Shown here: one piece after another, positions 1 through 64,000 of the stretch
How the letters are laid out: each line of letters begins with the position of its first letter
Position numbering within the stretch: the stretch's first letter is position 1
Source of the DNA: Caldisericia bacterium
Lineage (GTDB): Bacteria > Caldisericota > Caldisericia > JAAYUI01
Length of the DNA: 64,000 nt
Direction of reading: 5' to 3'
Assembly: GCA_017992475.1 (NCBI GenBank)
Contig: JAGOOO010000003.1
Location: 1 to 64,000, forward strand
The notes under the pieces: generated by a model
Database searches by the model: none
Seen by the model: only the letters and a program-made list of their open reading frames with translations
What the model was told of the DNA's origin: nothing
Translations under genes and position numbers: made by a program

Positions 1-2
1 GC

Positions 3-3000
3 GAGTTCTACCTGATCGTTGACCCGGATGGACCAAGGTCCCAGGAATATGAGCATTGGTTTGCAATGATTGATTCTGGCGGAAACCTTTGGTTTGACCC
101 GGACGGCTACTTCAATGACAGCCGCTACTATGCTTATGCTGATCCACTTGATATCCACTACAACCAGGATGACTCATCCCTCTTTGATAGCTGCCAGAGA
201 AACCCGAATGCCCTAGTCGACCCAACTACCGCAAATAATACCCAGGGACCGTACCCCCTTCTCCCAACAAACGAGAATGGCGATCTTAATCCTGGTTATG
301 TTGATAACTATCGTGTCACCCCATTTGTTACTGGAACTGTTCAGAACCCAGTCCAGCTTCCACCATCGGAAAGACTTACCGGTATGGGTTCCACTCCCAT
401 GTATTTCATGGAACCAAACACCAATAGAGTGTTCCGCATTGGTTGGGTAGACATGGTTGACTTCCCGCTCATATATCGCTCTGCTGATGCAAATAACCCA
501 CGCAACCGTCAGCTCAGCTGGACTGACACCACTGCCATGACGGTGGTTGGAAACACCCACAGGGAAGATGTCGCACTCACTCAGGCGTCATTCTGGAACA
601 TTGGACAGAACGAGTTCTGGGGACACCGCTATGATGACTGGGACATCAACCACAATCTTTACCGTTTCCGTGATGCTGCCGGTGGAGACGTTGGGCCGAA
701 TGGTCCATTCTGGGTCAACAACAGTGATGCCAATACTGGCAGAAGAGACCAGAATGGATATGCTTGGCTTGATGATCCAATCTGGGACTATGGTGAAGAA
801 TGGCACACCGACAACGTTGGTTTTACAGCAATCCCACAAAATGATCCAAACCAGAATAACCCTGCAAGGTATCAAACATACCAGCCTGGTGAGTGGATCT
901 ACAGAGGCGGTTATAACAGATCCATATATGTCAGGACTGCTGCAAACCGTAACTTTGTCATAGGGTATGACCCGCTTATCCAAATTGAGGATCAGGGTGA
1001 GGGTGACGAAAGGCTTACACCAGTTTCTGTCCATGTGAATCTTATTACTTATAACTATGCTCCATCGACCTGCCCGCGTGACAGAGGCCAGCTCTCAGGA
1101 ACTGGTCAGTTTGGAGTCTGGGATCCTGGCGATGACTATGATATTGGACAAATGGATAGGACTAGTGCCACAACTGGCAGTCCAGATCCAACCAATGCTC
1201 CAAGATCAGCATCTCCATTCAGGCTCTCCATCGCAAACATTGGTGTTCCAGATCCAGGCGTTTCACCAACGCAAGGTGACGAGCTTCACGCAGACAATAT
1301 AAACAATCATACATTCAACGATATCAGACTTTATGATCCATACGAGCACATTTACCAAAAAGGTTACACCGATACCACAACAACCAGGGTTCCTAACACT
1401 CTTCCAAGGGTGCAGATCGGTGACAACCGTCTTACTAATGTAAATAGCAATTCCCATCCATGGGCACTCCAGAATTATGTTAGTGATCAGCCAAATAGGC
1501 TTGGTGGTCTTTGGGTTGGAGACGTTCTGATTCTTTCAGAAGTCCTCACTGCTGTTTGCAATGATAAGGATTTCTACAATCTCTCAGTTGAATCAGATCT
1601 CTGGGAAGGTGTCATACCATCCACAACCACAGCAGTCCTCAGGTCACAACTTGGTGAGATAACCGAGAGAGGCCAAACTATCAACAAGAGTACAGTCCTT
1701 GGCCCAACCGGCACAGCTTTTGCAGTTCCAGCTACAACATTCATGGATTGCTATCCAAGGTCAAGACAATATCTCGGTGTTGAAATTTTCAACGACAACG
1801 GGAAAGACAATAACCTTGGAACCCAGCACTATACTGATATCATAGGAACTCCACCAGCTTCTGACCTCCTCTATGCAAATAATATGTCAGATGACTATCG
1901 TCCTGGCAAAACTTGTGAAGTATTCCTTGGCGCACAGGACCCGAACCCGAACCTCTTTTCCAAGCCATGGTTCCTTGGCAGCACAAGTGACTACTATCAA
2001 AGAGGACTGATTACAAAGGATATTGGAAGAATCCTTACCAGGTTTGACAACCTTGCAGTCCCGGTTCGTTTCCTTGACACCCAGCCGGGTGGAGCAGGAA
2101 CAACGAGACTATTCGGTTGTGGCAAGGGAATATATCTTGATGTAAACAATGATTATGAAATAGGTATTGGTGACAAACGTCTTGCTGATATAACAATCAA
2201 CAGGAATGCTGGGATTATCACCTACAAAGCGGGTTCTTATGTAAATGCTGGCGATGTCGATGTAAACGCTTTCGCGGGCGCGAACAACGACCTTAATGAC
2301 TTCAGAGCCATTCTTACCAATGGCCAGTACCATTGGCCAATGTTCTATGATGAGTACATGATTGACCCGGAGAATTCGACAAGACTCCTCCCGCCAAATG
2401 GTACATACGACCCAGGCGAAATAATCTATGATACCAACATGCCATTTAACGGTCTTATTGATCAGGGTGTTGTTCAGCCAGGCTTCCAGAGAATGACAGC
2501 AGGCTGGATTGGCGACACATGGTATGATTGTGGATCAATCGTTCCTCCATTTGATTTCTATCTCTATGCATCAGTTCCATATGGTGTTACCTCAGGACTC
2601 AATTGCGATTCAAGATATATGGACTGGGAAGTCATTCCTGGAGACATCAAGCTTGATGTCCAGATCGACAAAGAACTGATGGTTGAGCAGACCTCTGACA
2701 TCACAGTTTCTGTTAACCCGCCGCCAAGAGAAGGCCACTGGGTTGACAAAGGCGATCACAGATTATGGATTCCAGACGAGGCCGTTTATGTGCTCGTTCG
2801 TGATCCAGGTGGAATAGCTGGTGGCATGTCTGACACTAACATCAATGCACAGTACAGGGTGCTTACACCAAAGTCCCCGAAAGTTACTTTCACAATGACT
2901 CCTTATAGGGGTTCTTGCCATCCAGAAAACTTCAAGCTTGGAAGACCACAACAAGATGCACTCAAGGTAAGAATTCAGGCTTTCAAGGCCAACCCGGAAA

Positions 3001-6000
3001 TTGGTCTCTTTGCAAATCGTACGCTTATGGCAGATCTCATGATTGTGCCACCGGACCAGCACCCAGGATATCAGAGCCCAATCACCCAAAACTTCTTCCG
3101 TCAGGACACCATGCACTTCTATCGTGACCTTTTCTGGACAGGCGACTGGAAGAGAATGATGAACATGATTGGTAGCCACGGTGGCAACCACTGGGGTAAG
3201 AGGTTCCCGCGTTCAGGCAAGAAGTCACCAGGACTTTATCTGACAGATGCTGACAACAAGGGATTTGATCTTGCTCCTGCACCACCACTCCCAATGACCC
3301 TTTCAGAATCTTATGATTGTTATGGTGAGAAACACTTTGAGGTTCTTCCGGAGCAGCTCAAGGTTGACGCAAATGTTGCTTGTATCACCACACTAGACCA
3401 GCGCTTCCCGAACATTATGCTCACCCTTTCAGATATCGATAATCCAAACGATGTTAATGATCCGTATGGTGTTAACATTTCAGTTCCAAAAACTGACAGC
3501 CCGCTTATCGCCGTTTACAATGGCCATGGCGGTGGAGTCAACTGGCTTGCAGTTGCCGAACTTGCAAACCCGGCAGTCCAGGGTGAAAAAATCATTATCC
3601 AGACCAATATCGACGGAACTTATGAGTATTGGTACTGGTATGAACCGGCCAACACCGATCCAAATCTTGGTCCACAGGTGCCAAATGCCATTGATGCGAA
3701 CGACGTTATCATTGGTCAGGAATGGACAACATTCCCAATCCAGTGCACCGATAAGGTAAAACGCACAGGCGTCAAGGTTGATGACAGGGCATCCTGGGAT
3801 GATGCAGATTGCTCTTCGGCCACCAATATAGCCTGCAGGGTCAACATGCCAGAAGGCATGAAACCAATCGGCGACATAACCGGCCAGTGGGGCAACCCGC
3901 TGGGTTCAGACCATTATGGAATTATTGATGGAGCATTTGCCTGGATCGTCCAGTATGGTGTTCCAACCTATGTTACTCCATATGGTGAGCTCACCCCGTC
4001 TGATCCAGGTGGAGAGTGCCTCGCAGTTATTCATCCAAAAGATGGATCAACTCATCTCAACATCCACGTTTATCTGACCAATGCAATCTTTGATTACAAC
4101 TCGACAATAGCTCACCCGGTTACTGGAAGCCCGTACTTCAGGACTGATGTTCCAACCGGAATCAACCAGAACAACCCAGGTTATATAAATCTTGGTGAAA
4201 CAGTAAATGGAATTGATTATGCTGGTACCCTTGATCTCAAGGTTTACCCGCCAGACCCATATGTAAACTTCGCAGAGTGGCTCATCGTTGATAAAGCACT
4301 CATGTATTCCAACGTTAACTATACTGTTGCATCATCTACTAACCCGGCACTTTCGCAGCTTCCACCACCAGCACCACAGATTCAGCCACCATACTGGCCA
4401 ATTCTGCGCACTTCGCATGGTGGATTCAGGGTATACCCTGGTGGACAAACACATACCGGAAGGGTAAAGGGCCAGAACTTCAACCAGAATGGTGGAGCTT
4501 TCGGATGGAACGCATATCCGGCAATCTGGAGTGAAGAAGGTAAGAAGAATGCAAAATCCGAGATGTTCTACAAGCTTGGAACTGAATTCTTCCCACTTAC
4601 AGATTACGGTCTATACTTCATTCTTAAAGATGGCGAAGGCAACCACCTCTCGTTCAAATCTCCAACCCTCGACCGCACTATCAAGAGAATCGAAATTGTT
4701 GGACCATTTGCACGTCCAAAAGTTGTCGATGTGACAACGAACAGAGTTTTGAACTGGTATGCATATAATGGACTCCAGAATGTTCCGATACAGTATGACT
4801 ATTCAGGAAAGATCGTAATAGATGAGACCAACTGGTCATACTTCGAGCATATACCAGGTGGAAACTATATGAACTGGTCTGCTCTCAGCGATGTTGATTA
4901 TGGCTCAAACGAGAATATCCGCATCAAGAGAACAGGCAAGCTCAACTATTGCTCCCTTGATAACGTTTTCGTAATTGACGAACTTATCCCGTGGAATTCT
5001 GGAAAGATATTTATCTACGTCACCCTTGCAGATGGCACCTTCAAGATGTACCAGGATTGCTGCACTGCACCGCCGGTTGACGGAATTGATGTCAGAGCCC
5101 TTGATCTCAAGCAGACCGAAGGCGACGAGAATTATGAACCAATTGACCATATCACACTTGATTCTGGCAGAAACATGATCCAAAAGCTCTCCTTCACACT
5201 GAAGGAATATGAGCCGATGCAAGTCGAGCAGCTTTGCAATGACGCAGTCATGTACATCTGGCAGGACAGGGGTGTAAAAGACCTCCGTGACACCAAGAGC
5301 AATCTTGTAGTTGGTGCAGGCGATGGTTGGGTAACTAACCCACCAACTTCCTCAAGAGCCGAGAATTATCATACCCAGTACATCCCGGACAACGACGTCA
5401 ACGGCGACAACAAGATTAAGTTCAATGATTATGAGACTGAAATCTGCGGAACTTATGATATGGTAACAAATACCTGGATGGGCGGTATCATTGATGCTCG
5501 TACCTTCCAGCGCAATACCGGCAGATATGACTTCGAACTCTCCCAGGCAACCGGTGCAAATATCGACACAGTAGGTCTTGATTTTGGTGGAGAAAATGGA
5601 GTTGCTGATCCACAAGACCATATCATCTCGGACAACGAAACACTGCCAGTCTATATCACTGCCTACAAGTATGGTGATGACAACAACGACAGATCGTTTG
5701 GGCCATGGTGGGATTTTGATGCCTACTACTCCCAGTACGATGCGTCTGTTGGCCAGTACACAAGGACACGTTACAGCCACGAAGTTTATCTTGCAGCCCA
5801 GGTTGCATTGCCAGTTGAGCCGTACGATGACCTTATCGTAACCTATACACCAAACCCACTCACAGCCGGTATCACCCCAGAGCTTGTTGATGTTAACTCA
5901 CCACTCACATTCGTTGTTAAGAATGAAAAGGGTGACCCAGTCAACCTGCTTGATGGAATTATCGACCAATGGGGCAAGAAAGATGTTGATCCAAAAGTTG

Positions 6001-8459
6001 GTTGGAACTATCTCTTTAAGGATCCGCACCCAGACAACACCTATTATTATGGAAGAAATTCAATTCTCCCGCAGTACTACTTCCTCAGAACAGACCTCCA
6101 CAACTATGATGGAACAGATGTAAATAACCGTGAGCTTTACTCATCAAGAGGAAGAGACTCATCCTACGATTGCAAGGAAACAATTCTCGAAGCATTTGAA
6201 CCAATAACACCAGACTTCTCCAATGCAAAATCTGGTCTCTACATCTTCAGAGGTTTCTGCGCCAACGATAACAACATCTGGATGAAGGACGAAGACCACC
6301 CAGACAGAGAGCAGTGGGAAAAAGAGCACTTGGTCAGAGTCTATATCTACACACCAGACCGCAAGCACAGGGGTTCTGTTGATGTTAAAATTGTCAACCC
6401 ACATGCTGAGTATTCAGTTGTCAACACGGAAGATCCACAGCTCAGGGCTTTCACAGTCCCAGGGGAGCCGGACTTTATAATGACCGCAGCTGACAACCGC
6501 ATTTACAAAGTAACAGTAACAATTAGCAACGCCCAGGGCCAGCTGGTCAAGGGTGTAACGAAGGGTGTCTCAGTCTGCGGTGGTGGCGTAAAGAATACCG
6601 CAAGGTTCACACCATTCACCACAAGGCCACAGTCCTTTGATTTCCGCAACCAGACATGTGACTACGTTCCATGCTCACAGGTCACCTACCCGCACTTTGG
6701 TTATGACTTCGTCGCCGATGGCAACATCACATGGCAAGACCAGGAACTCTACAAGGCTGGCGGATTTACACTCAGGCCAATTAACAACAAGTGCTGGGAT
6801 CGCCAGGGTGTTGGTGAAGTCTTCTACAACACAACAAATGAATACTTCAGGGACGACAAGACCTGGAGAGTTATCAACGAAGGTACAGCCGGACAGCGTG
6901 TTGAAGTACTTAACCTGCTCCTTCCACCACCAGCGTTTGGATGGGGTCTCGGTGCCATCTACAACTGGCCATATTGGGGCGGTTTCCTCTTTACAGATAT
7001 CGATCGCAATGGCTCGCTTGATTACCATGATGCACTTGGTCTTGATGTTAATGCCCAAACTTCATTCTACCTCTGGGCCGAAGACCTGTTCTATGTTGGC
7101 GGACTTGTTGGAGACAACGTCTATTGCAACACCCAAGTCAAAGCAGACCTTGTAGGCTACCCACCATATTCTGACAAGACAAACCCAAGGTACATGGTCA
7201 AGAGATTTAGGCATGGAGTAACCAACGACACAGTGTTCTTCATGGATTGGGAAGCAATTCCGGACAAGGTTGCCCAGGTTTCATACCCGAGAATCGAACT
7301 CTTCTACGCAGAGAACGGCAACGAAGTCTCCAAGGATCTCCTCAACGTCGACAATTACGACATGGTTTACAACTACGACAACCACTTCATTGCAAGGGTC
7401 TACCCGGCATTCAAGGAAGACCTCCCGCTCAAGGAAGATGGAAGGGTCTATGTCTCCGGCAACCAGGCACAGCAGTGGATATATGGACAGACCAAGAAGT
7501 CAGAAGTTGATGACATGGCAACCGAAACCACGTTCCACTACACTCCAACCGGAACCGGTCAGTCAACAACCTTCATCTCCTATCTGGCAAAGAACAAGTG
7601 GTACTTTGCAGATCCATACCAGCTTGACAATCCAGAGTGGTATTCACTCAAGAAGATCTACCATCTTGATGTTGGCAAGGGACTTGAAGTCATGATCGCT
7701 TCCGACAACCTTGCCCCGAACGCCACCTCAGAACTCACAATCTACGTCAAGGAACTTGGCACCGAAGCTGTTGTTCCAGAAGCAACCGTTTATGTCGAAG
7801 GCCCAGGAATACAGCAGACCTCGCTCACCACAAACGCAAAGGGCGAAGTCAAGGTAAAAGTTACTCCAAAGTCACAGGGCAAGATTGTTGTCACTGCAGA
7901 GCGCGATGAATACATTGCTGGTTCCGCATGGGTCATGATTGGAAAAGACACCTTCCCGCCAATATTGGATGTTGATCCGATCGCACCATATGGAAACAAG
8001 ACTTCCATTGATGTAACCGGAAAGACAGAGCCAGGCGTCAAGCTGACTGTCAATGGAACTTCCGCCAGGGTTGATGACTCCGGCAAGTTCACAGTCAAGA
8101 TAACACTCAAGGAAGGCGTAAACCCAATCGTAGTCGAGGCAATTGATGCTGCTGGAAACAGAAGCATGAGGATACTCTCAACAATAGTCGACATTACACC
8201 GCCAGCCTTCATCATCAATGGCGAGGTCGATGGAAAGATTCTTGTTGCGAAAGATCAGACAACGATTAAGCTCTCAGGAAGAATTGATCCAGGCTCCAAG
8301 GTCACGGTCAATGGCGCACCGGCAAAGGTCGTCTATGACATCTGGGAAGTCGAAATAACAATGGATGCAAACCTTCCAGAACTTCCACTCTCCTTCCAGT
8401 TCATTGATGTTGCCGAAAACCAGACAACACACGAAGTAAAACTTGTAAGGCAGCCGTAA
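3..8459 (+). CDS. Giant secreted calcium-loop surface protein, 5'-truncated by the window edge
   Basis: The reading frame is open from base 3, so the gene starts upstream of the window; the ATG at 66 is internal. The first visible residues (EFYLIVDPDG) align with residues near 90 of the paralogue at 38263-45087 (EVYLTVIGAG), so about 90 N-terminal residues including the signal peptide are missing. The visible 2818 aa are rich in Asp, Asn, Tyr and Pro. They contain EF-hand/dockerin-like loops (DVNGDNKIKFNDYE near base 5395; DIDRNGSLDYHDA near 7000) and several GDxRLTxV units near 1000, 1420 and 2165. The last ~165 residues form two Ig-like domains of the glucodextranase-B/Big type (ITLKEGVNPIVVEAIDAAGN). 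No catalytic motif is recognisable. A structural or adhesive cell-surface role is inference. A strong terminator follows. Confidence 0.8.
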   Translation, partial: EFYLIVDPDGPRSQEYEHWFAMIDSGGNLWFDPDGYFNDSRYYAYADPLDIHYNQDDSSLFDSCQRNPNALVDPTTANNTQGPYPLLPTNENGDLNPGYVDNYRVTPFVTGTVQNPVQLPPSERLTGMGSTPMYFMEPNTNRVFRIGWVDMVDFPLIYRSADANNPRNRQLSWTDTTAMTVVGNTHREDVALTQASFWNIGQNEFWGHRYDDWDINHNLYRFRDAAGGDVGPNGPFWVNNSDANTGRRDQNGYAWLDDPIWDYGEEWHTDNVGFTAIPQNDPNQNNPARYQTYQPGEWIYRGGYNRSIYVRTAANRNFVIGYDPLIQIEDQGEGDERLTPVSVHVNLITYNYAPSTCPRDRGQLSGTGQFGVWDPGDDYDIGQMDRTSATTGSPDPTNAPRSASPFRLSIANIGVPDPGVSPTQGDELHADNINNHTFNDIRLYDPYEHIYQKGYTDTTTTRVPNTLPRVQIGDNRLTNVNSNSHPWALQNYVSDQPNRLGGLWVGDVLILSEVLTAVCNDKDFYNLSVESDLWEGVIPSTTTAVLRSQLGEITERGQTINKSTVLGPTGTAFAVPATTFMDCYPRSRQYLGVEIFNDNGKDNNLGTQHYTDIIGTPPASDLLYANNMSDDYRPGKTCEVFLGAQDPNPNLFSKPWFLGSTSDYYQRGLITKDIGRILTRFDNLAVPVRFLDTQPGGAGTTRLFGCGKGIYLDVNNDYEIGIGDKRLADITINRNAGIITYKAGSYVNAGDVDVNAFAGANNDLNDFRAILTNGQYHWPMFYDEYMIDPENSTRLLPPNGTYDPGEIIYDTNMPFNGLIDQGVVQPGFQRMTAGWIGDTWYDCGSIVPPFDFYLYASVPYGVTSGLNCDSRYMDWEVIPGDIKLDVQIDKELMVEQTSDITVSVNPPPREGHWVDKGDHRLWIPDEAVYVLVRDPGGIAGGMSDTNINAQYRVLTPKSPKVTFTMTPYRGSCHPENFKLGRPQQDALKVRIQAFKANPEIGLFANRTLMADLMIVPPDQHPGYQSPITQNFFRQDTMHFYRDLFWTGDWKRMMNMIGSHGGNHWGKRFPRSGKKSPGLYLTDADNKGFDLAPAPPLPMTLSESYDCYGEKHFEVLPEQLKVDANVACITTLDQRFPNIMLTLSDIDNPNDVNDPYGVNISVPKTDSPLIAVYNGHGGGVNWLAVAELANPAVQGEKIIIQTNIDGTYEYWYWYEPANTDPNLGPQVPNAIDANDVIIGQEWTTFPIQCTDKVKRTGVKVDDRASWDDADCSSATNIACRVNMPEGMKPIGDITGQWGNPLGSDHYGIIDGAFAWIVQYGVPTYVTPYGELTPSDPGGECLAVIHPKDGSTHLNIHVYLTNAIFDYNSTIAHPVTGSPYFRTDVPTGINQNNPGYINLGETVNGIDYAGTLDLKVYPPDPYVNFAEWLIVDKALMYSNVNYTVASSTNPALSQLPPPAPQIQPPYWPILRTSHGGFRVYPGGQTHTGRVKGQNFNQNGGAFGWNAYPAIWSEEGKKNAKSEMFYKLGTEFFPLTDYGLYFILKDGEGNHLSFKSPTLDRTIKRIEIVGPFARPKVVDVTTNRVLNWYAYNGLQNVPIQYDYSGKIVIDETNWSYFEHIPGGNYMNWSALSDVDYGSNENIRIKRTGKLNYCSLDNVFVIDELIPWNSGKIFIYVTLADGTFKMYQDCCTAPPVDGIDVRALDLKQTEGDENYEPIDHITLDSGRNMIQKLSFTLKEYEPMQVEQLCNDAVMYIWQDRGVKDLRDTKSNLVVGAGDGWVTNPPTSSRAENYHTQYIPDNDVNGDNKIKFNDYETEICGTYDMVTNTWMGGIIDARTFQRNTGRYDFELSQATGANIDTVGLDFGGENGVADPQDHIISDNETLPVYITAYKYGDDNNDRSFGPWWDFDAYYSQYDASVGQYTRTRYSHEVYLAAQVALPVEPYDDLIVTYTPNPLTAGITPELVDVNSPLTFVVKNEKGDPVNLLDGIIDQWGKKDVDPKVGWNYLFKDPHPDNTYYYGRNSILPQYYFLRTDLHNYDGTDVNNRELYSSRGRDSSYDCKETILEAFEPITPDFSNAKSGLYIFRGFCANDNNIWMKDEDHPDREQWEKEHLVRVYIYTPDRKHRGSVDVKIVNPHAEYSVVNTEDPQLRAFTVPGEPDFIMTAADNRIYKVTVTISNAQGQLVKGVTKGVSVCGGGVKNTARFTPFTTRPQSFDFRNQTCDYVPCSQVTYPHFGYDFVADGNITWQDQELYKAGGFTLRPINNKCWDRQGVGEVFYNTTNEYFRDDKTWRVINEGTAGQRVEVLNLLLPPPAFGWGLGAIYNWPYWGGFLFTDIDRNGSLDYHDALGLDVNAQTSFYLWAEDLFYVGGLVGDNVYCNTQVKADLVGYPPYSDKTNPRYMVKRFRHGVTNDTVFFMDWEAIPDKVAQVSYPRIELFYAENGNEVSKDLLNVDNYDMVYNYDNHFIARVYPAFKEDLPLKEDGRVYVSGNQAQQWIYGQTKKSEVDDMATETTFHYTPTGTGQSTTFISYLAKNKWYFADPYQLDNPEWYSLKKIYHLDVGKGLEVMIASDNLAPNATSELTIYVKELGTEAVVPEATVYVEGPGIQQTSLTTNAKGEVKVKVTPKSQGKIVVTAERDEYIAGSAWVMIGKDTFPPILDVDPIAPYGNKTSIDVTGKTEPGVKLTVNGTSARVDDSGKFTVKITLKEGVNPIVVEAIDAAGNRSMRILSTIVDITPPAFIINGEVDGKILVAKDQTTIKLSGRIDPGSKVTVNGAPAKVVYDIWEVEITMDANLPELPLSFQFIDVAENQTTHEVKLVRQP

Positions 8460-8480
8460 GAAGCACTAAACCGTATACAA

Positions 8481-8515
8481 AAAAGGCCACCCTTTTGGGT
8501 GGCCTTTTTTATTTT
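8481..8515 (+). terminator. Rho-independent terminator after the giant gene
   Basis: A perfect 10-bp stem (AAGGCCACCC/GGGTGGCCTT) with a TTTT loop is flanked by an A-run on the left and a T-run on the right. It could act in both directions, ending the giant gene and the convergent DUF1858 gene. Confidence 0.9.
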
Positions 8516-8577
8516 TATTGGAGAGAGGAACCAAATAGAGGGATTTTAGAATTAATTTTTTGCGGTGAATGCCATGT

Positions 8578-8850
8578 TTATCGTTGATTTTGTTTGAGAA
8601 AACTCACCAGCTCGGCGAGTATGGTTTTTGGGTCTGCACCTTTTTCCTGGCACAGCTCATCCGGTGTTCCCCAGAAGGCTTCTCCACATATATAACACAC
8701 AAGGCCCCTTTTGGCAAAAAAACTTGAAGATGAAGGGTAAGTCTCGAGGATTTTTTCTATTTTTGTGTCAAGTGTTATTTCCATGCATGAATTATGGTTT
8801 ACCTCCATATTTTGTGCAAGTGTTGACCTCGCTTGTTTGTAAACATACAA
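8578..8850 (-). CDS. DUF1858-type small redox/hybrid-cluster-associated protein
   Basis: This small protein has its family-like core from MEITLDT onwards: a short helical segment, then GLVCYICGEAFWGTPDELC, ending near a leucine-rich helix. The Cys-x2-Cys with a third cysteine and the ILETYP pattern match DUF1858 domains, which are common in anaerobes. The function of that family is not established. The start is uncertain. The ATG at 8850 has AAAAGGA four bases upstream but overlaps the promoter of the divergent gene. ATGs at 8808 and 8784 would give 76 and 68 aa, closer to the usual domain length, but neither has a well-spaced ribosome-binding site. Confidence 0.65.
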   Translation of the reverse strand: MYVYKQARSTLAQNMEVNHNSCMEITLDTKIEKILETYPSSSSFFAKRGLVCYICGEAFWGTPDELCQEKGADPKTILAELVSFLKQNQR

Positions 8851-8851
8851 T
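8823..8851 (+). promoter_or_regulatory. Sigma70-type promoter of the PIN/TRAM-ispD operon
   Basis: TTGACC is followed 17 bases later by TACAAT. The expected transcript start near 8858 leaves a short leader holding GAGGTG before the ATG at 8875. Confidence 0.7.
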
Positions 8852-8874
8852 CCTTTTATAAAGAGGTGAAAGCC

Positions 8875-9936
8875 ATGAGATTAATGATTGACAGATTGAT
8901 TTTTTCTCTTTTTGGTGGCGCACTTGGCGGATTGACCTATACATGGGTGCTTCGTCAGTATGTTGTGGGAGAACAAACTGGGTTCATAGTGATGGATGTT
9001 GTTTGGGCTTTTGTCGCATGCATTCTTGGAGGTGGGCTCTTCTATCTTGTCTGGCCAGAAATAGTTGCTTTTTTCAGGATGCTCTCAAAATTGTTCCAGA
9101 AGATCATGAAAAGATTGGCCATTACAGATTTGATGATCCTCATCTTCGCGCTTTTTGTGACAGTTGTGGTTTATATATTTCTGGAGCCAATCTACAGGTT
9201 TGCCCTTGAGCCAAAAGTATATATCCTTGTCACATTCCTAACGACACCAATACTCTTCATAATTATCTGGATGCTGGGTATCGGGAAGAGGGAATCCATA
9301 ATTGAATCCACAAGGCAACTCTTTGGCTCTTCCATATCCCAACCCTGTTCAAACCAGCATATTCTGGATTCATCATGCCTTATCGATGGCAGAATAGCGG
9401 AACTGATGACTACAACAACACTGAACGGGCGTTTTGCTGTGCCGAGTTTTGTGCTGTTTGATCTGCAAAGGATCTCTGATTCACAGGACCCGATACTTTC
9501 GCACAGGGGCAAAAGGGGAATGATGACCCTTGAAAAATTGCAGGAAATTATGGGGCCAAAGCTAGAGGTGTTGCATACCTCAAACAGAGGCAGACAGATT
9601 GACCTCTTGCTCAAGATGTCGCGGGATGGCTATCTCATAATCAGCTGTGACATGGAACTGACGCTTGACCTTAGACGACAGGGTGCAACAGTTGTAAATC
9701 TAAACGAGGCGGCATCGGCCCTCAAGACGATGATTGTTCCTGGCGAAGAGACAATGATAGCGGTCATAAAGGAAGGAAAAGAGCAGGGTCAGGGCGTTGG
9801 CTTCCTGGATGATGGAACAATGGTTGTCATTGAAGACGGGAAAAAAGTCATTGGCCAGACAGTGAGAATAATTTGCACATCTCTTCTTCAGAATCCACAG
9901 GGTAGGATTGTCTTTGGCAAGATAATAACACGATGA
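8875..9936 (+). CDS. YacL-like membrane protein with PIN and TRAM domains
   Basis: This 353-aa protein starts at the ATG preceded by AAGAGGTG. About 140 N-terminal residues hold four hydrophobic segments. A PIN-domain nuclease fold follows, beginning LDSSCLIDGRIAEL and containing later acidic residues (ISCDMELTLDL). The C-terminus is a TRAM-like RNA-binding domain (GVGFLDDGTMVVIEDG). This order matches the YacL/YkaJ family, predicted membrane-tethered ribonucleases that commonly sit directly upstream of ispD in Firmicutes. Its stop overlaps the ispD start by 4 bp (ATGA), which indicates translational coupling. RNA cleavage is predicted from the fold and is not shown here. Confidence 0.9.
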   Translation: MRLMIDRLIFSLFGGALGGLTYTWVLRQYVVGEQTGFIVMDVVWAFVACILGGGLFYLVWPEIVAFFRMLSKLFQKIMKRLAITDLMILIFALFVTVVVYIFLEPIYRFALEPKVYILVTFLTTPILFIIIWMLGIGKRESIIESTRQLFGSSISQPCSNQHILDSSCLIDGRIAELMTTTTLNGRFAVPSFVLFDLQRISDSQDPILSHRGKRGMMTLEKLQEIMGPKLEVLHTSNRGRQIDLLLKMSRDGYLIISCDMELTLDLRRQGATVVNLNEAASALKTMIVPGEETMIAVIKEGKEQGQGVGFLDDGTMVVIEDGKKVIGQTVRIICTSLLQNPQGRIVFGKIITR

Positions 9937-10643
9937 AAATATCATGCATCATTGCAGCTGGTGGGTCATCAACCAGGTTTGGCTTGGACAAACTTGAAGT
10001 GGACCTGGGTGGTAAACCGGTCCTTGCCTGGTCTGTTGCTGCAATGGCGAACCATCCTGGTGTTTCAGAGGTTGTAGTTGCGTGTTCTGACCCAGAGAAG
10101 TCAAAAAAACTTGTATACGGCCACGTACCCTCAAACGTAAAATTTGTCATGGGTGGAGATTGTAGGGAAGAGTCTGTAAAAAAGGCCTTTGAGATAATTG
10201 GGAATTGCGATGTGGTTTTGGTGCATGATGCGGCAAGGCCATTTATAAACCAGGAGATGATAGACAAGGTGATAGGCCGGGCAAAAGAGGCTGCTTGCGT
10301 GATACCCGTGATACCACTGGTTGGCGCACTAAAAACCATAAAAGGCGAGTTTTTGGAAAAGAGCATCGGTGGTGCCTATCATATTGCGCAAACGCCACAG
10401 CTTGTCTGGAAAAAACCCCTGGAATTTGTATTCGATAGATACAAAAACAGACTCGCCGAGTTTCCCGACGAGTCTGCAATGATTTCAGAATATGGGCTGA
10501 CTGTGGCAACTGTTCATGGATCAGCTTTCAACCTGAAAATTACCAGCCCGGAAGACATCAAGATAGCAAATTGCTATCTTTCGATTTTTAAATCTCCTCG
10601 AGTACAAAAAGTGGAGAACCGGCGTCGACTTCCTGACCGCTAG
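9933..10643 (+). CDS. ispD: 2-C-methyl-D-erythritol 4-phosphate cytidylyltransferase
   Basis: IspD catalyses the third step of the non-mevalonate isoprenoid pathway, joining MEP and CTP to give CDP-ME in the cytoplasm. The 236-aa protein opens with the nucleotide-binding signature AAGGSSTRFGLDK, including the conserved Arg and Lys, followed by the glycosyltransferase-A-like fold. VLVHDAARPF is the IspD hallmark, and AQTPQ and DESAM follow at the expected places. Its start overlaps the upstream gene by 4 bp. Its last 56 bases overlap the 3' end of the convergent accB, so the C-terminal tail (about 18 residues, basic and poorly conserved) is written antisense to accB. Confidence 0.93.
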   Translation: MKISCIIAAGGSSTRFGLDKLEVDLGGKPVLAWSVAAMANHPGVSEVVVACSDPEKSKKLVYGHVPSNVKFVMGGDCREESVKKAFEIIGNCDVVLVHDAARPFINQEMIDKVIGRAKEAACVIPVIPLVGALKTIKGEFLEKSIGGAYHIAQTPQLVWKKPLEFVFDRYKNRLAEFPDESAMISEYGLTVATVHGSAFNLKITSPEDIKIANCYLSIFKSPRVQKVENRRRLPDR

Positions 10644-11043
10644 TGTAGTACATATCAACAACTCTGCCCTTTTTGTCGGTCACTATTTCGTTCATTACCT
10701 TCATGGCTTCGACAATGCAAAGGGTGTCTCCTGGATTTACAATCTGGCCAAGGGTAATGAATGGGTCCGCACCAGGGGCAGGCGAGGCGTAATAGGTGCC
10801 AGAGAGCGGGGATTCAATGGCGAAAGTGTTTCCACCAGATGAAACCGGCTTTTTTTCTTCAACCATTTTCTGCTGTGGAATTGAGATTGGTTCAAATCTT
10901 TCCTCAAAATGCTCGTGGACACAACCCTCAAGTTCAAAGGCCACATTGATGTCTTCGTCTTCATAGCTGAGCTGTGCGACACCAAGCTCTTTTGCAAGAA
11001 CAATCAGCTGTTTTATAGATTCAATTCTCTCTTTATCAACCAT
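10588..11043 (-). CDS. accB: Biotin carboxyl carrier protein of acetyl-CoA carboxylase
   Basis: AccB carries the biotin that shuttles CO2 between biotin carboxylase and carboxyltransferase in fatty-acid synthesis. The 151-aa protein has a helical N-terminus, a Pro/Lys-rich linker (residues 50-72) and a C-terminal biotinyl domain. The domain contains SPLSGTYY and the biotinylation motif EAMKVMNEI with Lys115. Length and layout are typical. The start codon overlaps the ispF stop as TAATG, so the two genes are translationally coupled. No accC or carboxyltransferase gene is in the window. Confidence 0.93.
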   Translation of the reverse strand: MVDKERIESIKQLIVLAKELGVAQLSYEDEDINVAFELEGCVHEHFEERFEPISIPQQKMVEEKKPVSSGGNTFAIESPLSGTYYASPAPGADPFITLGQIVNPGDTLCIVEAMKVMNEIVTDKKGRVVDMYYTSGQEVDAGSPLFVLEEI

Positions 11044-11516
11044 TATTTTTCCTCCAGAAGTATAGCTGAAAGGCAGGCAATGCCTTCCTTGTTCCCCAAG
11101 GGGCCAAGACCCTTCGGGGTGGTGAATTTCAATGATATTCTATTTTGTGGGGTTTGTAAAACCCTTGCAATATTGGCGCGCATCTGTTCCCTTTTGTCAG
11201 AAAGTTTTGGGTATTGTGCAATTATTGTACAGTCCAGATTTGAAACAGTCATCCGATTTTCACCAATCAGGGGTGTCAGCCTGGCAAGCAGGGAAAGGCT
11301 TTCCACGCCCATCATATCTGGTGTGCCTACACCAAAATATGAGCCGATGTCGCCAAGGTTCAGTGCACCAAGAACCGCGTCGATAACCGAATGGCACAAA
11401 ACATCTGCATCACTGTCTCCATCGAGGCCAAATTCGCAAGGAACAATGACCCCTCCGATTACAAGAGGTTTTCCCGATTTTGTGTTGTGGACATCAAATC
11501 CAAGCCCGATCCTCAT
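11043..11516 (-). CDS. ispF: 2-C-methyl-D-erythritol 2,4-cyclodiphosphate synthase
   Basis: IspF cyclises CDP-ME 2-phosphate to MEcPP, releasing CMP. The 157-aa protein begins MRIGLGFDVH, which gives the zinc ligands Asp8 and His10. DADVLCH supplies the third zinc ligand, and DAVLGALNLGDIG and NKEGIAC are family signatures. Two normally conserved places differ. The usual HSD motif reads DSD, and the acidic residue of TTE near the C-terminus is Lys (TTPKGLG). An in-frame TTG at 11534 would add six residues, but the ATG at 11516 fits the family start. The gene lies upstream of accB with overlapping stop/start, and shares an intergenic region with the divergent gene at 11618. Confidence 0.9.
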   Translation of the reverse strand: MRIGLGFDVHNTKSGKPLVIGGVIVPCEFGLDGDSDADVLCHSVIDAVLGALNLGDIGSYFGVGTPDMMGVESLSLLARLTPLIGENRMTVSNLDCTIIAQYPKLSDKREQMRANIARVLQTPQNRISLKFTTPKGLGPLGNKEGIACLSAILLEEK

Positions 11517-11617
11517 ACAGTCTTTGACTCGCAATGTCTACTTTACGTTACCTTGCCATCAGGTGTAAACTCTTTTCAGGGTGGAGTGTCTATCCAAAGT
11601 GAAGGAGGCAGTGAAAA

Positions 11618-12079
11618 ATGCAAGATATCGATGATGTCCTTGAGGATGTTGAGAGCCATAGAATGTCGCCGGAGGAGGGTGCAAAAAGGGTAAGGGAGTT
11701 AAAAATGAGAAAACGTTGGTCAGGTGGATTATTTTTTGGCGTATACCTTGTTTTGCAAGGTCTTGCAGTGCTTTTTTACCAGCTTGGTTATTTTCCGGGG
11801 ACAGGCTCATGGTGGAACATTGTATGGCCAGTGATCCTTTTTACTGGCGGACTAAAAATGATTTTTTCAAAAGGAAGACGTGGTGGATTTTCGCTTATGG
11901 GCACTGTGCTGTGCTCTATTGGTATAGCCAGAATGATTGTCAACGCCGAAATAATAACACTTGGCCAGTGGTGGTCATGGTTCTGGCCGATTGCACTTAT
12001 AGTAGCCGGAATTGATGTTTTGTATCATTCACTGACTGGTACCATCAGGGAGGACTTTATCCATTATGGTGAATTCTGA
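11618..12079 (+). CDS. Small multi-pass membrane protein, LiaI/LiaF-like TM region
   Basis: This 153-aa protein has a charged N-terminus (about 35 residues) and four hydrophobic segments rich in Trp and Gly (GSWWNIVWPVILFTGGLKMI; WWSWFWPIALIVAGI). The pattern resembles the DUF5668/LiaF-type transmembrane domain found in envelope-stress proteins. An AAGGAGG precedes the start by nine bases. It overlaps the next gene by 14 bp, so the two are probably co-translated. The exact role is unknown. Confidence 0.7.
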   Translation: MQDIDDVLEDVESHRMSPEEGAKRVRELKMRKRWSGGLFFGVYLVLQGLAVLFYQLGYFPGTGSWWNIVWPVILFTGGLKMIFSKGRRGGFSLMGTVLCSIGIARMIVNAEIITLGQWWSWFWPIALIVAGIDVLYHSLTGTIREDFIHYGEF

Positions 12080-12398
12080 GGTCGAAAAAATACTTTTTGA
12101 ACTCTCCCAGGGTCTTATCACAAGGGAACAGGCAAAACGGGTAATTTTGGGGCTGGAAAAACGTCCAAAGCAAAATAGGATGATACATGTCATCATCAGA
12201 GACTCGAAAGGGAAAAACATAAACCTCAAGGTCCCATTCTCCATGGTGGAAACGATTTATCCCTGGATAAAGTTTGAAGTAAGTGGGGTAAATGTCAGAG
12301 AGGTCCTGGAAGAAGCAATCCTGGATGAAAACTTTGTGGGCGAGGTTGTAAACATCGAAGGTGACTTTGGGGAGACTTGCACAGTCAGGATAGTATAA
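12066..12398 (+). CDS. SHOCT-like small protein
   Basis: This 110-aa protein begins with a short helical hairpin (EVEKILFELSQGLITREQA) typical of SHOCT-like oligomerisation modules. It continues with a beta-rich segment (IHVIIRDSKGKNINLKVPF) and a helical/beta tail. Such proteins often accompany LiaF-like or DUF4097 membrane proteins, matching the neighbour it overlaps by 14 bp. The gene ends 49 bp before tRNA-Ser. Confidence 0.6.
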   Translation: MVNSEVEKILFELSQGLITREQAKRVILGLEKRPKQNRMIHVIIRDSKGKNINLKVPFSMVETIYPWIKFEVSGVNVREVLEEAILDENFVGEVVNIEGDFGETCTVRIV

Positions 12399-12447
12399 GA
12401 TTTGACTTGACACCGACAGGGCAAATCCGGATAATTTTGCCCTGTCA

Positions 12448-12539
12448 GGAGAGTTGGCTGAGCGGTCGAAAGCACCCGCCTGGAGAGCGGGTAACTGGGT
12501 CAAACTGGTTCGGGGGTTCGAATCCCTCACTCTCCGCCA
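12448..12539 (+). tRNA. tRNA-Ser (anticodon GGA)
   Basis: The acceptor stem GGAGAGT pairs with ACTCTCC, followed by discriminator G and an encoded CCA. The anticodon loop CTGGAGA sits in a CCCGC/GCGGG stem, so the anticodon is GGA. The T-arm holds GTTCGAATC. A class II long variable arm (ACTGG...CTGGT) confirms serine identity. The 92-nt length is normal. The gene marks the left edge of the AT-rich restriction-modification cassette. Confidence 0.97.
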
Positions 12540-12570
12540 GTTGGCAATATCTTTGTTGGTCCATCCTCTG

Positions 12571-12608
12571 TGAGGGCTCGCTAAAAGCGAGCTCCCCTCA
12601 TTTTTAAT
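12571..12608 (+). terminator. Terminator behind tRNA-Ser
   Basis: The stem CTCGCT/AGCGAG with an AAA loop is extended by TGAGGG/CCCTCA across a small bulge and followed by CATTTTTAATTT. It separates the tRNA from the downstream cassette. Confidence 0.8.
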
Positions 12609-12637
12609 TTGACTGATTTCATAAATAGTACTATCAT
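12609..12637 (+). promoter_or_regulatory. Promoter of the restriction-modification operon
   Basis: TTGACT, a 17-base spacer and TATCAT lie immediately behind the tRNA terminator. The ATG at 12650 is only 12 bases after the -10 box. GAAGG lies in that interval, so the leader is very short. Confidence 0.65.
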
Positions 12638-12649
12638 GTTTAGAAGGCT

Positions 12650-12856
12650 ATGAGAAATCAAAACAATAATGAAAATAAGATAAAACAATTTAGAAATAAG
12701 CAGGGCTTAACGCAGGACGAATTGGTGAGAAAATCCGATCTTCCCTATACAACGCTGACTAAAATTGAAGGTAACGCAATAACAAAGCCGACTATTCAGA
12801 CAGTCACAAAAATCGCAAGTGGGTTTGGGGTTAAGATTGACGAATTAATGAAATAA
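12650..12856 (+). CDS. XRE-family HTH regulator, likely controller protein of the R-M system
   Basis: This 68-aa protein consists almost entirely of one Cro/C1-type helix-turn-helix. FRNKQGLTQDELVRKSDL is the first helix pair, and YTTLTKIEGNAI the recognition helix. Its size and its position first in a controller-methylase-nuclease order are typical of C proteins, which delay nuclease expression until DNA is protected. Only two bases separate it from the methylase gene. Base composition is clearly more AT-rich than in surrounding genes. Confidence 0.8.
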   Translation: MRNQNNNENKIKQFRNKQGLTQDELVRKSDLPYTTLTKIEGNAITKPTIQTVTKIASGFGVKIDELMK

Positions 12857-12858
12857 AT

Positions 12859-13869
12859 ATGGAAGTAAAATCTAAAAATCGAGCATCAAGAAACAGAACA
12901 ATAACACTAGACAATAGTGAAATTTCTCGTTTGAAAAAGAAACTTATCAAACTAGACAATCCTGTTTCTGTTTCGGATATTGAAAACAAAACAATCAATC
13001 AAGATGTTTTCCAGGTTTTGGATTTATTACCGGATAAGTTTGTTGATTTAGTTTTCGTTGACCCTCCATATAACCTAAACAAAACTTTTAATCTAAAGGA
13101 TTTTAAGGCTATGGAATCTGAAAAATACCAGGAGTGGTTAGATTCCTGGGTTCAAAAAATAATTCGTTTATTGAAACCCCACGCCTCGGTTTATATCTGT
13201 GGGGATTGGAAATCGTCGGGTGCAATTTTCAATGTAGCAAAAAAATATTTTCAAATTCAAAATAGAATTACTTTTGAAAGAGAAAAGGGACGAGGGGCAA
13301 AATCCAATTGGAAAAATTGTTCAGAGGATATTTGGTTTTGTACTCTTTCCGACAAGTACAATTTTGATGTCGAAGCGGTAAAAATGAAAAGAAAAGTTAT
13401 TGCCCCTTACAAAGATGAAAATGGAAATCCGAAGGATTGGGAGAAAACAGAAAACGGAAATTATCGAATAACCCATCCGTCTAATGTCTGGATCGACATA
13501 ACGATCCCATTTTGGTCAATGACAGAAAACACAGACCACCCTACACAAAAGCCAGAGAAGCTAGTCGCAAAAGTTATATTAGCCAGCTCAAAACCGAACG
13601 ATATAGTTTTTGATCCTTTTCTCGGCTCAGGCACGACATCCGTTGTTGCTAAAAAATTAGGGCGAAGGTATATTGGAATTGATATAGATGAATTATATTG
13701 TTGTCTAGCCGAAAAACGGCTTGAAATGGCAGAAAATGATAAAACGATTCAAGGTTATTCTGATGGTATTTTTTGGGAAAGAAACACATTGAATGAACAA
13801 ACGAACGGAAAAAACGGACAACACAAAAAATTGGATAACCAAAATTTATTTTTTGATAAATTATTATAA
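12859..13869 (+). CDS. DNA adenine/N4-cytosine methyltransferase, beta-class type II
   Basis: This 336-aa protein transfers a methyl group from SAM to DNA to protect it against the partner nuclease. Motif IV (DPPYN, residues 68-72) comes before motif I (FDPFLGSGTT, 251-260), the beta-class order. DPPYN predicts adenine-N6 methylation. TDHPTQKPEKL and GRRYIGIDID are also family features. From memory, CGDWKSS and REKGRGAK resemble HindIII-type methylases, but the target site cannot be read from the sequence. It lies two bases after the HTH gene and two bases before the nuclease gene. It is AT-rich, which suggests horizontal transfer with the whole cassette. Confidence 0.92.
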   Translation: MEVKSKNRASRNRTITLDNSEISRLKKKLIKLDNPVSVSDIENKTINQDVFQVLDLLPDKFVDLVFVDPPYNLNKTFNLKDFKAMESEKYQEWLDSWVQKIIRLLKPHASVYICGDWKSSGAIFNVAKKYFQIQNRITFEREKGRGAKSNWKNCSEDIWFCTLSDKYNFDVEAVKMKRKVIAPYKDENGNPKDWEKTENGNYRITHPSNVWIDITIPFWSMTENTDHPTQKPEKLVAKVILASSKPNDIVFDPFLGSGTTSVVAKKLGRRYIGIDIDELYCCLAEKRLEMAENDKTIQGYSDGIFWERNTLNEQTNGKNGQHKKLDNQNLFFDKLL

Positions 13870-13871
13870 TT

Positions 13872-14531
13872 ATGAAAAGCAAAATATTTTACACAGACGA
13901 ATACAAGAAATTAGAAAAGAAAATTTTAGATTTTCTTAATTCGCAAACCGACTTTTTGTCGCCTCGCACGATCAATAGCCCGCGTGCTGTTGGCGACGCA
14001 ATTCAAGATTTATTGGCAGATAACTTTGACAAAATTTTGGGCGATTTAAGTTCAAACTATTCCTCTGATTTTGCCCGTAGAGCAATGGCAGATTTAGCTT
14101 TCAATGATAAAGACGGAAATTATTATGTTGTTGATGTAAAAACGCATAGATTGGATTCAAGTTTTAATATGCCAAATCTCACTTCTGTTGAAAGACTGGC
14201 GAGGTTCTACGAAGACGACAAAAATTATTTTGTGGTACTAAAAACCGATTATAAAGTTCAAGATATCAAAATAATTATAGACAAAGTAAATTTTATTCCT
14301 ATTGAATTTTTGGGCTGGGGTTGTTTAACACTTGGCGCTCTTGGTTGGGGACAAATACAAATAGCTAATTCAAACAATGTTAGCGTTATCGCAAAAAATA
14401 GCAGGAAAAAGTGGATGCTTGAACTATGCAATTCTCTTTTTGAATTTTATCCGAGAGAGATTGAAAAAATAAACGACAGGATTTCTTATTTCGAGCGTGT
14501 TAGGAAATATTGGGAAAATAAAAAGGATTAG
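13872..14531 (+). CDS. Probable type II restriction endonuclease (PD-(D/E)xK)
   Basis: This 219-aa protein is encoded directly behind the methylase. It contains a recognisable nuclease core, Asp74 in MADLAF and Asp88-Val-Lys90 in YVVDVKTHR, with the acidic residue and DxK spaced as in PD-(D/E)xK enzymes. The stretch after it (PNLTSVERLA) is reminiscent of the HincII-like arrangement, but that likeness is weak and the recognition sequence is unknown. No other nuclease candidate exists in the cassette, so the operon context carries much of the call. AT-rich like its partners. Confidence 0.75.
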   Translation: MKSKIFYTDEYKKLEKKILDFLNSQTDFLSPRTINSPRAVGDAIQDLLADNFDKILGDLSSNYSSDFARRAMADLAFNDKDGNYYVVDVKTHRLDSSFNMPNLTSVERLARFYEDDKNYFVVLKTDYKVQDIKIIIDKVNFIPIEFLGWGCLTLGALGWGQIQIANSNNVSVIAKNSRKKWMLELCNSLFEFYPREIEKINDRISYFERVRKYWENKKD

Positions 14532-14844
14532 AAAAAACTTGCCACCGAGTTGAGCGAAGCTCAGAGTTCCCCTAAGAGCGGAACGAAAAACTTGAAATCG
14601 TCCTTTCCGCTCCGGTTTAAAGCGAGACAGGCGGAATCCCCTCGAACCCTCCCTCCCTTCCACCAGTTTCGTCTTGTCTGCCCAACAAATGGGAAGTGGA
14701 AGTGTAAATACAAACTACCAAAAAGCCTGAAAAAATGTTTGCTAATCATTTACGCTTGACAACCTCTATGGTACCTTGCTACTTTACAACCATGAGCCCG
14801 ACAGGGCCTAAACAATTTCAAAAGAAAGGGGCTTAGTAAAGGCC
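14532..14844. other. Non-coding right flank of the R-M cassette
   Basis: These 313 bases hold no convincing gene. Both short open frames here lack ribosome-binding sites and family-like sequence. The left two-thirds changes abruptly from the AT-rich cassette to a GC-richer stretch with C-runs (about 14640-14665). The right third contains a possible promoter at 14756-14785 and a GCCCGACAGGGC hairpin before the next gene. No clear direct repeat of the tRNA 3' end was found, only a poor match. Confidence 0.6.
14756..14785 (+). promoter_or_regulatory. Possible promoter of the CCPRFDP-family gene
   Basis: A perfect TTGACA is followed after 18 bases by TACTTT (or after 17 by CTACTT). The -10 match is modest. 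It lies about 60 bases before the ATG at 14845, which has AAAGG nearby. Confidence 0.45.
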
Positions 14845-15336
14845 ATGAACGATAACAATAAAAATATTGAAGAAACCGGGTGTTGCCCGAGATTTGACCC
14901 CACACCATGGGACAACAAGGGGTTTGACTGGAAGGATAAAAAGTTTATAAAAGACAAGGTGTTCACGATGTTTTATGCGCCTGTCAATTTTGGTCAGGTG
15001 ATGCGCCGGATAACCAAAAAAGTGGCAGATGCCAAAGGGCAGATGCCTGATTGGTTGTGCCTTTCTGACCACACCTCAAAATGGAATATGGACGTGTATC
15101 TAGCTGTGGACAAAGAAATCCCTGGGGCTGAAAACATTACCCTGAGCGGAAAGTATTTGAGCAGGGTTTACGAGGGAGATTTCAAAGACACTGGAAAATG
15201 GTGCAAGGATTTTGAGGATTACGTCAAAGGCAAAGGGCAGGAAGTCAAAAAATGGTATATGTGGTACACAACTTGCCCCAAATGCGCCAAGGTTTATGGC
15301 AAAAATTATGTGGTTATTGTTGGGAAAATAGCATAG
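14845..15336 (+). CDS. Conserved uncharacterised protein with CCPRFDP and CPKCAK motifs
   Basis: This 163-aa soluble protein resembles a widespread uncharacterised family, sometimes labelled hydrolase, that I recognise by TGCCPRFDPTPWD near the N-terminus and WYTTCPKCAKVYGKNYVV near the C-terminus. The core has an aromatic-rich alpha/beta look and could be a GyrI-like ligand-binding fold, but I cannot prove that. Four cysteines in two pairs might bind metal or be redox active. It is monocistronic, with its own likely promoter and a terminator behind it. Confidence 0.6.
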   Translation: MNDNNKNIEETGCCPRFDPTPWDNKGFDWKDKKFIKDKVFTMFYAPVNFGQVMRRITKKVADAKGQMPDWLCLSDHTSKWNMDVYLAVDKEIPGAENITLSGKYLSRVYEGDFKDTGKWCKDFEDYVKGKGQEVKKWYMWYTTCPKCAKVYGKNYVVIVGKIA

Positions 15337-15388
15337 ATTTGTTGCCAAATTAAAACGCAATTTTAGGCCAAACCAAAAATTTTGAAAT

Positions 15389-15433
15389 ACTCCAATCTGG
15401 GGTCAAATGGCCTTATAGATCGGAGTTTTTTTG
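15389..15433 (+). terminator. Probable terminator
   Basis: ACTCC pairs with GGAGT, and ATC with GAT across one mismatch, enclosing a loop of about 20 bases. TTTTTTTG follows. The loop is long, so strength is uncertain. Confidence 0.5.
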
Positions 15434-15522
15434 TATAAAATCTGTCTAAATTGTTGCAGATGCTTGTTGCTATGGCGATTTCATTTATCGTGCAGTGTTG
15501 GAATTTGGAAAGGCAATGAAAA

Positions 15523-16176
15523 ATGAAGGGTTTGTTTTTGCATGGCGTAAACTGTACGTCCAGGATCTGGTCGCAGATGCAGAATCACCTTGCTGGCATT
15601 GACGCTGATTATGTGGAATACCCCCATGCGGTCACTGCTGCTGCAAACTGTGTTTCGGACATTGCAAAGTGGGTTTTTGGTGAGTGTGGGAGCAATCATT
15701 ATGATTTTGTGGTTGGCCACAGCATGGGCGGCATTATCGCACTGGAGCTTGCGGCAAAATTCAACTTGGCATTTCGCCAGATAATACTTGTTGATTGCAG
15801 TCTCAGGCCTGCAAACATGTTTTATCGCAATCTGATGACAGAAGGGCATATGGAAGAATACGGCAACAAGGTCATACAGATGATGCAGGAAGAGTCACCA
15901 TATTACCAAGATGAACTAAAGCAGTCACTGAAAGAAGGGTTTGACTATACGCAATATCTCAAGGTATTGAATCAGAATGTCTACGCAATCTATGGAGATC
16001 GGGGGCAGAAAAATTATCCAGGCAGAATCGATGATTTGTGCCTTGATGAGGAAACATTGGGAAGGATCAAATTGTTGTTTGTTGAAAATGCCTGCCATAT
16101 GCCAATGATAGAGAACCCGTCAGCGCTGGCATTCATGATTTTGGATATTGTCTATGGCAGGCCGGTTTTGGAATAG
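15523..16176 (+). CDS. Alpha/beta-hydrolase fold protein
   Basis: This 217-aa protein has the classic alpha/beta-hydrolase features: an oxyanion-hole region near the start (FLHGVN), nucleophile elbow GHSMGG with Ser67, YGDRG as the likely acid strand and NACHMPMIENP carrying the catalytic His. The substrate cannot be told. The lid region is short. The start has GGAAAGG nine bases upstream. Ten bases separate its stop from the next ATG, so the two genes are probably one operon. Confidence 0.85.
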   Translation: MKGLFLHGVNCTSRIWSQMQNHLAGIDADYVEYPHAVTAAANCVSDIAKWVFGECGSNHYDFVVGHSMGGIIALELAAKFNLAFRQIILVDCSLRPANMFYRNLMTEGHMEEYGNKVIQMMQEESPYYQDELKQSLKEGFDYTQYLKVLNQNVYAIYGDRGQKNYPGRIDDLCLDEETLGRIKLLFVENACHMPMIENPSALAFMILDIVYGRPVLE

Positions 16177-16186
16177 AGGAGATAAA

Positions 16187-16867
16187 ATGAGGATCAGTTT
16201 TGAAGAAAACGAAAAAGATGTGATATTTCTGATAGGTGATTTTGATGAGAAGTATGTTCCAGTTTTCAAATCATGCTTCTGGCAGGAGGAAAATGGCTCA
16301 TATTTCAAAAGTTTTCCAAAGGACTCAAAATACATTGACAATGCCAAGGAAAATTTCAGACTCCACTCAAAAGAGATGTTTGACCAGCTTGGCTATTTTT
16401 CAGAATGCAAATGGGAAGAGGCGTTGTATGATTTTGCGCTCAGAATGAAAGAAAACATGATTGACTGGTGGCTCACAGGGAGCTGTGCCGCTTGCATAAG
16501 GGGGATTGCACTAAAACCGCATGATGTTGATGCCATGTTTGGTTCAAAAGATTTGGACCGTATTACTGATGTGTTTCCAGACAAGATCATTCATCCCATT
16601 CTCAACACAAACGGCTGGGTGACCAGGAATTTTGGTGTTCTGTTCTGGCACGCAAGAATTGATCTTGCATCTGACCCTGTGGCCGAACTGGACAAACCGG
16701 AGCCGATTGATTGTGGCCCATACGCAAGGAGACATCTGGAAACCATAAGATGGCGTGGCCTGGACATCAAAGTGCCACCAATTGAGCTGACCCTGGCCGC
16801 AAACAAGAGAAGAAAGAGATTTGAAAGAGCAAAACTGATCGAGGATTTTTTGAGATCCAAAGAGTGA
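16187..16867 (+). CDS. Nucleotidyltransferase-superfamily protein
   Basis: This 226-aa protein starts at the ATG directly behind GAGGAG. Its centre carries WWLTGSCAACIRGIALKPHDVDAMF, the G-S...DxD pattern of the polymerase-beta-like nucleotidyltransferase fold, as in aminoglycoside adenylyltransferases. An Asp further on (RIDLAS) could be the third metal ligand. The first 80 residues are not recognised. The C-terminal PPIELTLAANKRRKR resembles minimal nucleotidyltransferase partners. It follows the alpha/beta hydrolase by ten bases. The substrate is unknown. Confidence 0.65.
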   Translation: MRISFEENEKDVIFLIGDFDEKYVPVFKSCFWQEENGSYFKSFPKDSKYIDNAKENFRLHSKEMFDQLGYFSECKWEEALYDFALRMKENMIDWWLTGSCAACIRGIALKPHDVDAMFGSKDLDRITDVFPDKIIHPILNTNGWVTRNFGVLFWHARIDLASDPVAELDKPEPIDCGPYARRHLETIRWRGLDIKVPPIELTLAANKRRKRFERAKLIEDFLRSKE

Positions 16868-16893
16868 TTTCCATTCAGCTTGACATCACTTGC

Positions 16894-16915
16894 TGACAAC
16901 TGTAAGTTGTTGTCA
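16894..16915. promoter_or_regulatory. Inverted repeat before the cysteine-rich protein gene
   Basis: TGACAAC and GTTGTCA form a perfect 7-bp inverted repeat around an 8-base spacer. AAAGGAG and the ATG at 16927 follow directly. It could be an operator or a leader hairpin next to the ribosome-binding site. Confidence 0.4.
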
Positions 16916-16926
16916 AAGGAGCCATA

Positions 16927-17892
16927 ATGGAAGAAAACATTTTGAGAGAAAAGCTTTCCAGGAGGGGTTTTGATGAAAACAGGATTGAGCAGGCGCTTGA
17001 AACAATCGCCAGTTTTGAGAAGTATCTCAAAGCAGCAGCTTTAGACCCTTCGGACAAAAAGCCCCTTGTTGATTATTGTTCGAAGCTGATCAGGCAAAAT
17101 AAAAACAACTGGTACAATATCTTTGCCCTTGCAGTCTACGGCAAGTCGATCGGGTGCGAAAACCTGACTATAAATGCGCTTGAGTTGTTGGATGGCTCGG
17201 AGGCCCTGTGGAACCTGAGGGACAAACTTGACGAGGCTTTTGGTGAGATCGTGGCTTCAAAATACTACGAGGGTGTCAGGTTCCCTGAGCTTGGCGAGCC
17301 AAACGAGATCAGGCCTGAAGCAATGGGGGCTGTCATTGGCAGGGTGGGATCGGACCTCGGCCAGGAAAAAACAGCTTCCCTGATTGGCGGGTGCCTTAGA
17401 AATATTAAAGATTCGTGGTATGAGGAAGATGTGAAGCTTTTTGAGGAGTGCGGGAAAGATATTGACAAATTCATCAAGACAAGAGGAGATCGGTTTCTTT
17501 CCGAGCTCGAAACGCTCAAAAATGAGGGGAATCTCTATTTTACCCAGCCAATCACCGATGAGGTCATCGAATTTGTGAAATCAAACCCTGAAATCCATTA
17601 TGGTGTGAGGGCCGGAAATATTTTTTATGACACAAAAATTCCGCACCAGGCCGCAAAAATGCTTTCAGAAAGTGACCCGGTCAAAAGACGCTACCACTAT
17701 TGCCACTGCCCGTGGGTCAAGGAGTCGCTTGCCAATGGGAAATCGCCTGTTCCGCCGGTGTTTTGCAATTGCAGTGCGGGGTTCCACAAGAGGATGTGGG
17801 AAGTTGTCCTTGGAAAACCAGTCAAATGCGAAGTTCTTGAATCAGTCCTGAAGGGTGACGACAGGTGCAGGTTCAAAATTGATCTGGGCTGA
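16927..17892 (+). CDS. Cysteine-rich C-terminal domain protein (V4R/DUF6144-like)
   Basis: This 321-aa protein has a helical N-terminal half of no clear family. Its C-terminal ~90 residues include RRYHYCHCPWVKESL, PPVFCNCSAGFHKRMWEV and KGDDRCRFKI. The C-terminal cysteines and the GDDRCRF ending resemble V4R-like or L-2-amino-thiazoline-4-carboxylate-hydrolase-like domains, which bind small hydrophobic ligands or metals. The ribosome-binding site AAAGGAG is strong. I do not assign a function. Confidence 0.55.
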   Translation: MEENILREKLSRRGFDENRIEQALETIASFEKYLKAAALDPSDKKPLVDYCSKLIRQNKNNWYNIFALAVYGKSIGCENLTINALELLDGSEALWNLRDKLDEAFGEIVASKYYEGVRFPELGEPNEIRPEAMGAVIGRVGSDLGQEKTASLIGGCLRNIKDSWYEEDVKLFEECGKDIDKFIKTRGDRFLSELETLKNEGNLYFTQPITDEVIEFVKSNPEIHYGVRAGNIFYDTKIPHQAAKMLSESDPVKRRYHYCHCPWVKESLANGKSPVPPVFCNCSAGFHKRMWEVVLGKPVKCEVLESVLKGDDRCRFKIDLG

Positions 17893-18089
17893 TTCGCTTT
17901 TTTCTGGCGTTCATTTTTGATTGAAGCAAAATTGCATAGGGCCTGCTGCTTTTTTCTGTTGTCTTTGAAAAAGTCTCCAAAGACTGTTTGTCTTTGTTGC
18001 CACAAAAAAGGAAAAATCAAAAAATATCTGGTTCTGGAGATGTTGCGCACCGTGCTCAAAAGGGCTAATAATTGGAGTGAGGCAAAAAG

Positions 18090-19439
18090 ATGCAAAACAG
18101 CGAGAAGCCAAAAAGCATTGATGAATACATCTCCAGCTTTCCGGAGGAGACCCGCCTTCTACTTGAGAAAATGCGGGAAGTGATAAAGAATGCCGCACCT
18201 GGGGCCAAAGAAGTGATAAGCTACCAGATGCCGGCATTCAAGCTGAACAAGGTCCTGGTCTATTTTGCGGCCCACAAAAACCATATCGGTTTCTATCCGA
18301 CATCCTCGCCGATCATTGTTTTCAAAAAAGAGCTCTCATCCTACAAACAATCAAAGGGGGCCGTCCAGTTCCCCTTTGACAGGCCGATACCATTTGACAT
18401 CGTGAAGAAAATTGTGGAATTCAGAGTAGAAGAGGACAGGCAGGAGGCTGAAAGCAAGAAGAAGTCTGTGCCCAAGACGCAAAAAAGAAACGCTCCAGCT
18501 CTTGCTTTTGCCATTAAGACACCATGCAAATTTCCTGTTGAAAAAGAGTACACCCGTTGCATCGAAACCTTGGCAAAATCCGGTGTCATTGGGCCTCTCC
18601 CTAAATCGGGAAGTATTGGTGCGATTGGGATTGACGGGAAAGAGTACCCGGTGCCAACGCTTGGGCAGGTTCTGGGGCTTTTCTCTGGCAACAGAGAGCT
18701 GGTGGAAAAGAAATTTCCCCAGGGTTTTGACCGACTGGAGCTTGTTCCAATGGCGGCCCCGGTGCTTTTTCTTGCCGACTTGATGAGGGCGACAATCCTC
18801 AGGCGCATGGCGGAAGGAAAAATTTTCCGCACCAGGCGAGGCCCTTTTGATCCTCTCGTGCCAGTCCGCGTCAACAAGGAAAAACACGTCTGGATTTGGG
18901 AGACCCTGAAAGAAGTCCTGGACACTGACGGGCTTGTCTATTTTCCGGAGGAGTACTTGGTCAGCCACCGCGGGCAGACCAAACTGGAAGTGATTGCCAA
19001 CAGGCGGATTTGTGCTGTTCCTGGCTGGTCCGTTGGGCTCTCGGAGAGCTTGCCCATCATGCCCGGCCAGGGTGAAGGCAAGATTGTTGCCGGAAGAAAA
19101 CAGCTTGAGATAGGATTTTCACCGAATGAATACAGGAGCATCTTGCAGGGCCGCGCCTATCAGGGCGAAACTGGAAACACACTCGAGGACTTTATTGTGA
19201 GGTTCATCTCCCGCCTTGAGGAGACCGGCGAGGTAAGCAACGACATCATTGATGAAAATGCCCTTTGGTGCCTCGCACAGTATGTAAAGATCCCGTATGC
19301 AGACTGCGTGCCGGTTGGGCGCTGGCACCGCACCCTCGGGCGCGCCCGCCTGGACATGCACCGGTCAAACAACAAGCTGTGCACAAAAAACTGTGGCGGC
19401 GCCACCGTGGTGAGGCTGACTGGGAGTTCTGATTCGTAA
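18090..19439 (+). CDS. DUF1801 domain fused to an unrecognised C-terminal domain
   Basis: This 449-aa protein begins with a complete DUF1801 (YdhG-like) domain over residues 7-120: YISSFPEETRLLLEKMR, SYQMPAFKLNKVLVYFAAHK and AVQFPFDRPIPF. Stand-alone DUF1801 proteins are about 115-140 aa. A Lys-rich linker (EAESKKKSVPKTQKRN) leads to about 300 residues that I do not recognise. These contain a basic, Trp-containing segment (VPVGRWHRTLGRARLDMHR) and a cysteine pair near the end (CTKNCGG). The two parts are in one uninterrupted frame. The preceding 197 bases contain only a weak inverted repeat at 17961-17984. Confidence 0.65.
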   Translation: MQNSEKPKSIDEYISSFPEETRLLLEKMREVIKNAAPGAKEVISYQMPAFKLNKVLVYFAAHKNHIGFYPTSSPIIVFKKELSSYKQSKGAVQFPFDRPIPFDIVKKIVEFRVEEDRQEAESKKKSVPKTQKRNAPALAFAIKTPCKFPVEKEYTRCIETLAKSGVIGPLPKSGSIGAIGIDGKEYPVPTLGQVLGLFSGNRELVEKKFPQGFDRLELVPMAAPVLFLADLMRATILRRMAEGKIFRTRRGPFDPLVPVRVNKEKHVWIWETLKEVLDTDGLVYFPEEYLVSHRGQTKLEVIANRRICAVPGWSVGLSESLPIMPGQGEGKIVAGRKQLEIGFSPNEYRSILQGRAYQGETGNTLEDFIVRFISRLEETGEVSNDIIDENALWCLAQYVKIPYADCVPVGRWHRTLGRARLDMHRSNNKLCTKNCGGATVVRLTGSSDS

Positions 19440-19568
19440 GGGTTTTGGGAAGTAGCACCACCAAGGCCCGGAAACAAAAAATCGCACAATGGTTTCAAGG
19501 GTTTGCATTAAGTAGCGATTTGACTAAATATATGGGTAAACAGGCATTGCGAAAGGCAGGGTGACCGG

Positions 19569-20030
19569 ATGGAGAAGAAATCAATCAAGGCCTTGGTTAT
19601 TTTTGACACAACTTTTGGGAACACGAAAACAATCGCAGAGGCGATTGCAAAGGAGCTCGGGAGCGGGGCAAAGGCGGTGCAGGCCTCCAGCGTTGGCGCT
19701 TCCGAATTGAAGGGGCTGGATTTGCTTGTTGTCGGCAGTCCGATCATTGGCTGGAAACCTTCTGAGAAGATGGAGGCGTTTCTCAATGGCCTGGCCAAGG
19801 AACAGCTAAAGGGCACCAAAGCAGTGGCTTTTGACACGAGAGTGAAAATATTCATCCACGGGGACGCGGCCAGAAAGATCTCGGAAAGGCTCGAGGTGGC
19901 CGGTGCTGAAATTGTTTCCAAGCCGCAGATGTTTTATGTCAAAGGCAGAGAGGGCCCGCTTTTTGATGGTGAGGTGGAAAAGTCTGTCGAGTGGGCAAAA
20001 TCTATAAAAAGCCTGCTAAAAACAAAGTAG
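19569..20030 (+). CDS. Flavodoxin-like protein
   Basis: This 153-aa cytoplasmic protein binds FMN by homology. The phosphate-binding loop DTTFGNTKTIAEAIA lies at residues 13-27, VVGSPIIGWKPS matches the 50s-loop region, and VKGREGPLFDG fits the third flavin loop. Length is typical of short flavodoxins. It could carry electrons between unknown partners; no partner enzyme is adjacent. Only ten bases separate it from the next gene, which suggests co-transcription. Confidence 0.85.
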   Translation: MEKKSIKALVIFDTTFGNTKTIAEAIAKELGSGAKAVQASSVGASELKGLDLLVVGSPIIGWKPSEKMEAFLNGLAKEQLKGTKAVAFDTRVKIFIHGDAARKISERLEVAGAEIVSKPQMFYVKGREGPLFDGEVEKSVEWAKSIKSLLKTK

Positions 20031-20040
20031 TTTTGGCCCC

Positions 20041-20730
20041 ATGAACAGAGAAACTGCCATTCTGGCCAAAAAAACACTGCTGTACTTTGCCCTGTTCCTC
20101 GTGATCATGGGACTGGCAATCTTTTTGCCGGCGTGGTCGCTTGCTTACTGGGAAGGCTGGGTCTATATTTCCATCTATTTTGTCCTTGTCCTGCTTGTCA
20201 CGCTCTACCTGCTGAGAAATGACCCGGAACTGCTAAAACGAAGGCTCCGCAGGGGGCCATTTTCCGAGAAGGAAAAAAGCCAGAGAATAATCCAGACCTT
20301 TTCAACATTAGTTTTTTCCGGAACAATATTGTTTCCTGGGTTTGATCACCGTTATGGTTTTTCCATGGCCCCCTGGTATGTTCCTGTCATTGGCAACCTG
20401 CTTCTAGTTGTTGCCTACATAATCGTTTTCGTTGTCTTCAAAACAAACACCTACACATCGGCCATTATCGAAACCATAAAGGACCAGAAAGTCATTTCTA
20501 CAGGCCCTTATGCCATTGTCCGCCACCCCATGTATTCTGGTGCAATACTTGTTTTTATTGCAACACCGCTTGCACTTGGCTCCTACTGGGCGCTGTTTTT
20601 TGTTGTACCGATCATTCTTGTGGTTGCCTGGAGAGCAGTGGAGGAGGAGAAGTTTTTGTCCAAAAATCTGCCTGGCTATGTTGAGTATTGTCAGAAAACC
20701 CGGTACAGATTTGTTCCGTATATCTGGTAG
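20041..20730 (+). CDS. Isoprenylcysteine carboxyl methyltransferase-like membrane protein
   Basis: This 229-aa protein has five to six hydrophobic segments and ends with the signature of the ICMT/PEMT phospholipid methyltransferase superfamily: STGPYAIVRHPMYSG, then EEEKFLSKNLPGYVEYCQKT. Bacterial members methylate lipids or small molecules, and the substrate here is unknown. It is convergent with the glycosylase gene, with 20 bases between the stops. Confidence 0.8.
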   Translation: MNRETAILAKKTLLYFALFLVIMGLAIFLPAWSLAYWEGWVYISIYFVLVLLVTLYLLRNDPELLKRRLRRGPFSEKEKSQRIIQTFSTLVFSGTILFPGFDHRYGFSMAPWYVPVIGNLLLVVAYIIVFVVFKTNTYTSAIIETIKDQKVISTGPYAIVRHPMYSGAILVFIATPLALGSYWALFFVVPIILVVAWRAVEEEKFLSKNLPGYVEYCQKTRYRFVPYIW

Positions 20731-20750
20731 GGTTTAGAAGATACAAAAAA

Positions 20751-21593
20751 TCAAATCTTCTGGCACTTTGGGCAAAAGTACGAGGCAGACCCGGCAATTG
20801 CGGCTTTTTCTATTGGAGTGCCACAGTTTTGGCAGGGCGCACCAAGCGTTTCCTTGTTTAGAATCGGGACGTAGTTGCCTGGTTTGTCGAAGAGGTCACT
20901 CTCTGCCAATCTGCCGTGTTTTGCGATGGCCTCTTCCATGACCGATTTGCATGCCTTGAAAAGGGCTGTTTTTTCTTCCTTCGTCAACAGGCTGGTTTTT
21001 CTCTTCGGGTGTATCCCTGACAGGAAGAGCACATCTTGAAGATAGCCATTTCCAATACCTGCGACACCGCGCTGACCCGTGAAAAATTCTTTTATGGTTT
21101 TTTTGTGCTCATCCAGGAGAGCAGATAGGGCCTCGGGCGTGAATTCTTTTTTGTCCAGCGGATTGAGCCCCAGTTTTCCGGGGTAGGCGTGTGTTGCCAG
21201 CTCTTGCTCGTCAACTATTTTGAAGAAACCCCAGCCAACGATTGTGTAATATAGTTTTGAGCCATTTTCAAAACCGATCCCGACACTCCATTTGCCGGCC
21301 GGTTTGCCGCCATCCCTGAAATAGAGAATTTTGCCTGCAGTTTCCATGGTGGAGAGCAGGTAATGGCCGTCGTCAGTTTCGATGAATATCCACTTTCCCT
21401 TGCTATAGGCTTTTGTGAGTTTGTGCCCTTTAAGTATTTTTTCGCTTTCGGAGCTCGTTTTATTTGTGAACCCCTGCCTCTCCAGCGAGTCAGTGTTCAT
21501 ATACTCTACAGAACTGACTTTATGGGTGCTCTTTGATAAGATATCGTTTATTTGTCCCGAGATGACAATTGCTTCCGGCATTTCAAATGGCAT
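20751..21593 (-). CDS. Fpg/Nei-family DNA glycosylase
   Basis: This 280-aa base-excision repair enzyme removes oxidised bases and cleaves the strand. The start at 21593 is set by AAGGAGG five bases upstream. The N-terminus reads MPFEMPEAIVISGQIN, like the FELPE-type branch seen in some anaerobes, instead of the usual MPELPE. The helix-two-turns-helix region has GIGNGYLQDVLFLSGIHPK. The C-terminal zinc finger has CQNC and CPKC. A promoter (TTGCCC-16-TATGAT) sits at 21613-21640. Confidence 0.88.
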   Translation of the reverse strand: MPFEMPEAIVISGQINDILSKSTHKVSSVEYMNTDSLERQGFTNKTSSESEKILKGHKLTKAYSKGKWIFIETDDGHYLLSTMETAGKILYFRDGGKPAGKWSVGIGFENGSKLYYTIVGWGFFKIVDEQELATHAYPGKLGLNPLDKKEFTPEALSALLDEHKKTIKEFFTGQRGVAGIGNGYLQDVLFLSGIHPKRKTSLLTKEEKTALFKACKSVMEEAIAKHGRLAESDLFDKPGNYVPILNKETLGAPCQNCGTPIEKAAIAGSASYFCPKCQKI

Positions 21594-21612
21594 TTGTTCC
21601 TCCTTGCCAGAA

Positions 21613-21640
21613 ATCATAATCCGAATACTCTTTCGGGCAA
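21613..21640 (-). promoter_or_regulatory. Promoter of the Fpg/Nei gene
   Basis: On the minus strand TTGCCC is followed after 16 bases by TATGAT, 19 bases before the ATG at 21593. It lies inside the longer open frame that extends to 21677, and so argues against the longer start. Confidence 0.55.
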
Positions 21641-21790
21641 CCACCCGAGTTTTCATTGTTTTTGTGCAGTGATGCACCTTCTAATTTATCTTCCAGTCAA
21701 ATATCATACCAATTGAACCGAAACGCTTTTTGGAACGTATGGATTTTTAGATACAAACTTTTTCTATCATTTGCTGCCTGGGAGGTTTTG

Positions 21791-24700
21791 GTGAAGAAGC
21801 TGATTGCTCTGGGTTGTGCTCTTGTCATTGCGCTGGGTTTTTACTGGAAAGCTTCAGGTGAAGGATGCAGCTGGCCGTGCTATGGTGGCAACAGCAGGCA
21901 TAACTTCTATTCTGATTGCGGCCCACAGGGAAACAATCTGGGTCTCTTCTGGAAGTTCGAGACAAAAGGGCCAGTCCTTTGTTCTGCCTCCTATGATGGC
22001 GATAGTATATACATTCCATCAACAGATCACAGGCTGTATTGCCTTGATCCTGAAACAGGTGAGGAAAAGTGGAAATTTGAAACCGAGTCGGAGATGAGAT
22101 CCCAGCCTTATGCCACCGGCAAGATGGTTTATTTTGGCTCGCAAGATCACAATATGTACTGTTTGAACGCATCAAATGGAGACAAACTCTGGAGTTTCAA
22201 GGCAAGGGGCGGTATTATTTCAAGCCCGACAGTATATGGGACAAATTGTTATTTTGGCTGCCTTGGCAGGTATCTTTATTGTGTCGGTGCAAGCCTTGGC
22301 GAGCTCAAATGGAAGTTTGAGACAAAGGATGGCATTATTTCAAGTCCACTGGTTTTTTTAAACAAGGTTTATTTTGGGTCAAAAGACCATTCCCTTTATG
22401 CCGTAGATTCCGAGACCGGCAAGCTGTTCTGGTCATTCAAGACTGATGGCAGCATCTATTCTTCAGTTGCCGCCCAAAACAACAAGATATATTTTGGCAG
22501 TGATGATGGCAACGTTTATTGCCTAGAATCTGAAACTGGCCAGCTCCTTGCACAGTTTCAAACCGGCGCCACCGTCAGGACCTCTCCGGCGCTCATGGGC
22601 GACTACCTTTACGTTGGTTCTGGCGACAATATCTTTTGCCTGGACAAAAATACAATGGAAGAGATCTGGCGTTATACCGAGCCTAAAATGCAAGTCACAA
22701 CATGCACTCTTGTTAGTTCCAAGGTTTATGTCGGTGTGGGCAGTACAATCTGCTGCCTTGACTCAGAGACTGGTGAAAAACTCTCAGTCTTCCAGGCAAA
22801 AGGTTCCATGTGCCAAGCAAGCATTGCCACAGACAGAGTACTTGCAGGTTCTCTGGATGGTAACCTCTACTGTTTGGGTGATATCAGCCCGGAAATTGAA
22901 ATAAAACCAGAAAACATAAACTTTGGCGAGATGTCCAAAGGTGAGCAAAAATCAGTTTCACTGATCATAAAAAATAAAACAGAGAAAGACCAGACGGTTA
23001 TACTAACCATCAATAAATCATGGCTCAAGCTTGATAATACCGCTATTTCGCTAATTCCTGGTGAAGAAAAAACAATCACCGCCTCCATTGACTGGGAGAA
23101 AATCACAGATGTTGGAATGCAAAGGGCATCGATAAAGCTTGTCTGGGGTTCAAGCCAGAGTATAGTACTTGCGAAGGCTTATGTTCTTTATGAGTTAGAT
23201 TCTGAATTCAAAGGCTGTGGTTGGGGAAACAGCAAGGCAAATCCACAAAGGACCGGTTCAACAGGTGCGGAGTGCGGCCCCTTGACTGACTCTGTGGCAA
23301 AAATCTGGTCAACAGGTTTTAGCCAGCCTTTTGGAAATTCTCCTTGTGTTGTGGGCGATTGGATAATAGCTGGCCCAACATGGGGAAAGATGATTTCCTG
23401 TTTACTGGTCGAAAATGGCTCTGTAGTGTGGAACACTGAACTGGACAAATACATTACTTCATCACCGTCTGCAACAATGGATTATACAATAATTGGTGCC
23501 CAGGAGATGCTTTATTGCATGGACACCGAGTCTGGAAAAAAATTGTGGGAGTTTCAGACTGAAGGAGACATCCTCTCCAATCCCATGATAATTGATGACA
23601 GGGTGTTTTTTGGTTCGAAAGATGAGTATGTTTATTGCCTTGCTGTCAATACAGGCAAGCTCCTGTGGAAATCAGACGAACTTTCGCCGATTGTAACTTC
23701 TGGGACCATTTGCATGAACAGGATATGCTTTGGTGGAAGCGACGGGAAACTCTACTGCCTTGCGACGGAATCAGGCAGCATTCTCTGGACATTCACAGCC
23801 AAAGGAGAGATTGCAACCGCAGCATATGAAGCCAACAAGCTCTTTTTTGCAACAAGAGAAAAGATGGTTTATTGCATAGAGGTAACAACTGGCAAAAGAG
23901 TATGGATTTATGAAGCAAAGAGCCAGATACAATCCTCTCCGTCGGTCTCTGAAGGCCAAGTTTATTTTGGCTCCAATGATGGCTCCGTGACCTGCCTTGC
24001 CCAGTCAGATGGCAAGAAGAAATGGGAGTTTGTCACTGGGAATTATGTCACTGCTTCACCCTCAATCTATGGGAAAAAGGTCATTGTTCCTTCGCAAGAC
24101 AAATCCATCTATTGCCTAGATTCATTTACAGGCGAAAAACTCTGGTCCTTCAAATGTCAGGATTCGATAAAATCTGAAGCTATCATTTATAAAGGCAATA
24201 TCATCTTTGGTTCTTATGATAAGCAGGTTTATTGCCTTTCTGATACCAAGGAAACTTTAACAATTGAGCCAAAGAAAGTTGATTTTGGCTCGATCCAATC
24301 TTATGACCTCTATGGTTCCCCAGACCCCATCATGCTTGAGGTTGGCAACACCTCCGAGGAAGAGATGGTTGTGGAACTCTCCACGGCCTCAACGTGGTTT
24401 GTGCTATCAAACAAAACACTTGTCATTGCCCCAAAGAGCAAATACATTGTAAAAATTGGCCTCACGGCAGATGGCATTACAGACCAAGGCAACTATTGGG
24501 GACAGATAAAACTGAAATCTGGAGATTATGAAGACCAAATTGATGTCAGGGTCTACATCTCAGGAGAAGACCAGGATGAAGAAGCTTCGGGTTGTGAGTG
24601 GATTTGTTTCAAGAGGAACCCGGCCAGAACAGGTTTTGAATTTGACGGATGTGCCCCTGCAGCTACAGAGCTTGTAAAAATATTCTCTGTAAAGATGAGG

Positions 24701-25969
24701 GACATGGTGGAGTCTTCTCCAGCAACCTTTGACGGCAGGCTTTTTGTTGGTTGCATGGATGGCAACCTCTATTGCTATGATGCAGAGAATGGCAAGGAGA
24801 TATGGAATTTCGAAACTGGAGGGCCGATCTATTCCTCACCGGCGATATTTGAAAAAAGGATTTATTTTGGCTCCAATGATTCAAACGTGTATTGTGTCGA
24901 TTGGGAAGATGGCTCATTGCTGTGGAAATTTGAAGGGCCATCTGGTTTCCAGTCATCTCCGGTGATAACGGGTGATTTTGACAACAAACCAAGGGCATAT
25001 ATTGGTTGCAATGATGGCTACATGTACTGTCTCGATGCCAAGACGGGCGAGAGGATTTGGAGCTATAAGACTGCTGGTGCTGTCAGCTCTTCTCCGGCCG
25101 TTTCCTTTACAAAAACATCAGGCAAGCTTTCAAAGCTGGACAGGGTTATTTTTGGCTCTATGGATGGCAAGATTTACTGTCTTGACGCCATTTCTGGCGC
25201 CAAATATTGGACATATGATTGCAAAGCTCCGGTAAAATCAACTCCCTGCATCAAGGATGATAAGGTCTATGTTGGTTGCCATAATGGGATGTTTTACTGT
25301 TTGAACGTTGCGACTGGTTACAACATGTGGACATACAAAACTGGCGTTGTGAACTCGCCTTCATTTTTTGGAGGGAATATTTATTGTGCAACATCCGATT
25401 CTCTCCTCATATGTCTTGAGGGGAAAACTGGCAAAAACCTGTGGTCGTACCGAGCCAGTGGTGGTTTTATGACTTCACCCGTGGTTTGTGGTGGGAAGGT
25501 CTACCTTGGCACTCTGGACAAAAAAGCAATTTGCATTGATGCCGGTTCCCCTGAGAAGATATGGTCAGCGGTACTTCCGGAGGAGGTCATTTCCTCCCCG
25601 ATAATTTCCATGGGAAGGCTTTATATCATCTCAGAGGATGGGACATTGTTCTGCTTCTCTGAAACAACCAGGGAAGTTTCTGTAGAACCTGATAATGCTG
25701 ATTTCGGGCTTGTGGAAGAGGGCAGAGAGCCCATAATGCCAATAACGCTGACCAACAGGATTGCAAAGAAGGTCACCGTTTCCATCACAAAAGAAGGTGA
25801 CTTTTTCTCAGTGAAACCTGCAACCTTTGAGATGAAGAGTGGCGAAAAGGTGAATTTTAATATTTCAATTGATCCGCAAAAAGCCCAGAAGGGCCCGAAC
25901 AATGGGCTTGTAAAAATTGCGTGGAATGACAGAGTTGTCGTGCTCCCAGTAACAATTATGATTAAGTGA
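21791..25969 (+). CDS. Secreted protein with three 8-bladed PQQ-type propellers and ASH-like domains
   Basis: The 1392-aa protein starts at a GTG with GGGAGG five bases upstream. A signal peptide (KKLIALGCALVIALGFYWKA) follows. Three propeller modules, each with eight blade repeats of the type LYCLDxxTGxxxW, alternate with three ~95-residue Ig-like domains. The Ig-like domains begin IKPENINFGE, IEPKKVDFGS and VEPDNADFGL, the pattern of ASPM/SPD-2/hydin-like domains. Each propeller is preceded by a cysteine-bearing head such as GCSWPCYGGNSRHNF. Twenty-three of 24 blades have Cys before the LD; the exception reads LYAVD. No quinoprotein dehydrogenase catalytic residues are visible. A role as an extracellular scaffold is inference. 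Confidence 0.88.
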   Translation: MKKLIALGCALVIALGFYWKASGEGCSWPCYGGNSRHNFYSDCGPQGNNLGLFWKFETKGPVLCSASYDGDSIYIPSTDHRLYCLDPETGEEKWKFETESEMRSQPYATGKMVYFGSQDHNMYCLNASNGDKLWSFKARGGIISSPTVYGTNCYFGCLGRYLYCVGASLGELKWKFETKDGIISSPLVFLNKVYFGSKDHSLYAVDSETGKLFWSFKTDGSIYSSVAAQNNKIYFGSDDGNVYCLESETGQLLAQFQTGATVRTSPALMGDYLYVGSGDNIFCLDKNTMEEIWRYTEPKMQVTTCTLVSSKVYVGVGSTICCLDSETGEKLSVFQAKGSMCQASIATDRVLAGSLDGNLYCLGDISPEIEIKPENINFGEMSKGEQKSVSLIIKNKTEKDQTVILTINKSWLKLDNTAISLIPGEEKTITASIDWEKITDVGMQRASIKLVWGSSQSIVLAKAYVLYELDSEFKGCGWGNSKANPQRTGSTGAECGPLTDSVAKIWSTGFSQPFGNSPCVVGDWIIAGPTWGKMISCLLVENGSVVWNTELDKYITSSPSATMDYTIIGAQEMLYCMDTESGKKLWEFQTEGDILSNPMIIDDRVFFGSKDEYVYCLAVNTGKLLWKSDELSPIVTSGTICMNRICFGGSDGKLYCLATESGSILWTFTAKGEIATAAYEANKLFFATREKMVYCIEVTTGKRVWIYEAKSQIQSSPSVSEGQVYFGSNDGSVTCLAQSDGKKKWEFVTGNYVTASPSIYGKKVIVPSQDKSIYCLDSFTGEKLWSFKCQDSIKSEAIIYKGNIIFGSYDKQVYCLSDTKETLTIEPKKVDFGSIQSYDLYGSPDPIMLEVGNTSEEEMVVELSTASTWFVLSNKTLVIAPKSKYIVKIGLTADGITDQGNYWGQIKLKSGDYEDQIDVRVYISGEDQDEEASGCEWICFKRNPARTGFEFDGCAPAATELVKIFSVKMRDMVESSPATFDGRLFVGCMDGNLYCYDAENGKEIWNFETGGPIYSSPAIFEKRIYFGSNDSNVYCVDWEDGSLLWKFEGPSGFQSSPVITGDFDNKPRAYIGCNDGYMYCLDAKTGERIWSYKTAGAVSSSPAVSFTKTSGKLSKLDRVIFGSMDGKIYCLDAISGAKYWTYDCKAPVKSTPCIKDDKVYVGCHNGMFYCLNVATGYNMWTYKTGVVNSPSFFGGNIYCATSDSLLICLEGKTGKNLWSYRASGGFMTSPVVCGGKVYLGTLDKKAICIDAGSPEKIWSAVLPEEVISSPIISMGRLYIISEDGTLFCFSETTREVSVEPDNADFGLVEEGREPIMPITLTNRIAKKVTVSITKEGDFFSVKPATFEMKSGEKVNFNISIDPQKAQKGPNNGLVKIAWNDRVVVLPVTIMIK

Positions 25970-26015
25970 TATCAAGCCAGCCCCTTTTTGGTTATAATTA
26001 CCAAAAGGAGGCATT

Positions 26016-26204
26016 ATGGAAAAACTTGAAATAGCACACAAAAGGCTTTTTGATGCAGCTTACTATGCCGCTGAGGCCATAAAAAAGGCAATCGATCTAA
26101 ATGTCTTGCCAAAAAATCTGGCCGAAGAGATGTCGCAAGCCTTAGATGACCTTGATGTTGCCATGGAATCATCTAAAAAGCATTTTGTGGATCCTGGCTG
26201 TTAA
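26016..26204 (+). CDS. Small helical protein
   Basis: This 62-aa acidic protein is predicted to be all helical (LFDAAYYAAEAIKKAIDL; LAEEMSQALDDLDVAMESS). It has a strong ribosome-binding site AAAAGGAGG and a TATAAT at 25993-25998 upstream, which support a real gene. No family is recognised. It sits alone between two giant propeller genes. Confidence 0.6.
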   Translation: MEKLEIAHKRLFDAAYYAAEAIKKAIDLNVLPKNLAEEMSQALDDLDVAMESSKKHFVDPGC

Positions 26205-26251
26205 AAAACATACAGGCAAAATACATCCCTCTAGCGTATAGTGGAGTATAA

Positions 26252-29200
26252 ATGAAAAAAATAACTGCAAGGGCGCTTGCGCTTTTGATTGTCATGTCGT
26301 CTGTTTTTGTTTCTGGCCCTGGCGTTGCTGCCAGCTGTGATTGCACAAGGTTCAAGTTCGACCTTGGCAATAACGGGGTTTTCCCTTCTGAGTGTGCGCC
26401 AGAAAACAATGACCTTGTAAAGCGCTGGTCATATATGACAGGAGGTTCTGTTACCTGTGCACCACTCGTTGTCTCTGGAAAGGTTTATGTGGCTTCGTGG
26501 GACAACAAGATGTATTGCCTAGATGCAGAGAAAGGGACTCTCTCCTGGTCAGCAAAGATAGGCGGGGTCCTTAACGGGATATGTTATGATTCAGACAGGG
26601 TTTATGCTTCCTGCACCGACAAAAGGGTCTATTGCCTTGATGCAAAAACTGGGAAGCAGCTCTGGGTTTTTACAATGTCATCCGCAAGCATCTCCAATCC
26701 CCTGGTTTATTTGGGCAAGCTCTATGCAGCCTGCGGCAAAACAAATGACAAGACAAACAAGGGTGATAATTACATTTATTGCCTGGATGCCAAAACGGGA
26801 AAAGCCATCTGGAAGGTAAAAAACCAGGTGGGTTTTGAGGCTTCCCCAGCAATTGCTGGCGGGAAAATTGTCATAGGATCAAACGACAATTGCATGTATT
26901 GTTTTGATGCGACAAATGGCAAACAGCTCTGGAAATCTGCAAGGGTAGGCAGTGAATTTGATGCCCCAGCATCAATATCAGTTGCTTCCGGCAAGATATA
27001 CGCTGGGAACTGGGACAAAAAGCTATACTGCCTCGATTTGAAGACTGGCAAAACTCTCTGGACCTACCTTGCTGGAGGGCCGATACTTACAACACCAACA
27101 ATTGCCGAGGGTAAAATCTATTTCGGCAGTGATGATGGCAACCTATACTGCGTTGACGGATCATCAAAAAAGCTTTCCTGGAAATACAAAACAGACGGAA
27201 AAATCAACAACTCATCACCTGTATATTGTGCAGGGAAGATATATTTTGGCTCCTATGACAATAAGCTCTACTGCCTTGATGCAAAAACTGGCAAGGAGCT
27301 GTCTTCTTTTGAAACAAAGGATGAGGTGTGGTCAACACCTGTAATCTGCAATAAAAAGATCTATTTTGGGTCAAACGACAGCAACGTTTATTGCCTTGAA
27401 GCGCGTGTTGAAAAACCAGTTAAAATGACCATAAAGCCAAAATTTGCCGTGCTGAAACCTGGCCAGAGCATACTTTTTACTGCCACAGTCTACAACAATT
27501 ATGATGAGGTCATGAAAGACCAGAAAATAACCTGGTCTTTGACGGACCCCAAAACCGGAACGCTTGATTATGGCGGTCTCTTTGGTGCCAAATCGCCAGG
27601 GCTGACTGATATTGTTGCCACTTCCGGCCAGCTCTCTGCAAGGGCAAAAGTCTATGTCTATGACGAGGGGCTGAACCTTGAAAAGCAGGGTTGCGACTGG
27701 CCATGTTTTGGCGGTGACCCGAGCAGGACTTCATCCACAGAGGCCGATTGCGGTCCAAAAACCGACAAGCTGAAAATATTGTGGAAATACAATGCAAAAT
27801 CGCCTCTCACCACCCAAGCAATTTCTGTGGATGGGATGGTTTTTGCGGGCGCCCAGGACGGCAAGTTCCATTGCATGGATCTTGAGACGGGCGCAAAGAT
27901 CTGGGAGTTCAAATCGGGGGCGCTTGCCTACACGCCGGTTTACTGGCAGGGAAAACTGTTTGCGCCGTCATTTGACAAGAAACTCTATTGCCTCGACGCA
28001 AAAACTGGCAAAGAGCTCTGGTCTTTTGAGGCTGGCGGAGAGATAAGGACATCGCCAACTATTTATCAGGGAAAGCTTTATTTTGGCTGCGGCAAGGTCC
28101 GTGACGACAACGAAAACAATTCCGGTAAAAACGCCCTGTATTGCCTTGACGTCCTGACTGGCAAGCTAGTATGGGAGAACCCGAACAAGATAGATTTCGA
28201 GTCATCACCGACTGTTGCCGATGGCAAAGTATTTATCGGGTCCAGTGATGACACCTACTACTGCTTTGATGCAAACACAGGCGATATTTTGTGGACAATC
28301 GACAGCAAGAACGATTTTGACGGTGAAACAACATATTTTGATGGCAGGATCTATTTCTCCACATGGGACGGCATTGTAAGGTGTGTTGATCCCCGTTCCG
28401 GTGACGCCATCTGGACGAGTGAAATAGACAAGGCAGTTTTTGGCCCTCTGGCGATAAGGGACGGCAGGATTTTCGCCATTTCCACAAACAAGAGGATGTT
28501 CTGCCTCTCGCTTGTGGATGGCAAGGTGCTTTATGATGTGCCAATGGAAGGCTCATCGTTTTATTCCGTGGCCTGCTACGGGAATAGGGTGGTTCTTGGC
28601 GATACCGGTGGATTGATCAAGTTGCTTGACGCTTCTACAGGCGAGGAAAAATTTGCCTACAATGTAAAAGGCGGGAAGGATTTTGTGTATCCATCAGTTT
28701 GTGGAGGAAAGATACTCTTCACAAACACCGATGGCTTCCTCTACTGCTTTGTTGATGATGACACTGTCGAGCCTGAAAAACCATATCCGGCCAGACTTGT
28801 TGTCCAGCCGAAGGAATCAGTCCTGAAACCAGGCGAGACCCAGCAGTTTACGGCCACGGTTTTTGACCAGTTCGACCAGGAGATGAAAGATATCCAGATA
28901 AGCTGGGAATGCTCTGATGCTGAAATCGGGTCAGTTGACCAGAACGGCCTCTTTACTGCCATCAAGGATGGGGAATGCACCGTAACCGCTACTTACCTTG
29001 AACTTTCTGACACCGGAAAAGTGAAAGTGCTCAAGATCGCAAAACCGGAAGAAGTGACTTGCGAGTGGAGCCAGTACAGGGGCAACCTCCAGAGAAATGG
29101 CGTTGTTCCTGATGGTTGCGGGCCTGACCCGGCAAAGACGGAACTTATCTGGAGCTTTGAAACAGGTGATGACATCTATTCTTCGCCAACCATCTCCGAT

Positions 29201-30091
29201 GGCAGGGTTTTTGTCGGTTCGGACGACAATCATCTCTATTGCCTCGATCTGGCGAGTGGGTCAAAGATATGGGACTTCACCGCTACAGGCAGGGTGTTCT
29301 CTCCGGCAGTCGATTCCGGAAGGGTCTATGCCTGTTCCTATGACAGAAACCTCTACTGCCTGGACGCAAAAACAGGTAACAAGATATGGTCATTTATGTC
29401 CCAGGGCCCAACATTCTCCTCCCCAGTGGTGTGGGAAAACAGGGTATATTTTGGGTCAAAGGACCATTTTATGTACTGCCTTGATGCCACCACAGGGAAA
29501 CTGCTCTGGAAGTTTGAGGCACCCGACCAGGTTGATTCATCGCCTGCGCTCTGGGAAGGCAAGATATATTTTGGATGTGAGGATAAGAGCCTTTATTGCC
29601 TGGACGCGCTAACTGGCAAGAAAATATGGGACTTTAAGACTGGCTATATGATAACCTCAACGCCTGCCATCTGGAATGGAAAGGTCTACATTGGTTCCGA
29701 TGACAAGAAGCTTTATTGCCTGGACGCCCAGACTGGCTCCCAGGTGTGGATGTTTGAGGCAGGCGGTGTCCTCCACTACTCTTCACCTGCGATCTGGAAC
29801 GGGAGGGTGTTTGTGGGTGCGACTGATTCCTTCCTTTATTGCCTGGATTCTGAAACTGGCAAAAAGCTTTGGACGTTCAGGGCGGAAGGGTGGGTAACCA
29901 GCCCGGCAGTTTGTGGTGACAAGGTCTGGTTTGGCAGCCAGGATTATTATTTCTACTGCGTTGATTTCAACACTGGCGAGAAGATATGGTCTTTCAAAAC
30001 AGAAGGAGCCGTTTCATCACCTGCCATTTCAAACGGCCATATACTGGCAGGCTCTTTTGACAACAAACTCTACTGTTTTGGTGCAAAATAA
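26252..30091 (+). CDS. Secreted protein with three 8-bladed PQQ-type propellers and Big2-like domains
   Basis: The 1279-aa protein has a signal peptide (MKKITARALALLIVMSSVFV) and then three propellers of eight blades each. They are separated by two Ig-like domains of the Big_2 kind (LKPGQSILFTATVYNNYDE; LKPGETQQFTATVFDQFDQ), a different linker type from the ASH-like domains of the gene upstream. Module heads include GCDWPCFGGDPSRTSS and CEWSQYRGNLQRNG. Twenty-three of 24 blades carry Cys; the exception reads KLLD. GGAG precedes the ATG by five bases. A TATAGT box also lies only nine bases before the ATG, so the leader may be very short. Ligand and partner are unknown. Confidence 0.88.
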   Translation: MKKITARALALLIVMSSVFVSGPGVAASCDCTRFKFDLGNNGVFPSECAPENNDLVKRWSYMTGGSVTCAPLVVSGKVYVASWDNKMYCLDAEKGTLSWSAKIGGVLNGICYDSDRVYASCTDKRVYCLDAKTGKQLWVFTMSSASISNPLVYLGKLYAACGKTNDKTNKGDNYIYCLDAKTGKAIWKVKNQVGFEASPAIAGGKIVIGSNDNCMYCFDATNGKQLWKSARVGSEFDAPASISVASGKIYAGNWDKKLYCLDLKTGKTLWTYLAGGPILTTPTIAEGKIYFGSDDGNLYCVDGSSKKLSWKYKTDGKINNSSPVYCAGKIYFGSYDNKLYCLDAKTGKELSSFETKDEVWSTPVICNKKIYFGSNDSNVYCLEARVEKPVKMTIKPKFAVLKPGQSILFTATVYNNYDEVMKDQKITWSLTDPKTGTLDYGGLFGAKSPGLTDIVATSGQLSARAKVYVYDEGLNLEKQGCDWPCFGGDPSRTSSTEADCGPKTDKLKILWKYNAKSPLTTQAISVDGMVFAGAQDGKFHCMDLETGAKIWEFKSGALAYTPVYWQGKLFAPSFDKKLYCLDAKTGKELWSFEAGGEIRTSPTIYQGKLYFGCGKVRDDNENNSGKNALYCLDVLTGKLVWENPNKIDFESSPTVADGKVFIGSSDDTYYCFDANTGDILWTIDSKNDFDGETTYFDGRIYFSTWDGIVRCVDPRSGDAIWTSEIDKAVFGPLAIRDGRIFAISTNKRMFCLSLVDGKVLYDVPMEGSSFYSVACYGNRVVLGDTGGLIKLLDASTGEEKFAYNVKGGKDFVYPSVCGGKILFTNTDGFLYCFVDDDTVEPEKPYPARLVVQPKESVLKPGETQQFTATVFDQFDQEMKDIQISWECSDAEIGSVDQNGLFTAIKDGECTVTATYLELSDTGKVKVLKIAKPEEVTCEWSQYRGNLQRNGVVPDGCGPDPAKTELIWSFETGDDIYSSPTISDGRVFVGSDDNHLYCLDLASGSKIWDFTATGRVFSPAVDSGRVYACSYDRNLYCLDAKTGNKIWSFMSQGPTFSSPVVWENRVYFGSKDHFMYCLDATTGKLLWKFEAPDQVDSSPALWEGKIYFGCEDKSLYCLDALTGKKIWDFKTGYMITSTPAIWNGKVYIGSDDKKLYCLDAQTGSQVWMFEAGGVLHYSSPAIWNGRVFVGATDSFLYCLDSETGKKLWTFRAEGWVTSPAVCGDKVWFGSQDYYFYCVDFNTGEKIWSFKTEGAVSSPAISNGHILAGSFDNKLYCFGAK

Positions 30092-30113
30092 CCGGGAACA
30101 CACAAAGCTTCAG

Positions 30114-30149
30114 ATACGTCGAGGGGGAAACCTTCGGCGTATTTTTGTT
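30114..30149 (+). terminator. Terminator after the second propeller gene
   Basis: ATACG pairs with CGTAT, and the stem continues through TCGAGG against CCTTCGG with a G-T pair. A short GA-rich loop and a T-rich tail (TTTTTGTTT) complete it. Confidence 0.75.
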
Positions 30150-30258
30150 TATAACAATTTGTGCATAAATATGGGATTTCTTTATTTTGATTGGAGAAAA
30201 CACTGTAATTTTAATGTAGATTTTTCAATAAATTGACCTTGTCCAAGTCTGCGTTCAA

Positions 30259-30287
30259 TTGATTGATTTAATTTATTGTGCTAATAT
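30259..30287 (+). promoter_or_regulatory. Promoter placing the transcript start at the ATG (leaderless)
   Basis: TTGATT, a 17-base spacer and TAATAT are followed by only seven bases (CTCTCTC) before the ATG at 30295. There is no purine-rich ribosome-binding site in that interval. Confidence 0.65.
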
Positions 30288-30294
30288 CTCTCTC

Positions 30295-32427
30295 ATGAAA
30301 TCCAGACTGATTACAGCAATGTTGGCTATTATACTAGCTCTCCAGATGCCTGTTTTTGCCATGGCCGAAGAAGGAAAATGCGATGATTGGGTAATGTTTA
30401 ACCATGATCCTTCGAGGTCTTGTCTGACAACGAACCAGGCGGCACCGCCGCTTCTTGTTGGAGAGGCCTACAAGGCCACGGCCGCCATTCACAGCTCAAT
30501 TGCAATGACCGACAGGTACAGCGTGGTTGGTTCTGATGACATGAGGATATATTGCTACGACACTCACTCATTCAGGATAAGGTGGAACTATCTGACTGGA
30601 AACAAGGTCCGCTCGTCACCAACAATTTTTGGAGAAGTAACAATCTGTGGCTCGGATGACGGCTACCTCTATTGCCTGAACCTTGAAACTGGAAATGAAG
30701 TCTGGAAATTCAAAACTGGCGATATCATAAGATCGTCACCCCTTGTTGTTAACGGGAAGGTCTATTTTGCATCAAGGGACATGAAGGTTTATTGCCTTGA
30801 CGTCCTTTCTGGCCAGAAAGTCTGGGCATTCCATACGGGTGCTTTTGTTGATGCCTCGCCGACCTACAATGAGCACAATAAGACTATCCTCATCGGTTCA
30901 TATTCAAAGAAGCTTTATTGCCTCAATGCCGAAAATGGCAGGCTGACCTGGGAATTTGAGACCCCTTCTGAGGTTTTTGCGGCCTGTTCTGTCAGAAACG
31001 AAAAGATATTTTTTGGCACAGATGGCGGTCAGTTCTATTGTCTGTCCGATGATGGCAGGCAGATCTGGAAGATAGATGTTGGTGCCCACGTCTGGGCAAC
31101 GCCAGCACTTGTTGAAGACAAACTCATAATTCCAACTGGATACGACAAGATGGTCCGTTGCCTCTACCAGGATACCGGCGAGGAAGTCTGGAATTTCAGG
31201 ACGGAAAACTGGAACTACTCCTCCCCGGCTGTCGGCGGAAAATACGTTTTCTTTGGGTCGGATGACCAGAATCTCTACTGTCTGTACTGGAAAACGGGCC
31301 AACTCGCCTGGAAGGGCAATCTTGGATACATTATTGAGGCGTCGCCTGTAATCTACTGCGAGGCAGTTTATGTTGGCACATGGGGTGGAACGGTTCAAGT
31401 TTTCCAGCCGGGGCCAATCCTTGAGGTTGAGCCGCAAGAAATTGATTTTGGTATTGTGACCCATGGAACAACACCTTTCAGGGACATCATCATCAGGAAT
31501 GCCAGAAAAGATCAGTTCCAGACGAAGCTCGAAGGAAAAATGGTTACTGATGAGAAACATCTTTCTTTCAGTGCGACCGAATTTTTTGATATAAGCAATG
31601 GTTCTGAGCAAAAAATCAGGGTAACACTCGATCCCGGTGGGCTTGATTATGGTAATCACCAGGCTTTGCTCAAGATATCTTCAAACGGTGGTGAGTTCAC
31701 CATGATAATCAGGTGGCGCATTGTTTCACCAGCACCACCATGCCTGAATGTTTCTCCATCCGAACTCAATTTTGGGTTCATCAAAAGGGGTGAGGAAGTC
31801 TCAAAGACGCTGACCCTTTCTTTTGATACCGATGAGGAAGTCTCCGGCATAGTGATGGGTGAAGACAGGTGGATTGATGTAGAACCAGTCTCTTTCACCT
31901 CGATAAATCGCAAGTTCCTTCTAAAGGTCACACTCAATGGCAGTAGAATACCGGCAGGCAACGAGGCCCAGGGAAGGATTGTCATTGCCACGAAAAATGA
32001 TGTTTGCCAGCAGGTTTCCGTCATGGTAAAGGTCGAAACCGAGCCCAGGATAGAGATCTCAATGGTCATTGGCGACAACACGGCTTTTGTAAATGGCAGG
32101 CCTGTTGACATGGACGTTGCCCCGTACATAACGAGTAAGGGCAGGACGATGGTCCCGATAAGGTTTATCTCCGAGACCTTTGGTGCCGACGTCAAATGGA
32201 TTGCCGACAAGAAAGAGATACAGATAAACAGGTTTGACAATAGGGTCAAGCTCTGGGTAGGTCGTCCTGAAATGGACGTCAATGATCTCATAAAAGCCAT
32301 CCCCTCCCCGCCAGAGATAAAAGACGGCAGGACAATGGTTCCTTTCAGGGCAATAGCCGAGGCCTTTGGCGCCGATGTAGTGTGGATTGCCGAGACAAAA
32401 ACAGTGAGGATGGTCTTCAACCCATGA
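30295..32427 (+). CDS. Secreted propeller protein with two ASH-like domains and a copper-amine-oxidase-N-type C-terminus
   Basis: The 710-aa protein starts at an ATG with no ribosome-binding site, seven bases behind a -10 box. A signal peptide (LITAMLAIILALQMPVFAMA) leads to one eight-bladed PQQ-type propeller; seven of eight blades have the Cys. Two Ig-like domains follow (VEPQEIDFGIVTHG; VSPSELNFGFIKRG). The last ~120 residues form a two-lobed CuAO_N1 domain (KGRTMVPIRFISETFGADV and DGRTMVPFRAIAEAFGADV). The same domain ends the giant protein at 38263-45087, so it may be a shared wall or complex-binding module; that is inference. Its stop overlaps the next start as ATGA. Confidence 0.88.
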   Translation: MKSRLITAMLAIILALQMPVFAMAEEGKCDDWVMFNHDPSRSCLTTNQAAPPLLVGEAYKATAAIHSSIAMTDRYSVVGSDDMRIYCYDTHSFRIRWNYLTGNKVRSSPTIFGEVTICGSDDGYLYCLNLETGNEVWKFKTGDIIRSSPLVVNGKVYFASRDMKVYCLDVLSGQKVWAFHTGAFVDASPTYNEHNKTILIGSYSKKLYCLNAENGRLTWEFETPSEVFAACSVRNEKIFFGTDGGQFYCLSDDGRQIWKIDVGAHVWATPALVEDKLIIPTGYDKMVRCLYQDTGEEVWNFRTENWNYSSPAVGGKYVFFGSDDQNLYCLYWKTGQLAWKGNLGYIIEASPVIYCEAVYVGTWGGTVQVFQPGPILEVEPQEIDFGIVTHGTTPFRDIIIRNARKDQFQTKLEGKMVTDEKHLSFSATEFFDISNGSEQKIRVTLDPGGLDYGNHQALLKISSNGGEFTMIIRWRIVSPAPPCLNVSPSELNFGFIKRGEEVSKTLTLSFDTDEEVSGIVMGEDRWIDVEPVSFTSINRKFLLKVTLNGSRIPAGNEAQGRIVIATKNDVCQQVSVMVKVETEPRIEISMVIGDNTAFVNGRPVDMDVAPYITSKGRTMVPIRFISETFGADVKWIADKKEIQINRFDNRVKLWVGRPEMDVNDLIKAIPSPPEIKDGRTMVPFRAIAEAFGADVVWIAETKTVRMVFNP

Positions 32428-33614
32428 CCCTTGCCAATGCGCTCTCGTGGACAAGCGGGCGCGCAAATGGTGATGCAATAAAGGCCCTTCTTTCTGCGTC
32501 CGCCTGGCTCTCTCAATCAGGCATCCAGGAGCAGGAAGGGCCCCATGCTGGTGGATTTTACGGCTGGTATTCAACACTTGAGCACTGCCATTCCATCATG
32601 TTTTCTACCACCACTGGAAATGCAATCACCTGCATGCTTTTTCTGGACAGGATGTTGCCGGGCTGGCCGAGGCAAAACCCGACAGAACAGGCGGCCTTTT
32701 GGTTGCTTGACAAGGCATGGGTGGCTGATGAGGGTGGGTTTATGGTGGGCATCAATCCCCAAAATGACTCCCAGATCAGGCAAATAAAAACGCTTGATGT
32801 GGCAATGATCCTGAATGCTTTTGTGCATCTGCATTATGAAACTGACAACTCTTTTTGCCTTTCTGTGGCTTCAAAGGCAGTTGACTTCATAACCCAGCGC
32901 ATGATGGGGCCAAACGGCGTTCCTTATCCTCTCCTTGATGTTGACAGCGCAACAGTCATACAGGACACATCGAACTGGCGTGCCGACATCCAGCCGTACC
33001 TAGCAAAAATTGCTATAGGGCTCATGAACTACGCGCAGGCAATAAGGTCTGAAAGGGCCAGAACGCATGCAATAAGGTTGCTTGACTGGGCGTGTCAGAG
33101 CGCAGAGGAAAAGCAGGAAGGGGCAATAACCTCAACTGGAAGATCGGTCCATCTGCTTCCAACAATGCATGCTGTTGACGCACTCCTTGTTGGTTCGGTG
33201 ATGCTGGACAGGCAGAGGATGCTTGAAGCTGCACTGAAGACATGGCGTTTTGTTGCAGACTGCCAGCTCCAGGATGGCGGTTTCCCGATGCTCGTGGGCG
33301 AGGGCGAGAACTACGAAAGGGCCGATGTGTGTGCCCATTTCATCAGGGCCGGAAGGCTCATCGAGGCCCTGGGGATGCTTCCGGAGGGCTACTGCCTGAA
33401 AATAGACAAGGCAACAAAAAGGCTTTGCGGGGAGCTTGCCAACAGGCAACCAGACCCAAAGATGTTTGGAGCATTCAACCATTCTGGTGCAGAACGCCCT
33501 GATTTGCAGGACGCCAACACCCAGGCCACGATGGTTGCCATTCAGGCGCTATCGCTTGAGGCAGGCATGCCGAATGCGGCCTCTGCGATTGCCAGAGATA
33601 TGCTGATTGTGTGA
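32424..33614 (+). CDS. Alpha/alpha-toroid-like protein of unknown function
   Basis: This 396-aa protein starts at the ATG that overlaps the upstream stop by four bases, so it is translationally coupled to the propeller/CuAO protein. No signal peptide is visible. Repeated helical pairs carry GG-aromatic turns (HAGGFYGWYS, ADEGGFMVG, LQDGGFPML), as in six-hairpin or terpene-cyclase-like toroids and glycan-processing enzymes. I see neither a DXDD cyclase motif nor a convincing catalytic pair. The protein is probably cytoplasmic, which is surprising for a partner of a secreted protein. Confidence 0.5.
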   Translation: MTLANALSWTSGRANGDAIKALLSASAWLSQSGIQEQEGPHAGGFYGWYSTLEHCHSIMFSTTTGNAITCMLFLDRMLPGWPRQNPTEQAAFWLLDKAWVADEGGFMVGINPQNDSQIRQIKTLDVAMILNAFVHLHYETDNSFCLSVASKAVDFITQRMMGPNGVPYPLLDVDSATVIQDTSNWRADIQPYLAKIAIGLMNYAQAIRSERARTHAIRLLDWACQSAEEKQEGAITSTGRSVHLLPTMHAVDALLVGSVMLDRQRMLEAALKTWRFVADCQLQDGGFPMLVGEGENYERADVCAHFIRAGRLIEALGMLPEGYCLKIDKATKRLCGELANRQPDPKMFGAFNHSGAERPDLQDANTQATMVAIQALSLEAGMPNAASAIARDMLIV

Positions 33615-33758
33615 TGTTTAGTCGATAACCCCGAAATATATAGATTTTTTCAACACTCTCGAACAACATCATTACAAAAATATACAAAAACCCCTTCTTC
33701 TCTGCTATAATTCTTGACTGGTTCTGAGCAGATAAAAAGTTTTTCTGGGGGTTGCTTA

Positions 33759-35093
33759 ATGAAGAAAATGGCCAGAGTTTTTTATGCAATAGGTCTGATT
33801 TTGGTGTTCTTTGTCGGTTGCGGGGCCTCAAACGAGGGGATAGGGCAGATTACGCCACAGGGAGAGAAACGTTTTTATACCCTTGGCTATGGCGATGACT
33901 GGGAAACCCAGATGAGAAAAAGAGAGATTATCATCTATTCCGCCCCGCTTGACTGGAGTGATTTCACGTCGGCATTTAAGGTAAAGTTGCCAAGAATCAG
34001 GGACCCTTACATGGAGGGCCTGCTAAAATACACTGTGGCGACAAATTTTGGCAGTGCATTTTATTTCTATCTGGAGGGTCCGCACACATGTAGCCTGGAG
34101 GGGCTTTCACCTGACAAACAATGGGCCCTCCTTTCTGCAGGGACCGGGTTTTACTTTGAAATACCACACAAAGAAGACGGTAAATTGCTAAAAGAAATAT
34201 CGGCCAAATATACCATTTTGTATAACCTGAAAAACGGTTCATCAAAAAAACTTGGTGCCAGATATAGAAAATCTTTTTACCATGATGATCTTGGGGAGCT
34301 GGTAAAAGAAAGTGGTGTTCTTTACTTTCCTGTTTATTGGGGGGAAAAAGAATTGTTGCTTGTTGAACAGACAAAAGAAAACAAATTCTTTGGCACCAGT
34401 GGAAAATATTGCGACCCAAGGGTTGTGACAATGGACCTTACTCATGCACAGGTGCCTTATGCCCATGCCCGTGGAGTCAGACTTTCCCTGGACGATCTAA
34501 GCATTACCACAACGGATAGAGTGAAACCCATTAGACCATGGGTCACGTTTGCCGATCAAACCACCGGCATTGTTGGCTATGTTGGGCCCTATGACAAAAC
34601 ATACCCGGAAAGTAGTGATATACCAAACATCACAAATGTAAATTGTGAACGCAATACATATGCTATTGCTGACATGAGTGGTAAAAAAATATGGATATTC
34701 CAGGAAAAGTTGAAAAATTTTGAAGATAGTGAATATAAAACCTGTGAATATGCAATAGTTTCAACTTCGAAAGATTCTGTTTTTATCTTTGCCGGTTACA
34801 TGAAACCAGGTTTTGGGGAGGCAGTTGCACCAAGATACAGGAATTATTTGCTCAGGCTGGACATGAACAGTGGTGAAGTGAAAAAAATAAAAGAGTTTGA
34901 TCAAAATACGTTTTCTGATGGCTGTTTCATAAGAGCTTCTCATCCGGACAAGGCTTATATTTTTGCAGGTGTCCACAATGAAACAAAAACAAAAGTCGAA
35001 AGAGTATTGATGGAATATCTGGACGGCAAGCTCTTCAAGGTGCAACCCAAAAATGAAATACCGAGGATTGGAGAGGATTACTATATCAGGTAA
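33759..35093 (+). CDS. Envelope lipoprotein, propeller-like, function unknown
   Basis: The 444-aa protein begins with a lipoprotein signal peptide (KKMARVFYAIGLILVFFVGC), with Cys in a V-G-C lipobox. The rest is beta-rich with repeated aromatic strands and no catalytic motif (for example GIVGYVGPYDKTYPESSD; EYAIVSTSKDSVFIFAGY), consistent with a degenerate beta-propeller. TATAAT lies at 33706-33711 and GGGGG precedes the start. It resembles, in style, the lipoprotein at 50036-51355. No close family is recognised. Confidence 0.65.
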   Translation: MKKMARVFYAIGLILVFFVGCGASNEGIGQITPQGEKRFYTLGYGDDWETQMRKREIIIYSAPLDWSDFTSAFKVKLPRIRDPYMEGLLKYTVATNFGSAFYFYLEGPHTCSLEGLSPDKQWALLSAGTGFYFEIPHKEDGKLLKEISAKYTILYNLKNGSSKKLGARYRKSFYHDDLGELVKESGVLYFPVYWGEKELLLVEQTKENKFFGTSGKYCDPRVVTMDLTHAQVPYAHARGVRLSLDDLSITTTDRVKPIRPWVTFADQTTGIVGYVGPYDKTYPESSDIPNITNVNCERNTYAIADMSGKKIWIFQEKLKNFEDSEYKTCEYAIVSTSKDSVFIFAGYMKPGFGEAVAPRYRNYLLRLDMNSGEVKKIKEFDQNTFSDGCFIRASHPDKAYIFAGVHNETKTKVERVLMEYLDGKLFKVQPKNEIPRIGEDYYIR

Positions 35094-35189
35094 TTAGGAT
35101 GTTTGGAATGGACAGACCCAATTCTCTTTAATCGACTATAAGTCAGCTATTTTCTACATTTTTTTACACGAAACCATTCCTTAATCTTA

Positions 35190-35222
35190 TACTATTGACT
35201 GTAGTACTATTGATTGTAAAAT
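35190..35222 (+). promoter_or_regulatory. BlaI-type promoter/operator with two tandem 15-base repeats
   Basis: TACTATTGACTGTAG (35190-35204) and TACTATTGATTGTAA (35205-35219) are adjacent and match at 13 of 15 bases. They contain the TGTA half-site of BlaI/MecI operators. The promoter TTGACT-16-TAAAAT (35195-35222) lies within them, so a repressor bound here would block RNA polymerase. The -10 box is ten bases before the ATG, with no ribosome-binding site. Confidence 0.6.
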
Positions 35223-35232
35223 ACCCACCATC

Positions 35233-35649
35233 ATGGAAGACAAAGTTATAAGGATAACGTCAAACAGGATCGGTGCAGGGTTGGTTCTCGGCTCCCTGGA
35301 GTATGAGGTCTACAAGGCCTGCTGTGCCATCGGAAAGGCGACTGTAAGGGAAATAGTAGACCACCTTTCGACCGATCATGCCTACACGACCATAATGACA
35401 ACCTGCGACAGACTCTCCAAGAAGGGTGTCCTGAAAAGGGAAAAATGTGGCAAGAGTTATGTTTACATGCCATCAGTCACCCAGGAAGAGATGGACGTTA
35501 AAAGCACGTGCAAGGTGCTTAACTCGGTCATTGGCAGCCTTACCGAGCCTGTCATGGCAAATTTTCTGGAAATGCTTGAGAATTCGGACTCGAACAAATT
35601 GGACATGCTTGAGCGTATGATAAAGGAGAGGAAACAAAATGGAAAATAG
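35233..35649 (+). CDS. BlaI/MecI/CopY-family transcriptional repressor
   Basis: This 138-aa protein has an N-terminal winged helix (LGSLEYEVYKACC, ATVREIVDHL, YTTIMTTCDRLSKKGVLKREK) and a helical dimerisation tail, both typical of BlaI. The family represses envelope-stress or beta-lactam-response operons and is removed by proteolysis. It overlaps the M56 peptidase gene by 11 bp, the classic repressor-sensor pairing. Tandem repeats in its own promoter suggest autoregulation. Confidence 0.9.
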   Translation: MEDKVIRITSNRIGAGLVLGSLEYEVYKACCAIGKATVREIVDHLSTDHAYTTIMTTCDRLSKKGVLKREKCGKSYVYMPSVTQEEMDVKSTCKVLNSVIGSLTEPVMANFLEMLENSDSNKLDMLERMIKERKQNGK

Positions 35650-36748
35650 TCTTGTTTTTGCCCTTTATCTGGTTGTGGCGTGGCCGTTCCTGTGGTTCCT
35701 GCTTGGCAGGAAGCTCTCCCCGAAGGGGCTGGGCTGGTCAATTTTTGTGTCACTGGCGTCCCTCTTTGGGTTTTCTGCCGGCTTCATAATGCTCTCCAGT
35801 CTTGTTCCGGAGACAGTAAAACTCACCCTCACACCAACAAAGCTCTTTTCCACAGAGGGTATTATTTACGGAGCCAATGTCACGCTGGAGCCGACCTTCT
35901 GGCATTATCTTCTCATCGCTGCGCCGTGGATCGTAATCGGTTTTGTTACTTTCCGCCTTGGGTTTGGGCTGTTTCTGCTGTCCTCAAGGACCAGAGGGTA
36001 CCGTGTCGCACCAAAATCTTTCAGGGAATCGCTTTCTCGTGGATTTGGCGGGCAAGACACCAGGAGCACAACTTTTTTTCTTGGCAATTCAGGTTCCGAG
36101 GCCTTCTCGACCCTAAACTCTGTTTACATTTCAGAAAATTTGATAAAGGGGCTTTCAAAAGAGCAACTTGATGCAGTTGTTGCCCATGAGATGGCCCACA
36201 TAAGGCGCAGAGACATAATCAACATGTGGCTCTGGACGCTCAATGTTGCACTTTGTTCGTATCTTCCAGGAAAGTTTGCCTGGAAGAGCTATTCGCTGGA
36301 GCTTGAAAAGGAGACTGACCGCCTTGCAATAAAGGCGATTGGTTCACCCTTCCCGCTTGCGGAAGCACTTATAGGTGTTGCAAAGCTCTGTTCACCGGTA
36401 AGAGTGGCCGCAAATCTTTCTTCTGGCGGACTCGAGGAGAGAACCATGGCTTTGCTCGAACCAAAGAAAGAAAAACTTGTGGCGCACAAATCTCTTGCTA
36501 CAGTGCTCTGCTTCACACTGTTGCTTTTGATGCCCCTCTGGCCGGAAAAAACAAATTCCCTTGTAGAGATGGGGATTTCAGAGGTGCAGGCGCAAAAAAT
36601 GATTGAAGGAAAGATGGTGGCCCTTGTCAAGCCAACTGGTGATGCCGGAAAGCCTTACCAGGTCAACTTTTACCCTGAACAAGCCATAAAGATAGACGGT
36701 TTTGGAAACCTGATATTGGACAAAAGGCTTGTCATAAGAAAGCTATAA
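35639..36748 (+). CDS. M56-family (BlaR1-like) membrane metallopeptidase
   Basis: This 369-aa protein has four to five transmembrane segments. The zinc motif HEMAH is at residues 183-187 in VVAHEMAHIRRRD, and EKETDRLA downstream is the likely third ligand. After a late membrane segment near residue 290, only about 65 residues follow. There is no penicillin-binding sensor domain as in true BlaR1, so the signal it senses is unknown. It overlaps the BlaI gene and is followed by the HtrA gene after 13 bases. Proteolysis of the BlaI repressor is the expected output, by analogy. Confidence 0.87.
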   Translation: MENSLVFALYLVVAWPFLWFLLGRKLSPKGLGWSIFVSLASLFGFSAGFIMLSSLVPETVKLTLTPTKLFSTEGIIYGANVTLEPTFWHYLLIAAPWIVIGFVTFRLGFGLFLLSSRTRGYRVAPKSFRESLSRGFGGQDTRSTTFFLGNSGSEAFSTLNSVYISENLIKGLSKEQLDAVVAHEMAHIRRRDIINMWLWTLNVALCSYLPGKFAWKSYSLELEKETDRLAIKAIGSPFPLAEALIGVAKLCSPVRVAANLSSGGLEERTMALLEPKKEKLVAHKSLATVLCFTLLLLMPLWPEKTNSLVEMGISEVQAQKMIEGKMVALVKPTGDAGKPYQVNFYPEQAIKIDGFGNLILDKRLVIRKL

Positions 36749-36761
36749 GGAGGAAGAATAA

Positions 36762-38078
36762 ATGGTGTTTGAGGAAGAGTATAACTATACCCCGATAGAT
36801 AAAACTGAAGAGCCGGAAACTATTGATACCCAATATAACGAACCAGCTCATGAGGAGAAACCGCAGTATTCGCAAATGAATGGAAATGGTAGCAGGCAAG
36901 TAGGCAAGCAGAACACCCCGAGATGGGGTGGAATTATCGCCCTTACCCTTGCATTCTCGGTGCTTTTTGGCGGCCTCTCAGGGTTCCTGGGATACAGGCT
37001 TGCGGACAACAAAAATAGTACCGTGGTGATCCAGCAGCCGGTTCCGGAAACCCCGATAAATCAGCAGATGTTCTATGACGGTGTTGTTGATGTGGTAAAT
37101 AAGGTGTCCCCTGCCGTTGTCTCGATAACTGTTGACAAGGAAATTACAAACTCCATATTGCAGTTTGACAATCCTTTTGAGCAGTTCTTCAACAACGACA
37201 ATAACGTCAACCCATTTGCCAGACAGCAGCCTCAAGTAAGGGTCGAGCAGGCGGCAGGTTCTGGTGTCATAATAAAAAATACCTGGACTGATGAACAAGG
37301 TTTTATCCTCACCAACAACCATGTTGTGGAGAATGGCCAAAAGATCGTTGTCCACCTCATAGACAAGAGGAATTTTGAGGCCCAGATTGTCGCCACAGAT
37401 TCACTTTCCGATCTTGCTATCCTCAAGGTGAAAGAGAAAAATCTTCCAATGGCCGAGCTCGGGGACTCCTCAAAATTGAAAGTTGGTCAGCCGGTCGTTG
37501 CAATAGGCAACCCATACAAGTTTGAAAATACAGTCACAACGGGCGTTATCTCGGCCCTTGCCAGAAACATACAGGTAGATAAAAGCCGTATGCTGGTCGG
37601 AGTTGTTCAGACGGATGCCGCCATCAACCCAGGCAATTCCGGTGGGCCACTTGTGACACTGGATGGCAAGGTGGTCGGAATCAATACAGTCATTATTGAG
37701 GGTGCACAAAATCTAGGTTTTGCAGTCTCCTCAAATGTTGCGTCAAGAGTTGCCAAAGACCTCATCAAGTTCGGCAAGGTGGGCTGGCCAGTGCTTGGTG
37801 TCAGGGGCGCAACACTCACACAGGACCTCTCTTCGCAGCTTGGTTTGAAGTATGCGTCAGGTGCATACATAGCAGTGGTTGAAAAGGGTGGTGCCCAGGA
37901 AGCAGGAATACAGAGGGGCGATATCATCACCGCAATAGATGGAAAGGAAGTTACAGATTTTGAAGGACTCCTTGTTGAGGTAAGGAACCATCAAGTGGGA
38001 GATGTCGTCAAGATCAGGGTCAGCAGGGATGGAAGAGAGATGACCTTTAACGTTAAACTTGGTGCTGCTGCGGAATAG
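36762..38078 (+). CDS. HtrA/DegP-type serine protease with PDZ domain, membrane anchored
   Basis: This 438-aa protein handles misfolded extracytoplasmic proteins by homology. An acidic cytoplasmic tail (1-55) is followed by a single membrane segment (56-78). The trypsin-like domain has the triad His187 (LTNNHVV), Asp217 (SDLAILKV) and Ser293 (NPGNSGGPLV). One PDZ domain covers about 340-430. AAGGAGG precedes the ATG. It is the last gene of the BlaI-M56-HtrA unit and has a strong terminator. The giant secreted protein encoded next is a plausible client, by inference. Confidence 0.95.
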   Translation: MVFEEEYNYTPIDKTEEPETIDTQYNEPAHEEKPQYSQMNGNGSRQVGKQNTPRWGGIIALTLAFSVLFGGLSGFLGYRLADNKNSTVVIQQPVPETPINQQMFYDGVVDVVNKVSPAVVSITVDKEITNSILQFDNPFEQFFNNDNNVNPFARQQPQVRVEQAAGSGVIIKNTWTDEQGFILTNNHVVENGQKIVVHLIDKRNFEAQIVATDSLSDLAILKVKEKNLPMAELGDSSKLKVGQPVVAIGNPYKFENTVTTGVISALARNIQVDKSRMLVGVVQTDAAINPGNSGGPLVTLDGKVVGINTVIIEGAQNLGFAVSSNVASRVAKDLIKFGKVGWPVLGVRGATLTQDLSSQLGLKYASGAYIAVVEKGGAQEAGIQRGDIITAIDGKEVTDFEGLLVEVRNHQVGDVVKIRVSRDGREMTFNVKLGAAAE

Positions 38079-38105
38079 CCATCACCAATAAGTACCTTCT
38101 GGAAC

Positions 38106-38136
38106 AAAAAAGGCGGGGTTGCCCCCGCCTTTTTTG
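38106..38136 (+). terminator. Terminator after the HtrA gene
   Basis: AGGCGGGG pairs with CCCCGCCT around TTGC, with flanking A- and T-runs. It separates the stress operon from the giant gene. Confidence 0.92.
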
Positions 38137-38192
38137 TTTGTCTTCAAAAAAAGATTCTATTTTTTATCAAGACATCAGCACCCTCCCCAATT

Positions 38193-38221
38193 TTGAACTT
38201 GACCCCAAGATTTCGTGTATT
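38193..38221 (+). promoter_or_regulatory. Possible promoter of the second giant gene
   Basis: TTGAAC is followed after 17 bases by TGTATT, a moderate match. It lies about 40 bases before the ATG at 38263, which has AAAGGAG. Confidence 0.4.
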
Positions 38222-38262
38222 TGAAGCAAATCAGCCATGAATGCATCGAAAGGAGTTTCAAG

Positions 38263-41200
38263 ATGAGAAAGCTCTTGGCTACAATGCTAACGCTCGCGGT
38301 GGCGCTCACCGTGGTTCCGTTTTTTGGCGAAATACCACAGGCTTATGCCGAAACAAAAAACATACTTTTTGCAGTAGTCAGGTGGTCTCCGCTTGGACAG
38401 GACAGGAGCGGCCAGCCACTCTCCGGCAGGGTCGTTCCGTGGACTTCCGGCGATATTTCCACCTGGTGGGGCAGGCAGCAATTTCCGATGCCGTCCCAGC
38501 CAAGGTATTGGTCGGAAGTTTATCTTACCGTTATTGGTGCAGGCGGGCAGTCCACTGAAAAAGACAAGATGAACTGCATCCTGGACTCAAACGGCAACAT
38601 CTGGTTTGACCCGGACGGCTATTTCCACAATGCTGCCGAAAGAGCAAGACCAGACCCGCCAGGTCAGTGTTACGACTACAACTTCAAGACAGACAATACT
38701 CCGGCCAACAACACACAGGGCCCATATAGGGTCGGCGACTATGCAAACTTCTTCCACAACAAGGGCTACTGGTTCACGCCGATCAGCCATCAACATGGCC
38801 CATACACCTTCCCGCGCAATTTTTCAGGGAGGCTTTTCAAGTTGGGGCAGGCTGCGCTTCCTGGCAATGGAATGGCTCTTGTCATGTCAGAGACCTTCCT
38901 TGCATCTTGCGATCCGAACACCTCCTACAACCTCTCGGTTGAAACCGATATGTGGGAAGGCGTCAATCCGGCCGTTACCGCTGCATCAATCTTTGACCCT
39001 GAAAACCCGACACTCAGAAGATCGCAGAGAATCCAGAAATCAACCGTGCTTGGCCCTACTGGCCTGGATTTTCAGGTCCCGGCAACCACTTTTTTCAATG
39101 TTAAGCCGTCTTACAGGAGCTACGTAGGCATTGAGATATTTAGGGATTCTGGTGAAAACAATATCAACAACCCGCAAGGTCAGTGCTTTGCCCAAAACCT
39201 TTCTGATGACTACAAGGCCTTGTATGCCTGTGAGGATTTCATTGGCGCCTCAAATTCAGGAGTGAATGATTCCGATACCGGCCTCCCACTAAAACCCTTC
39301 CCGGCAAGCTTCAGGTATTACGACAGCGGCGGAACCGGTTTTGGCTGTGGCGAGCCGATATATGACAACCTCAACACCGCCCAGGACCCGTTCATGAACG
39401 ACATCGTCAACCCTGGCGACAAGCGTATGACCACCGTCACGTTTAGTGTTGGTGGAGCTATAGTCACCTATGAGGCTGGCTCGTATGTTTCAGCCGGTGA
39501 TGTCGATAATGGCTATATTATTCGTCCATTCACGAACGTTGGCTGGTTTGATGCCAACAATAACAACGAGTTTGAAGAGGGTGAATGGATTTATCAGGAC
39601 AATGATCTTTCCAACTCCGTAACTGCCGGTGACGTTCGTCTGACGGTGGTCAACAAGAATGGCAACACCTATCAGTGCGGAACGGTTGTTGCCGGCCCTG
39701 AGCTTTACATAAGGAGCTATCCGATTTCTGGTATAACTGTTGGAAGGTGCGGCAATTTCCGCTTCATGGACATGGAGGTCCTGCCGGGTGTTGCACCTGT
39801 GCAGGTGAATGTCTCGAGACCGTTCAAGGTCGAACAGACCTCGGAAGTCAATTTGACAATGAACCCGGCGCCTGACGAAGGCAGAATAGCCTACATAGTG
39901 CTGACTGATGCCTCAGGCCAGAGAAACGTTGCTGGAACGATAACCAAAGATCGCCCAAGAGCCACTGTCCAGATAACTCCCTATGAAGGCTCTTGCGACG
40001 AATTTGGCAGGATTCACCCATATCTTATAGAGGTTTATTATGAAAAGGGTACTGGCAAACCACAAGACATTGGTTGGGGAGGCCCGCCAGATGGAACTTA
40101 CGGATATTGGGTTGTTCCTTCCCCGCAGATCCTGAACAACACCATTATTCCGAACAACTATGACTGCTACCTGGCAAAAGAGTTCACGGTGGAGCCGGAA
40201 GACATGTATTTTGACTGCAGCACCGTCTGTCTTACAAACATCTCGACCCGCTACCCGAACTTTGTTTTGACCCTCAAAGATTTTGACAACCCATATGATG
40301 TGAATGACCTCAATGGCGTCAACATCTCAACCACGGCTTCTGCAGGCAATATTATTGCCTACTACAATTGCACAGGGGCCGGCATCGACTGGATGTTTAC
40401 CGCTGGCACTGGCACAAACAGATACATAGTCCAGGTCAACAAGGATGGCACATACTATTACTGGGCCTGGAACGACAACCAGAGCCCGACGCCAGGCATT
40501 GGTGCCATTGGCGCACTTGACCAGGAAGACACTGTTGTTGGGCCGACACAGGGCAATATCAATTCAGGCAGTCTTGTTGATATAGACTGCTCTGGAAGAT
40601 TTGCAGAATGCGACATCTGTGGCCAGGGCTTCGAAAAAATGGGTGTTGTGACCAAAGGCGACACATGGGGCCAGTTTGACGGCGTCAATTTGCCAGTCAT
40701 TGAAACGTATGGTGTGCCATGCTTTGTCACCACATACAAGACGACCCCATGGGCCGATCCAGGTGGAAGCATAATGGTGGCCTGCTGGCCACCAGACCGC
40801 ACCTCCAGCCTGAATGTAAGGGTGCACACTGATAATGCACTTTGGGATTACAACAGCACAATCACCCACCCACCATACTTTATCACCTCGCCTGCCAAGG
40901 GCACCGACTATTGTGGTGTCCACGTCATCCCGCCAACTGCCTCCGGTGGAGGAGGCGGTGGAGGCGGAGGTGGTGGCGGTGGTGGAGGAGGAGGCGGCGG
41001 GGGTGGTGGCTCCGGTGGTTATGGAGACATCAATTTCGTCGAATTTACCGCAATTGACCACGCCCTCCAGTACTCCAGCGTCAACTACACCTCTGGCTCT
41101 GGTGCCCTGTCCAGGATGCCACCCCCGGCCTCCCAGATACAGTCACCTTATGACCCTGTTCTTTCAAATCTTGTCAGGGAATTCAGGGCATATCCTGGTG

Positions 41201-44200
41201 GACAGACACACCCAATCAGGGTGCAAGGTGGAATGGGGGACGGAAGGAACGCATATCCTGCCATATTCCGCGACCAGGTGTGGAAGCTTGGAACAGAGTT
41301 CCTGCCTCTCACAGATTATGGTCTTTTCTTTATGCTCACAAATGCAAGGAGCGAGTTCCTCTCGTTCAATGCAACAGACAGCGACCACAAGATACAGTGG
41401 ATAGAAATAACCGGGCCATTCATGACGCCAAGATTCCCGATCACCGACTATACATACAATGGCCTCAGGAATGTGCCAGTACAGTATGACTATTCTGGCA
41501 GGATTGTGGTTGACCAGACCAACTGGAGAGACTACGAGCTTGCCCCGCAAGACTTCACCAGGATCATAAACCCTGGATTCAAGGACCGCTATGTCTACCA
41601 GCAGGCCAACCAGAGGCTCCTCCAGAGCAGAAGGCTGGACTATTCGATGGTCAATGGCAACGTGTTTGTTTTTGACGAGATAATCCCGGTTGACAGAGGT
41701 GTCATAAGGATCGAAGTCAAGCTGGCAAACGGCCAGTCAAGGATCTGGGAAGATTGCTGCCAGGAGTACAGGATACAGGGAATCCCGGTCCACGGGCTCC
41801 ACATAGAAGGTGCACCCGGGACACTCGGAATCATTGCCGACAACGTCCTTGATGTCAAAATCACCGAATGGGAAGACATCCAGGTGGTCAGGGAATGCAA
41901 CGATGCAATGGCCTATGTCTGGCAGGACAGGGGTGTCCTCCAGCAGATGGGCGGCAACGTTTTCTTTGGCGCAGGCGATGGCTGGGTGACAAACGGCCCG
42001 TCATCCTCTGTTGGCTCCGGCTCGGCTGGCGCCTTCAGCAGTGACATGGACCTGAACGGTGACGGAAGAATTTCTTTTGATGCCTACGAAACCGAGCTCA
42101 TTGGCGCCTACAACCTGGCGACCAACAGCTGGGTGGGCGGCATCATTGATGCAAGGACTTATCAGCGCAACAACGGCAGGTATGTCTTTGACATGAGCCT
42201 TTCAAACGGCTGCAGGATTGAAGATGCCGGCCTTGATTTCAACAATGACCATGTTATTGCAGAGGACGAAAGATTGCCGGTCAATCTGACCGTTTACAAA
42301 TATTATGATGATAACAACGACAGGAGCTTTGCCCCTCTCTGGAACGTCCCTGGAACCAGGCAGTACTACTCGCACGAGGTTTACCTTGCCGGCCAGGTAA
42401 GCATGTATCCGGAGCCAGGTGGCGGGGTATCAAAGGACCCCAACATCATCATTGAAGTCAATCCAGGCATTGTGACTGCGGGCGTTTCCCCCGAGGTTGT
42501 CAATTCGAACCAGCCACTGACCTTTACCATAAAGGACATAAACGGCAGGCCGGTCGACCTAACCAAGGGTGGGAAGCTGAAGCCGGAAGAGGCAGTCAGC
42601 TTCATATCTGATGCCAGACCGGAACGTGTTGGTGCCTATTACTGGACAGTGACCTCACTGCGCAACAAAGATGGCACAATATCGGACAATGAGCACCTGT
42701 TTGGCGAGTTCAAGCCGATAGGCTACGATTTCTCGCAGGCCTCCAAAGGCATATACAAGTTCACAGGTTTTGTGGCCAATGACGAGGGTGAAATACAGAT
42801 AAAAGTACGCTCGTCCGACTACAAGAGTTGGGGTGTAGGTTCAATCAAGGTCGCAAGACCAAAGGTTACCTATTCGATAACCAACGTGGCAACAGGCGAT
42901 GCTGTCACAATGAAGTGGCCGGAGGAACCAGAGGCCTGCATGACCGGCCTTGACCGCCGCGTTTACAAGGTTGTTGCAACACTCAAGGACGCACAGGGCC
43001 AGCTGCTCAAGGGCTCGTCAAAACTGCCGGGCAAGTATGGCTCTTCGACAGATTTTATCAGGTTTACCCCGTTCCTTGTCCTTGACGCCGGCGCTGATCC
43101 GGAAAAATTGACTTATTTCAACAGGTTCGGGATTTCATCAACAGGCGAAATCTCTTCCACTTCAAACCTTGTCAAGCCAATGTCTGTAAGATGCAAGACG
43201 AGCGCAAAGCTCGATGGCTCAACAATAGACCTGAAGAGCTGGGGCAAGGGTTGCGTGTACAACTCCGAGATCGCAGGCAACTACTTCTTCTCTGATTTCA
43301 ACGGTGATTCGAGGATTGACTACAAGGATTCGCTCAACCCGGATGAAAATGGAAATGTTACCTTCTACGTCTTTGCTGACCAGGTGTTTATGGTTGGCGG
43401 CCTGCTCGGTGCCAACAAGGCATCGGTCATCAAGGGAGATGTTGCCGGCGATGCCCCAAGATCACAGTCGATGGCCTTCAATCCGCTCCTCAGGTACAAG
43501 GGCGATGGCACATTTGCACTCGACTGGGACACCCCGACAGTAACCAATGTTCCGATAAAGCAGCCTGTTATAAGGCTCTATGACCAGAACGTCGGCGATG
43601 AGCTTTCCACAGGGTTCCTGTCGCCTTCCAATTACGACCTTGCCTATGGCACCGACAATGTTTTTGTGGCAAGGGTGACGCCAGCATGTCAGAAGGAAAC
43701 GGACCCGATAAAGCCTGGTGGAATAATTGAAGTCGCAAGCGTGGGCGCAAAGTCTGAAGTAAAAACCAGCGTCGAGACCACCCAGAGCAAGGTTGACCCA
43801 AAGGCCTCCGAGGCCATTGTCCACTACACGCCGACAAGCAACACCGGCACATCGGTTGCAACCCTCAGCTATAAGGCAAAGGCCACATTCGGGGAAGACG
43901 TTGTCATAGCCCGCAAGTCGCTTGAGTTTGATGTTGCAAAGGGCGCAAGCCTCAATGTTGTTTATGCCGGCACCTTCTACCCCGGACTCCAGAAGAAGAT
44001 CGCCGTCACGGTTGAAGACGTTGCCTCCAGGGCGCCACTCTCCAATGTCACTGTAACGGTGCAAGGAGCAGGCGTCATGATGGAGGCCAAGACAGGGCCA
44101 AAGGGTGAAGTTGAATTTGATGTCCTACCGACAAAGCCAGGCAAGATAGTCGCCAGGCTGGACAGCGGAACATACATAACGGTGAACCCGCAGGTAATAG

Positions 44201-45087
44201 AAGTTGTTTCACCTGTCGCCCCGCCGCCTCTTGAGATTGAAGAGGTGTCGCCTCTTACAAAGGAAGACCAGATAACAATCAGGGGCAAGACAAACTCCGA
44301 GGCGGTGGTCTCTGTTGGTGGAAACCCGGTGAGTGTTGGCTCTGATGGCGTGTTCTTTGTCACCGTCACGCTCAAGGAAGGTGTAAACGAAATCGAAGTC
44401 GTTGCCGCCAATCCTGTTGGCACAAAGATTTCAAAGAAGATCACCATCACAAAAGACACGACCCCGCCAGTGGTTGAATTTGTCCAGCCGAAAACAAAGC
44501 TTGTGAATGCAAAGCAGGTTGAGGTTGAAGGCAATGCCAGCGAGAAAGCAAAACTGGCCATTGATGGAAAAATCATCGAAGTCGGGCCGGGCAAGTTTGT
44601 GGTCACACTCGATCTTGTGCTTGGCAAAAACACATTCAAGTTTGAGGCAACCGATGCCCTTGGCAACCAGTCCAGGCCGACCCTTGAGCTGTACAACTGG
44701 CAGATAAAGCTGGTTCAGATGAAGATAGGAAACGATGTTATGCTTGTCGATGGCCAGATAAGCAAGCTCGATGTGGCGCCCTATGTTGACCCGCAAACCA
44801 GCAGGACACTTGTACCTGTCAGGGCGATTGCCCAGGCCTTTGGCGCGAAGGTTGACTGGAACGCCCAGGTCAAGCAGGTGACCATAACCCTTGGCAAGGA
44901 CCTGATCATGATGACAATCGGCTCGAAGGTCGCCATTGTGAATGGAAAGATCTCCCAGCTTGAACAACCACCACTGATAAAAGACGGCAGGACAGTCCTC
45001 CCGTTCAGGTTCATAGCCGAGGTGCTTGGCGCAGAGGTGCAGTGGAACGGCGACGAGAAGACGATAACGATGACCAGATACTACTAG
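38263..45087 (+). CDS. Giant secreted calcium-loop protein with poly-Gly tract and CuAO-N-type C-terminus
   Basis: The 2274-aa protein starts at the ATG with AAAGGAG seven bases upstream. A signal peptide ends near AYAET. It is paralogous along its length to the giant protein at the left edge (NIWFDPDGYF, NNTQGPY, YNLSVETDMWEGV, MAYVWQDRGV). Calcium-type loops occur at DMDLNGDGRISFDAYE and DFNGDSRIDYKDS. A run of 22 glycines sits in the middle. The C-terminal third has Ig-like domains (DGVFFVTVTLKEGVNEIEVV) and ends in a CuAO_N1 domain (SRTLVPVRAIAQAFGAKV; GRTVLPFRFIAEVLGAEV) that the paralogue lacks. The paralogue instead has about 300 extra residues near its N-terminus. Probably an abundant surface component; function unproven. 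Confidence 0.85.
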   Translation: MRKLLATMLTLAVALTVVPFFGEIPQAYAETKNILFAVVRWSPLGQDRSGQPLSGRVVPWTSGDISTWWGRQQFPMPSQPRYWSEVYLTVIGAGGQSTEKDKMNCILDSNGNIWFDPDGYFHNAAERARPDPPGQCYDYNFKTDNTPANNTQGPYRVGDYANFFHNKGYWFTPISHQHGPYTFPRNFSGRLFKLGQAALPGNGMALVMSETFLASCDPNTSYNLSVETDMWEGVNPAVTAASIFDPENPTLRRSQRIQKSTVLGPTGLDFQVPATTFFNVKPSYRSYVGIEIFRDSGENNINNPQGQCFAQNLSDDYKALYACEDFIGASNSGVNDSDTGLPLKPFPASFRYYDSGGTGFGCGEPIYDNLNTAQDPFMNDIVNPGDKRMTTVTFSVGGAIVTYEAGSYVSAGDVDNGYIIRPFTNVGWFDANNNNEFEEGEWIYQDNDLSNSVTAGDVRLTVVNKNGNTYQCGTVVAGPELYIRSYPISGITVGRCGNFRFMDMEVLPGVAPVQVNVSRPFKVEQTSEVNLTMNPAPDEGRIAYIVLTDASGQRNVAGTITKDRPRATVQITPYEGSCDEFGRIHPYLIEVYYEKGTGKPQDIGWGGPPDGTYGYWVVPSPQILNNTIIPNNYDCYLAKEFTVEPEDMYFDCSTVCLTNISTRYPNFVLTLKDFDNPYDVNDLNGVNISTTASAGNIIAYYNCTGAGIDWMFTAGTGTNRYIVQVNKDGTYYYWAWNDNQSPTPGIGAIGALDQEDTVVGPTQGNINSGSLVDIDCSGRFAECDICGQGFEKMGVVTKGDTWGQFDGVNLPVIETYGVPCFVTTYKTTPWADPGGSIMVACWPPDRTSSLNVRVHTDNALWDYNSTITHPPYFITSPAKGTDYCGVHVIPPTASGGGGGGGGGGGGGGGGGGGGGGSGGYGDINFVEFTAIDHALQYSSVNYTSGSGALSRMPPPASQIQSPYDPVLSNLVREFRAYPGGQTHPIRVQGGMGDGRNAYPAIFRDQVWKLGTEFLPLTDYGLFFMLTNARSEFLSFNATDSDHKIQWIEITGPFMTPRFPITDYTYNGLRNVPVQYDYSGRIVVDQTNWRDYELAPQDFTRIINPGFKDRYVYQQANQRLLQSRRLDYSMVNGNVFVFDEIIPVDRGVIRIEVKLANGQSRIWEDCCQEYRIQGIPVHGLHIEGAPGTLGIIADNVLDVKITEWEDIQVVRECNDAMAYVWQDRGVLQQMGGNVFFGAGDGWVTNGPSSSVGSGSAGAFSSDMDLNGDGRISFDAYETELIGAYNLATNSWVGGIIDARTYQRNNGRYVFDMSLSNGCRIEDAGLDFNNDHVIAEDERLPVNLTVYKYYDDNNDRSFAPLWNVPGTRQYYSHEVYLAGQVSMYPEPGGGVSKDPNIIIEVNPGIVTAGVSPEVVNSNQPLTFTIKDINGRPVDLTKGGKLKPEEAVSFISDARPERVGAYYWTVTSLRNKDGTISDNEHLFGEFKPIGYDFSQASKGIYKFTGFVANDEGEIQIKVRSSDYKSWGVGSIKVARPKVTYSITNVATGDAVTMKWPEEPEACMTGLDRRVYKVVATLKDAQGQLLKGSSKLPGKYGSSTDFIRFTPFLVLDAGADPEKLTYFNRFGISSTGEISSTSNLVKPMSVRCKTSAKLDGSTIDLKSWGKGCVYNSEIAGNYFFSDFNGDSRIDYKDSLNPDENGNVTFYVFADQVFMVGGLLGANKASVIKGDVAGDAPRSQSMAFNPLLRYKGDGTFALDWDTPTVTNVPIKQPVIRLYDQNVGDELSTGFLSPSNYDLAYGTDNVFVARVTPACQKETDPIKPGGIIEVASVGAKSEVKTSVETTQSKVDPKASEAIVHYTPTSNTGTSVATLSYKAKATFGEDVVIARKSLEFDVAKGASLNVVYAGTFYPGLQKKIAVTVEDVASRAPLSNVTVTVQGAGVMMEAKTGPKGEVEFDVLPTKPGKIVARLDSGTYITVNPQVIEVVSPVAPPPLEIEEVSPLTKEDQITIRGKTNSEAVVSVGGNPVSVGSDGVFFVTVTLKEGVNEIEVVAANPVGTKISKKITITKDTTPPVVEFVQPKTKLVNAKQVEVEGNASEKAKLAIDGKIIEVGPGKFVVTLDLVLGKNTFKFEATDALGNQSRPTLELYNWQIKLVQMKIGNDVMLVDGQISKLDVAPYVDPQTSRTLVPVRAIAQAFGAKVDWNAQVKQVTITLGKDLIMMTIGSKVAIVNGKISQLEQPPLIKDGRTVLPFRFIAEVLGAEVQWNGDEKTITMTRYY
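40945..41010 (+). repeat. Run of 22 glycine codons
   Basis: Twenty-two consecutive GGN codons use all four glycine codons in irregular order, followed by SGGYG. The paralogue has an ordinary sequence at this place. Confidence 0.97.
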
Positions 45088-45150
45088 AATTCCTCCCCTT
45101 TTTGTTTTTGGGAACTATTTGCTATAATAAAAATAAAAAGAGGAGGAGAG

Positions 45151-45303
45151 ATGGTTTGCACAATAAAAGCTGGTGAAACCGCTCCGCAGACTGGTTACTA
45201 CGCCTGCAAGAAATGCGGATACAAGATCATGGTCCAGGAGGGCAAGCCTGTTCCTGCCTGCCCAGCCTGCTCGCACGACATCCTTGTGTACGAGAGCGAG
45301 TGA
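45151..45303 (+). CDS. Small zinc-ribbon protein (50 aa)
   Basis: The translated sequence contains YACKKCGYK and PACPACSHD, two Cys-x2-Cys knuckles 17 residues apart that would bind one zinc. AGGAGG precedes the ATG, and TATAAT lies at 45123-45128. Such short ribbons are common in anaerobes, often beside redox proteins. It ends with a short acidic tail. The function is unknown. Confidence 0.75.
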   Translation: MVCTIKAGETAPQTGYYACKKCGYKIMVQEGKPVPACPACSHDILVYESE

Positions 45304-45335
45304 GGGGTGATTGTAAATAAACTTTGTTTAATGAT

Positions 45336-46610
45336 CTATTTTTCCTGGTATTTATACACCCCACGATTTGTGTAGAAATAAACAGTTTTTTTGTCGCCGT
45401 CTGAGGTTGACAAAAAACCTTTTGCCCTGCCAAAGGCAGGTTTTTTCATGGTGTTTATATAAACTTTTTCCTCATAATCGACATTTGCAACTGCCGGTAG
45501 AAATGAAAAAATGCTATTTTTTATAATCGCACATTCTTTGTAAGACATTATTTCATTTAAAATAATATTGTATGTACTTCCTTCAAAAAAACTGTGCTCA
45601 AGTTTAGAAAATTCGTGGTTTTTATTTGCTGGTACATGAAAAAAACTGGTGAAAACTTTTTCAATTCCTGCAAAGAAAATATCATCTGAAGGCGGCTCAT
45701 GATTTTTGGCCAATTTGAAGTTCTCGTCCAGATAGTAAGTGCTTGTTCCATCATTGAAGTATTTTTCGTGAAAAAAGTTGTTATCAGCCATTGAAGCTAT
45801 TGACACATCGCCATTCTTTGGAAAATGAATACTCGATTTTTGCACAAGATTATTGCCAATTATTGAAAATAAACTCAGCGTGGAGCCATCATATTGGACA
45901 ATATTCATGTCAAACACAAAAAATGCAGATTTTCTTTGGAAAGTCTTTTTTAGAACAAGTTCTCCGTTTGTTTTGTAAATAAACAGTGTGTTGTTTTTCT
46001 CATTGACACAAGCAAAGTGGTCATTGTAAGATTTGATTGGGACTAATTTTTTCCCCTCTGTTCCGATGGAATACTTTAATTGCAGGTATTTATAGGCCCC
46101 ATCTTTGGTAAATTTTTTGTTCCAGAAGGCTGTGATGTAGTTTTTTCCATCCCTTTGGGTGAGGAAAACATATTGTTTGAAATACTCAGAGTTGTTGCCG
46201 ACATACACGAACATCTTATCAACAATATTTCCAGGAAGTTCGAATTCTCTGGCGACTTGTTCCAGATTTTGGTTGTTGTAGATCATCAATTTGTTGCCTG
46301 AAAAATATATTGGATGGTAGACATGCTCAATGCTCCAGAGTGTGCAAGAATTGTCCTCTGATTCGAGGAAACCAAGGAATTCCTGACCAAAGAGCGGGTT
46401 GGTTCTTGGCAATAATTCCAGCTCTCTGTAAACAAACCTCGGCTCAAATAATCTTACGATCGGACTTATAAATGAACCTAAATCTTTCAACAAGCCTAAA
46501 ACAAGTGTGATGACATAAATCAGGAATGCACAAACCAACAGGGTCTGGGAAATTTTGACAATGACTTTTTTCCACCCTGGCTGTTTTTTCTCTTCCATTT
46601 CCCCGTCCAT
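45336..46610 (-). CDS. Membrane-anchored propeller-like envelope protein
   Basis: The 424-aa protein has a short basic cytoplasmic tail, one membrane segment (residues 19-41) and a large extracytoplasmic beta-rich domain with repeated aromatic strands, ending VYFYTNRGVYKYQEK. GAGGTGG precedes the ATG. Its promoter and leader (52 bases) and its last ~54 bases recur at the neighbouring gene 46772-47989. That shows a past duplication of the locus. No family is recognised. Confidence 0.65.
   Translation of the reverse strand: MDGEMEEKKQPGWKKVIVKISQTLLVCAFLIYVITLVLGLLKDLGSFISPIVRLFEPRFVYRELELLPRTNPLFGQEFLGFLESEDNSCTLWSIEHVYHPIYFSGNKLMIYNNQNLEQVAREFELPGNIVDKMFVYVGNNSEYFKQYVFLTQRDGKNYITAFWNKKFTKDGAYKYLQLKYSIGTEGKKLVPIKSYNDHFACVNEKNNTLFIYKTNGELVLKKTFQRKSAFFVFDMNIVQYDGSTLSLFSIIGNNLVQKSSIHFPKNGDVSIASMADNNFFHEKYFNDGTSTYYLDENFKLAKNHEPPSDDIFFAGIEKVFTSFFHVPANKNHEFSKLEHSFFEGSTYNIILNEIMSYKECAIIKNSIFSFLPAVANVDYEEKVYINTMKKPAFGRAKGFLSTSDGDKKTVYFYTNRGVYKYQEK
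45338..45391. repeat. 3'-end repeat, copy A
   Basis: About 54 bases covering the last codons of the gene at 45336-46610. They recur with one substitution at 46682-46735. Confidence 0.9.
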
Positions 46611-46661
46611 CGCGCCACCTCAAAGGGCAATATACAACAATCCAGGTTTTATAACAACAAG
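46610..46661. repeat. Promoter/leader repeat, copy A
   Basis: These 52 bases match 47999-48050 at 50 positions. The repeat includes the -35 and -10 boxes and the GAGGTGG ribosome-binding site. Confidence 0.93.
46629..46657 (-). promoter_or_regulatory. Duplicated promoter, copy A
   Basis: On the minus strand TTGTTA, 17 bases and TATATT. It drives the membrane-anchored propeller-like gene. Confidence 0.7.
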
Positions 46662-46679
46662 CAAGAGATTGATTTTGAA

Positions 46680-46766
46680 TCATTTTTCCTGGTATTTGTA
46701 CACCCCACGATTTGTGTAGAAATAAACAGTTTTTTGTTGTCTTCCAAGGTTGGTAGAAAACCCTTT
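46680..46766 (-). pseudogene. Remnant 3' end of a lost duplicate of the 45336-46610 gene
   Basis: Reading the minus strand gives KGFSTNLGRQQKTVYFYTNR and then GVYKYQEK with a TGA stop. This aligns with KGFLSTSDGDKKTVYFYTNR and GVYKYQEK at the end of the intact neighbour. It has no start and lies directly behind the stop of the unrelated gene at 46772-47989, in another frame. It is a scar of a former tandem copy. Confidence 0.85.
46682..46735. repeat. 3'-end repeat, copy B
   Basis: Counterpart of 45338-45391, now outside any intact gene and part of the remnant. Confidence 0.9.
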
Positions 46767-46771
46767 AGGTT

Positions 46772-47989
46772 TTATTTGCTCAATGACAAACAATATAGTT
46801 GTGAGATGCTGCTACCATTTGGAGATTCTACCCAAATTATATTATTGCAGTAAATCCTTGCAAGGCGCTTTTTCATCGATCCATTTGTTGATTTATCAAT
46901 GTATTTGCAGCTAATAGACCCATAATTATCAACGTTCAATATCAATAAAACGTTCTTTACAATTAAAACTATATCCCTAGCTTGTGAGCATCCACTATTG
47001 AGTTCAATAGAACCAGGCATATTTATCTCAGAAAGATATTTATCAAGGCAAAGTACTTTTTTTGTAAAAGGATCGTAGCACATAATATTTGGAGTGCCAT
47101 GATCATCACCCTGGGTACTAAACATGAGTAGATCACTATCAGGGTTATTTATTAGGCTAATATGAAGCCCCTTTTTTAATTGATAAATATTGGTGTATTC
47201 ATGGTTCTTAATATCATAGCACATTACATTTACAGTATCATTTGAAGTGGAACTGGATAAATAATAGACATAATTTTTTGTAACGTGAGGGTTAGATGCA
47301 AGAAAAGTATCTTGTGATATTTTCAAAGAAGTACCCCTGTCTAGATCATATAGAAATATAGAAGGATTACCATCATCATCAGTAGCTTCATATACTACTT
47401 GGTTATGGGATAACCTGGGTGTGGTAGAAACGCGTGCTTTTTGAGTAAGCAAAATGTATTTTGGCTGTATTTCTGATAAATCAACAACGTACGAGCACAG
47501 ATTTTCATCATTTGCTTCAACATACGTCACATAGCTGTTATAAACATTGGCATTCTTCCAAGGCAGTCTTCCTTTGGAGATTTTTATTTCAGAACGATTA
47601 TTATAAACCTTGCTACCCTTTATTACAAACGCATTGGCTCCCTTTCCCTCAATATTAATCCAACAACAATGAGCTATCCCCAGATAAATGTTGTTATCGC
47701 CCGGCATCTCCATCAAAGAATCATCGGTAGCGACTTCTATTAAGTTGCCTGTAATTGTATCAAAAGATAATATTTTGTAAGTGATGCCGCTCTCGTCTTT
47801 GATATGTTGGGACCAGACAATGTATCTAGAATTAATAAATGGATTATTTATCATATATTCAGATTTGAATATCACTTTTTTTGTGGGTAATGTATTATTG
47901 GAACCTGTATTCTTCGGAAATAGTAATAGTGTTGTCCCAACTAGAAGTAATATTGCATGCTTATATATTGGTAAATGTTTTTTTGGCAT
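46772..47989 (-). CDS. Secreted TolB-like beta-propeller protein
   Basis: The 405-aa protein has a basic N-terminus and one hydrophobic signal/anchor (HAILLLVGTTLLLFP). Repeats of the form VVYEATDDDGNPSIFLYDLD and SYVTYVEANDENLCSYVVDL resemble TolB/WD40-like propeller blades. It is clearly AT-rich. It uses the duplicated promoter and GAGGTGG leader, but its ATG is ten bases further from the ribosome-binding site than in the sister locus. Its protein is not detectably similar to that of the sister, so the coding part appears to have been replaced. Confidence 0.65.
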   Translation of the reverse strand: MPKKHLPIYKHAILLLVGTTLLLFPKNTGSNNTLPTKKVIFKSEYMINNPFINSRYIVWSQHIKDESGITYKILSFDTITGNLIEVATDDSLMEMPGDNNIYLGIAHCCWINIEGKGANAFVIKGSKVYNNRSEIKISKGRLPWKNANVYNSYVTYVEANDENLCSYVVDLSEIQPKYILLTQKARVSTTPRLSHNQVVYEATDDDGNPSIFLYDLDRGTSLKISQDTFLASNPHVTKNYVYYLSSSTSNDTVNVMCYDIKNHEYTNIYQLKKGLHISLINNPDSDLLMFSTQGDDHGTPNIMCYDPFTKKVLCLDKYLSEINMPGSIELNSGCSQARDIVLIVKNVLLILNVDNYGSISCKYIDKSTNGSMKKRLARIYCNNIIWVESPNGSSISQLYCLSLSK

Positions 47990-47998
47990 TAGTTATTG

Positions 47999-48050
47999 TC
48001 GCGCCACCTCAAAGGGCAATATACAACAATCCAGATTTTATAACAATAAG
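47999..48050. repeat. Promoter/leader repeat, copy B
   Basis: Counterpart of 46610-46661, 50 of 52 positions identical. Confidence 0.93.
48018..48046 (-). promoter_or_regulatory. Duplicated promoter, copy B
   Basis: TTGTTA-17-TATATT on the minus strand, identical boxes to copy A. Confidence 0.7.
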
Positions 48051-48072
48051 ATCTTACCCTCCCTCCAAAAAT

Positions 48073-48102
48073 AAAAAAAGCGGGGCAAAACCCCGCTTTT
48101 TC
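48073..48102 (-). terminator. Terminator after the Ig-like secreted protein gene
   Basis: GCGGGG and CCCCGC around a five-base loop, with A/T runs on both sides. It ends the gene at 48121-48870. Confidence 0.9.
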
Positions 48103-48120
48103 CACCAAGTCTCTTTGAAA

Positions 48121-48870
48121 TTATGGATATTTTACACTAAAACTGATCTGCTTTTCCTGCCCGCATGCCGGTTTTATCTTGAAGCTCCAGTCCGATTTTG
48201 ACTTGCCACCCTGGGACGGCTGTTTGATGGTCACGGTGATTTCAAACTTTTTCCCGGGCTGGACAGTGAAGCTTTTTCTGGAAAAACCGAGTGATGATAT
48301 GTTGCTTGAGAGCTGGAAATCGATTGGGGCCTCGCTGCATTTGTTTTCCACCACAAATTTGAACGAGCAGGTTTTGTTCTGGGCAACCTTGAAGCTTGCA
48401 GGCTCCTTTTCCCAGGATGTCTTGTAGGAGCAGCATTCCTCCGGGTAGTGGACATGGAATTTGACCGAATAATGCCTGCCACAGTCGGAGGTGATCTTGA
48501 AGCTCCAGTAGGCGACCTTCTGGCCAGACTGCCTCTTTGGCATTGTGATCGTGATTGTCATCTCCATAAAAGTCTCGTTTGAGTAGAAATCGGTCTTCTG
48601 GAACTGGATGTTTTTGTCTGATGTTGTGATGACAAAGTGCATTTTGTCCGGATATTCCCAGTTGGTGATCCCAAACTTGAACGTTGCTGTTTTGCCTTCA
48701 TTGACGATTGTTGTCCCCGGGTCCTTTCTCCACCAGACCTCAAACTGGCATTGTGCGTCCCCTGGGAGGTCGCTTATTATCTCGCTTGTCCCGTCTGCTC
48801 TTGCTTGTGGTATCCATGAGGCGCCAACTGCCAGACTGGCAATGGCCAAAAATATTGCTATTTTCTTCAT
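48121..48870 (-). CDS. Secreted protein with two tandem Ig-like domains
   Basis: The 249-aa protein has a signal peptide (KKIAIFLAIASLAVGASWIP). Two ~105-residue repeats follow, each starting with FEVWWRKDPG or YKTSWEKEPA, running through a WSFKI strand, and ending CGRHYSVKFHVHYP or CGQEKQISFSVKYP. The domains are beta sandwiches with paired cysteines. AAGGAGG precedes the ATG. No catalytic motif is seen; binding or structural role likely. Confidence 0.75.
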   Translation of the reverse strand: MKKIAIFLAIASLAVGASWIPQARADGTSEIISDLPGDAQCQFEVWWRKDPGTTIVNEGKTATFKFGITNWEYPDKMHFVITTSDKNIQFQKTDFYSNETFMEMTITITMPKRQSGQKVAYWSFKITSDCGRHYSVKFHVHYPEECCSYKTSWEKEPASFKVAQNKTCSFKFVVENKCSEAPIDFQLSSNISSLGFSRKSFTVQPGKKFEITVTIKQPSQGGKSKSDWSFKIKPACGQEKQISFSVKYP

Positions 48871-48972
48871 CTTCTGCCTCCTTGTGTTATTTGATTTCTT
48901 ATACGGGGCGTTTTGGCGTTTTGTCTGTTGCGCCTTCCCGTGCTTGCTCTGGCCAGATTTGTTCCCAAAAAG

Positions 48973-49001
48973 TTTACTTTCCTTGCGGGCTGGGCTATCA
49001 T
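48973..49001 (+). promoter_or_regulatory. Promoter of the gene at 49040
   Basis: TTTACT, 17 bases and TATCAT, with AAAGGAG before the ATG at 49040. Confidence 0.6.
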
Positions 49002-49039
49002 TTTTTTAGAAAACGGCCACAAAAACAAAGGAGCAGATA

Positions 49040-50017
49040 ATGGAAAACAGCAAGAATATTTCGTGGGAAATAAAGGTGCCACTCCTGGCCAACACGGCGA
49101 TACTCACCGACATACTCAAGGGTTTTGGTCTGACCTATCTCATCGTTGTTTTGCTTATGGGCTTTATTTTTCTGCTCCAGGGCGAAATGGAGGGATTTCT
49201 CCAGATTGTCTGGATGTTTGCGCTGATTGTCGGCGGTCTGATGGTGCTTTCTGCCCTCGTCATGCTGATTGTTTTCCGGAACTCCTACCACATAAAATAC
49301 ACGCTTGATTCCGAGGGCGCCACCTTCGAAACGCTGGACAGAAGGGTGAAAATGGCAAACAGGGTCGCAATCGGCGCCGGGTTCCTGGGCGGTGGCCAGG
49401 CGGCCGGCGCTGGGCTCCTTGCCAGATCGCAAGAGACAATCTATGTTCCGTGGAAAAACATCAACCAGGTACTCTACAATGAAAAACGCGGCAGGATAAC
49501 GCTCCGCAACACATGGCGCAATGTCATGATCATCTTTACCGGAAGAGGCCCCTGGCAGGAGGCCGCAAATGCTGTCAGGGAGAATGTCAGGGAGGCATCC
49601 GCAGAGAAGCCGGCAAAGAAGGGCAATGCGCTTGTCAAAATGCTTCTTGCGACAGTCTTTGTTGTGGCATGCGTCGCAGCAACATTTGCCGTGCCTTTTG
49701 AAACAGAGCTTTTTGTGAAGATCCTTGTCCTGTGCTTTGCCCTTGCCACGGTCTGGCTCTCAAGGCTGATGGCTTACCCGGTTTTGCTTGGGCTTGCGTA
49801 TATGATCTACGAAATTTTGGTGCAGGGTTTTGAAGTTTCAACGTGGACACTAGTAAGCGTCCACACCTCGACAGGCTTCGGGTTCCTCTCCGGAGACGAG
49901 TGGGCCGCGCTTGTTCTGGGCTTTCTGGGCATTGCCGGGCTGGCGATATACTGCATCCTTTCTCTTACTGGAAGGACAAGTTCAGCGCTTGAGGGCGATG
50001 AGGCCGGGGAGAACTAA
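49040..50017 (+). CDS. Multi-pass membrane protein with PH-like segment
   Basis: The 325-aa protein has two N-terminal membrane segments, then a soluble region and four to five further segments. In the soluble region, KYTLDSEGATFETLDRRVKM and TIYVPWKNINQVLYNEKRGR resemble bacterial PH-like domains of the YdbT/YcxB kind. A Gly/Ala-rich stretch (GAGFLGGGQAAGAGLLA) lies inside it. The next gene starts 18 bases later, so they may be co-transcribed. The role is unknown. Confidence 0.6.
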   Translation: MENSKNISWEIKVPLLANTAILTDILKGFGLTYLIVVLLMGFIFLLQGEMEGFLQIVWMFALIVGGLMVLSALVMLIVFRNSYHIKYTLDSEGATFETLDRRVKMANRVAIGAGFLGGGQAAGAGLLARSQETIYVPWKNINQVLYNEKRGRITLRNTWRNVMIIFTGRGPWQEAANAVRENVREASAEKPAKKGNALVKMLLATVFVVACVAATFAVPFETELFVKILVLCFALATVWLSRLMAYPVLLGLAYMIYEILVQGFEVSTWTLVSVHTSTGFGFLSGDEWAALVLGFLGIAGLAIYCILSLTGRTSSALEGDEAGEN

Positions 50018-50035
50018 TATATTATTGGAGACAAA

Positions 50036-51355
50036 ATGAAAAAAATGTCCAGGGGATTATCTTTGTTTGGGGTTATATTTTTGTTTTGCTCATCTTGTTC
50101 CTTTGCAAAACCATATGAGGTCAAACTTGTGTCCGATAAGAGACCTCCAGGGAAAATAATTGGTATCTTGAGCGATGAGGGAAAGGTTCATCGTGAATTG
50201 TTTTTTCCAATACTCGTAAATGACCAAGAGGTAACAACATACAAAGATCCACTGTTGCAGCAACCAGTCAAAACAATCAACCTGCCTGGTGAAGTTTTGT
50301 CATATTCCCTAAAAAATAACTCAACAACCACGACAGAATCTGGGGGATATCACAATAGTGAGTACGATAAAAACTATTTAGTATTCTTGTGTCGCGGCAA
50401 CACCTCTAATACAATTGTTCTATATCAGTTTGATTATTCTAATCTAATAAAAGGTAATGCAAACGAGACAAAATCAGCCAGTTTCTCAACAAAAGCTGAT
50501 AAAATAATATCAATTTCTCATAATGACAAGGATCATAAAGCTCTGCTTGTCTGCCAGTCAAATGACAATAAGTTGCTTTATCTAAGTGATCCGTGGGGGA
50601 AAACAGGGCATATAAAATCTCTTGAATCACCAATGCTTTTTGCAGATCTGAGATACAACGAATTCAGCCCTACGTCACCAACAATGGTCGGATACGATGG
50701 CAAAATTGTTTATTTTTACAAGTTTGTTGATGGCCAGTTACTTGTTGATTTTAAAATAGACCTGGGAACGGAAGGTGATTTAACAAAGAGTGTAATTAAT
50801 GATTTGAATAGCCTTGAGGGATATGGTTATGGTTGGCTTTTCAGTCTGTATGATGGTAAAGCGATCCATCTTATAGATAGATTCAATAAATCAGTAATTT
50901 ATTCAAGAGAGTTCCTGGATACAACTTTCACAAAGCAACTTGATTACGAGTTCTATTTTGGTAGTAATGCTATGTTTTATATAAGTACTAAGCGTGTATT
51001 TGACAGCCGTATGAATAATGCTGGAGATTTTATTGCAAGTAGATTGTTCGAGGTTGATTATAAACCATTGTCATATGTACGGACTCCGGATATCAGTCTT
51101 TATTACTTTTGCCAATACAATCCAGATTCCACGTTGGTCTATGATATGCAAACAGTCCGGGATAACCAAAATAGATTGTTTAGAAAACATTCTTACAGGG
51201 AAATCCCTGGAAAAGTTGTAAACGTTCTGTTTCTCTCATACAAAATCTATTTTTACACAGAAGATTCTGTTTGGGAATGTGACTACATGAATACAGCAGA
51301 AGGCCAATACGATCTTATCAAGATGGATCTTGGGCCAGAATATGAAGAAAAATAG
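50036..51355 (+). CDS. Envelope lipoprotein, propeller-like, function unknown
   Basis: The 439-aa protein has a lipoprotein signal (LFGVIFLFCSSCSFA) and a beta-rich body with repeated aromatic strands (KIVYFYKFVDGQLLVDF; KIYFYTEDSVWECDY). The style is like the proteins at 33759-35093 and 45336-46610. It is AT-rich relative to the upstream gene. GGAG precedes the ATG. No family is recognised. Confidence 0.65.
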   Translation: MKKMSRGLSLFGVIFLFCSSCSFAKPYEVKLVSDKRPPGKIIGILSDEGKVHRELFFPILVNDQEVTTYKDPLLQQPVKTINLPGEVLSYSLKNNSTTTTESGGYHNSEYDKNYLVFLCRGNTSNTIVLYQFDYSNLIKGNANETKSASFSTKADKIISISHNDKDHKALLVCQSNDNKLLYLSDPWGKTGHIKSLESPMLFADLRYNEFSPTSPTMVGYDGKIVYFYKFVDGQLLVDFKIDLGTEGDLTKSVINDLNSLEGYGYGWLFSLYDGKAIHLIDRFNKSVIYSREFLDTTFTKQLDYEFYFGSNAMFYISTKRVFDSRMNNAGDFIASRLFEVDYKPLSYVRTPDISLYYFCQYNPDSTLVYDMQTVRDNQNRLFRKHSYREIPGKVVNVLFLSYKIYFYTEDSVWECDYMNTAEGQYDLIKMDLGPEYEEK

Positions 51356-51366
51356 TTTGATAAATG

Positions 51367-51399
51367 ACAAAGCCCCCTCGGTAATCGAGGAGGCTTTGT
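51367..51399. terminator. Long hairpin between convergent genes
   Basis: ACAAAGCC and CCTCG pair with CGAGG and GGCTTTGT around GTAAT with one bulged pair. The T-tract is weak on both strands, but its place between two stops supports a bidirectional terminator. Confidence 0.7.
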
Positions 51400-51420
51400 C
51401 CAAAAGAACAGAATAGGGTC

Positions 51421-52566
51421 TCACCTGATTGTAAAGCAGAGCACCTTCCCGTCGGTGCAGGTGATGATGGTGCCGTCAGAGATTGCGATGTTTGCGTTGA
51501 TCGGATAGCCGCAATCCAGCTTTGCAAGCTCCTTGCCGGTTTTTGCGTCCATGCAGTAGAGCGTCTTGTTGTCGCTGCCGAAAAACACCTTGTCGCCACA
51601 GATTGCTGGTGAGCCAAACACGTTGTCACCAACGGGTGCATTCCAGACTTCCTTGCCGTCTGCAATATTCAGGCAATAGAAGGTGTCTAAGTCCGAGCCT
51701 GTAAAGACAAACTGGTCGTAAACGGCTGGTGCGGTCACCTTGTCGCCGCTCTTGAATGTCCACAGCTTTGCGCCAGTGAGTGCATCGAAGCAGACCAGAT
51801 TGGCGTCACCAACGATTGCCCAGACTTTTCCGGACGAGGCAACAACCGGGTTGACTATTCCGTCATCGGTCTTGCTCTCCCAGACCAGCTCGCTAGTTTC
51901 CTGGTTGAGGCAGTACAGTTTCTGGTCCTGCGAGCCAAAATAGACCTTGCCATCCAGCAGGGCCGGTGCAGAGGCGATTCCCCTCCCGGCCTTGAAGCTC
52001 CAGTATTCATAGCCGCTGTCGGCGTTCAGGCAGTGGAAGTTGCCGCCCATGTCGCCAAAGAATGCCACTCCACTACTAACTGCTGGTGAAGACTCGATCT
52101 TTGAGGAGAACTTTGATGTCCAGACCGGGTTTTTTGACCTGGTGTTCACACAGTAGAACTTTCCAGCTTCATCGGCAAAATAAATCTTCTCGCCAGAGAT
52201 GCACGGTGTGTTCCAGATTTTTGCGTCTGCCTGGAAGCTCCATTCTTCCTTGCCTGTCGGGATGTCCAGGCAATAAAGCTTGTCACTGCCAAAGTACGCT
52301 TTTCCGTTTGATGCAACCGGTTGGCCCCTCAGGGGTTCCTTTGATTCAAACTCCCACGCCTTCTCGATTGCCGGCTGGGCCGAGATTCCACCTGTTGCGG
52401 TGCCAGTCCTTGACATGTTCCCCATCATCATTGGCCAGTCCTGGTGTGTTGCCACTTGCTTGCCAGTGTCTGTGCCGCCACTATTTGCCCCATCGCCGCT
52501 TCCACAGCCTATGAGTGGGAGGGCGAGAACCATGAATAATACTGTCAAAACAGCGAATTTCTTCAT
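51421..52566 (-). CDS. Lipoprotein with a single 8-bladed PQQ-type propeller
   Basis: The 381-aa protein starts at the ATG with AAAGGAG four bases upstream. Its lipoprotein signal ends LPLIGC. A Gly/Asp-rich linker leads to the head DWPMMMGNMSRTG and eight blades of the LYCLD-TG-W type, all with the Cys. It is the smallest and simplest of the four propeller proteins in the window. It resembles BamB in fold only. The partner is unknown. Confidence 0.87.
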   Translation of the reverse strand: MKKFAVLTVLFMVLALPLIGCGSGDGANSGGTDTGKQVATHQDWPMMMGNMSRTGTATGGISAQPAIEKAWEFESKEPLRGQPVASNGKAYFGSDKLYCLDIPTGKEEWSFQADAKIWNTPCISGEKIYFADEAGKFYCVNTRSKNPVWTSKFSSKIESSPAVSSGVAFFGDMGGNFHCLNADSGYEYWSFKAGRGIASAPALLDGKVYFGSQDQKLYCLNQETSELVWESKTDDGIVNPVVASSGKVWAIVGDANLVCFDALTGAKLWTFKSGDKVTAPAVYDQFVFTGSDLDTFYCLNIADGKEVWNAPVGDNVFGSPAICGDKVFFGSDNKTLYCMDAKTGKELAKLDCGYPINANIAISDGTIITCTDGKVLCFTIR

Positions 52567-52725
52567 AATACTCCTTTCCATGGCATTTTTGACACGGAAA
52601 AACAGGATATGTTTTTTTGGACACTTCAGAATGCTTTATGGAACAGCATTTGTCATTGCTTTAAGAATCTTGGTTTTGCACGGGTCCACTTGAACTTATC
52701 CAGCTTGGGGGATAAATTAGGGAGG

Positions 52726-53478
52726 ATGAAGACGCTTGATTTGTTGAGTTTACCATGGGAGGGCCCTGTCGGTTTTGGGGAGTATCTTGAGGAATCGGAG
52801 CTTTGCGACCTGTCTTCAAAGTCCGTCGTGCAGATGACCGAATCGATACTGGGCGGTGTAACAAATCCAAATGACGCCGCAAGAGTGATCTACCATTTTG
52901 TCAAAGACAACCTGGTTTTCATGTTGCCGCCGTCAATCTTGACCAAGGCGTCGCAAGTACTTGCGACAGGTGGCGGGGACTCGGTTTCAAAATCCGTTTG
53001 CCTTGTCTCCATGATGAGACTTGCCAGGATACCAGCGAGGTTCAAGGTTTCCATCGCCGACAGCTCGTACCTGAAGGGGCTTTATGTGGGTATCGTCGAG
53101 AGGTTTGTTCCGAAGACCATGGTCCACCTCATGCCAGAAATCCACCTGAAGGGCAGGTGGATAACGCTTGAGGGGGTTGTCCTGGACAGGATGTATCTGG
53201 AAAAGCTTTCAACAATACTCAATGATGACAGGCCATGCTTCAGTCTTGGGGTTGCAGACAAGAGGCCGCTCCTTGTTCTCTCAAAAGACATAGAGAACTG
53301 GGATGGCGAGAGTGACACTTTCTGCCAGTCCACATGTGTTCTTGAGGATCTTGGTGTTCATACTAACGTGGAAGAAATTTTTGCTGAACACATACCAAAG
53401 AAGGTACAGTCCTTTATTTTTTCGACAGTTGTTTCGCCATCGATCACAAAGAATGTATCGAGATTGAGAATGATATGA
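52726..53478 (+). CDS. Transglutaminase-like superfamily protein
   Basis: The 250-aa protein has the transglutaminase-like core: a helix NPNDAARVIYHFVKDN, nucleophile Cys92 in SKSVCLVSMMRLARIPARF, and VHLMPEIHLKGRWITLE with the candidate His and acidic residue. No signal peptide is visible, so cytoplasmic. GGGAGG abuts the ATG at 52726 with no spacer, so the true initiation site may be unusual. Its stop overlaps the next start by four bases (ATGA). Could be a protease or peptide-modifying enzyme. Confidence 0.65.
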   Translation: MKTLDLLSLPWEGPVGFGEYLEESELCDLSSKSVVQMTESILGGVTNPNDAARVIYHFVKDNLVFMLPPSILTKASQVLATGGGDSVSKSVCLVSMMRLARIPARFKVSIADSSYLKGLYVGIVERFVPKTMVHLMPEIHLKGRWITLEGVVLDRMYLEKLSTILNDDRPCFSLGVADKRPLLVLSKDIENWDGESDTFCQSTCVLEDLGVHTNVEEIFAEHIPKKVQSFIFSTVVSPSITKNVSRLRMI

Positions 53479-54353
53479 CAAAGGGCTTCTACAGGCCCCA
53501 GGGCCAGCGCTCAATTGAAGTGGTCTCAAATCTTGGCATCCTCGTGCCGACAGTCTGGGAGTTATTTAATGACAAGGCCAAACTTGCCAGGGCTTGGGGT
53601 GAGGGCCTGGAAATTTCAACAATTGAAGGCTGTGAAGGGCAAATATGGGGCCTTGAACCAAGTTTCTCGGCCTCGTGGCATATAGAAACCCAGGAATCCA
53701 GGCAGTATGAGAGCCTGAAGGCAATTTTTGAGGGCAATCCGTGGCACCACAGGCCTGACCTCTTCGAGTTAGCCGTACAGTTCGAATTTGGGGAGATATG
53801 CAAGCTCAAATTGTCAGGGTTTGATCTGACGCACACCGGGGACGCCCCCCTGCTTTCCGCCTCATCATGGGCCTACACAAAAATGGCCATGTTGACAAAG
53901 TTTTTTGGAAAAGAGCCTGAAAAATGTGTTTCTGGCACAAGATCAATCGAGGCATCAACAATTATAAAGGCGACACCAGACACTCTCAGGTCGATGCTTT
54001 TGCGTGCCGATGAGGCCGTGAAGTGGCTTGCCGACATGGTCCAGATTGAAGCCAGGGAGAGCGGCCAGTTCCAGATTGCATGGCAGAGGCCATGGGGAAA
54101 TATTTTGCTTCATGGGGTTGTTTCTGAATTTGAAAGCGACAGGATAACGCTTGTTGCAAAAGACAATCCTTTCTCACCAGCATCTCCGCTTTCCTTAAGG
54201 TTCTCCTTTTTCCAAGAGGGCGAGAACACAAAATTATCGGTTGTCTTTGATGGTTTTGATGTGCAGCCCTGGGCATCATTTTCGGTGCTTCTATTTTCTG
54301 AGATTGCCCAAGTTTCGCTTGCAGGACTCGGTTTGATTGTCAGTGAACAGTAG
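53475..54353 (+). CDS. Two-domain SRPBCC/START-like protein
   Basis: The 292-aa soluble protein looks like two SRPBCC halves: residues 10-150 (LVPTVWELFNDKAKLARAWG) and 160-292 (KATPDTLRSMLLRADEAVKW; VVFDGFDVQPWASFSVLLFS), each with a long C-terminal helix. Such folds bind hydrophobic ligands in a deep pocket. It is coupled to the transglutaminase-like gene by a 4-bp overlap. The family assignment rests on pattern only. Confidence 0.5.
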   Translation: MTKGFYRPQGQRSIEVVSNLGILVPTVWELFNDKAKLARAWGEGLEISTIEGCEGQIWGLEPSFSASWHIETQESRQYESLKAIFEGNPWHHRPDLFELAVQFEFGEICKLKLSGFDLTHTGDAPLLSASSWAYTKMAMLTKFFGKEPEKCVSGTRSIEASTIIKATPDTLRSMLLRADEAVKWLADMVQIEARESGQFQIAWQRPWGNILLHGVVSEFESDRITLVAKDNPFSPASPLSLRFSFFQEGENTKLSVVFDGFDVQPWASFSVLLFSEIAQVSLAGLGLIVSEQ

Positions 54354-54365
54354 ATATTGATAAAA

Positions 54366-55646
54366 TCAGGGCTTGCCTGCCCAGACCACTACATATCTTT
54401 CCCCAAATTTCTTGATGAAGGCCGAAAGGCCCTCGCAGAACCTGTGTTCGATGTATCCATTTCCGGCATCAAGCCATGTCCCGTCTGAATCATAAAAGCT
54501 GGCATTTGCAATTTCTTCTGGTATCTCAAGCTTGCTTCCATCGGGAAGGACCGTGATTGTCTTTGATAGGCCATTCGAAAACGTCATTTTCAGGGCCACC
54601 GAGCCAGAATACTTTATGGCGGTTATGTTTGTAGGAAAGCGCTTCAGGGGTTCAAAGAATTTTGCCTGCCCGGAAGTGGTATCAAAAACAGCAATTGAGT
54701 AGCCAGTTTCTGTGGCAAGCGCTGCTGCAACAAGGCCATTTCCGAGAAAACAGACTGGTGAGGCCTGTTTTTTTATGTGGTTGAAAACACCAAGCCCGTA
54801 TTCGCCTTCCCAGAGGATTTTTGTTTTGGTGCCATCATCAAGGAGCAGTTTTTGCCTTCCCTGATCGTCAACGTAGGTGTAAACAATATTTACACCCATT
54901 GATTTTCCGAGGAATCTTGCTTTTCCAGTGTAGCTTGCAATTTCTTTTGTTCCGGAGAAAAGGGTGAATTTACTGCCATCATTTTTTGGGGTGACGGTTT
55001 CCTGTTTGGTCTCGCCTGTCAATTGCTGTGGTTTTACTGATGGTTTTTTCCAGCCGTCTTCAATGAGGGAAAGCGAGATGGCCGGGTCAGCATTCAGCCT
55101 TAAATAGACAGCCCCGTACGCTTCGCCATTTTTCAATACCACTAGACCTGAGAGATGGTTGTAGTCTCCCGGGACACCGGAAATCCTGCACATCTTTTCC
55201 CAGTCACCTTGTATTGGTGTTGTCTCCAGATCAAGCTCTTTGCCGATTTTGCCAGTTAATGGATCATAAACATAGAGAAAGCTGTTTGTCGATTTTGGGG
55301 AAGTCCTTATCCTGACGGCCTTGTCTACCAGAACGGGTTTTATTGAGTCTGATTCAACAGGTTCTTTTGAGAGGCTGATTACAAATCTGTCTCCCTGCCC
55401 TTTTTTGTACAGGATTTCTTCCTGTGCTGGCAGGTACCCCGTTACCTTTGCTTCTATCTTGTGGACACCTTCTTCAAGCTCAAGCTGTGCTGGAGAAGTA
55501 TATTCCTTGCCTTCAAAGATGATTGTTCCACCCTTTGGGTTTGTCTCTATGGTAACTGCCCCGCCGCCACAGCCTGCAAGAAACAGTATGGCGAGGATTA
55601 TCGCCGGGAATTTATTTAGCAAAGAGCGATAGGAGAAGGCTGTCAT
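54366..55646 (-). CDS. PEGA-domain lipoprotein
   Basis: The 426-aa protein has lipobox LFLAGC. Next comes a PEGA-type domain (VTIETNPKGGTIIFEGKEY; LELEEGVHKIEAKVTGYLPA), known in surface lipoproteins. A C-terminal beta-rich domain carries repeated propeller-like strands. The ATG at 55646 overlaps the 3' end of the upstream lipoprotein gene by 35 bp. An internal TTG at 55622 is an alternative start, lying just before that gene's stop. It is the last gene of the lipoprotein cluster. Confidence 0.75.
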   Translation of the reverse strand: MTAFSYRSLLNKFPAIILAILFLAGCGGGAVTIETNPKGGTIIFEGKEYTSPAQLELEEGVHKIEAKVTGYLPAQEEILYKKGQGDRFVISLSKEPVESDSIKPVLVDKAVRIRTSPKSTNSFLYVYDPLTGKIGKELDLETTPIQGDWEKMCRISGVPGDYNHLSGLVVLKNGEAYGAVYLRLNADPAISLSLIEDGWKKPSVKPQQLTGETKQETVTPKNDGSKFTLFSGTKEIASYTGKARFLGKSMGVNIVYTYVDDQGRQKLLLDDGTKTKILWEGEYGLGVFNHIKKQASPVCFLGNGLVAAALATETGYSIAVFDTTSGQAKFFEPLKRFPTNITAIKYSGSVALKMTFSNGLSKTITVLPDGSKLEIPEEIANASFYDSDGTWLDAGNGYIEHRFCEGLSAFIKKFGERYVVVWAGKP

Positions 55647-56655
55647 AATCCTGCTTAAGATCAACACCCTGTTTGTTCTGGACATAGGTTATAGCATAGT
55701 ATTTGTCGTCTTTTGTGTAAACCGTCTGGACCTGTTTTATTCCGCCATCGGAGTAGACAAACTGGTAACCGATGCCTGAGCCAAGCTGTACGGAAACGGG
55801 AGTTGTGCTTCCTTCAATTGAGGAGGTCATTATTTTGGCGATGTTCTCTGCCTTTTCTGTGTTGCCAGTCTGAGTGGCAATCATGATGCTCCCCTGTGTC
55901 TTGTCTGGCGGGAAAAGGGTGATGAGCATGTCCGTTGTTTTTTCTACTGTCCAGTTTTTTGGGAGGATTATCTTGAAATAATCATTTTCGAAAGACTCGC
56001 CAGTTGGGAGCTTGTTCGGAACTTCAACATCTGGTTTGCCTACTGGCTCATTGCCGCCTGTCGGCTTTTTTTCCGGATCGGTAGAGGTTTGCTGGCCAGA
56101 TGGGTTTTGCGGGTCTGTTGTTTTGCCACCGTTTCCTGATGGTGCTTGCTTTTCTATTTTTGTTATTTTTGCAACAAAGCTTGCTGCCATGTTGCTGGCG
56201 GTTTCGATGACCTGATTTTCGTAATCGCCCTGGGTGAGCTGGATGTTATAGACAATGCCATCAAACGGGAACAGGGCTATTACTGATTCCGGATTTTGTG
56301 TTTCAATCCACCATATTTTATTTTTTTCAAGCTCTACTGGTTCATTTTTGATTATTTTGCCTGTCAGTGTCTGGGTAAGCGAGGAAACGAGCTGATTTAT
56401 CGAGCTTGTGTCGCCAGTTTTTGATGAGGCATCGGGGGCGTAAGTTATAGAAAATTCGACATTCTCTGATTTTATAAACACCACGTTGTCTTTCTCTGCC
56501 ACCTGGTATAAAGACGGGTAGGCGATTGAAAGATGGCTGTTTTCAAAGGTTTTGTCCAGCGCAGGCGCAGATTTGCCGCACGAAGAAAGCATGACGCAGA
56601 CTGATATAAAGACCAAAGCGGGTGTGTTATGTAATCTTCTTGATATGTTCATCAT
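55612..56655 (-). CDS. Two-domain PsbP-like lipoprotein, paralogue 1
   Basis: The 347-aa protein has lipobox VMLSSC. Two ~140-residue domains begin FENSHLSIAYPSLYQV and FENDYFKIILPKNWTV, joined by a Pro/Gly/Thr-rich linker (residues ~180-225). Each domain matches the PsbP/Mog1-like pattern (F-x-I-x-P, a W or Y, then helix and strands). GGAGA precedes the ATG. A TTGACA promoter is upstream. It forms an operon with the overlapping PEGA gene. Confidence 0.75.
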   Translation of the reverse strand: MMNISRRLHNTPALVFISVCVMLSSCGKSAPALDKTFENSHLSIAYPSLYQVAEKDNVVFIKSENVEFSITYAPDASSKTGDTSSINQLVSSLTQTLTGKIIKNEPVELEKNKIWWIETQNPESVIALFPFDGIVYNIQLTQGDYENQVIETASNMAASFVAKITKIEKQAPSGNGGKTTDPQNPSGQQTSTDPEKKPTGGNEPVGKPDVEVPNKLPTGESFENDYFKIILPKNWTVEKTTDMLITLFPPDKTQGSIMIATQTGNTEKAENIAKIMTSSIEGSTTPVSVQLGSGIGYQFVYSDGGIKQVQTVYTKDDKYYAITYVQNKQGVDLKQDYDSLLLSLFAK

Positions 56656-56671
56656 TGTTCTCCAAGAGACC

Positions 56672-56700
56672 TATTTTGCAATCATAGCTATATATGTCAA
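56672..56700 (-). promoter_or_regulatory. Promoter of the paralogue-1 lipoprotein operon
   Basis: Perfect TTGACA on the minus strand, then AAAATA after 17 bases (or CAAAAT after 16). Confidence 0.6.
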
Positions 56701-56783
56701 CATCGTATTTTATCCAAACAATTAAGTGATGGTTTAGTCGCATCAATACATCATACATCCCATATCGTGATTTTTATCCATAA

Positions 56784-56813
56784 AAAATGCCCCCTCAAAA
56801 GAGAGGGCATTTT
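56784..56813 (-). terminator. Terminator after paralogue 2
   Basis: AAAATGCCC-CTC pairs with GAG-GGGCATTTT around AAAA with one mismatch. The minus strand continues in a T-run. Confidence 0.85.
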
Positions 56814-56835
56814 GTTGCAGCAGGGAAATTGTGGC

Positions 56836-57789
56836 CTAGTTTGTTTTTATAGTTTCAAGCATCTTTTGTATGTCGCTTGAGAGACCATCCTGGATCATTA
56901 TCACTATCATGATGTTGTTTTTTTCTCCAACAAGGTCGGTCATAGCGGTTCTGCCATCCATTGTCAAAAAATCAATCCTGTCATATTCGATTTCACCAAT
57001 TTTTTCGGTTGATTCTTTTACCTTCAAATCAGCACTTTGCTTAAGGCCTTCTCTTAAGCTTTTTGTATAGTCGTCCTTTTTCATTCCTTGGCGATCAAGT
57101 ATCACCATCGAGAACGTTCTGTTGGCCGCATTTGTTAATGTTATTGTACTGGTGAGTTTTTCATATTTGGAAGTCCAACCCTCAAGCGGTGTGATTGTAA
57201 TTTTTTCTGCCACAAGCGGCTGGCCAAATTTTGTCTCTTCGGTTTTTGGAGTGGTTTCGGTGTCCTTTTTTTCAGGCTCTTTTTTTGTGAAGTAGTCAGG
57301 TTTTGTTATCTTGAAGGACTCAATGGCCATTTTTACAAGATCGAGCTTCTCCTGCCCTTCGACCTCCGCGCCAACACCAACCATGAGGACGGCCTTGTCG
57401 ACGGCCGTAATGAACATAAACCCGCCCTTTTCTTCCTTCTTGCTCTTTGCCAAGAGCCAGACACCCTTCTGGCCATTTATTTCCTTCTCCTCGGTTGAGA
57501 GGTCGAAGTCCTCGTTTCCACCAAGCTCTTTGAGGAGCTGGTCTGAATATGTCTTGATCTCGGCAACATCATTTGCTTTTATTTGCTCGTTTGGAACGGA
57601 CTCGATCATTATTCCAACGCCGTCCCCACTGATTGTTGTCAGAGACGGATTTTCCTCGACCTTCCAGGAACCCGGGTGGCTTATGCTGAAATAGGGCCCT
57701 TCATAAGTTTCGTCCAGTGTGGTTTTTCCGCATGAAATAAGGGTCAACCCTATGATGACTGTCAGCAGAATGTTTTGGAGTTTTTTCAT
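56836..57789 (-). CDS. Two-domain PsbP-like lipoprotein, paralogue 2
   Basis: The 317-aa protein has lipobox LTLISC. Domain 1 begins YEGPYFSISHPGSWKVEE. A charged linker (KKEPEKKDTETTPKTEE) leads to domain 2 (LVAEKITITPLEGWTSKY). The pattern F/I-x-I-x-P-x-x-W is shared with the neighbours. AAGGAGA precedes the ATG. Twelve bases separate it from paralogue 3, so they are co-transcribed and end at the terminator at 56784. Confidence 0.75.
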   Translation of the reverse strand: MKKLQNILLTVIIGLTLISCGKTTLDETYEGPYFSISHPGSWKVEENPSLTTISGDGVGIMIESVPNEQIKANDVAEIKTYSDQLLKELGGNEDFDLSTEEKEINGQKGVWLLAKSKKEEKGGFMFITAVDKAVLMVGVGAEVEGQEKLDLVKMAIESFKITKPDYFTKKEPEKKDTETTPKTEETKFGQPLVAEKITITPLEGWTSKYEKLTSTITLTNAANRTFSMVILDRQGMKKDDYTKSLREGLKQSADLKVKESTEKIGEIEYDRIDFLTMDGRTAMTDLVGEKNNIMIVIMIQDGLSSDIQKMLETIKTN

Positions 57790-57801
57790 TTTTTTCTCTC
57801 C

Positions 57802-58755
57802 TTATTTTTTTATCTTGATGCTTTCAAGCATCGTTTCGATGTCTCCGCTTAATTCCCCTGCAATCAGGGCTTTTATTATCTTGCCATCTTTTTCGCCAAC
57901 AATATACATAAGTGGGGCACCGTCTTTTTTTGCTGGCAAATCATACCTGTAATACATCATTTCGGCAAACTTGAACGGTTTTGGGCCAGCGACCTTGTCT
58001 TTGTTTACCATTGCATTTTTGAATGATTCCAGGAACTCCTCCAGTGCCATTTGCCCTTTGTCCATGATCCCAACCTCTATGTTTGGTGCGTAGGGTGTCT
58101 GTTTTGCTTTTGTGCTGTCAGGAAGCAGGCGCAACCTGACATTGCTGTTTTTCAGGTCTTTTTCCCCTGCCCACTCTTTTGCTGGTGTTATAGAGAATGT
58201 CTCAGTTTCGATTGTCTTTGATGATCCATTGACATTGTAATTCTTGGCGAAATCTTCCACCCTGTTTTTGAAATAACCCTCGTCCTTGATCCTGAAGCTT
58301 TCGGCAATTCTTCTGGCTTTGTCCATGCCGGTTTTAAGATTAACTGGTTGTGCCAGGCCCACCCACACAACGACATTTTGTATTGGTACATACATTATCA
58401 AGCCGCCTGTGCCCTGGTTTTTGTTTTCAACTTCAACCCAGATACATGGAATCGAGCCGCATTTGCTTTCCCTTTCGGTCACGGTGTTTGATGTATCTTT
58501 GCTCATGCTCTCCACGAGTTGTTTTGCAGATTGTCTTGCGACCTCAATCTTCTCGGTGTTTGAATAGTCCATGTTTGGCTGGACTTTCATAAATATTTCA
58601 TCATCAAAAACCATGAATGTATCACCCTCGGCAAGAGTTTTCATGCCCTGGTCATATTCTATCTCGAACCATCCGCCATCATGTTTTGTGGGTGGTTGTC
58701 CGCCACAGGAAATGGCAAAGAGGGCCAACAGCAAAAAAGCAACAAGTTTCTTCAT
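57802..58755 (-). CDS. Two-domain PsbP-like lipoprotein, paralogue 3
   Basis: The 317-aa protein has lipobox LFAISC. Domain 1 begins HDGGWFEIEYDQGMKTLA, with a short GSIPCIWVEVEN core. Domain 2 begins IETETFSITPAKEWAGEK. It is the same length as paralogue 2. GGAGG precedes the ATG. It is the first gene of a two-gene operon with a TTGACA promoter. Confidence 0.75.
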   Translation of the reverse strand: MKKLVAFLLLALFAISCGGQPPTKHDGGWFEIEYDQGMKTLAEGDTFMVFDDEIFMKVQPNMDYSNTEKIEVARQSAKQLVESMSKDTSNTVTERESKCGSIPCIWVEVENKNQGTGGLIMYVPIQNVVVWVGLAQPVNLKTGMDKARRIAESFRIKDEGYFKNRVEDFAKNYNVNGSSKTIETETFSITPAKEWAGEKDLKNSNVRLRLLPDSTKAKQTPYAPNIEVGIMDKGQMALEEFLESFKNAMVNKDKVAGPKPFKFAEMMYYRYDLPAKKDGAPLMYIVGEKDGKIIKALIAGELSGDIETMLESIKIKK

Positions 58756-58773
58756 TCAAATTCCTCCGCATAA

Positions 58774-58801
58774 AAAGTAGTCCCAAAAATTGGCTTGTCA
58801 A
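58774..58801 (-). promoter_or_regulatory. Promoter of paralogues 3 and 2
   Basis: TTGACA, 16 bases and TACTTT on the minus strand, followed by GGAGG and the ATG at 58755. Confidence 0.65.
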
Positions 58802-58813
58802 AGGTCATTAAAA

Positions 58814-58847
58814 CAAAAAAACCGGCTGTTTTGAGCCGGTTTTTTTG
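58814..58847 (-). terminator. Terminator after paralogue 4
   Basis: AACCGGCT and AGCCGGTT around a six-base loop with long A- and T-runs on both sides. Confidence 0.92.
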
Positions 58848-58867
58848 TTGGTTCTTTAAAATGGTTC

Positions 58868-59461
58868 TTACTTTGTTTCGACTGAATTGAGCATTCCTTC
58901 GATTTCGGCATCAATATCGGTGCCATTAAGGCTAATATTGATAACCTGGTTACCCTTAATTCCGAAAAGACTTATTGCTTTGTTGTTTTCTACGCTGAAA
59001 GTAAGTGTAGTGTAGTCAATGCCTGCGTAGGAAGCTTTACCTTCTTCAATTGAAGTTGCCTTGCTTTCGACCAGATTTTTTTTCATTTGTTCAACAAAAT
59101 CTTCTATCTTGACAGGGATTTCTCCGGTTTTAACACTTGTTACGGTAATTGCCTTCCCATCATCACTCATAAGCGATATTATGTCTATATCACCATTCTG
59201 CTGATCCTTTGGTGCTTCGGGAGTATTGTTTTTCCAACCCTCGGCAATGCCAATTTTGAGTAGCTTGGTCTCGGCATAGTTGGCAAATGTTGCGGCCGGG
59301 GTCTGTTCGTTGTTCTGGCTTCCGGTCTGGTTCTCTGTCTGTTCTATGTTCTGGCCTTCGTCGGCTGGCTTTGTGCCCTCGTCATTTGATCCGCCACCGC
59401 AGGATGCGAAAACGGCAACGCCAAGCACCAGTATGATAAAAGTTGCGAAAAATTTCTTCAA
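58868..59461 (-). CDS. Single-domain PsbP-like lipoprotein, paralogue 4
   Basis: The 197-aa protein starts at a TTG codon with GAGGAG seven bases upstream; KKFFATFIILVLGV follows. Its lipobox is AVFASC. A Glu/Asn/Gln-rich linker (residues 24-54) precedes one domain (TKLLKIGIAEGWKN...; YAGIDYTTLTFSVENNK). It resembles the second domains of its neighbours. It is a monocistronic unit with its own promoter and terminator. Confidence 0.75.
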   Translation of the reverse strand: MKKFFATFIILVLGVAVFASCGGGSNDEGTKPADEGQNIEQTENQTGSQNNEQTPAATFANYAETKLLKIGIAEGWKNNTPEAPKDQQNGDIDIISLMSDDGKAITVTSVKTGEIPVKIEDFVEQMKKNLVESKATSIEEGKASYAGIDYTTLTFSVENNKAISLFGIKGNQVINISLNGTDIDAEIEGMLNSVETK

Positions 59462-59506
59462 GTTGAGACTCCTCTCTGTCCTTTTGGGATTTTCAAAAGC
59501 ACATAC

Positions 59507-59534
59507 ATCATATGAAGCGAATTTGTTCTTTCAA
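59507..59534 (-). promoter_or_regulatory. Promoter of paralogue 4
   Basis: TTGAAA, 16 bases and TATGAT on the minus strand. Confidence 0.6.
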
Positions 59535-59576
59535 GACGTTAAAAGCTTAATAAAATCTCAACAAAATAGTAATGAG

Positions 59577-60524
59577 TCATGGATGCTTGAAAGACATGCT
59601 TCCAATTATTTTTTCGGCGATCCTGGAGGGTTTTCCATTAAAAGATGTTGAAGACAGAAGAAAAACCTTTCCTTTTTGCCCCGAGAACATCGAAACCATT
59701 TTGGTCTGCCCGACTGAGTACTCGAACATCCAGTAGTCGTTCCCTCCGATCCTTGTTTTCTGGATTGTACCGCCTGAAAGTGATGATGACATTGACTGGC
59801 AGGCACTTTTAGGGTCCCTGTTTTCTCCAAAGACCGTTACCGTAAAACCCTGGTCGAATTTTGCAATGTCTTTTGGACAAACAAGCACAACGCCGTCTCC
59901 ACCGGCCTCCCAGCCTGACGGGAGCATCATGGAGAGGTTTTCATTTTCAAAGCGCGTTTCAAGTTTTATTTCTCCCCCATTGCCATTTTGAGATGGTGTT
60001 TCAGAGCCAAGATAGGAGCTGTCTGTTATTCTGAAAGAAATGATCATGTCCGAGGCTGATTTGAAAAATGGCGATTCAGCAACTTTCTCGCCCTCGAAAG
60101 GTTCTTTGAGTGATACCATGGCTATGTTGTTTTTTAGTGGAACGCAAATCCTTTTCCATACGATATTCTCGCCTGTCATATCGATTACGAGGCAGGGTGC
60201 GTCACCAAGTTTTGCCTCTCTAAAGCTGGCTTTTGCCCCAAGCTCGTCTGCCATTTTTTGGGACTGTTCTTTCAAAAAGGCCACTCCCCCAAAATCCCCC
60301 GGCTTGAGGCCTTCTGAAGGCTCTAATTTTACCTCAACAACAAATTTGTCGGTGACTATGCTTGTGAGGTTTCCGACAGGCTCAATTTTTGCGTTTTTTG
60401 GGTAGTCGATCCTGTAGAAGGGACCAAAATATGTTTCAGTGAGAGGCAATGGTTTTTCTTCAGTTCCACAGGAAAGAAGAGTAAGTATTGCACAAAGTGC
60501 CACAAAAATTCTGGTTGTTTTCAT
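59577..60524 (-). CDS. Two-domain PsbP-like lipoprotein, paralogue 5
   Basis: The 315-aa protein has lipobox LTLLSC. Domain 1 begins YFGPFYRIDYPKNAKIEP, very close in pattern to paralogue 2. Domain 2 begins FENENLSMMLPSGWEAGG. GGCGGAG precedes the ATG. It follows paralogue 6 after seven bases, so they are co-transcribed. No terminator hairpin was found after it. Confidence 0.75.
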   Translation of the reverse strand: MKTTRIFVALCAILTLLSCGTEEKPLPLTETYFGPFYRIDYPKNAKIEPVGNLTSIVTDKFVVEVKLEPSEGLKPGDFGGVAFLKEQSQKMADELGAKASFREAKLGDAPCLVIDMTGENIVWKRICVPLKNNIAMVSLKEPFEGEKVAESPFFKSASDMIISFRITDSSYLGSETPSQNGNGGEIKLETRFENENLSMMLPSGWEAGGDGVVLVCPKDIAKFDQGFTVTVFGENRDPKSACQSMSSSLSGGTIQKTRIGGNDYWMFEYSVGQTKMVSMFSGQKGKVFLLSSTSFNGKPSRIAEKIIGSMSFKHP

Positions 60525-60531
60525 CTCCGCC

Positions 60532-61035
60532 TCACTTGAAACGGAAGCTCTTTACTATGAGCCCTGCAAGTCTGGCGTCCTCGGCACTGGCCCCTTTTCC
60601 TGGGAACATCATGCAACTTACCACGGCATTGTCGAGTGGAACCATAAAGGCCTGCATTTTGCCCATGCCAACTTCACCCTCCATCCATAGTGCCTTTTTC
60701 CCGGATATTTCGCGGGTTTCTATTGTTCCCTGCCCTGTTTTTCCTATCGTTTTTTCAAAGGCCTGCGACAGCTCGCCTATGCTTGATATGTCGTTTTCTC
60801 TGGAACCTTCATAGGGGAAGATAGAGAATGGAATTGTAATGGATTTGTCTTTTTTGAAGATGTTGACCCCGCCGCCAACCGAGGAGAGTGTTTCCCACCC
60901 ATCCGGGTAGTAGACCTCGAAAAGATCGCCATCAAACTTGAATTTTAGCTCCTCAGGTATCTGGTTGTCTACTTTTGGGGCGCCGCAGGAGGCCAAAACA
61001 AAGAGGCACAGGCAGGCCAAAAACATTTTTTTCAT
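60532..61035 (-). CDS. Single-domain PsbP-like lipoprotein, paralogue 6
   Basis: The 167-aa protein has lipobox FVLASC. One domain runs from DGDLFEVYYPDGWETLSS to the end. There is no ribosome-binding site. The ATG at 61035 sits seven bases after TATAAT, and the ATG at 61044 overlaps that box, so the later ATG is chosen and the mRNA is probably leaderless. Confidence 0.75.
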   Translation of the reverse strand: MKKMFLACLCLFVLASCGAPKVDNQIPEELKFKFDGDLFEVYYPDGWETLSSVGGGVNIFKKDKSITIPFSIFPYEGSRENDISSIGELSQAFEKTIGKTGQGTIETREISGKKALWMEGEVGMGKMQAFMVPLDNAVVSCMMFPGKGASAEDARLAGLIVKSFRFK

Positions 61036-61042
61036 GTCATGC

Positions 61043-61074
61043 ATTATACACAAAAATGGTGCCGTTTGTTTCAA
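61043..61074 (-). promoter_or_regulatory. Promoter of paralogues 6 and 5, leaderless type
   Basis: Consensus TATAAT on the minus strand at 61048-61043, seven bases before the ATG. The -35 is weak: TTGAAA at 20 bases or GAAACA at 18. Confidence 0.55.
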
Positions 61075-61574
61075 AAAGTTGTTGTTGATCTTACGACCTG
61101 GATGGCCATGTCTGCCGTTTTCTTCAGCGGCATTTTGCTTGTGTAGATTGCTGCCACTTGCGATTCGAGAGGGAAAATTGCCGCATAGAAGACATTTTTT
61201 GCCCCGCTTGAATTGACCGTGATGCATTGCTTGCCACCAATATCTTCTATCTGGGCCTCTTTTTCCTGTTTGAGCCCCTGCGTGATTTTTTGTACTATCG
61301 GGGAGAGGGAGTCGAGGTCGCCTTCCTTCAGTCCCTGGCAGTCAAAGAGTTCAATCTTGATTTCAAAGTCACCCTTTATGGTAGCGCTGCTGTTGCCAAC
61401 AGTTTGCCAGATAAACCCTTTTGGAACGACAATTGAAACAGGACCAATCTGTTCCCTTCGCTCTTCTACCCGGGGAGTGTCTGGTGTGGCGGTTTTTGAG
61501 CATGAAGAGAGGAAAAGAAGTGCCAGCAAAAGTGCAGTGATTGCTTTATGAATGGCCAATTTGTTGCTTCGCAT
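61071..61574 (-). CDS. Single-domain lipoprotein, paralogue 7
   Basis: The 167-aa protein has lipobox LLFLSSC. One domain includes GPVSIVVPKGFIWQTVGN and ends in a helix. It is the most divergent of the seven, and membership rests on pattern, size and position. The start has only a weak AGG upstream. The gene begins 49 bases after the ribulokinase stop and could be read through from it. Confidence 0.65.
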   Translation of the reverse strand: MRSNKLAIHKAITALLLALLFLSSCSKTATPDTPRVEERREQIGPVSIVVPKGFIWQTVGNSSATIKGDFEIKIELFDCQGLKEGDLDSLSPIVQKITQGLKQEKEAQIEDIGGKQCITVNSSGAKNVFYAAIFPLESQVAAIYTSKMPLKKTADMAIQVVRSTTTF

Positions 61575-61623
61575 CGTTGACCTGTTTTTACACCTTTACA
61601 GGGAAACAAACCAGAAAATCTGG

Positions 61624-63279
61624 CTAAGCCTTGCCCCTCTCCCTGAGCCTTGCAAGCACCCTCTGGGTCCCGCCAAACATGTCGTGGAGCGTCAGATAAT
61701 CGTTGTAGATTTCGTTGTAAAGCTTCTTGTTTGCCTCGTGTGGCTGGCACCAGTCGAGGGTCTGTGGAAGCAGGGCCTTGAAGTAGCTTTCCCGCGATTT
61801 ATGGCCAAGTTTTTCCATTCCGACCGACAGGCCACCGATGATTGCGGCACCCCTTCCGGTTGCATTGTTTGTGTCTGGAACAGAGATTGGCATTCCCAAT
61901 ACATCAGCATATATCTGGATGAGGCTGGGCGAGGTGATTGGCAGTGCGCCTGTTGCAACAATCTGCTTGATTTCCACGCCACCAGCCCTGAATGTTTCAA
62001 CTATTTTTCTTGTCCCAAAGGCAGATGCTTCTGCCAGCGCCTTGTACATGTCTTCGGCCCTTGTCTGCAACGTCAGGCCAGCAAAGACACCGCTCAGCGA
62101 CGAGTCAAGAAGGACGCTCCTGTTGCCGCCCATCCAGTCGAGCGCCAGGACGCCGTTTGAGCCTGCCGGCACCTCGGAAAGGTATCTGTCCAGGATGGTT
62201 GCAAATTCGGTTTCGTCCTCGTTCGCCCTCTCGTAAAACGATATTGGGGCAATGGTGTTCACAAACCATTCGAGCATGTCGCCCATGGCCGGCTGGCCAG
62301 CCTCATAGCCCCAGTACCCGTCGAGGATGCCATCTTTTACGACGCCTGCGTAGCCAACAAAGAGCCTCTCCTGTTTTGACATGACAAGGTGGCAGTTCGA
62401 ACTGCCCATCACGATTGTCATTATGTTGGGTTCAAAAACACCGGCACCGGCAACAGCAGACTGGGCGTCTATGACTGCGGATGCGACAGGTATTCCAGTC
62501 CTCAGGCCCATCTTCCCGGCCATGTCCTTGATCAGCTTCCCGGCTGGCCTTCCTGGTGGCAGTACTTCTATGCCCCTCGCCTTGTCGGAGAGGTCGGCAA
62601 GTTCCTGCGAAATCGAGGCAAAATAGTCGTGGCCCGGATAACCGACACCTTCGACCCAGCAGGCCTTGTATCCGGCCGCGCACTGGTTTCTGACCTGATG
62701 GCCTGTCAGTTGCCAGACAATCCAGTCCCCTGCCTCGATGAAATATTCAATTGACGGAACAAGCTCCGGTGCCTCCTGGACAAGCTCCAGCAATTTTGGC
62801 CAGAGCCACTCTGCGCCCATCTTTCCGCCATAAAAATCCAGGAAGGGTTCGCCCCTCTCCTGTGCGATTGTGGTCAAAAGATTGGCCTGTGGCTGTGCTG
62901 TCGTGTGCCTCCAGAGCTTTGGCCAGGCATGGGGATTTTTTGAGAGGTCGCCTATCATGCAAAGCGGTGTCCCAAAGACATCAACGGGAAGGACAGTGCA
63001 GCTTGTGAAGGAGACACCGATGGAAATTATCTCTTTCTCGGGTATCCTGGTTTCCTCGATCAGTTTTTTTGTGGCCTCAAAGAGCCCTTCCAGCCAGTCG
63101 GAGGGGTCCTGGAGGGCAAAACCCCTGGGCAGTTTTGTGCCATCGGGAAGTGTTTTTTCGATCACGCCGGATTTGTATGGTGATGAGGAAAAGCCTATTG
63201 TCTGGCCAGTTTTGACATCAAGCGCCACGACATTTACCTGGGAAGTTCCGAAGTCAGCTCCTAGAAGAATTCTACCCAT
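61624..63279 (-). CDS. araB: Ribulokinase (FGGY family)
   Basis: The 551-aa cytoplasmic kinase phosphorylates L-ribulose (and related ketoses) with ATP in arabinose use. The N-terminal phosphate loop is GADFGTSQVNVVALD. YWGYEAGQPAMGDMLEWFV and ALDWMGGNRSVLLD are ribulokinase-type signatures, and EASAFGTRKIVETF with ATGALP is the C-terminal FGGY region. Length fits AraB (about 560) better than xylulokinase (about 490). No ribosome-binding site is visible; TAAAAT lies six bases before the ATG. No other arabinose gene is nearby. Confidence 0.87.
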   Translation of the reverse strand: MGRILLGADFGTSQVNVVALDVKTGQTIGFSSSPYKSGVIEKTLPDGTKLPRGFALQDPSDWLEGLFEATKKLIEETRIPEKEIISIGVSFTSCTVLPVDVFGTPLCMIGDLSKNPHAWPKLWRHTTAQPQANLLTTIAQERGEPFLDFYGGKMGAEWLWPKLLELVQEAPELVPSIEYFIEAGDWIVWQLTGHQVRNQCAAGYKACWVEGVGYPGHDYFASISQELADLSDKARGIEVLPPGRPAGKLIKDMAGKMGLRTGIPVASAVIDAQSAVAGAGVFEPNIMTIVMGSSNCHLVMSKQERLFVGYAGVVKDGILDGYWGYEAGQPAMGDMLEWFVNTIAPISFYERANEDETEFATILDRYLSEVPAGSNGVLALDWMGGNRSVLLDSSLSGVFAGLTLQTRAEDMYKALAEASAFGTRKIVETFRAGGVEIKQIVATGALPITSPSLIQIYADVLGMPISVPDTNNATGRGAAIIGGLSVGMEKLGHKSRESYFKALLPQTLDWCQPHEANKKLYNEIYNDYLTLHDMFGGTQRVLARLRERGKA

Positions 63280-63285
63280 GCCCAG

Positions 63286-63326
63286 ATTTTAGACCATTTA
63301 ACCTGCCAAGGCAAACGGCCTTGGCA
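63286..63326 (-). promoter_or_regulatory. Ribulokinase promoter overlapped by a 9-bp inverted repeat
   Basis: On the minus strand TTGCCT-17-TAAAAT ends six bases before the ATG. TGCCAAGGC and GCCTTGGCA (63304-63326, spacer of five) form a perfect inverted repeat that covers the -35 box, as an operator would. Confidence 0.55.
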
Positions 63327-63568
63327 AGACCGCGAGTTTAATCACAAAGTAACCAATGAAGATTACTTTTTAAGTGTGACAACGGCAAGAAAAAATGGCG
63401 GATAAAAAAAGACCTTCTGGCCAAAAATCCAAAAGTGATTCTCTCAGCTTACTCCCGCATCGTTATAGTTGATAGCGAAGGGCTGGTTTTTTGCGGGTAT
63501 TGACTCCTGCTTGTAAGCACACTTGCACTTGTTTGTATATCAGAAAATGCAATTTTGCTTGGGAATGG

Positions 63569-64000
63569 CTACTTATCTAAAGCACTCTCATTTAGAGGTA
63601 TAATTTCAAGATCGTCTTCCCAGTCAGGGCCTTTATTATAAAAGTAAATTAATGTTTCGCTATATAGCACCAGGGTTCTCTTGTCTTCAGAAAAAGAAGT
63701 TATTTTTTTGGAGAAAGGTCCAAAATTATGCCTGTATATAACATTTTTAGGCGAGTCAGTTGTGTAATAATATATTGAGAATATATAGCCTTCCTCGGAC
63801 CAGTAACCTGTGCAGTAATGAATAAGATCATACCCTGAAGAAAATATTTGATCAAATTTTTTATTGGTATCCAGAACCCCGTCTTTAACGTAAGACTGGT
63901 CAGCATTACTCTTTAAACTGTAAATATTATCTTTTATGTCTGAGAAGAATAATTTGTTATCGACATAAAGGAACCTGCGATCGATTGAACAACCTTTGAA
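63569..64000 (-). CDS. 3' part of an envelope propeller-like protein
   Basis: A frame open from the window edge to a TAG at 63569-63571 encodes 143 residues without any Met. The fragment includes FLYVDNKLFFSDIKDNIYSL and TLVLYSETLIYFYNKGPDWE. The repeated aromatic strands resemble the propeller-like proteins at 45336-46610 and 50036-51355. The start lies beyond the window. The 289 bases between it and ribulokinase hold the inverted repeat above and nothing else convincing. Confidence 0.6.
   Translation of the reverse strand, partial: FKGCSIDRRFLYVDNKLFFSDIKDNIYSLKSNADQSYVKDGVLDTNKKFDQIFSSGYDLIHYCTGYWSEEGYIFSIYYYTTDSPKNVIYRHNFGPFSKKITSFSEDKRTLVLYSETLIYFYNKGPDWEDDLEIIPLNESALDK

Follow-up and report, generated by a model that had tools for sequence, protein, structure and literature searches.

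The four propeller genes

The window, meaning the whole 64,000-nucleotide stretch of DNA that was analysed, encodes four proteins that contain PQQ-type propellers. Translation and a list of Cys residues gave three modules of eight blades in each of P0001 and P0002, and one module in each of P0003 and P0004. Of the gene coordinates given in an earlier note on this DNA, three stand; the fourth, 51421-52566, is interrupted by stops when read on the plus strand, and the gene is instead encoded by the minus strand, at 51421-52581. The residue of interest falls in a single column of the blade, position 1 of the tryptophan-docking motif, and a Cys in this column is referred to here as docking Cys. 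PMC3506653 gives the motif, from the BamB structure, as AX[D/N]XXTG[D/E/K]XXW; there, the amide of the motif Ala bonds the carbonyl of the Trp of the same motif, and that Trp docks onto the peptide of the Gly in the next blade. PMC2716378, in which an aromatic residue contacts the succeeding blade, is consistent with that description. The propeller features of the window are the following.

21791..25969, plus strand: P0001, 1392 aa; three eight-bladed propellers, docking Cys in 23 of 24 blades; further HYDIN/Cep192/ASH-type Ig-like domains; hydrophobic N-terminus, signal-sequence-like by eye
21860..22888, plus strand: P0001 module 1; docking residues C C C A C C C C
22400..22402, plus strand: Ala codon of P0001 module 1 blade 4, an exception, placed by the blade model
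23210..24256, plus strand: P0001 module 2; Cys in 8 of 8 blades, blade 1 by eye
24584..25672, plus strand: P0001 module 3; Cys in 8 of 8 blades, blade 8 by eye
26252..30091, plus strand: P0002, 1279 aa; three eight-bladed propellers and two Big_2 Ig-like stretches; docking Cys in 23 of 24 blades
26330..27421, plus strand: P0002 module 1; Cys in 8 of 8 blades
27683..28771, plus strand: P0002 module 2; Cys in 7 of 8 blades
28622..28624, plus strand: Leu codon of P0002 module 2 blade 7, an exception, placed by the blade model
29039..30088, plus strand: P0002 module 3; Cys in 8 of 8 blades; module chosen for structure prediction
30295..32427, plus strand: P0003, 710 aa; one propeller at 30376-31410, Cys in 7 of 8 blades; further HYDIN/ASH-type Ig-like domain and two Cu_amine_oxidN1 stretches
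31399..31401, plus strand: Val codon of P0003 blade 8, an exception, placed by eye
51421..52581, minus strand: P0004, 386 aa; one eight-bladed propeller, Cys in 8 of 8 blades, blade 8 by eye; lipobox-like LPLIGC at the N-terminus, by eye

An N-terminal Cys pair, 17-19 residues apart and with the second Cys in C[G/A]P, is also present in each of the six P0001 and P0002 modules; the codons of the first Cys lie at window positions 21866, 23216, 24593, 26336, 27692 and 29060. A similar pair occurs in some other propellers of the family (L031, L067, L073, L192, L195 and L199). Elsewhere in the window, two giant proteins of 2797 and 2290 aa (66-8459 and 38215-45087) look related by eye, and few domains were recognised in either; in the second, over 20 glycines follow one another and the C-terminus carries a Cu_amine_oxidN1 domain. 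Seven ORFs follow one another on the minus strand at 54366-61227, with N-termini that are lipobox-like by eye.

Relation to known propeller families

All four proteins have PF13570 as their top Pfam hit (181-693 bits, cut-off 133), with PF13360 (PQQ_2) next, or, in P0003, next after Cu_amine_oxidN1; all four score well above the PF13360 cut-off of 27.6, at 131-428 bits. The likeness to PQQ-type eight-bladed propellers of PF13360 and PF13570, such as BamB, extends to the fold, the blade length, the motif Gly and Trp, and an N-terminal strand that closes the eighth blade. The window proteins differ from them in having Cys for Ala at position 1 throughout, and P0001 and P0002 differ from propellers such as BamB in having three propellers per chain and Ig-like domains. 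In a search with the BamB profile TIGR03300 (cut-off 285), P0001 and P0002 scored 392 and 398 bits, each summed over three propellers, and P0003 and P0004 fell under the cut-off at 135 and 119 bits. None of the four reached the NF008351 threshold of 423. PQQ-dependent alcohol dehydrogenases (TIGR03075), which are cofactor-binding enzymes, share the blade motif with the window proteins, but P0001-P0004 lie far under the cut-off of that family, with 209, 270, 58 and 77 bits against 480.

Single departures from Ala at position 1 are already known, since PMC11302035 describes blade eight of E. coli BamB and of GOX1969 as lacking the starting Ala. Keyword searches of the literature found no description of a docking-Cys swap in Caldisericia PQQ propellers. 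Within the scope of those searches, what is new here is a variant of a known docking motif, with Cys in place of Ala through a whole family.

Cysteine at the docking column in the window

The earlier note had counted, by hand, 64 blades with Cys at one column in 61 of them, and the count was borne out by translation, a list of every Cys and a blade model. This first model was built from the window blades with the column masked. It aligned 60 of the 64 blades to the column, giving 58 Cys, 1 Ala (P0001 residue 204) and 1 Leu (P0002 residue 791); the other four were placed by eye, three with Cys (P0001 537, P0001 1288 and P0004 382) and one with Val (P0003 369). The three exceptions, which had been read as LYAVD, IKLLD and VQVFQ, are therefore A, L and V at the column. 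A recount of the window blades by fixed position again gave 61 Cys.

The canonical motif is only partly kept in these proteins: Ala is present at position 1 in a single blade of 64, and the hallmark Gly and Trp are each present in 50 of the 56 blades with aligned columns. Docking Cys is present in 54 of the same 56. The Cys column carries 4.1 bits of information in the window blades, compared with 3.6 each for Gly and Trp; in the other tabulated groups, Gly and Trp are ahead of the docking column. Docking Cys is not a product of chance, since Cys makes up 1.7% of residues elsewhere in the window propellers and occupies the column in 60 of the 62 blades recognised by a second model.

Distribution across genomes and phyla

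The second blade model, also column-masked, was trained on blades from outside the family that had been found by the window-seeded first model; it recognises 62 of the 64 window blades. It was run on fetched ORFs, one of which (L063) yielded no blades, and loci L162-L191 were left out of the counts. PF13360 matches were found in 267 of 386 genomes. The sample from other phyla comprises 71 ORFs, which are high-ranking PF13360 matches and so biased to canonical propellers. The ORFs sampled include some that look like near-duplicates (L077/L078 and L036/L037/L040). L077 (1755 aa) and L078 (1727 aa), propeller ORFs on contigs 25 and 14 of the window's genome, share their offset and docking string, and may represent either assembly strain variants or a recent duplication.

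The closest named relatives are Caldisericales/Caldisericia MAGs, among which three records match P0002 residues 1-1279, with best segments 94-95% identical. The window's own genome (1.59 Mb in 58 contigs, 74% complete) has 106 PF13360 matches, and the four other family genomes have 63-76 each, with 38 candidates scored per genome. PQQ-type propellers are expanded in this Caldisericota family.

Docking Cys was found in 60 of 62 window blades, in 97 of 187 blades of other propellers in the same genome and in 111 of 156 blades from a second genus of the family. Thirteen ORFs of family relatives, nine of which correspond to window proteins and come from three MAGs, gave 200 of 213. In the rest of the class the frequency was 43/140, and in the phylum outside the class 0/23. 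Other phyla gave 66/465, with Ala in 290 blades and Cys as the second most common residue. The scoring of homologues at this column had been proposed in the earlier note, which counted a Cys equally common in unrelated PQQ proteins as part of what would refute it; this is not what was found, as 66/465 is far from 0 and far from 95%. Among ORFs with at least six blades, Cys is the commonest residue at the column in 15/15 non-window ORFs of the own genome and in 13/14 from the second genus, and Ala is the commonest in 49/52 from other phyla.

DNA patterns gave a similar picture. YCLDxxTG and YALDxxTG occur 112:7 in the five family genomes, with one of the 112 containing an in-frame stop. In 332 genomes outside the phylum, the Cys pattern matched in 40 genomes and the Ala pattern in 115; 3 of 55 Cys matches and, among the matches listed, at least 1 of 178 Ala matches were dropped for an in-frame stop. 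Judged from these sequences, docking Cys is a widespread minor alternative that has been made the consensus in this Caldisericota family.

Predicted structure, metal sites and disulfides

AlphaFold2 was used to model P0002 module 3 together with ten related modules, as the earlier note had suggested for one module. The model (mean pLDDT 91.5, pTM 0.89, with the first 20 residues poor) has eight four-stranded blades, in agreement with an eight-bladed fold. The docking Cys are model residues 68, 107, 147, 187, 227, 268, 307 and 346, all in the third strand of the blade. The fold is nearly the same as that of the designed proteins Cake8 (6tjg; Z 48.0, rmsd 0.9 over 309 residues) and v31Bagel8 (8prj; Z 43.6), but the blades of both read LYAIN, with Ala at the column. 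YxaL of Bacillus velezensis (7dxn) is a PQQ-like propeller with Z 43.1, rmsd 2.0 over 334 residues and 29% identity, and differs in that its solved chain has one propeller only. A search by sequence for a solved structure with docking Cys also matched 3hxj; residues were read in the designed proteins only, and all were Ala.

The earlier note had proposed that the Cys of a ring bind a metal or cofactor, or form disulfides between modules. Eight equivalent Cys per ring invite such a proposal, as do the additional Cys at, for example, columns -7, -15 and -17 and the N-terminal Cys pairs in 6/6 modules of P0001 and P0002. The geometry argues against it. In an eight-fold ring of radius r, equivalent points are 0.765 r apart by symmetry, and the third strand is displaced outwards from the first by about two strand spacings (9.6 Å). 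By this argument, neighbouring docking Cys would be at least 7 Å apart even in the limiting case with the first strand on the axis, and 11-13 Å apart by estimate. Such a third-strand spacing would be too wide for ring disulfides or a shared metal.

The sequence comparisons point in the same direction. Outside the window proteins, docking Cys showed no coupling with Cys at columns -20, -18, -17, -15, -9, -8, -7 or +14 (all p > 0.1); this could not be tested in the window itself, where nearly every blade has docking Cys. In other phyla a Cys blade often stands alone, which does not favour a ring of eight. Searches of the five family genomes, which are 69-95% complete, with one profile each for DsbA, DsbB and VKOR gave no match; the same searches gave matches in 8, 6 and 3 of 14 control genomes. 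Taken together, the spacing, the lack of coupling with other Cys and the Dsb and VKOR searches do not support metal or cofactor binding or intermodular disulfides. A ring that holds a metal or cofactor, or that is cross-linked by disulfides from blade to blade or module to module, is extremely improbable. The N-terminal Cys pair is a likelier disulfide candidate than docking Cys, though it lies in the low-confidence region of the model.

Anaerobic life and Cys content

Caldisericota are little-known, oxygen-avoiding bacteria, and the third proposal in the earlier note was that docking Cys simply reflects an anaerobic lineage habit. This is consistent with the absence of matches to COX1 in the five family genomes (G000-G004), and to DsbA, DsbB and VKOR in the same genomes, and with the higher Cys content of non-propeller ORFs at own-genome loci (1.59%, versus 0.95% in other phyla). 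As a description of the family, where Cys is the consensus, the proposal holds. As a general rule for anaerobes it fails, because docking Cys in the 71 ORFs of other phyla is found in 42/289 blades of COX1-positive genomes (14.5%) and in 24/176 blades of COX1-negative genomes (13.6%), and the pattern C:A counts of 26:99 and 26:78 in these two groups do not differ significantly (p 0.53). Anaerobiosis as a driver across phyla is thus not supported. Loss of DsbA was considered as another driver across phyla and gave a trend only, with docking Cys in 34/195 blades of genomes without a DsbA match and in 32/270 of genomes with one (p 0.11).

The raised background of 1.59% against 0.95% explains part of the shift at the docking column. 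Outside the column, Cys makes up 1.7% of window propellers, compared with 0.75% of propellers in other phyla. The C:A counts at the column go from 66:290 in other phyla to 97:25 in other propellers of the own genome and 60:1 in the window, a shift that far exceeds the change in background composition. Anaerobic life or a Cys-rich proteome, acting alone, is a quite improbable source of docking Cys.

Blade copying and a possible founder effect

Recent blade duplication was considered and rejected. The median pairwise identity of window blades is 32% with the column excluded, and blades of the same index in different modules are hardly more alike than blades of different index (0.296 versus 0.280). 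Recent copying is therefore no explanation for the repeated Cys. A founder effect is a further alternative: one ancestral blade with Cys would have given rise to the expanded propellers, and its Cys would persist without advantage. Amplification of a single blade into propellers is documented in PMC9218822, and Cys is the commonest docking residue in nearly all family ORFs with at least six blades, as would be expected under such descent. However, 61/64 Cys remain where the flanks have fallen to ~30% identity, docking Cys is at least as well kept in the window as Gly and Trp, and the covariation with column -12 described below indicates a structural constraint at the site. A founder effect is unlikely, if less so than the other alternatives. 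Between P0003 and L193, the one ortholog pair compared, which are 57% identical, 7/7 non-docking Cys and 6/7 docking Cys are kept, so Cys retention in this pair is not special to the docking column.

Covariation with column -12

Blades with docking Cys were compared with blades with docking Ala within the same protein, using 1000 within-protein shuffles over 78 ORFs with the window left out; because the comparison is within proteins, lineage cancels. The strongest signal was at column -12, where Lys/Arg goes with docking Cys and hydrophobic residues go with docking Ala (Z 5.16 for the former and -5.83 for the latter, both at a family-wise p of 0.001, the lowest value that 1000 shuffles allow). 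The signal was also present in other phyla alone (Z 3.62 and -4.45; p 0.030 and 0.003). It is uneven between class and family: in the class the Lys/Arg half was significant (p 0.034) and the hydrophobic half was not, and in the family the hydrophobic half was significant (p 0.011) and the Lys/Arg half was not after correction (0.93). In raw counts, Lys/Arg occupies -12 in 32/56 Cys blades and 55/274 Ala blades of other phyla, in 23/40 and 8/75 of the class, and in 111/177 and 10/31 of the family. The pairing is not exclusive to Cys, since Gly blades of other phyla have Lys/Arg at -12 in 7/18 cases. A scan without the within-protein control also placed Arg at -12 first in other phyla; in the class, such a scan reflects mainly lineage differences, and the within-protein results were therefore relied on.

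In the model of P0002 module 3, strand B starts at column -12 in each of the eight blades. Strands B and C follow each other in a hairpin, so the ends that bear -12 and the docking residue should adjoin. The two positions look like a packing pair, with a small Ala beside a bulky neighbour and a larger Cys beside a long basic chain.

The same covariation could be read as chemistry, with a cross-strand Lys or Arg activating each Cys as a redox-responsive or ligand-binding thiol. The near invariance of docking Cys fits this, as does the excess of Lys over Arg at -12 in Cys blades of the family (76 Lys, 35 Arg), given that Lys-Cys NOS bridges are reported to be widespread (PMC8964421). In Cys blades of other phyla, Arg is commoner than Lys (25 versus 7), which a Lys-specific bridge does not predict and which is better fitted by bulk or charge than by Lys-specific chemistry. 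An exchange of bulk accounts for the pair equally well. Chemically active thiols of this kind are very improbable. A symmetric crown of eight reactive thiols per ring, with pKa lowered by the cross-strand Lys/Arg, in an anaerobe lacking machinery for oxidative folding, that senses or scavenges oxidants or binds thiophilic ligands, is likewise highly unlikely.

A probable packing swap between blades

Docking Cys is a genuine trait of the whole family, and its character is structural. Its explanation is probably a family-wide packing swap between blades, Ala to Cys at docking position 1. In such a swap, Ala would have been replaced by Cys as the consensus across the expanded propeller set of this Caldisericota family. 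The docking thiol would stay free and reduced and be mostly buried where one blade meets the next, and there the Cys may fill volume beside the docked Trp and the cross-strand neighbour and so steady the Trp girdle; both the burial and the Cys-Trp contact are predictions of this reading. The swap could have spread because the envelope of these bacteria leaves thiols unoxidised.

Several observations count against the packing swap. Docking Cys in the window (54/56) is slightly better kept than Gly and Trp (50/56), which is more than a passive filler would need. The Lys/Arg neighbour could lower the thiol pKa and give the Cys a chemical role. The covariation at -12 is uneven between class and family, and Lys/Arg is also seen there in Gly blades of other phyla. 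Finally, the raised Cys background accounts for part of the shift, and in the P0003-L193 pair the non-docking Cys are retained as well.

For this family of bacteria, the finding means that the consensus residue of a textbook repeat motif is exchangeable throughout a large set of propellers, and the covarying partner at -12 may explain how the blade interface tolerates docking Cys. It also carries the caution that a repeated cysteine need not mean a metal site. Natural all-Cys and all-Ala propellers provide material for measuring what the docking position contributes to stability.

Follow-up and report, generated by a model that had tools for sequence, protein, structure and literature searches.

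Eight consecutive lipoprotein genes, all on the minus strand, occupy positions 54366-61574 of the window (the whole stretch of 64,000 nucleotides that was analysed), and seven of them are homologous, with eleven domains of ~140 residues in total. By analogy with other proteins of the same predicted fold, and with a probability of about 0.45, the array may be read as an old, lineage-specific family of lipid-anchored, non-enzymatic Mog1p/PsbP-like-fold modules that bind exported proteins or serve as their adaptors. The host genome belongs to the class Caldisericia of the Caldisericota and represents an anaerobic bacterium of a little-known phylum; its assembly comprises 1.59 Mb and is 74% complete, and all the genomes compared here are metagenome assemblies.

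A preliminary description of this DNA had proposed an array of eight lipoprotein genes, and all eight open reading frames were recovered, each with a lipobox ending in cysteine (LSSC, LISC, AISC, FASC, LLSC, LASC, LSSC and LAGC). The host genome also encodes Lgt, the lipoprotein diacylglyceryl transferase; lipobox cysteine and Lgt together mark the products as bacterial lipoproteins. The start codons were revised for D (TTG), for F (moved from 61227 to 61035 as the most likely position) and for the PEGA protein (probably at ~55646). Transcription runs in the order G, F, E, D, C, B, A, PEGA, and the array is flanked by ribulokinase, SRPBCC and transglutaminase-like genes, of which the ribulokinase gene (PRK04123; 61624-63279) lies directly upstream of G. 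The genes, with the domain classes described below, are:

61071-61574, minus strand: gene G, lipoprotein with one N-type predicted PsbP-fold domain, G1 (61074-61475), linked to E1 and F1
60532-61035, minus strand: gene F, lipoprotein with one N-type domain, F1 (60535-60966), and a sister-genus orthologue (F1 to F' 99%)
59577-60524, minus strand: gene E, lipoprotein with two domains, E1 (60009-60443) and E2 (59580-59975)
58868-59461, minus strand: gene D, lipoprotein with a TTG start, a Q/N/E-rich linker and one C-type domain, D1 (58871-59293)
57802-58755, minus strand: gene C, lipoprotein with two domains, C1 (58261-58692) and C2 (57805-58242)
56836-57789, minus strand: gene B, lipoprotein with two domains, B1 (57286-57717) and B2 (56839-57240), both of predicted PsbP fold
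55612-56655, minus strand: gene A, lipoprotein with two domains, A1 (56161-56559) and A2 (55615-56016), separated by a P/G/K-rich linker
54366-55685, minus strand: PEGA lipoprotein, the last gene of the array, with a PEGA domain followed by a propeller-like C-terminal part

The paralogy of the seven genes, suspected from the start, is supported by domain pairs, by profiles and by a bridging protein. BLAST and phmmer comparisons of domain against domain reach E values down to 1e-10 and yield no meaningful link to the PEGA protein. Profile-profile comparison separates two domain classes, with matches of 85-95% within each and 0-4% for the PEGA protein used as a control. The N-type class contains A1, B1, C1, E1, F1 and G1, and sequence links connect A2 and E2 with it as well; B2, C2 and D1 form a second, tight group. 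A single-domain lipoprotein of the sister genus (L063_5395; L063 5395-5961), encoded there in a separate array of four genes, is matched by the profiles of both classes, at 94% and 95%, while the controls for this match, 32 other open reading frames of the window and twelve shuffled sequences, all remain at or below 2.2%. By these sequence links, homology to the modelled domains B1 and B2 extends to all eleven domains. Identity among the paralogues is about 20%, and their pI ranges from 4.3 to 6.5. The motif F-x-I-x-[YH]-P-x-x-W, by which the family had been described, fared less well than the family itself: it occurs literally in one of the eleven domains (B1) and in a relaxed form in five, in the first strand. 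The family is thus defined by profile and fold, and the motif is a weak description of it. In Pfam and NCBIfam the seven paralogues have sub-threshold matches only; the best array member in the host genome for PsbP_2 (PF18933) is A2, with 21 bits against a cut-off of 27, and for PsbP (PF01789) gene F reaches 14.9 against 23.5.

The AlphaFold2 model of gene B, computed with twenty array sequences, has a mean pLDDT of 80 and a pTM of 0.74. B1 and B2 are predicted with the same order of strands and helices, a Mog1p/PsbP-like topology, rather than with unrelated folds. In a Foldseek search of the PDB, the best match is plant PsbP (E 2e-6, probability 1.0, TM-score 0.66 on the target), and the top five are all plant PsbP structures (E 2e-6 to 4e-5, probability 1.0), in line with the PsbP-like domains of the preliminary description. 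Cyanobacterial PsbP, Apa, Tsi3, DcrB and the Eag chaperones SciW and EagT6 follow at lower rank. Sequence searches of the PDB with both class profiles returned nothing significant, so the kinship to PsbP is one of fold. Gene B is the sole paralogue modelled and the fold of the other six rests on their sequence links to it; on this model, the array domains belong to the Mog1p/PsbP-like fold superfamily. A photosystem reading was considered and set low; the phylum is not known to have a photosystem.

The PEGA lipoprotein, which had been named as the closing gene of the array, carries a PEGA domain above the Pfam cut-off (PF08308; 25.4 bits against 20.8). Its model is poor overall (pLDDT 54); the C-terminal part, mostly at 60-90, is propeller-like and finds its best matches in TolB. 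This PEGA/propeller lipoprotein is likely a fixed partner of the PsbP-fold lipoproteins.

All eight genes are kept in the same order in three congeners, which indicates that the array is not a chance assembly. The sister genus has its own eight-gene counterpart, in which a PEGA lipoprotein again stands last and the transglutaminase-like and SRPBCC genes again come next. Orthologues are clearest there for A, F, B and the PEGA protein; the counterpart of gene A has three domains (A2 to A'3 98%), and the genes are packed more tightly, many of them overlapping. In a tree of 42 domains, a single branch parts the N-terminal domains together with F and G from the C-terminal domains together with D (94/88, 96% of bootstrap trees), and AU tests reject neither a single clade of all C-terminal rows (p 0.148) nor one of all N-terminal rows (p 0.48); the many long tips leave the finer branching unsure. 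Repeated fusion had been invoked for the one- and two-domain forms and is not needed: with the N- and C-terminal domains on opposite sides of one branch, a single fusion, followed by gene duplications and the loss of halves, would suffice.

The division of the array into several short operons, also part of the preliminary description, is backed by comparison of four species, through compensatory changes in the terminators and conserved promoter-like hexamers. The signals are:

59507-59534, minus strand: promoter-like site of D, TTGAAA-16-TATGAT, conserved in four species
58812-58849, minus strand: intrinsic terminator after D, hairpin and T-run, with both-side changes at 8 stem pairs in four species
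58774-58801, minus strand: promoter-like site of C-B, TTGACA-16-TACTTT, conserved in four species
56784-56813, minus strand: intrinsic terminator after B, hairpin and T-run, with both-side changes at 4 stem pairs in four species
56673-56700, minus strand: promoter-like site of A-PEGA, TTGACA-16-CAAAAT, hexamers conserved in four species

No terminator was seen in the stretch separating G from the ribulokinase gene or in that separating D from E. These sequence signals support three main transcription units, G-F-E-D, C-B and A-PEGA, with a putative internal start at the promoter-like site of D. A perfect TATAAT, also kept in four species, lies at 61043-61048, 7 bases upstream of the codon at which F likely starts; its role is unsure, and a transcript that used it would be nearly leaderless.

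All array genes are under purifying selection, with a mean dN/dS of 0.09-0.29 over four species and no broken copies. They evolve faster than the neighbouring ribulokinase and SRPBCC genes (about 0.03), and most of them resemble the transglutaminase-like (0.12) and PQQ (0.09) neighbours. An array that is old and intact across species is a real, selected gene family.

Gene D evolves fastest. In three of the four species its first 60 codons are nearly free of synonymous differences, whereas the mature domain has a dS of 1.6 and a dN of 0.36. The upstream region and leader of D (59290-59530) are ~98-100% identical in DNA across three species, against a dS of ~0.5 in neighbouring genes. A near-invariant leader joined to a highly divergent mature domain likely reflects recombination, and possibly diversifying selection. 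The ribulokinase gene also shows patchy synonymous divergence between two species (0.02-0.04 in some parts, 0.26 in others), a sign of recombination; with this mosaic pattern outside the array, exchange between species is a simpler account than a special mechanism for D. Further copies of the D leader, as in cassette-type antigenic variation, were not found in five genomes, all of them incomplete.

The usual Gram-negative envelope is unlikely for this bacterium. Omp85/BamA (PF01103) was found in none of 21 Caldisericia genomes, while seven of 14 control genomes were positive. For Caldisericum exile, a survey reports no BamA and favours a Gram-positive-type envelope, and electron micrographs with an outer-membrane-like envelope are noted (PMC4104836). 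An ordinary outer membrane is therefore unlikely in Caldisericia, and the absence of Omp85 may be compatible with an unusual outer layer. The simplest location for the lipoproteins is then the outer surface of the cytoplasmic membrane, from which they probably face outwards; they would not fall among the diderm outer-membrane lipoproteins, which belong to an Omp85/BamA-dependent outer membrane. With Omp85 missing, the array bears on the make-up of the Caldisericota cell surface.

The expansion had been judged untypical of housekeeping PsbP-like proteins, and its distribution agrees. Pfam PsbP_2 matches nothing in 14 control genomes, and with a signal-free profile (E 1e-4) the genomes of the host's family contain 8-13 matching domains each, compared with zero to two in other Caldisericia families. 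In four genomes of two such families (G008, G012, G016 and G024), a single PsbP-like lipoprotein adjoins an exported protein that ends in Cu_amine_oxidN1 and, in one case, has sub-threshold propeller matches. In the host's family only the Cu_amine_oxidN1 region of this partner is matched, with no full-length homologue among the matches listed. Together with the propeller-like PEGA lipoprotein at the end of the array, these cases suggest that PsbP-fold lipoproteins may recurrently be paired with propeller proteins.

Related loci were also observed elsewhere. In the sister genus, four single-domain lipoproteins of the PsbP fold make up a second array (L063:4842-7352), and two of them contain T- or Q-rich linkers. 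A further three small, adjacent lipoprotein-like proteins, in L082:5574-7195 and in the host's L027:7143-7658, have profile support of 85, 63 and 18%, and two of the three share the tail signature of the array domains (SFRITDSSYL, TLRVTDKDFF, SLKVTNEKYF); judging by these similarities, the three probably belong to the same PsbP-fold family. One Cu_amine_oxidN1-domain protein used as a query gave 13-85 matches per Caldisericia genome. Those listed mostly cover its C-terminal Cu_amine_oxidN1 region and lie in large proteins (e.g. 38215-45087, 2290 aa), and Cu_amine_oxidN1 may be the surface-anchoring domain of Caldisericia.

In the adaptor reading, each lipoprotein would be exported, receive its lipid from Lgt and stay anchored at the outer surface of the cytoplasmic membrane, in a host without the machinery for an ordinary outer membrane. 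Its one or two PsbP-fold modules would then act on exported or membrane proteins that differ from paralogue to paralogue, holding or assembling them in a way comparable to partner binding by PsbP and the Eag chaperones, with the PEGA/propeller lipoprotein as the likely fixed partner. The paralogues would differ in partner and share a general mode of action. The PsbP-like fold is known to serve unrelated functions, and the adaptor role is drawn from fold analogy. A different role, which we regard as unlikely although it is the most serious competitor, is that of environment-facing receptors for solute or substrate capture or for adhesion, displayed under or through the cell wall and diversified by ligand. 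The sequence divergence and pI range of the paralogues, the mature D domain as the most variable, the PEGA domain and the presence of Apa, a mycobacterial fibronectin-binding protein, among the fold matches would all suit such receptors, but transporter genes are absent in and next to the array, and, whereas most adhesin and receptor repertoires vary, the genus keeps its gene content fixed. Somewhat more doubtful still is a bolder proposal, in which a BamA-less lineage used one PsbP-fold module to build a dedicated surface apparatus of several parts, comprising the seven lipoproteins and the PEGA/propeller lipoprotein. D would then be a surface protein undergoing diversification, its mature domain swapped from species to species while the leader in front of it stays nearly invariant.

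The fixed gene content also speaks against two further roles. An array of immunity proteins, each neutralising, in the manner of the PsbP-fold lipoprotein Tsi3, a peptidoglycan-degrading toxin made by neighbours, would account for the match to Tsi3, for several related lipoproteins in a row and for the fast evolution of D. Immunity arrays turn over quickly, however, and here four species share one gene content and order, with a counterpart in the sister genus and with ribulokinase, SRPBCC and transglutaminase-like genes rather than toxins at the flanks; we consider this role very improbable. Phage-exclusion or phage-derived lipoproteins are suggested by predicted phage lipoproteins that also have the PsbP-like fold and are the best matches in a viral structure library (E 4.6e-6 and 1.5e-5). 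Yet tblastn with the domains tried, run against 50,697 phage and 72,556 plasmid records, found no relative, and purifying selection with conserved synteny points to a resident cellular locus, which makes a phage connection even less probable than immunity. At the bottom of the scale stand lipid carriers of the LprG/RseB/LppM kind: gene A has a sub-threshold Pfam match to LppM, and RseB and LprG appear among the lower-ranked fold matches, but their alignments have an r.m.s.d. of 16-18 Å and TM-scores near 0.2, and PsbP fits far better.

Among known systems, PsbP/CyanoP (PF01789) and PsbP_2 (PF18933) have the fold and topology predicted for gene B, and CyanoP is, like the array members, a lipoprotein on a membrane face. 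The array differs from these families in that its members score below the Pfam cut-offs, occur in tandem two- and three-domain forms and are encoded in a multi-gene array. The gene B model also resembles the DcrB/DUF1795 lipoproteins, of which DcrB is lipid-anchored (PMC7716261), and the Eag chaperones SciW and EagT6. The likeness to DcrB/DUF1795 is one of fold, with no Pfam match in the array at E up to 1, and unlike the Eag chaperones the array has no type VI secretion context next to it. Tsi3 has its fold in common with the gene B model, but the array is conserved and has no adjacent toxin gene, which sets it apart from Tsi3-type immunity proteins. The single PsbP_2-like lipoproteins of other Caldisericia families belong to the same domain family (99.6-99.7% against a profile that includes them; 79% for the G008 protein to B1 with an independent profile), yet each is one gene beside a Cu_amine_oxidN1-ending exported protein, unlike the eight-gene array. 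No description of such an array was found in the literature searched; the fold is already known, and the array with its multi-domain forms appears undescribed there. The PsbP fold is best known from single proteins of photosystem II, and the seven conserved paralogues, in one- to three-domain forms, would offer a natural series for what the fold binds and how the choice of partner evolves.
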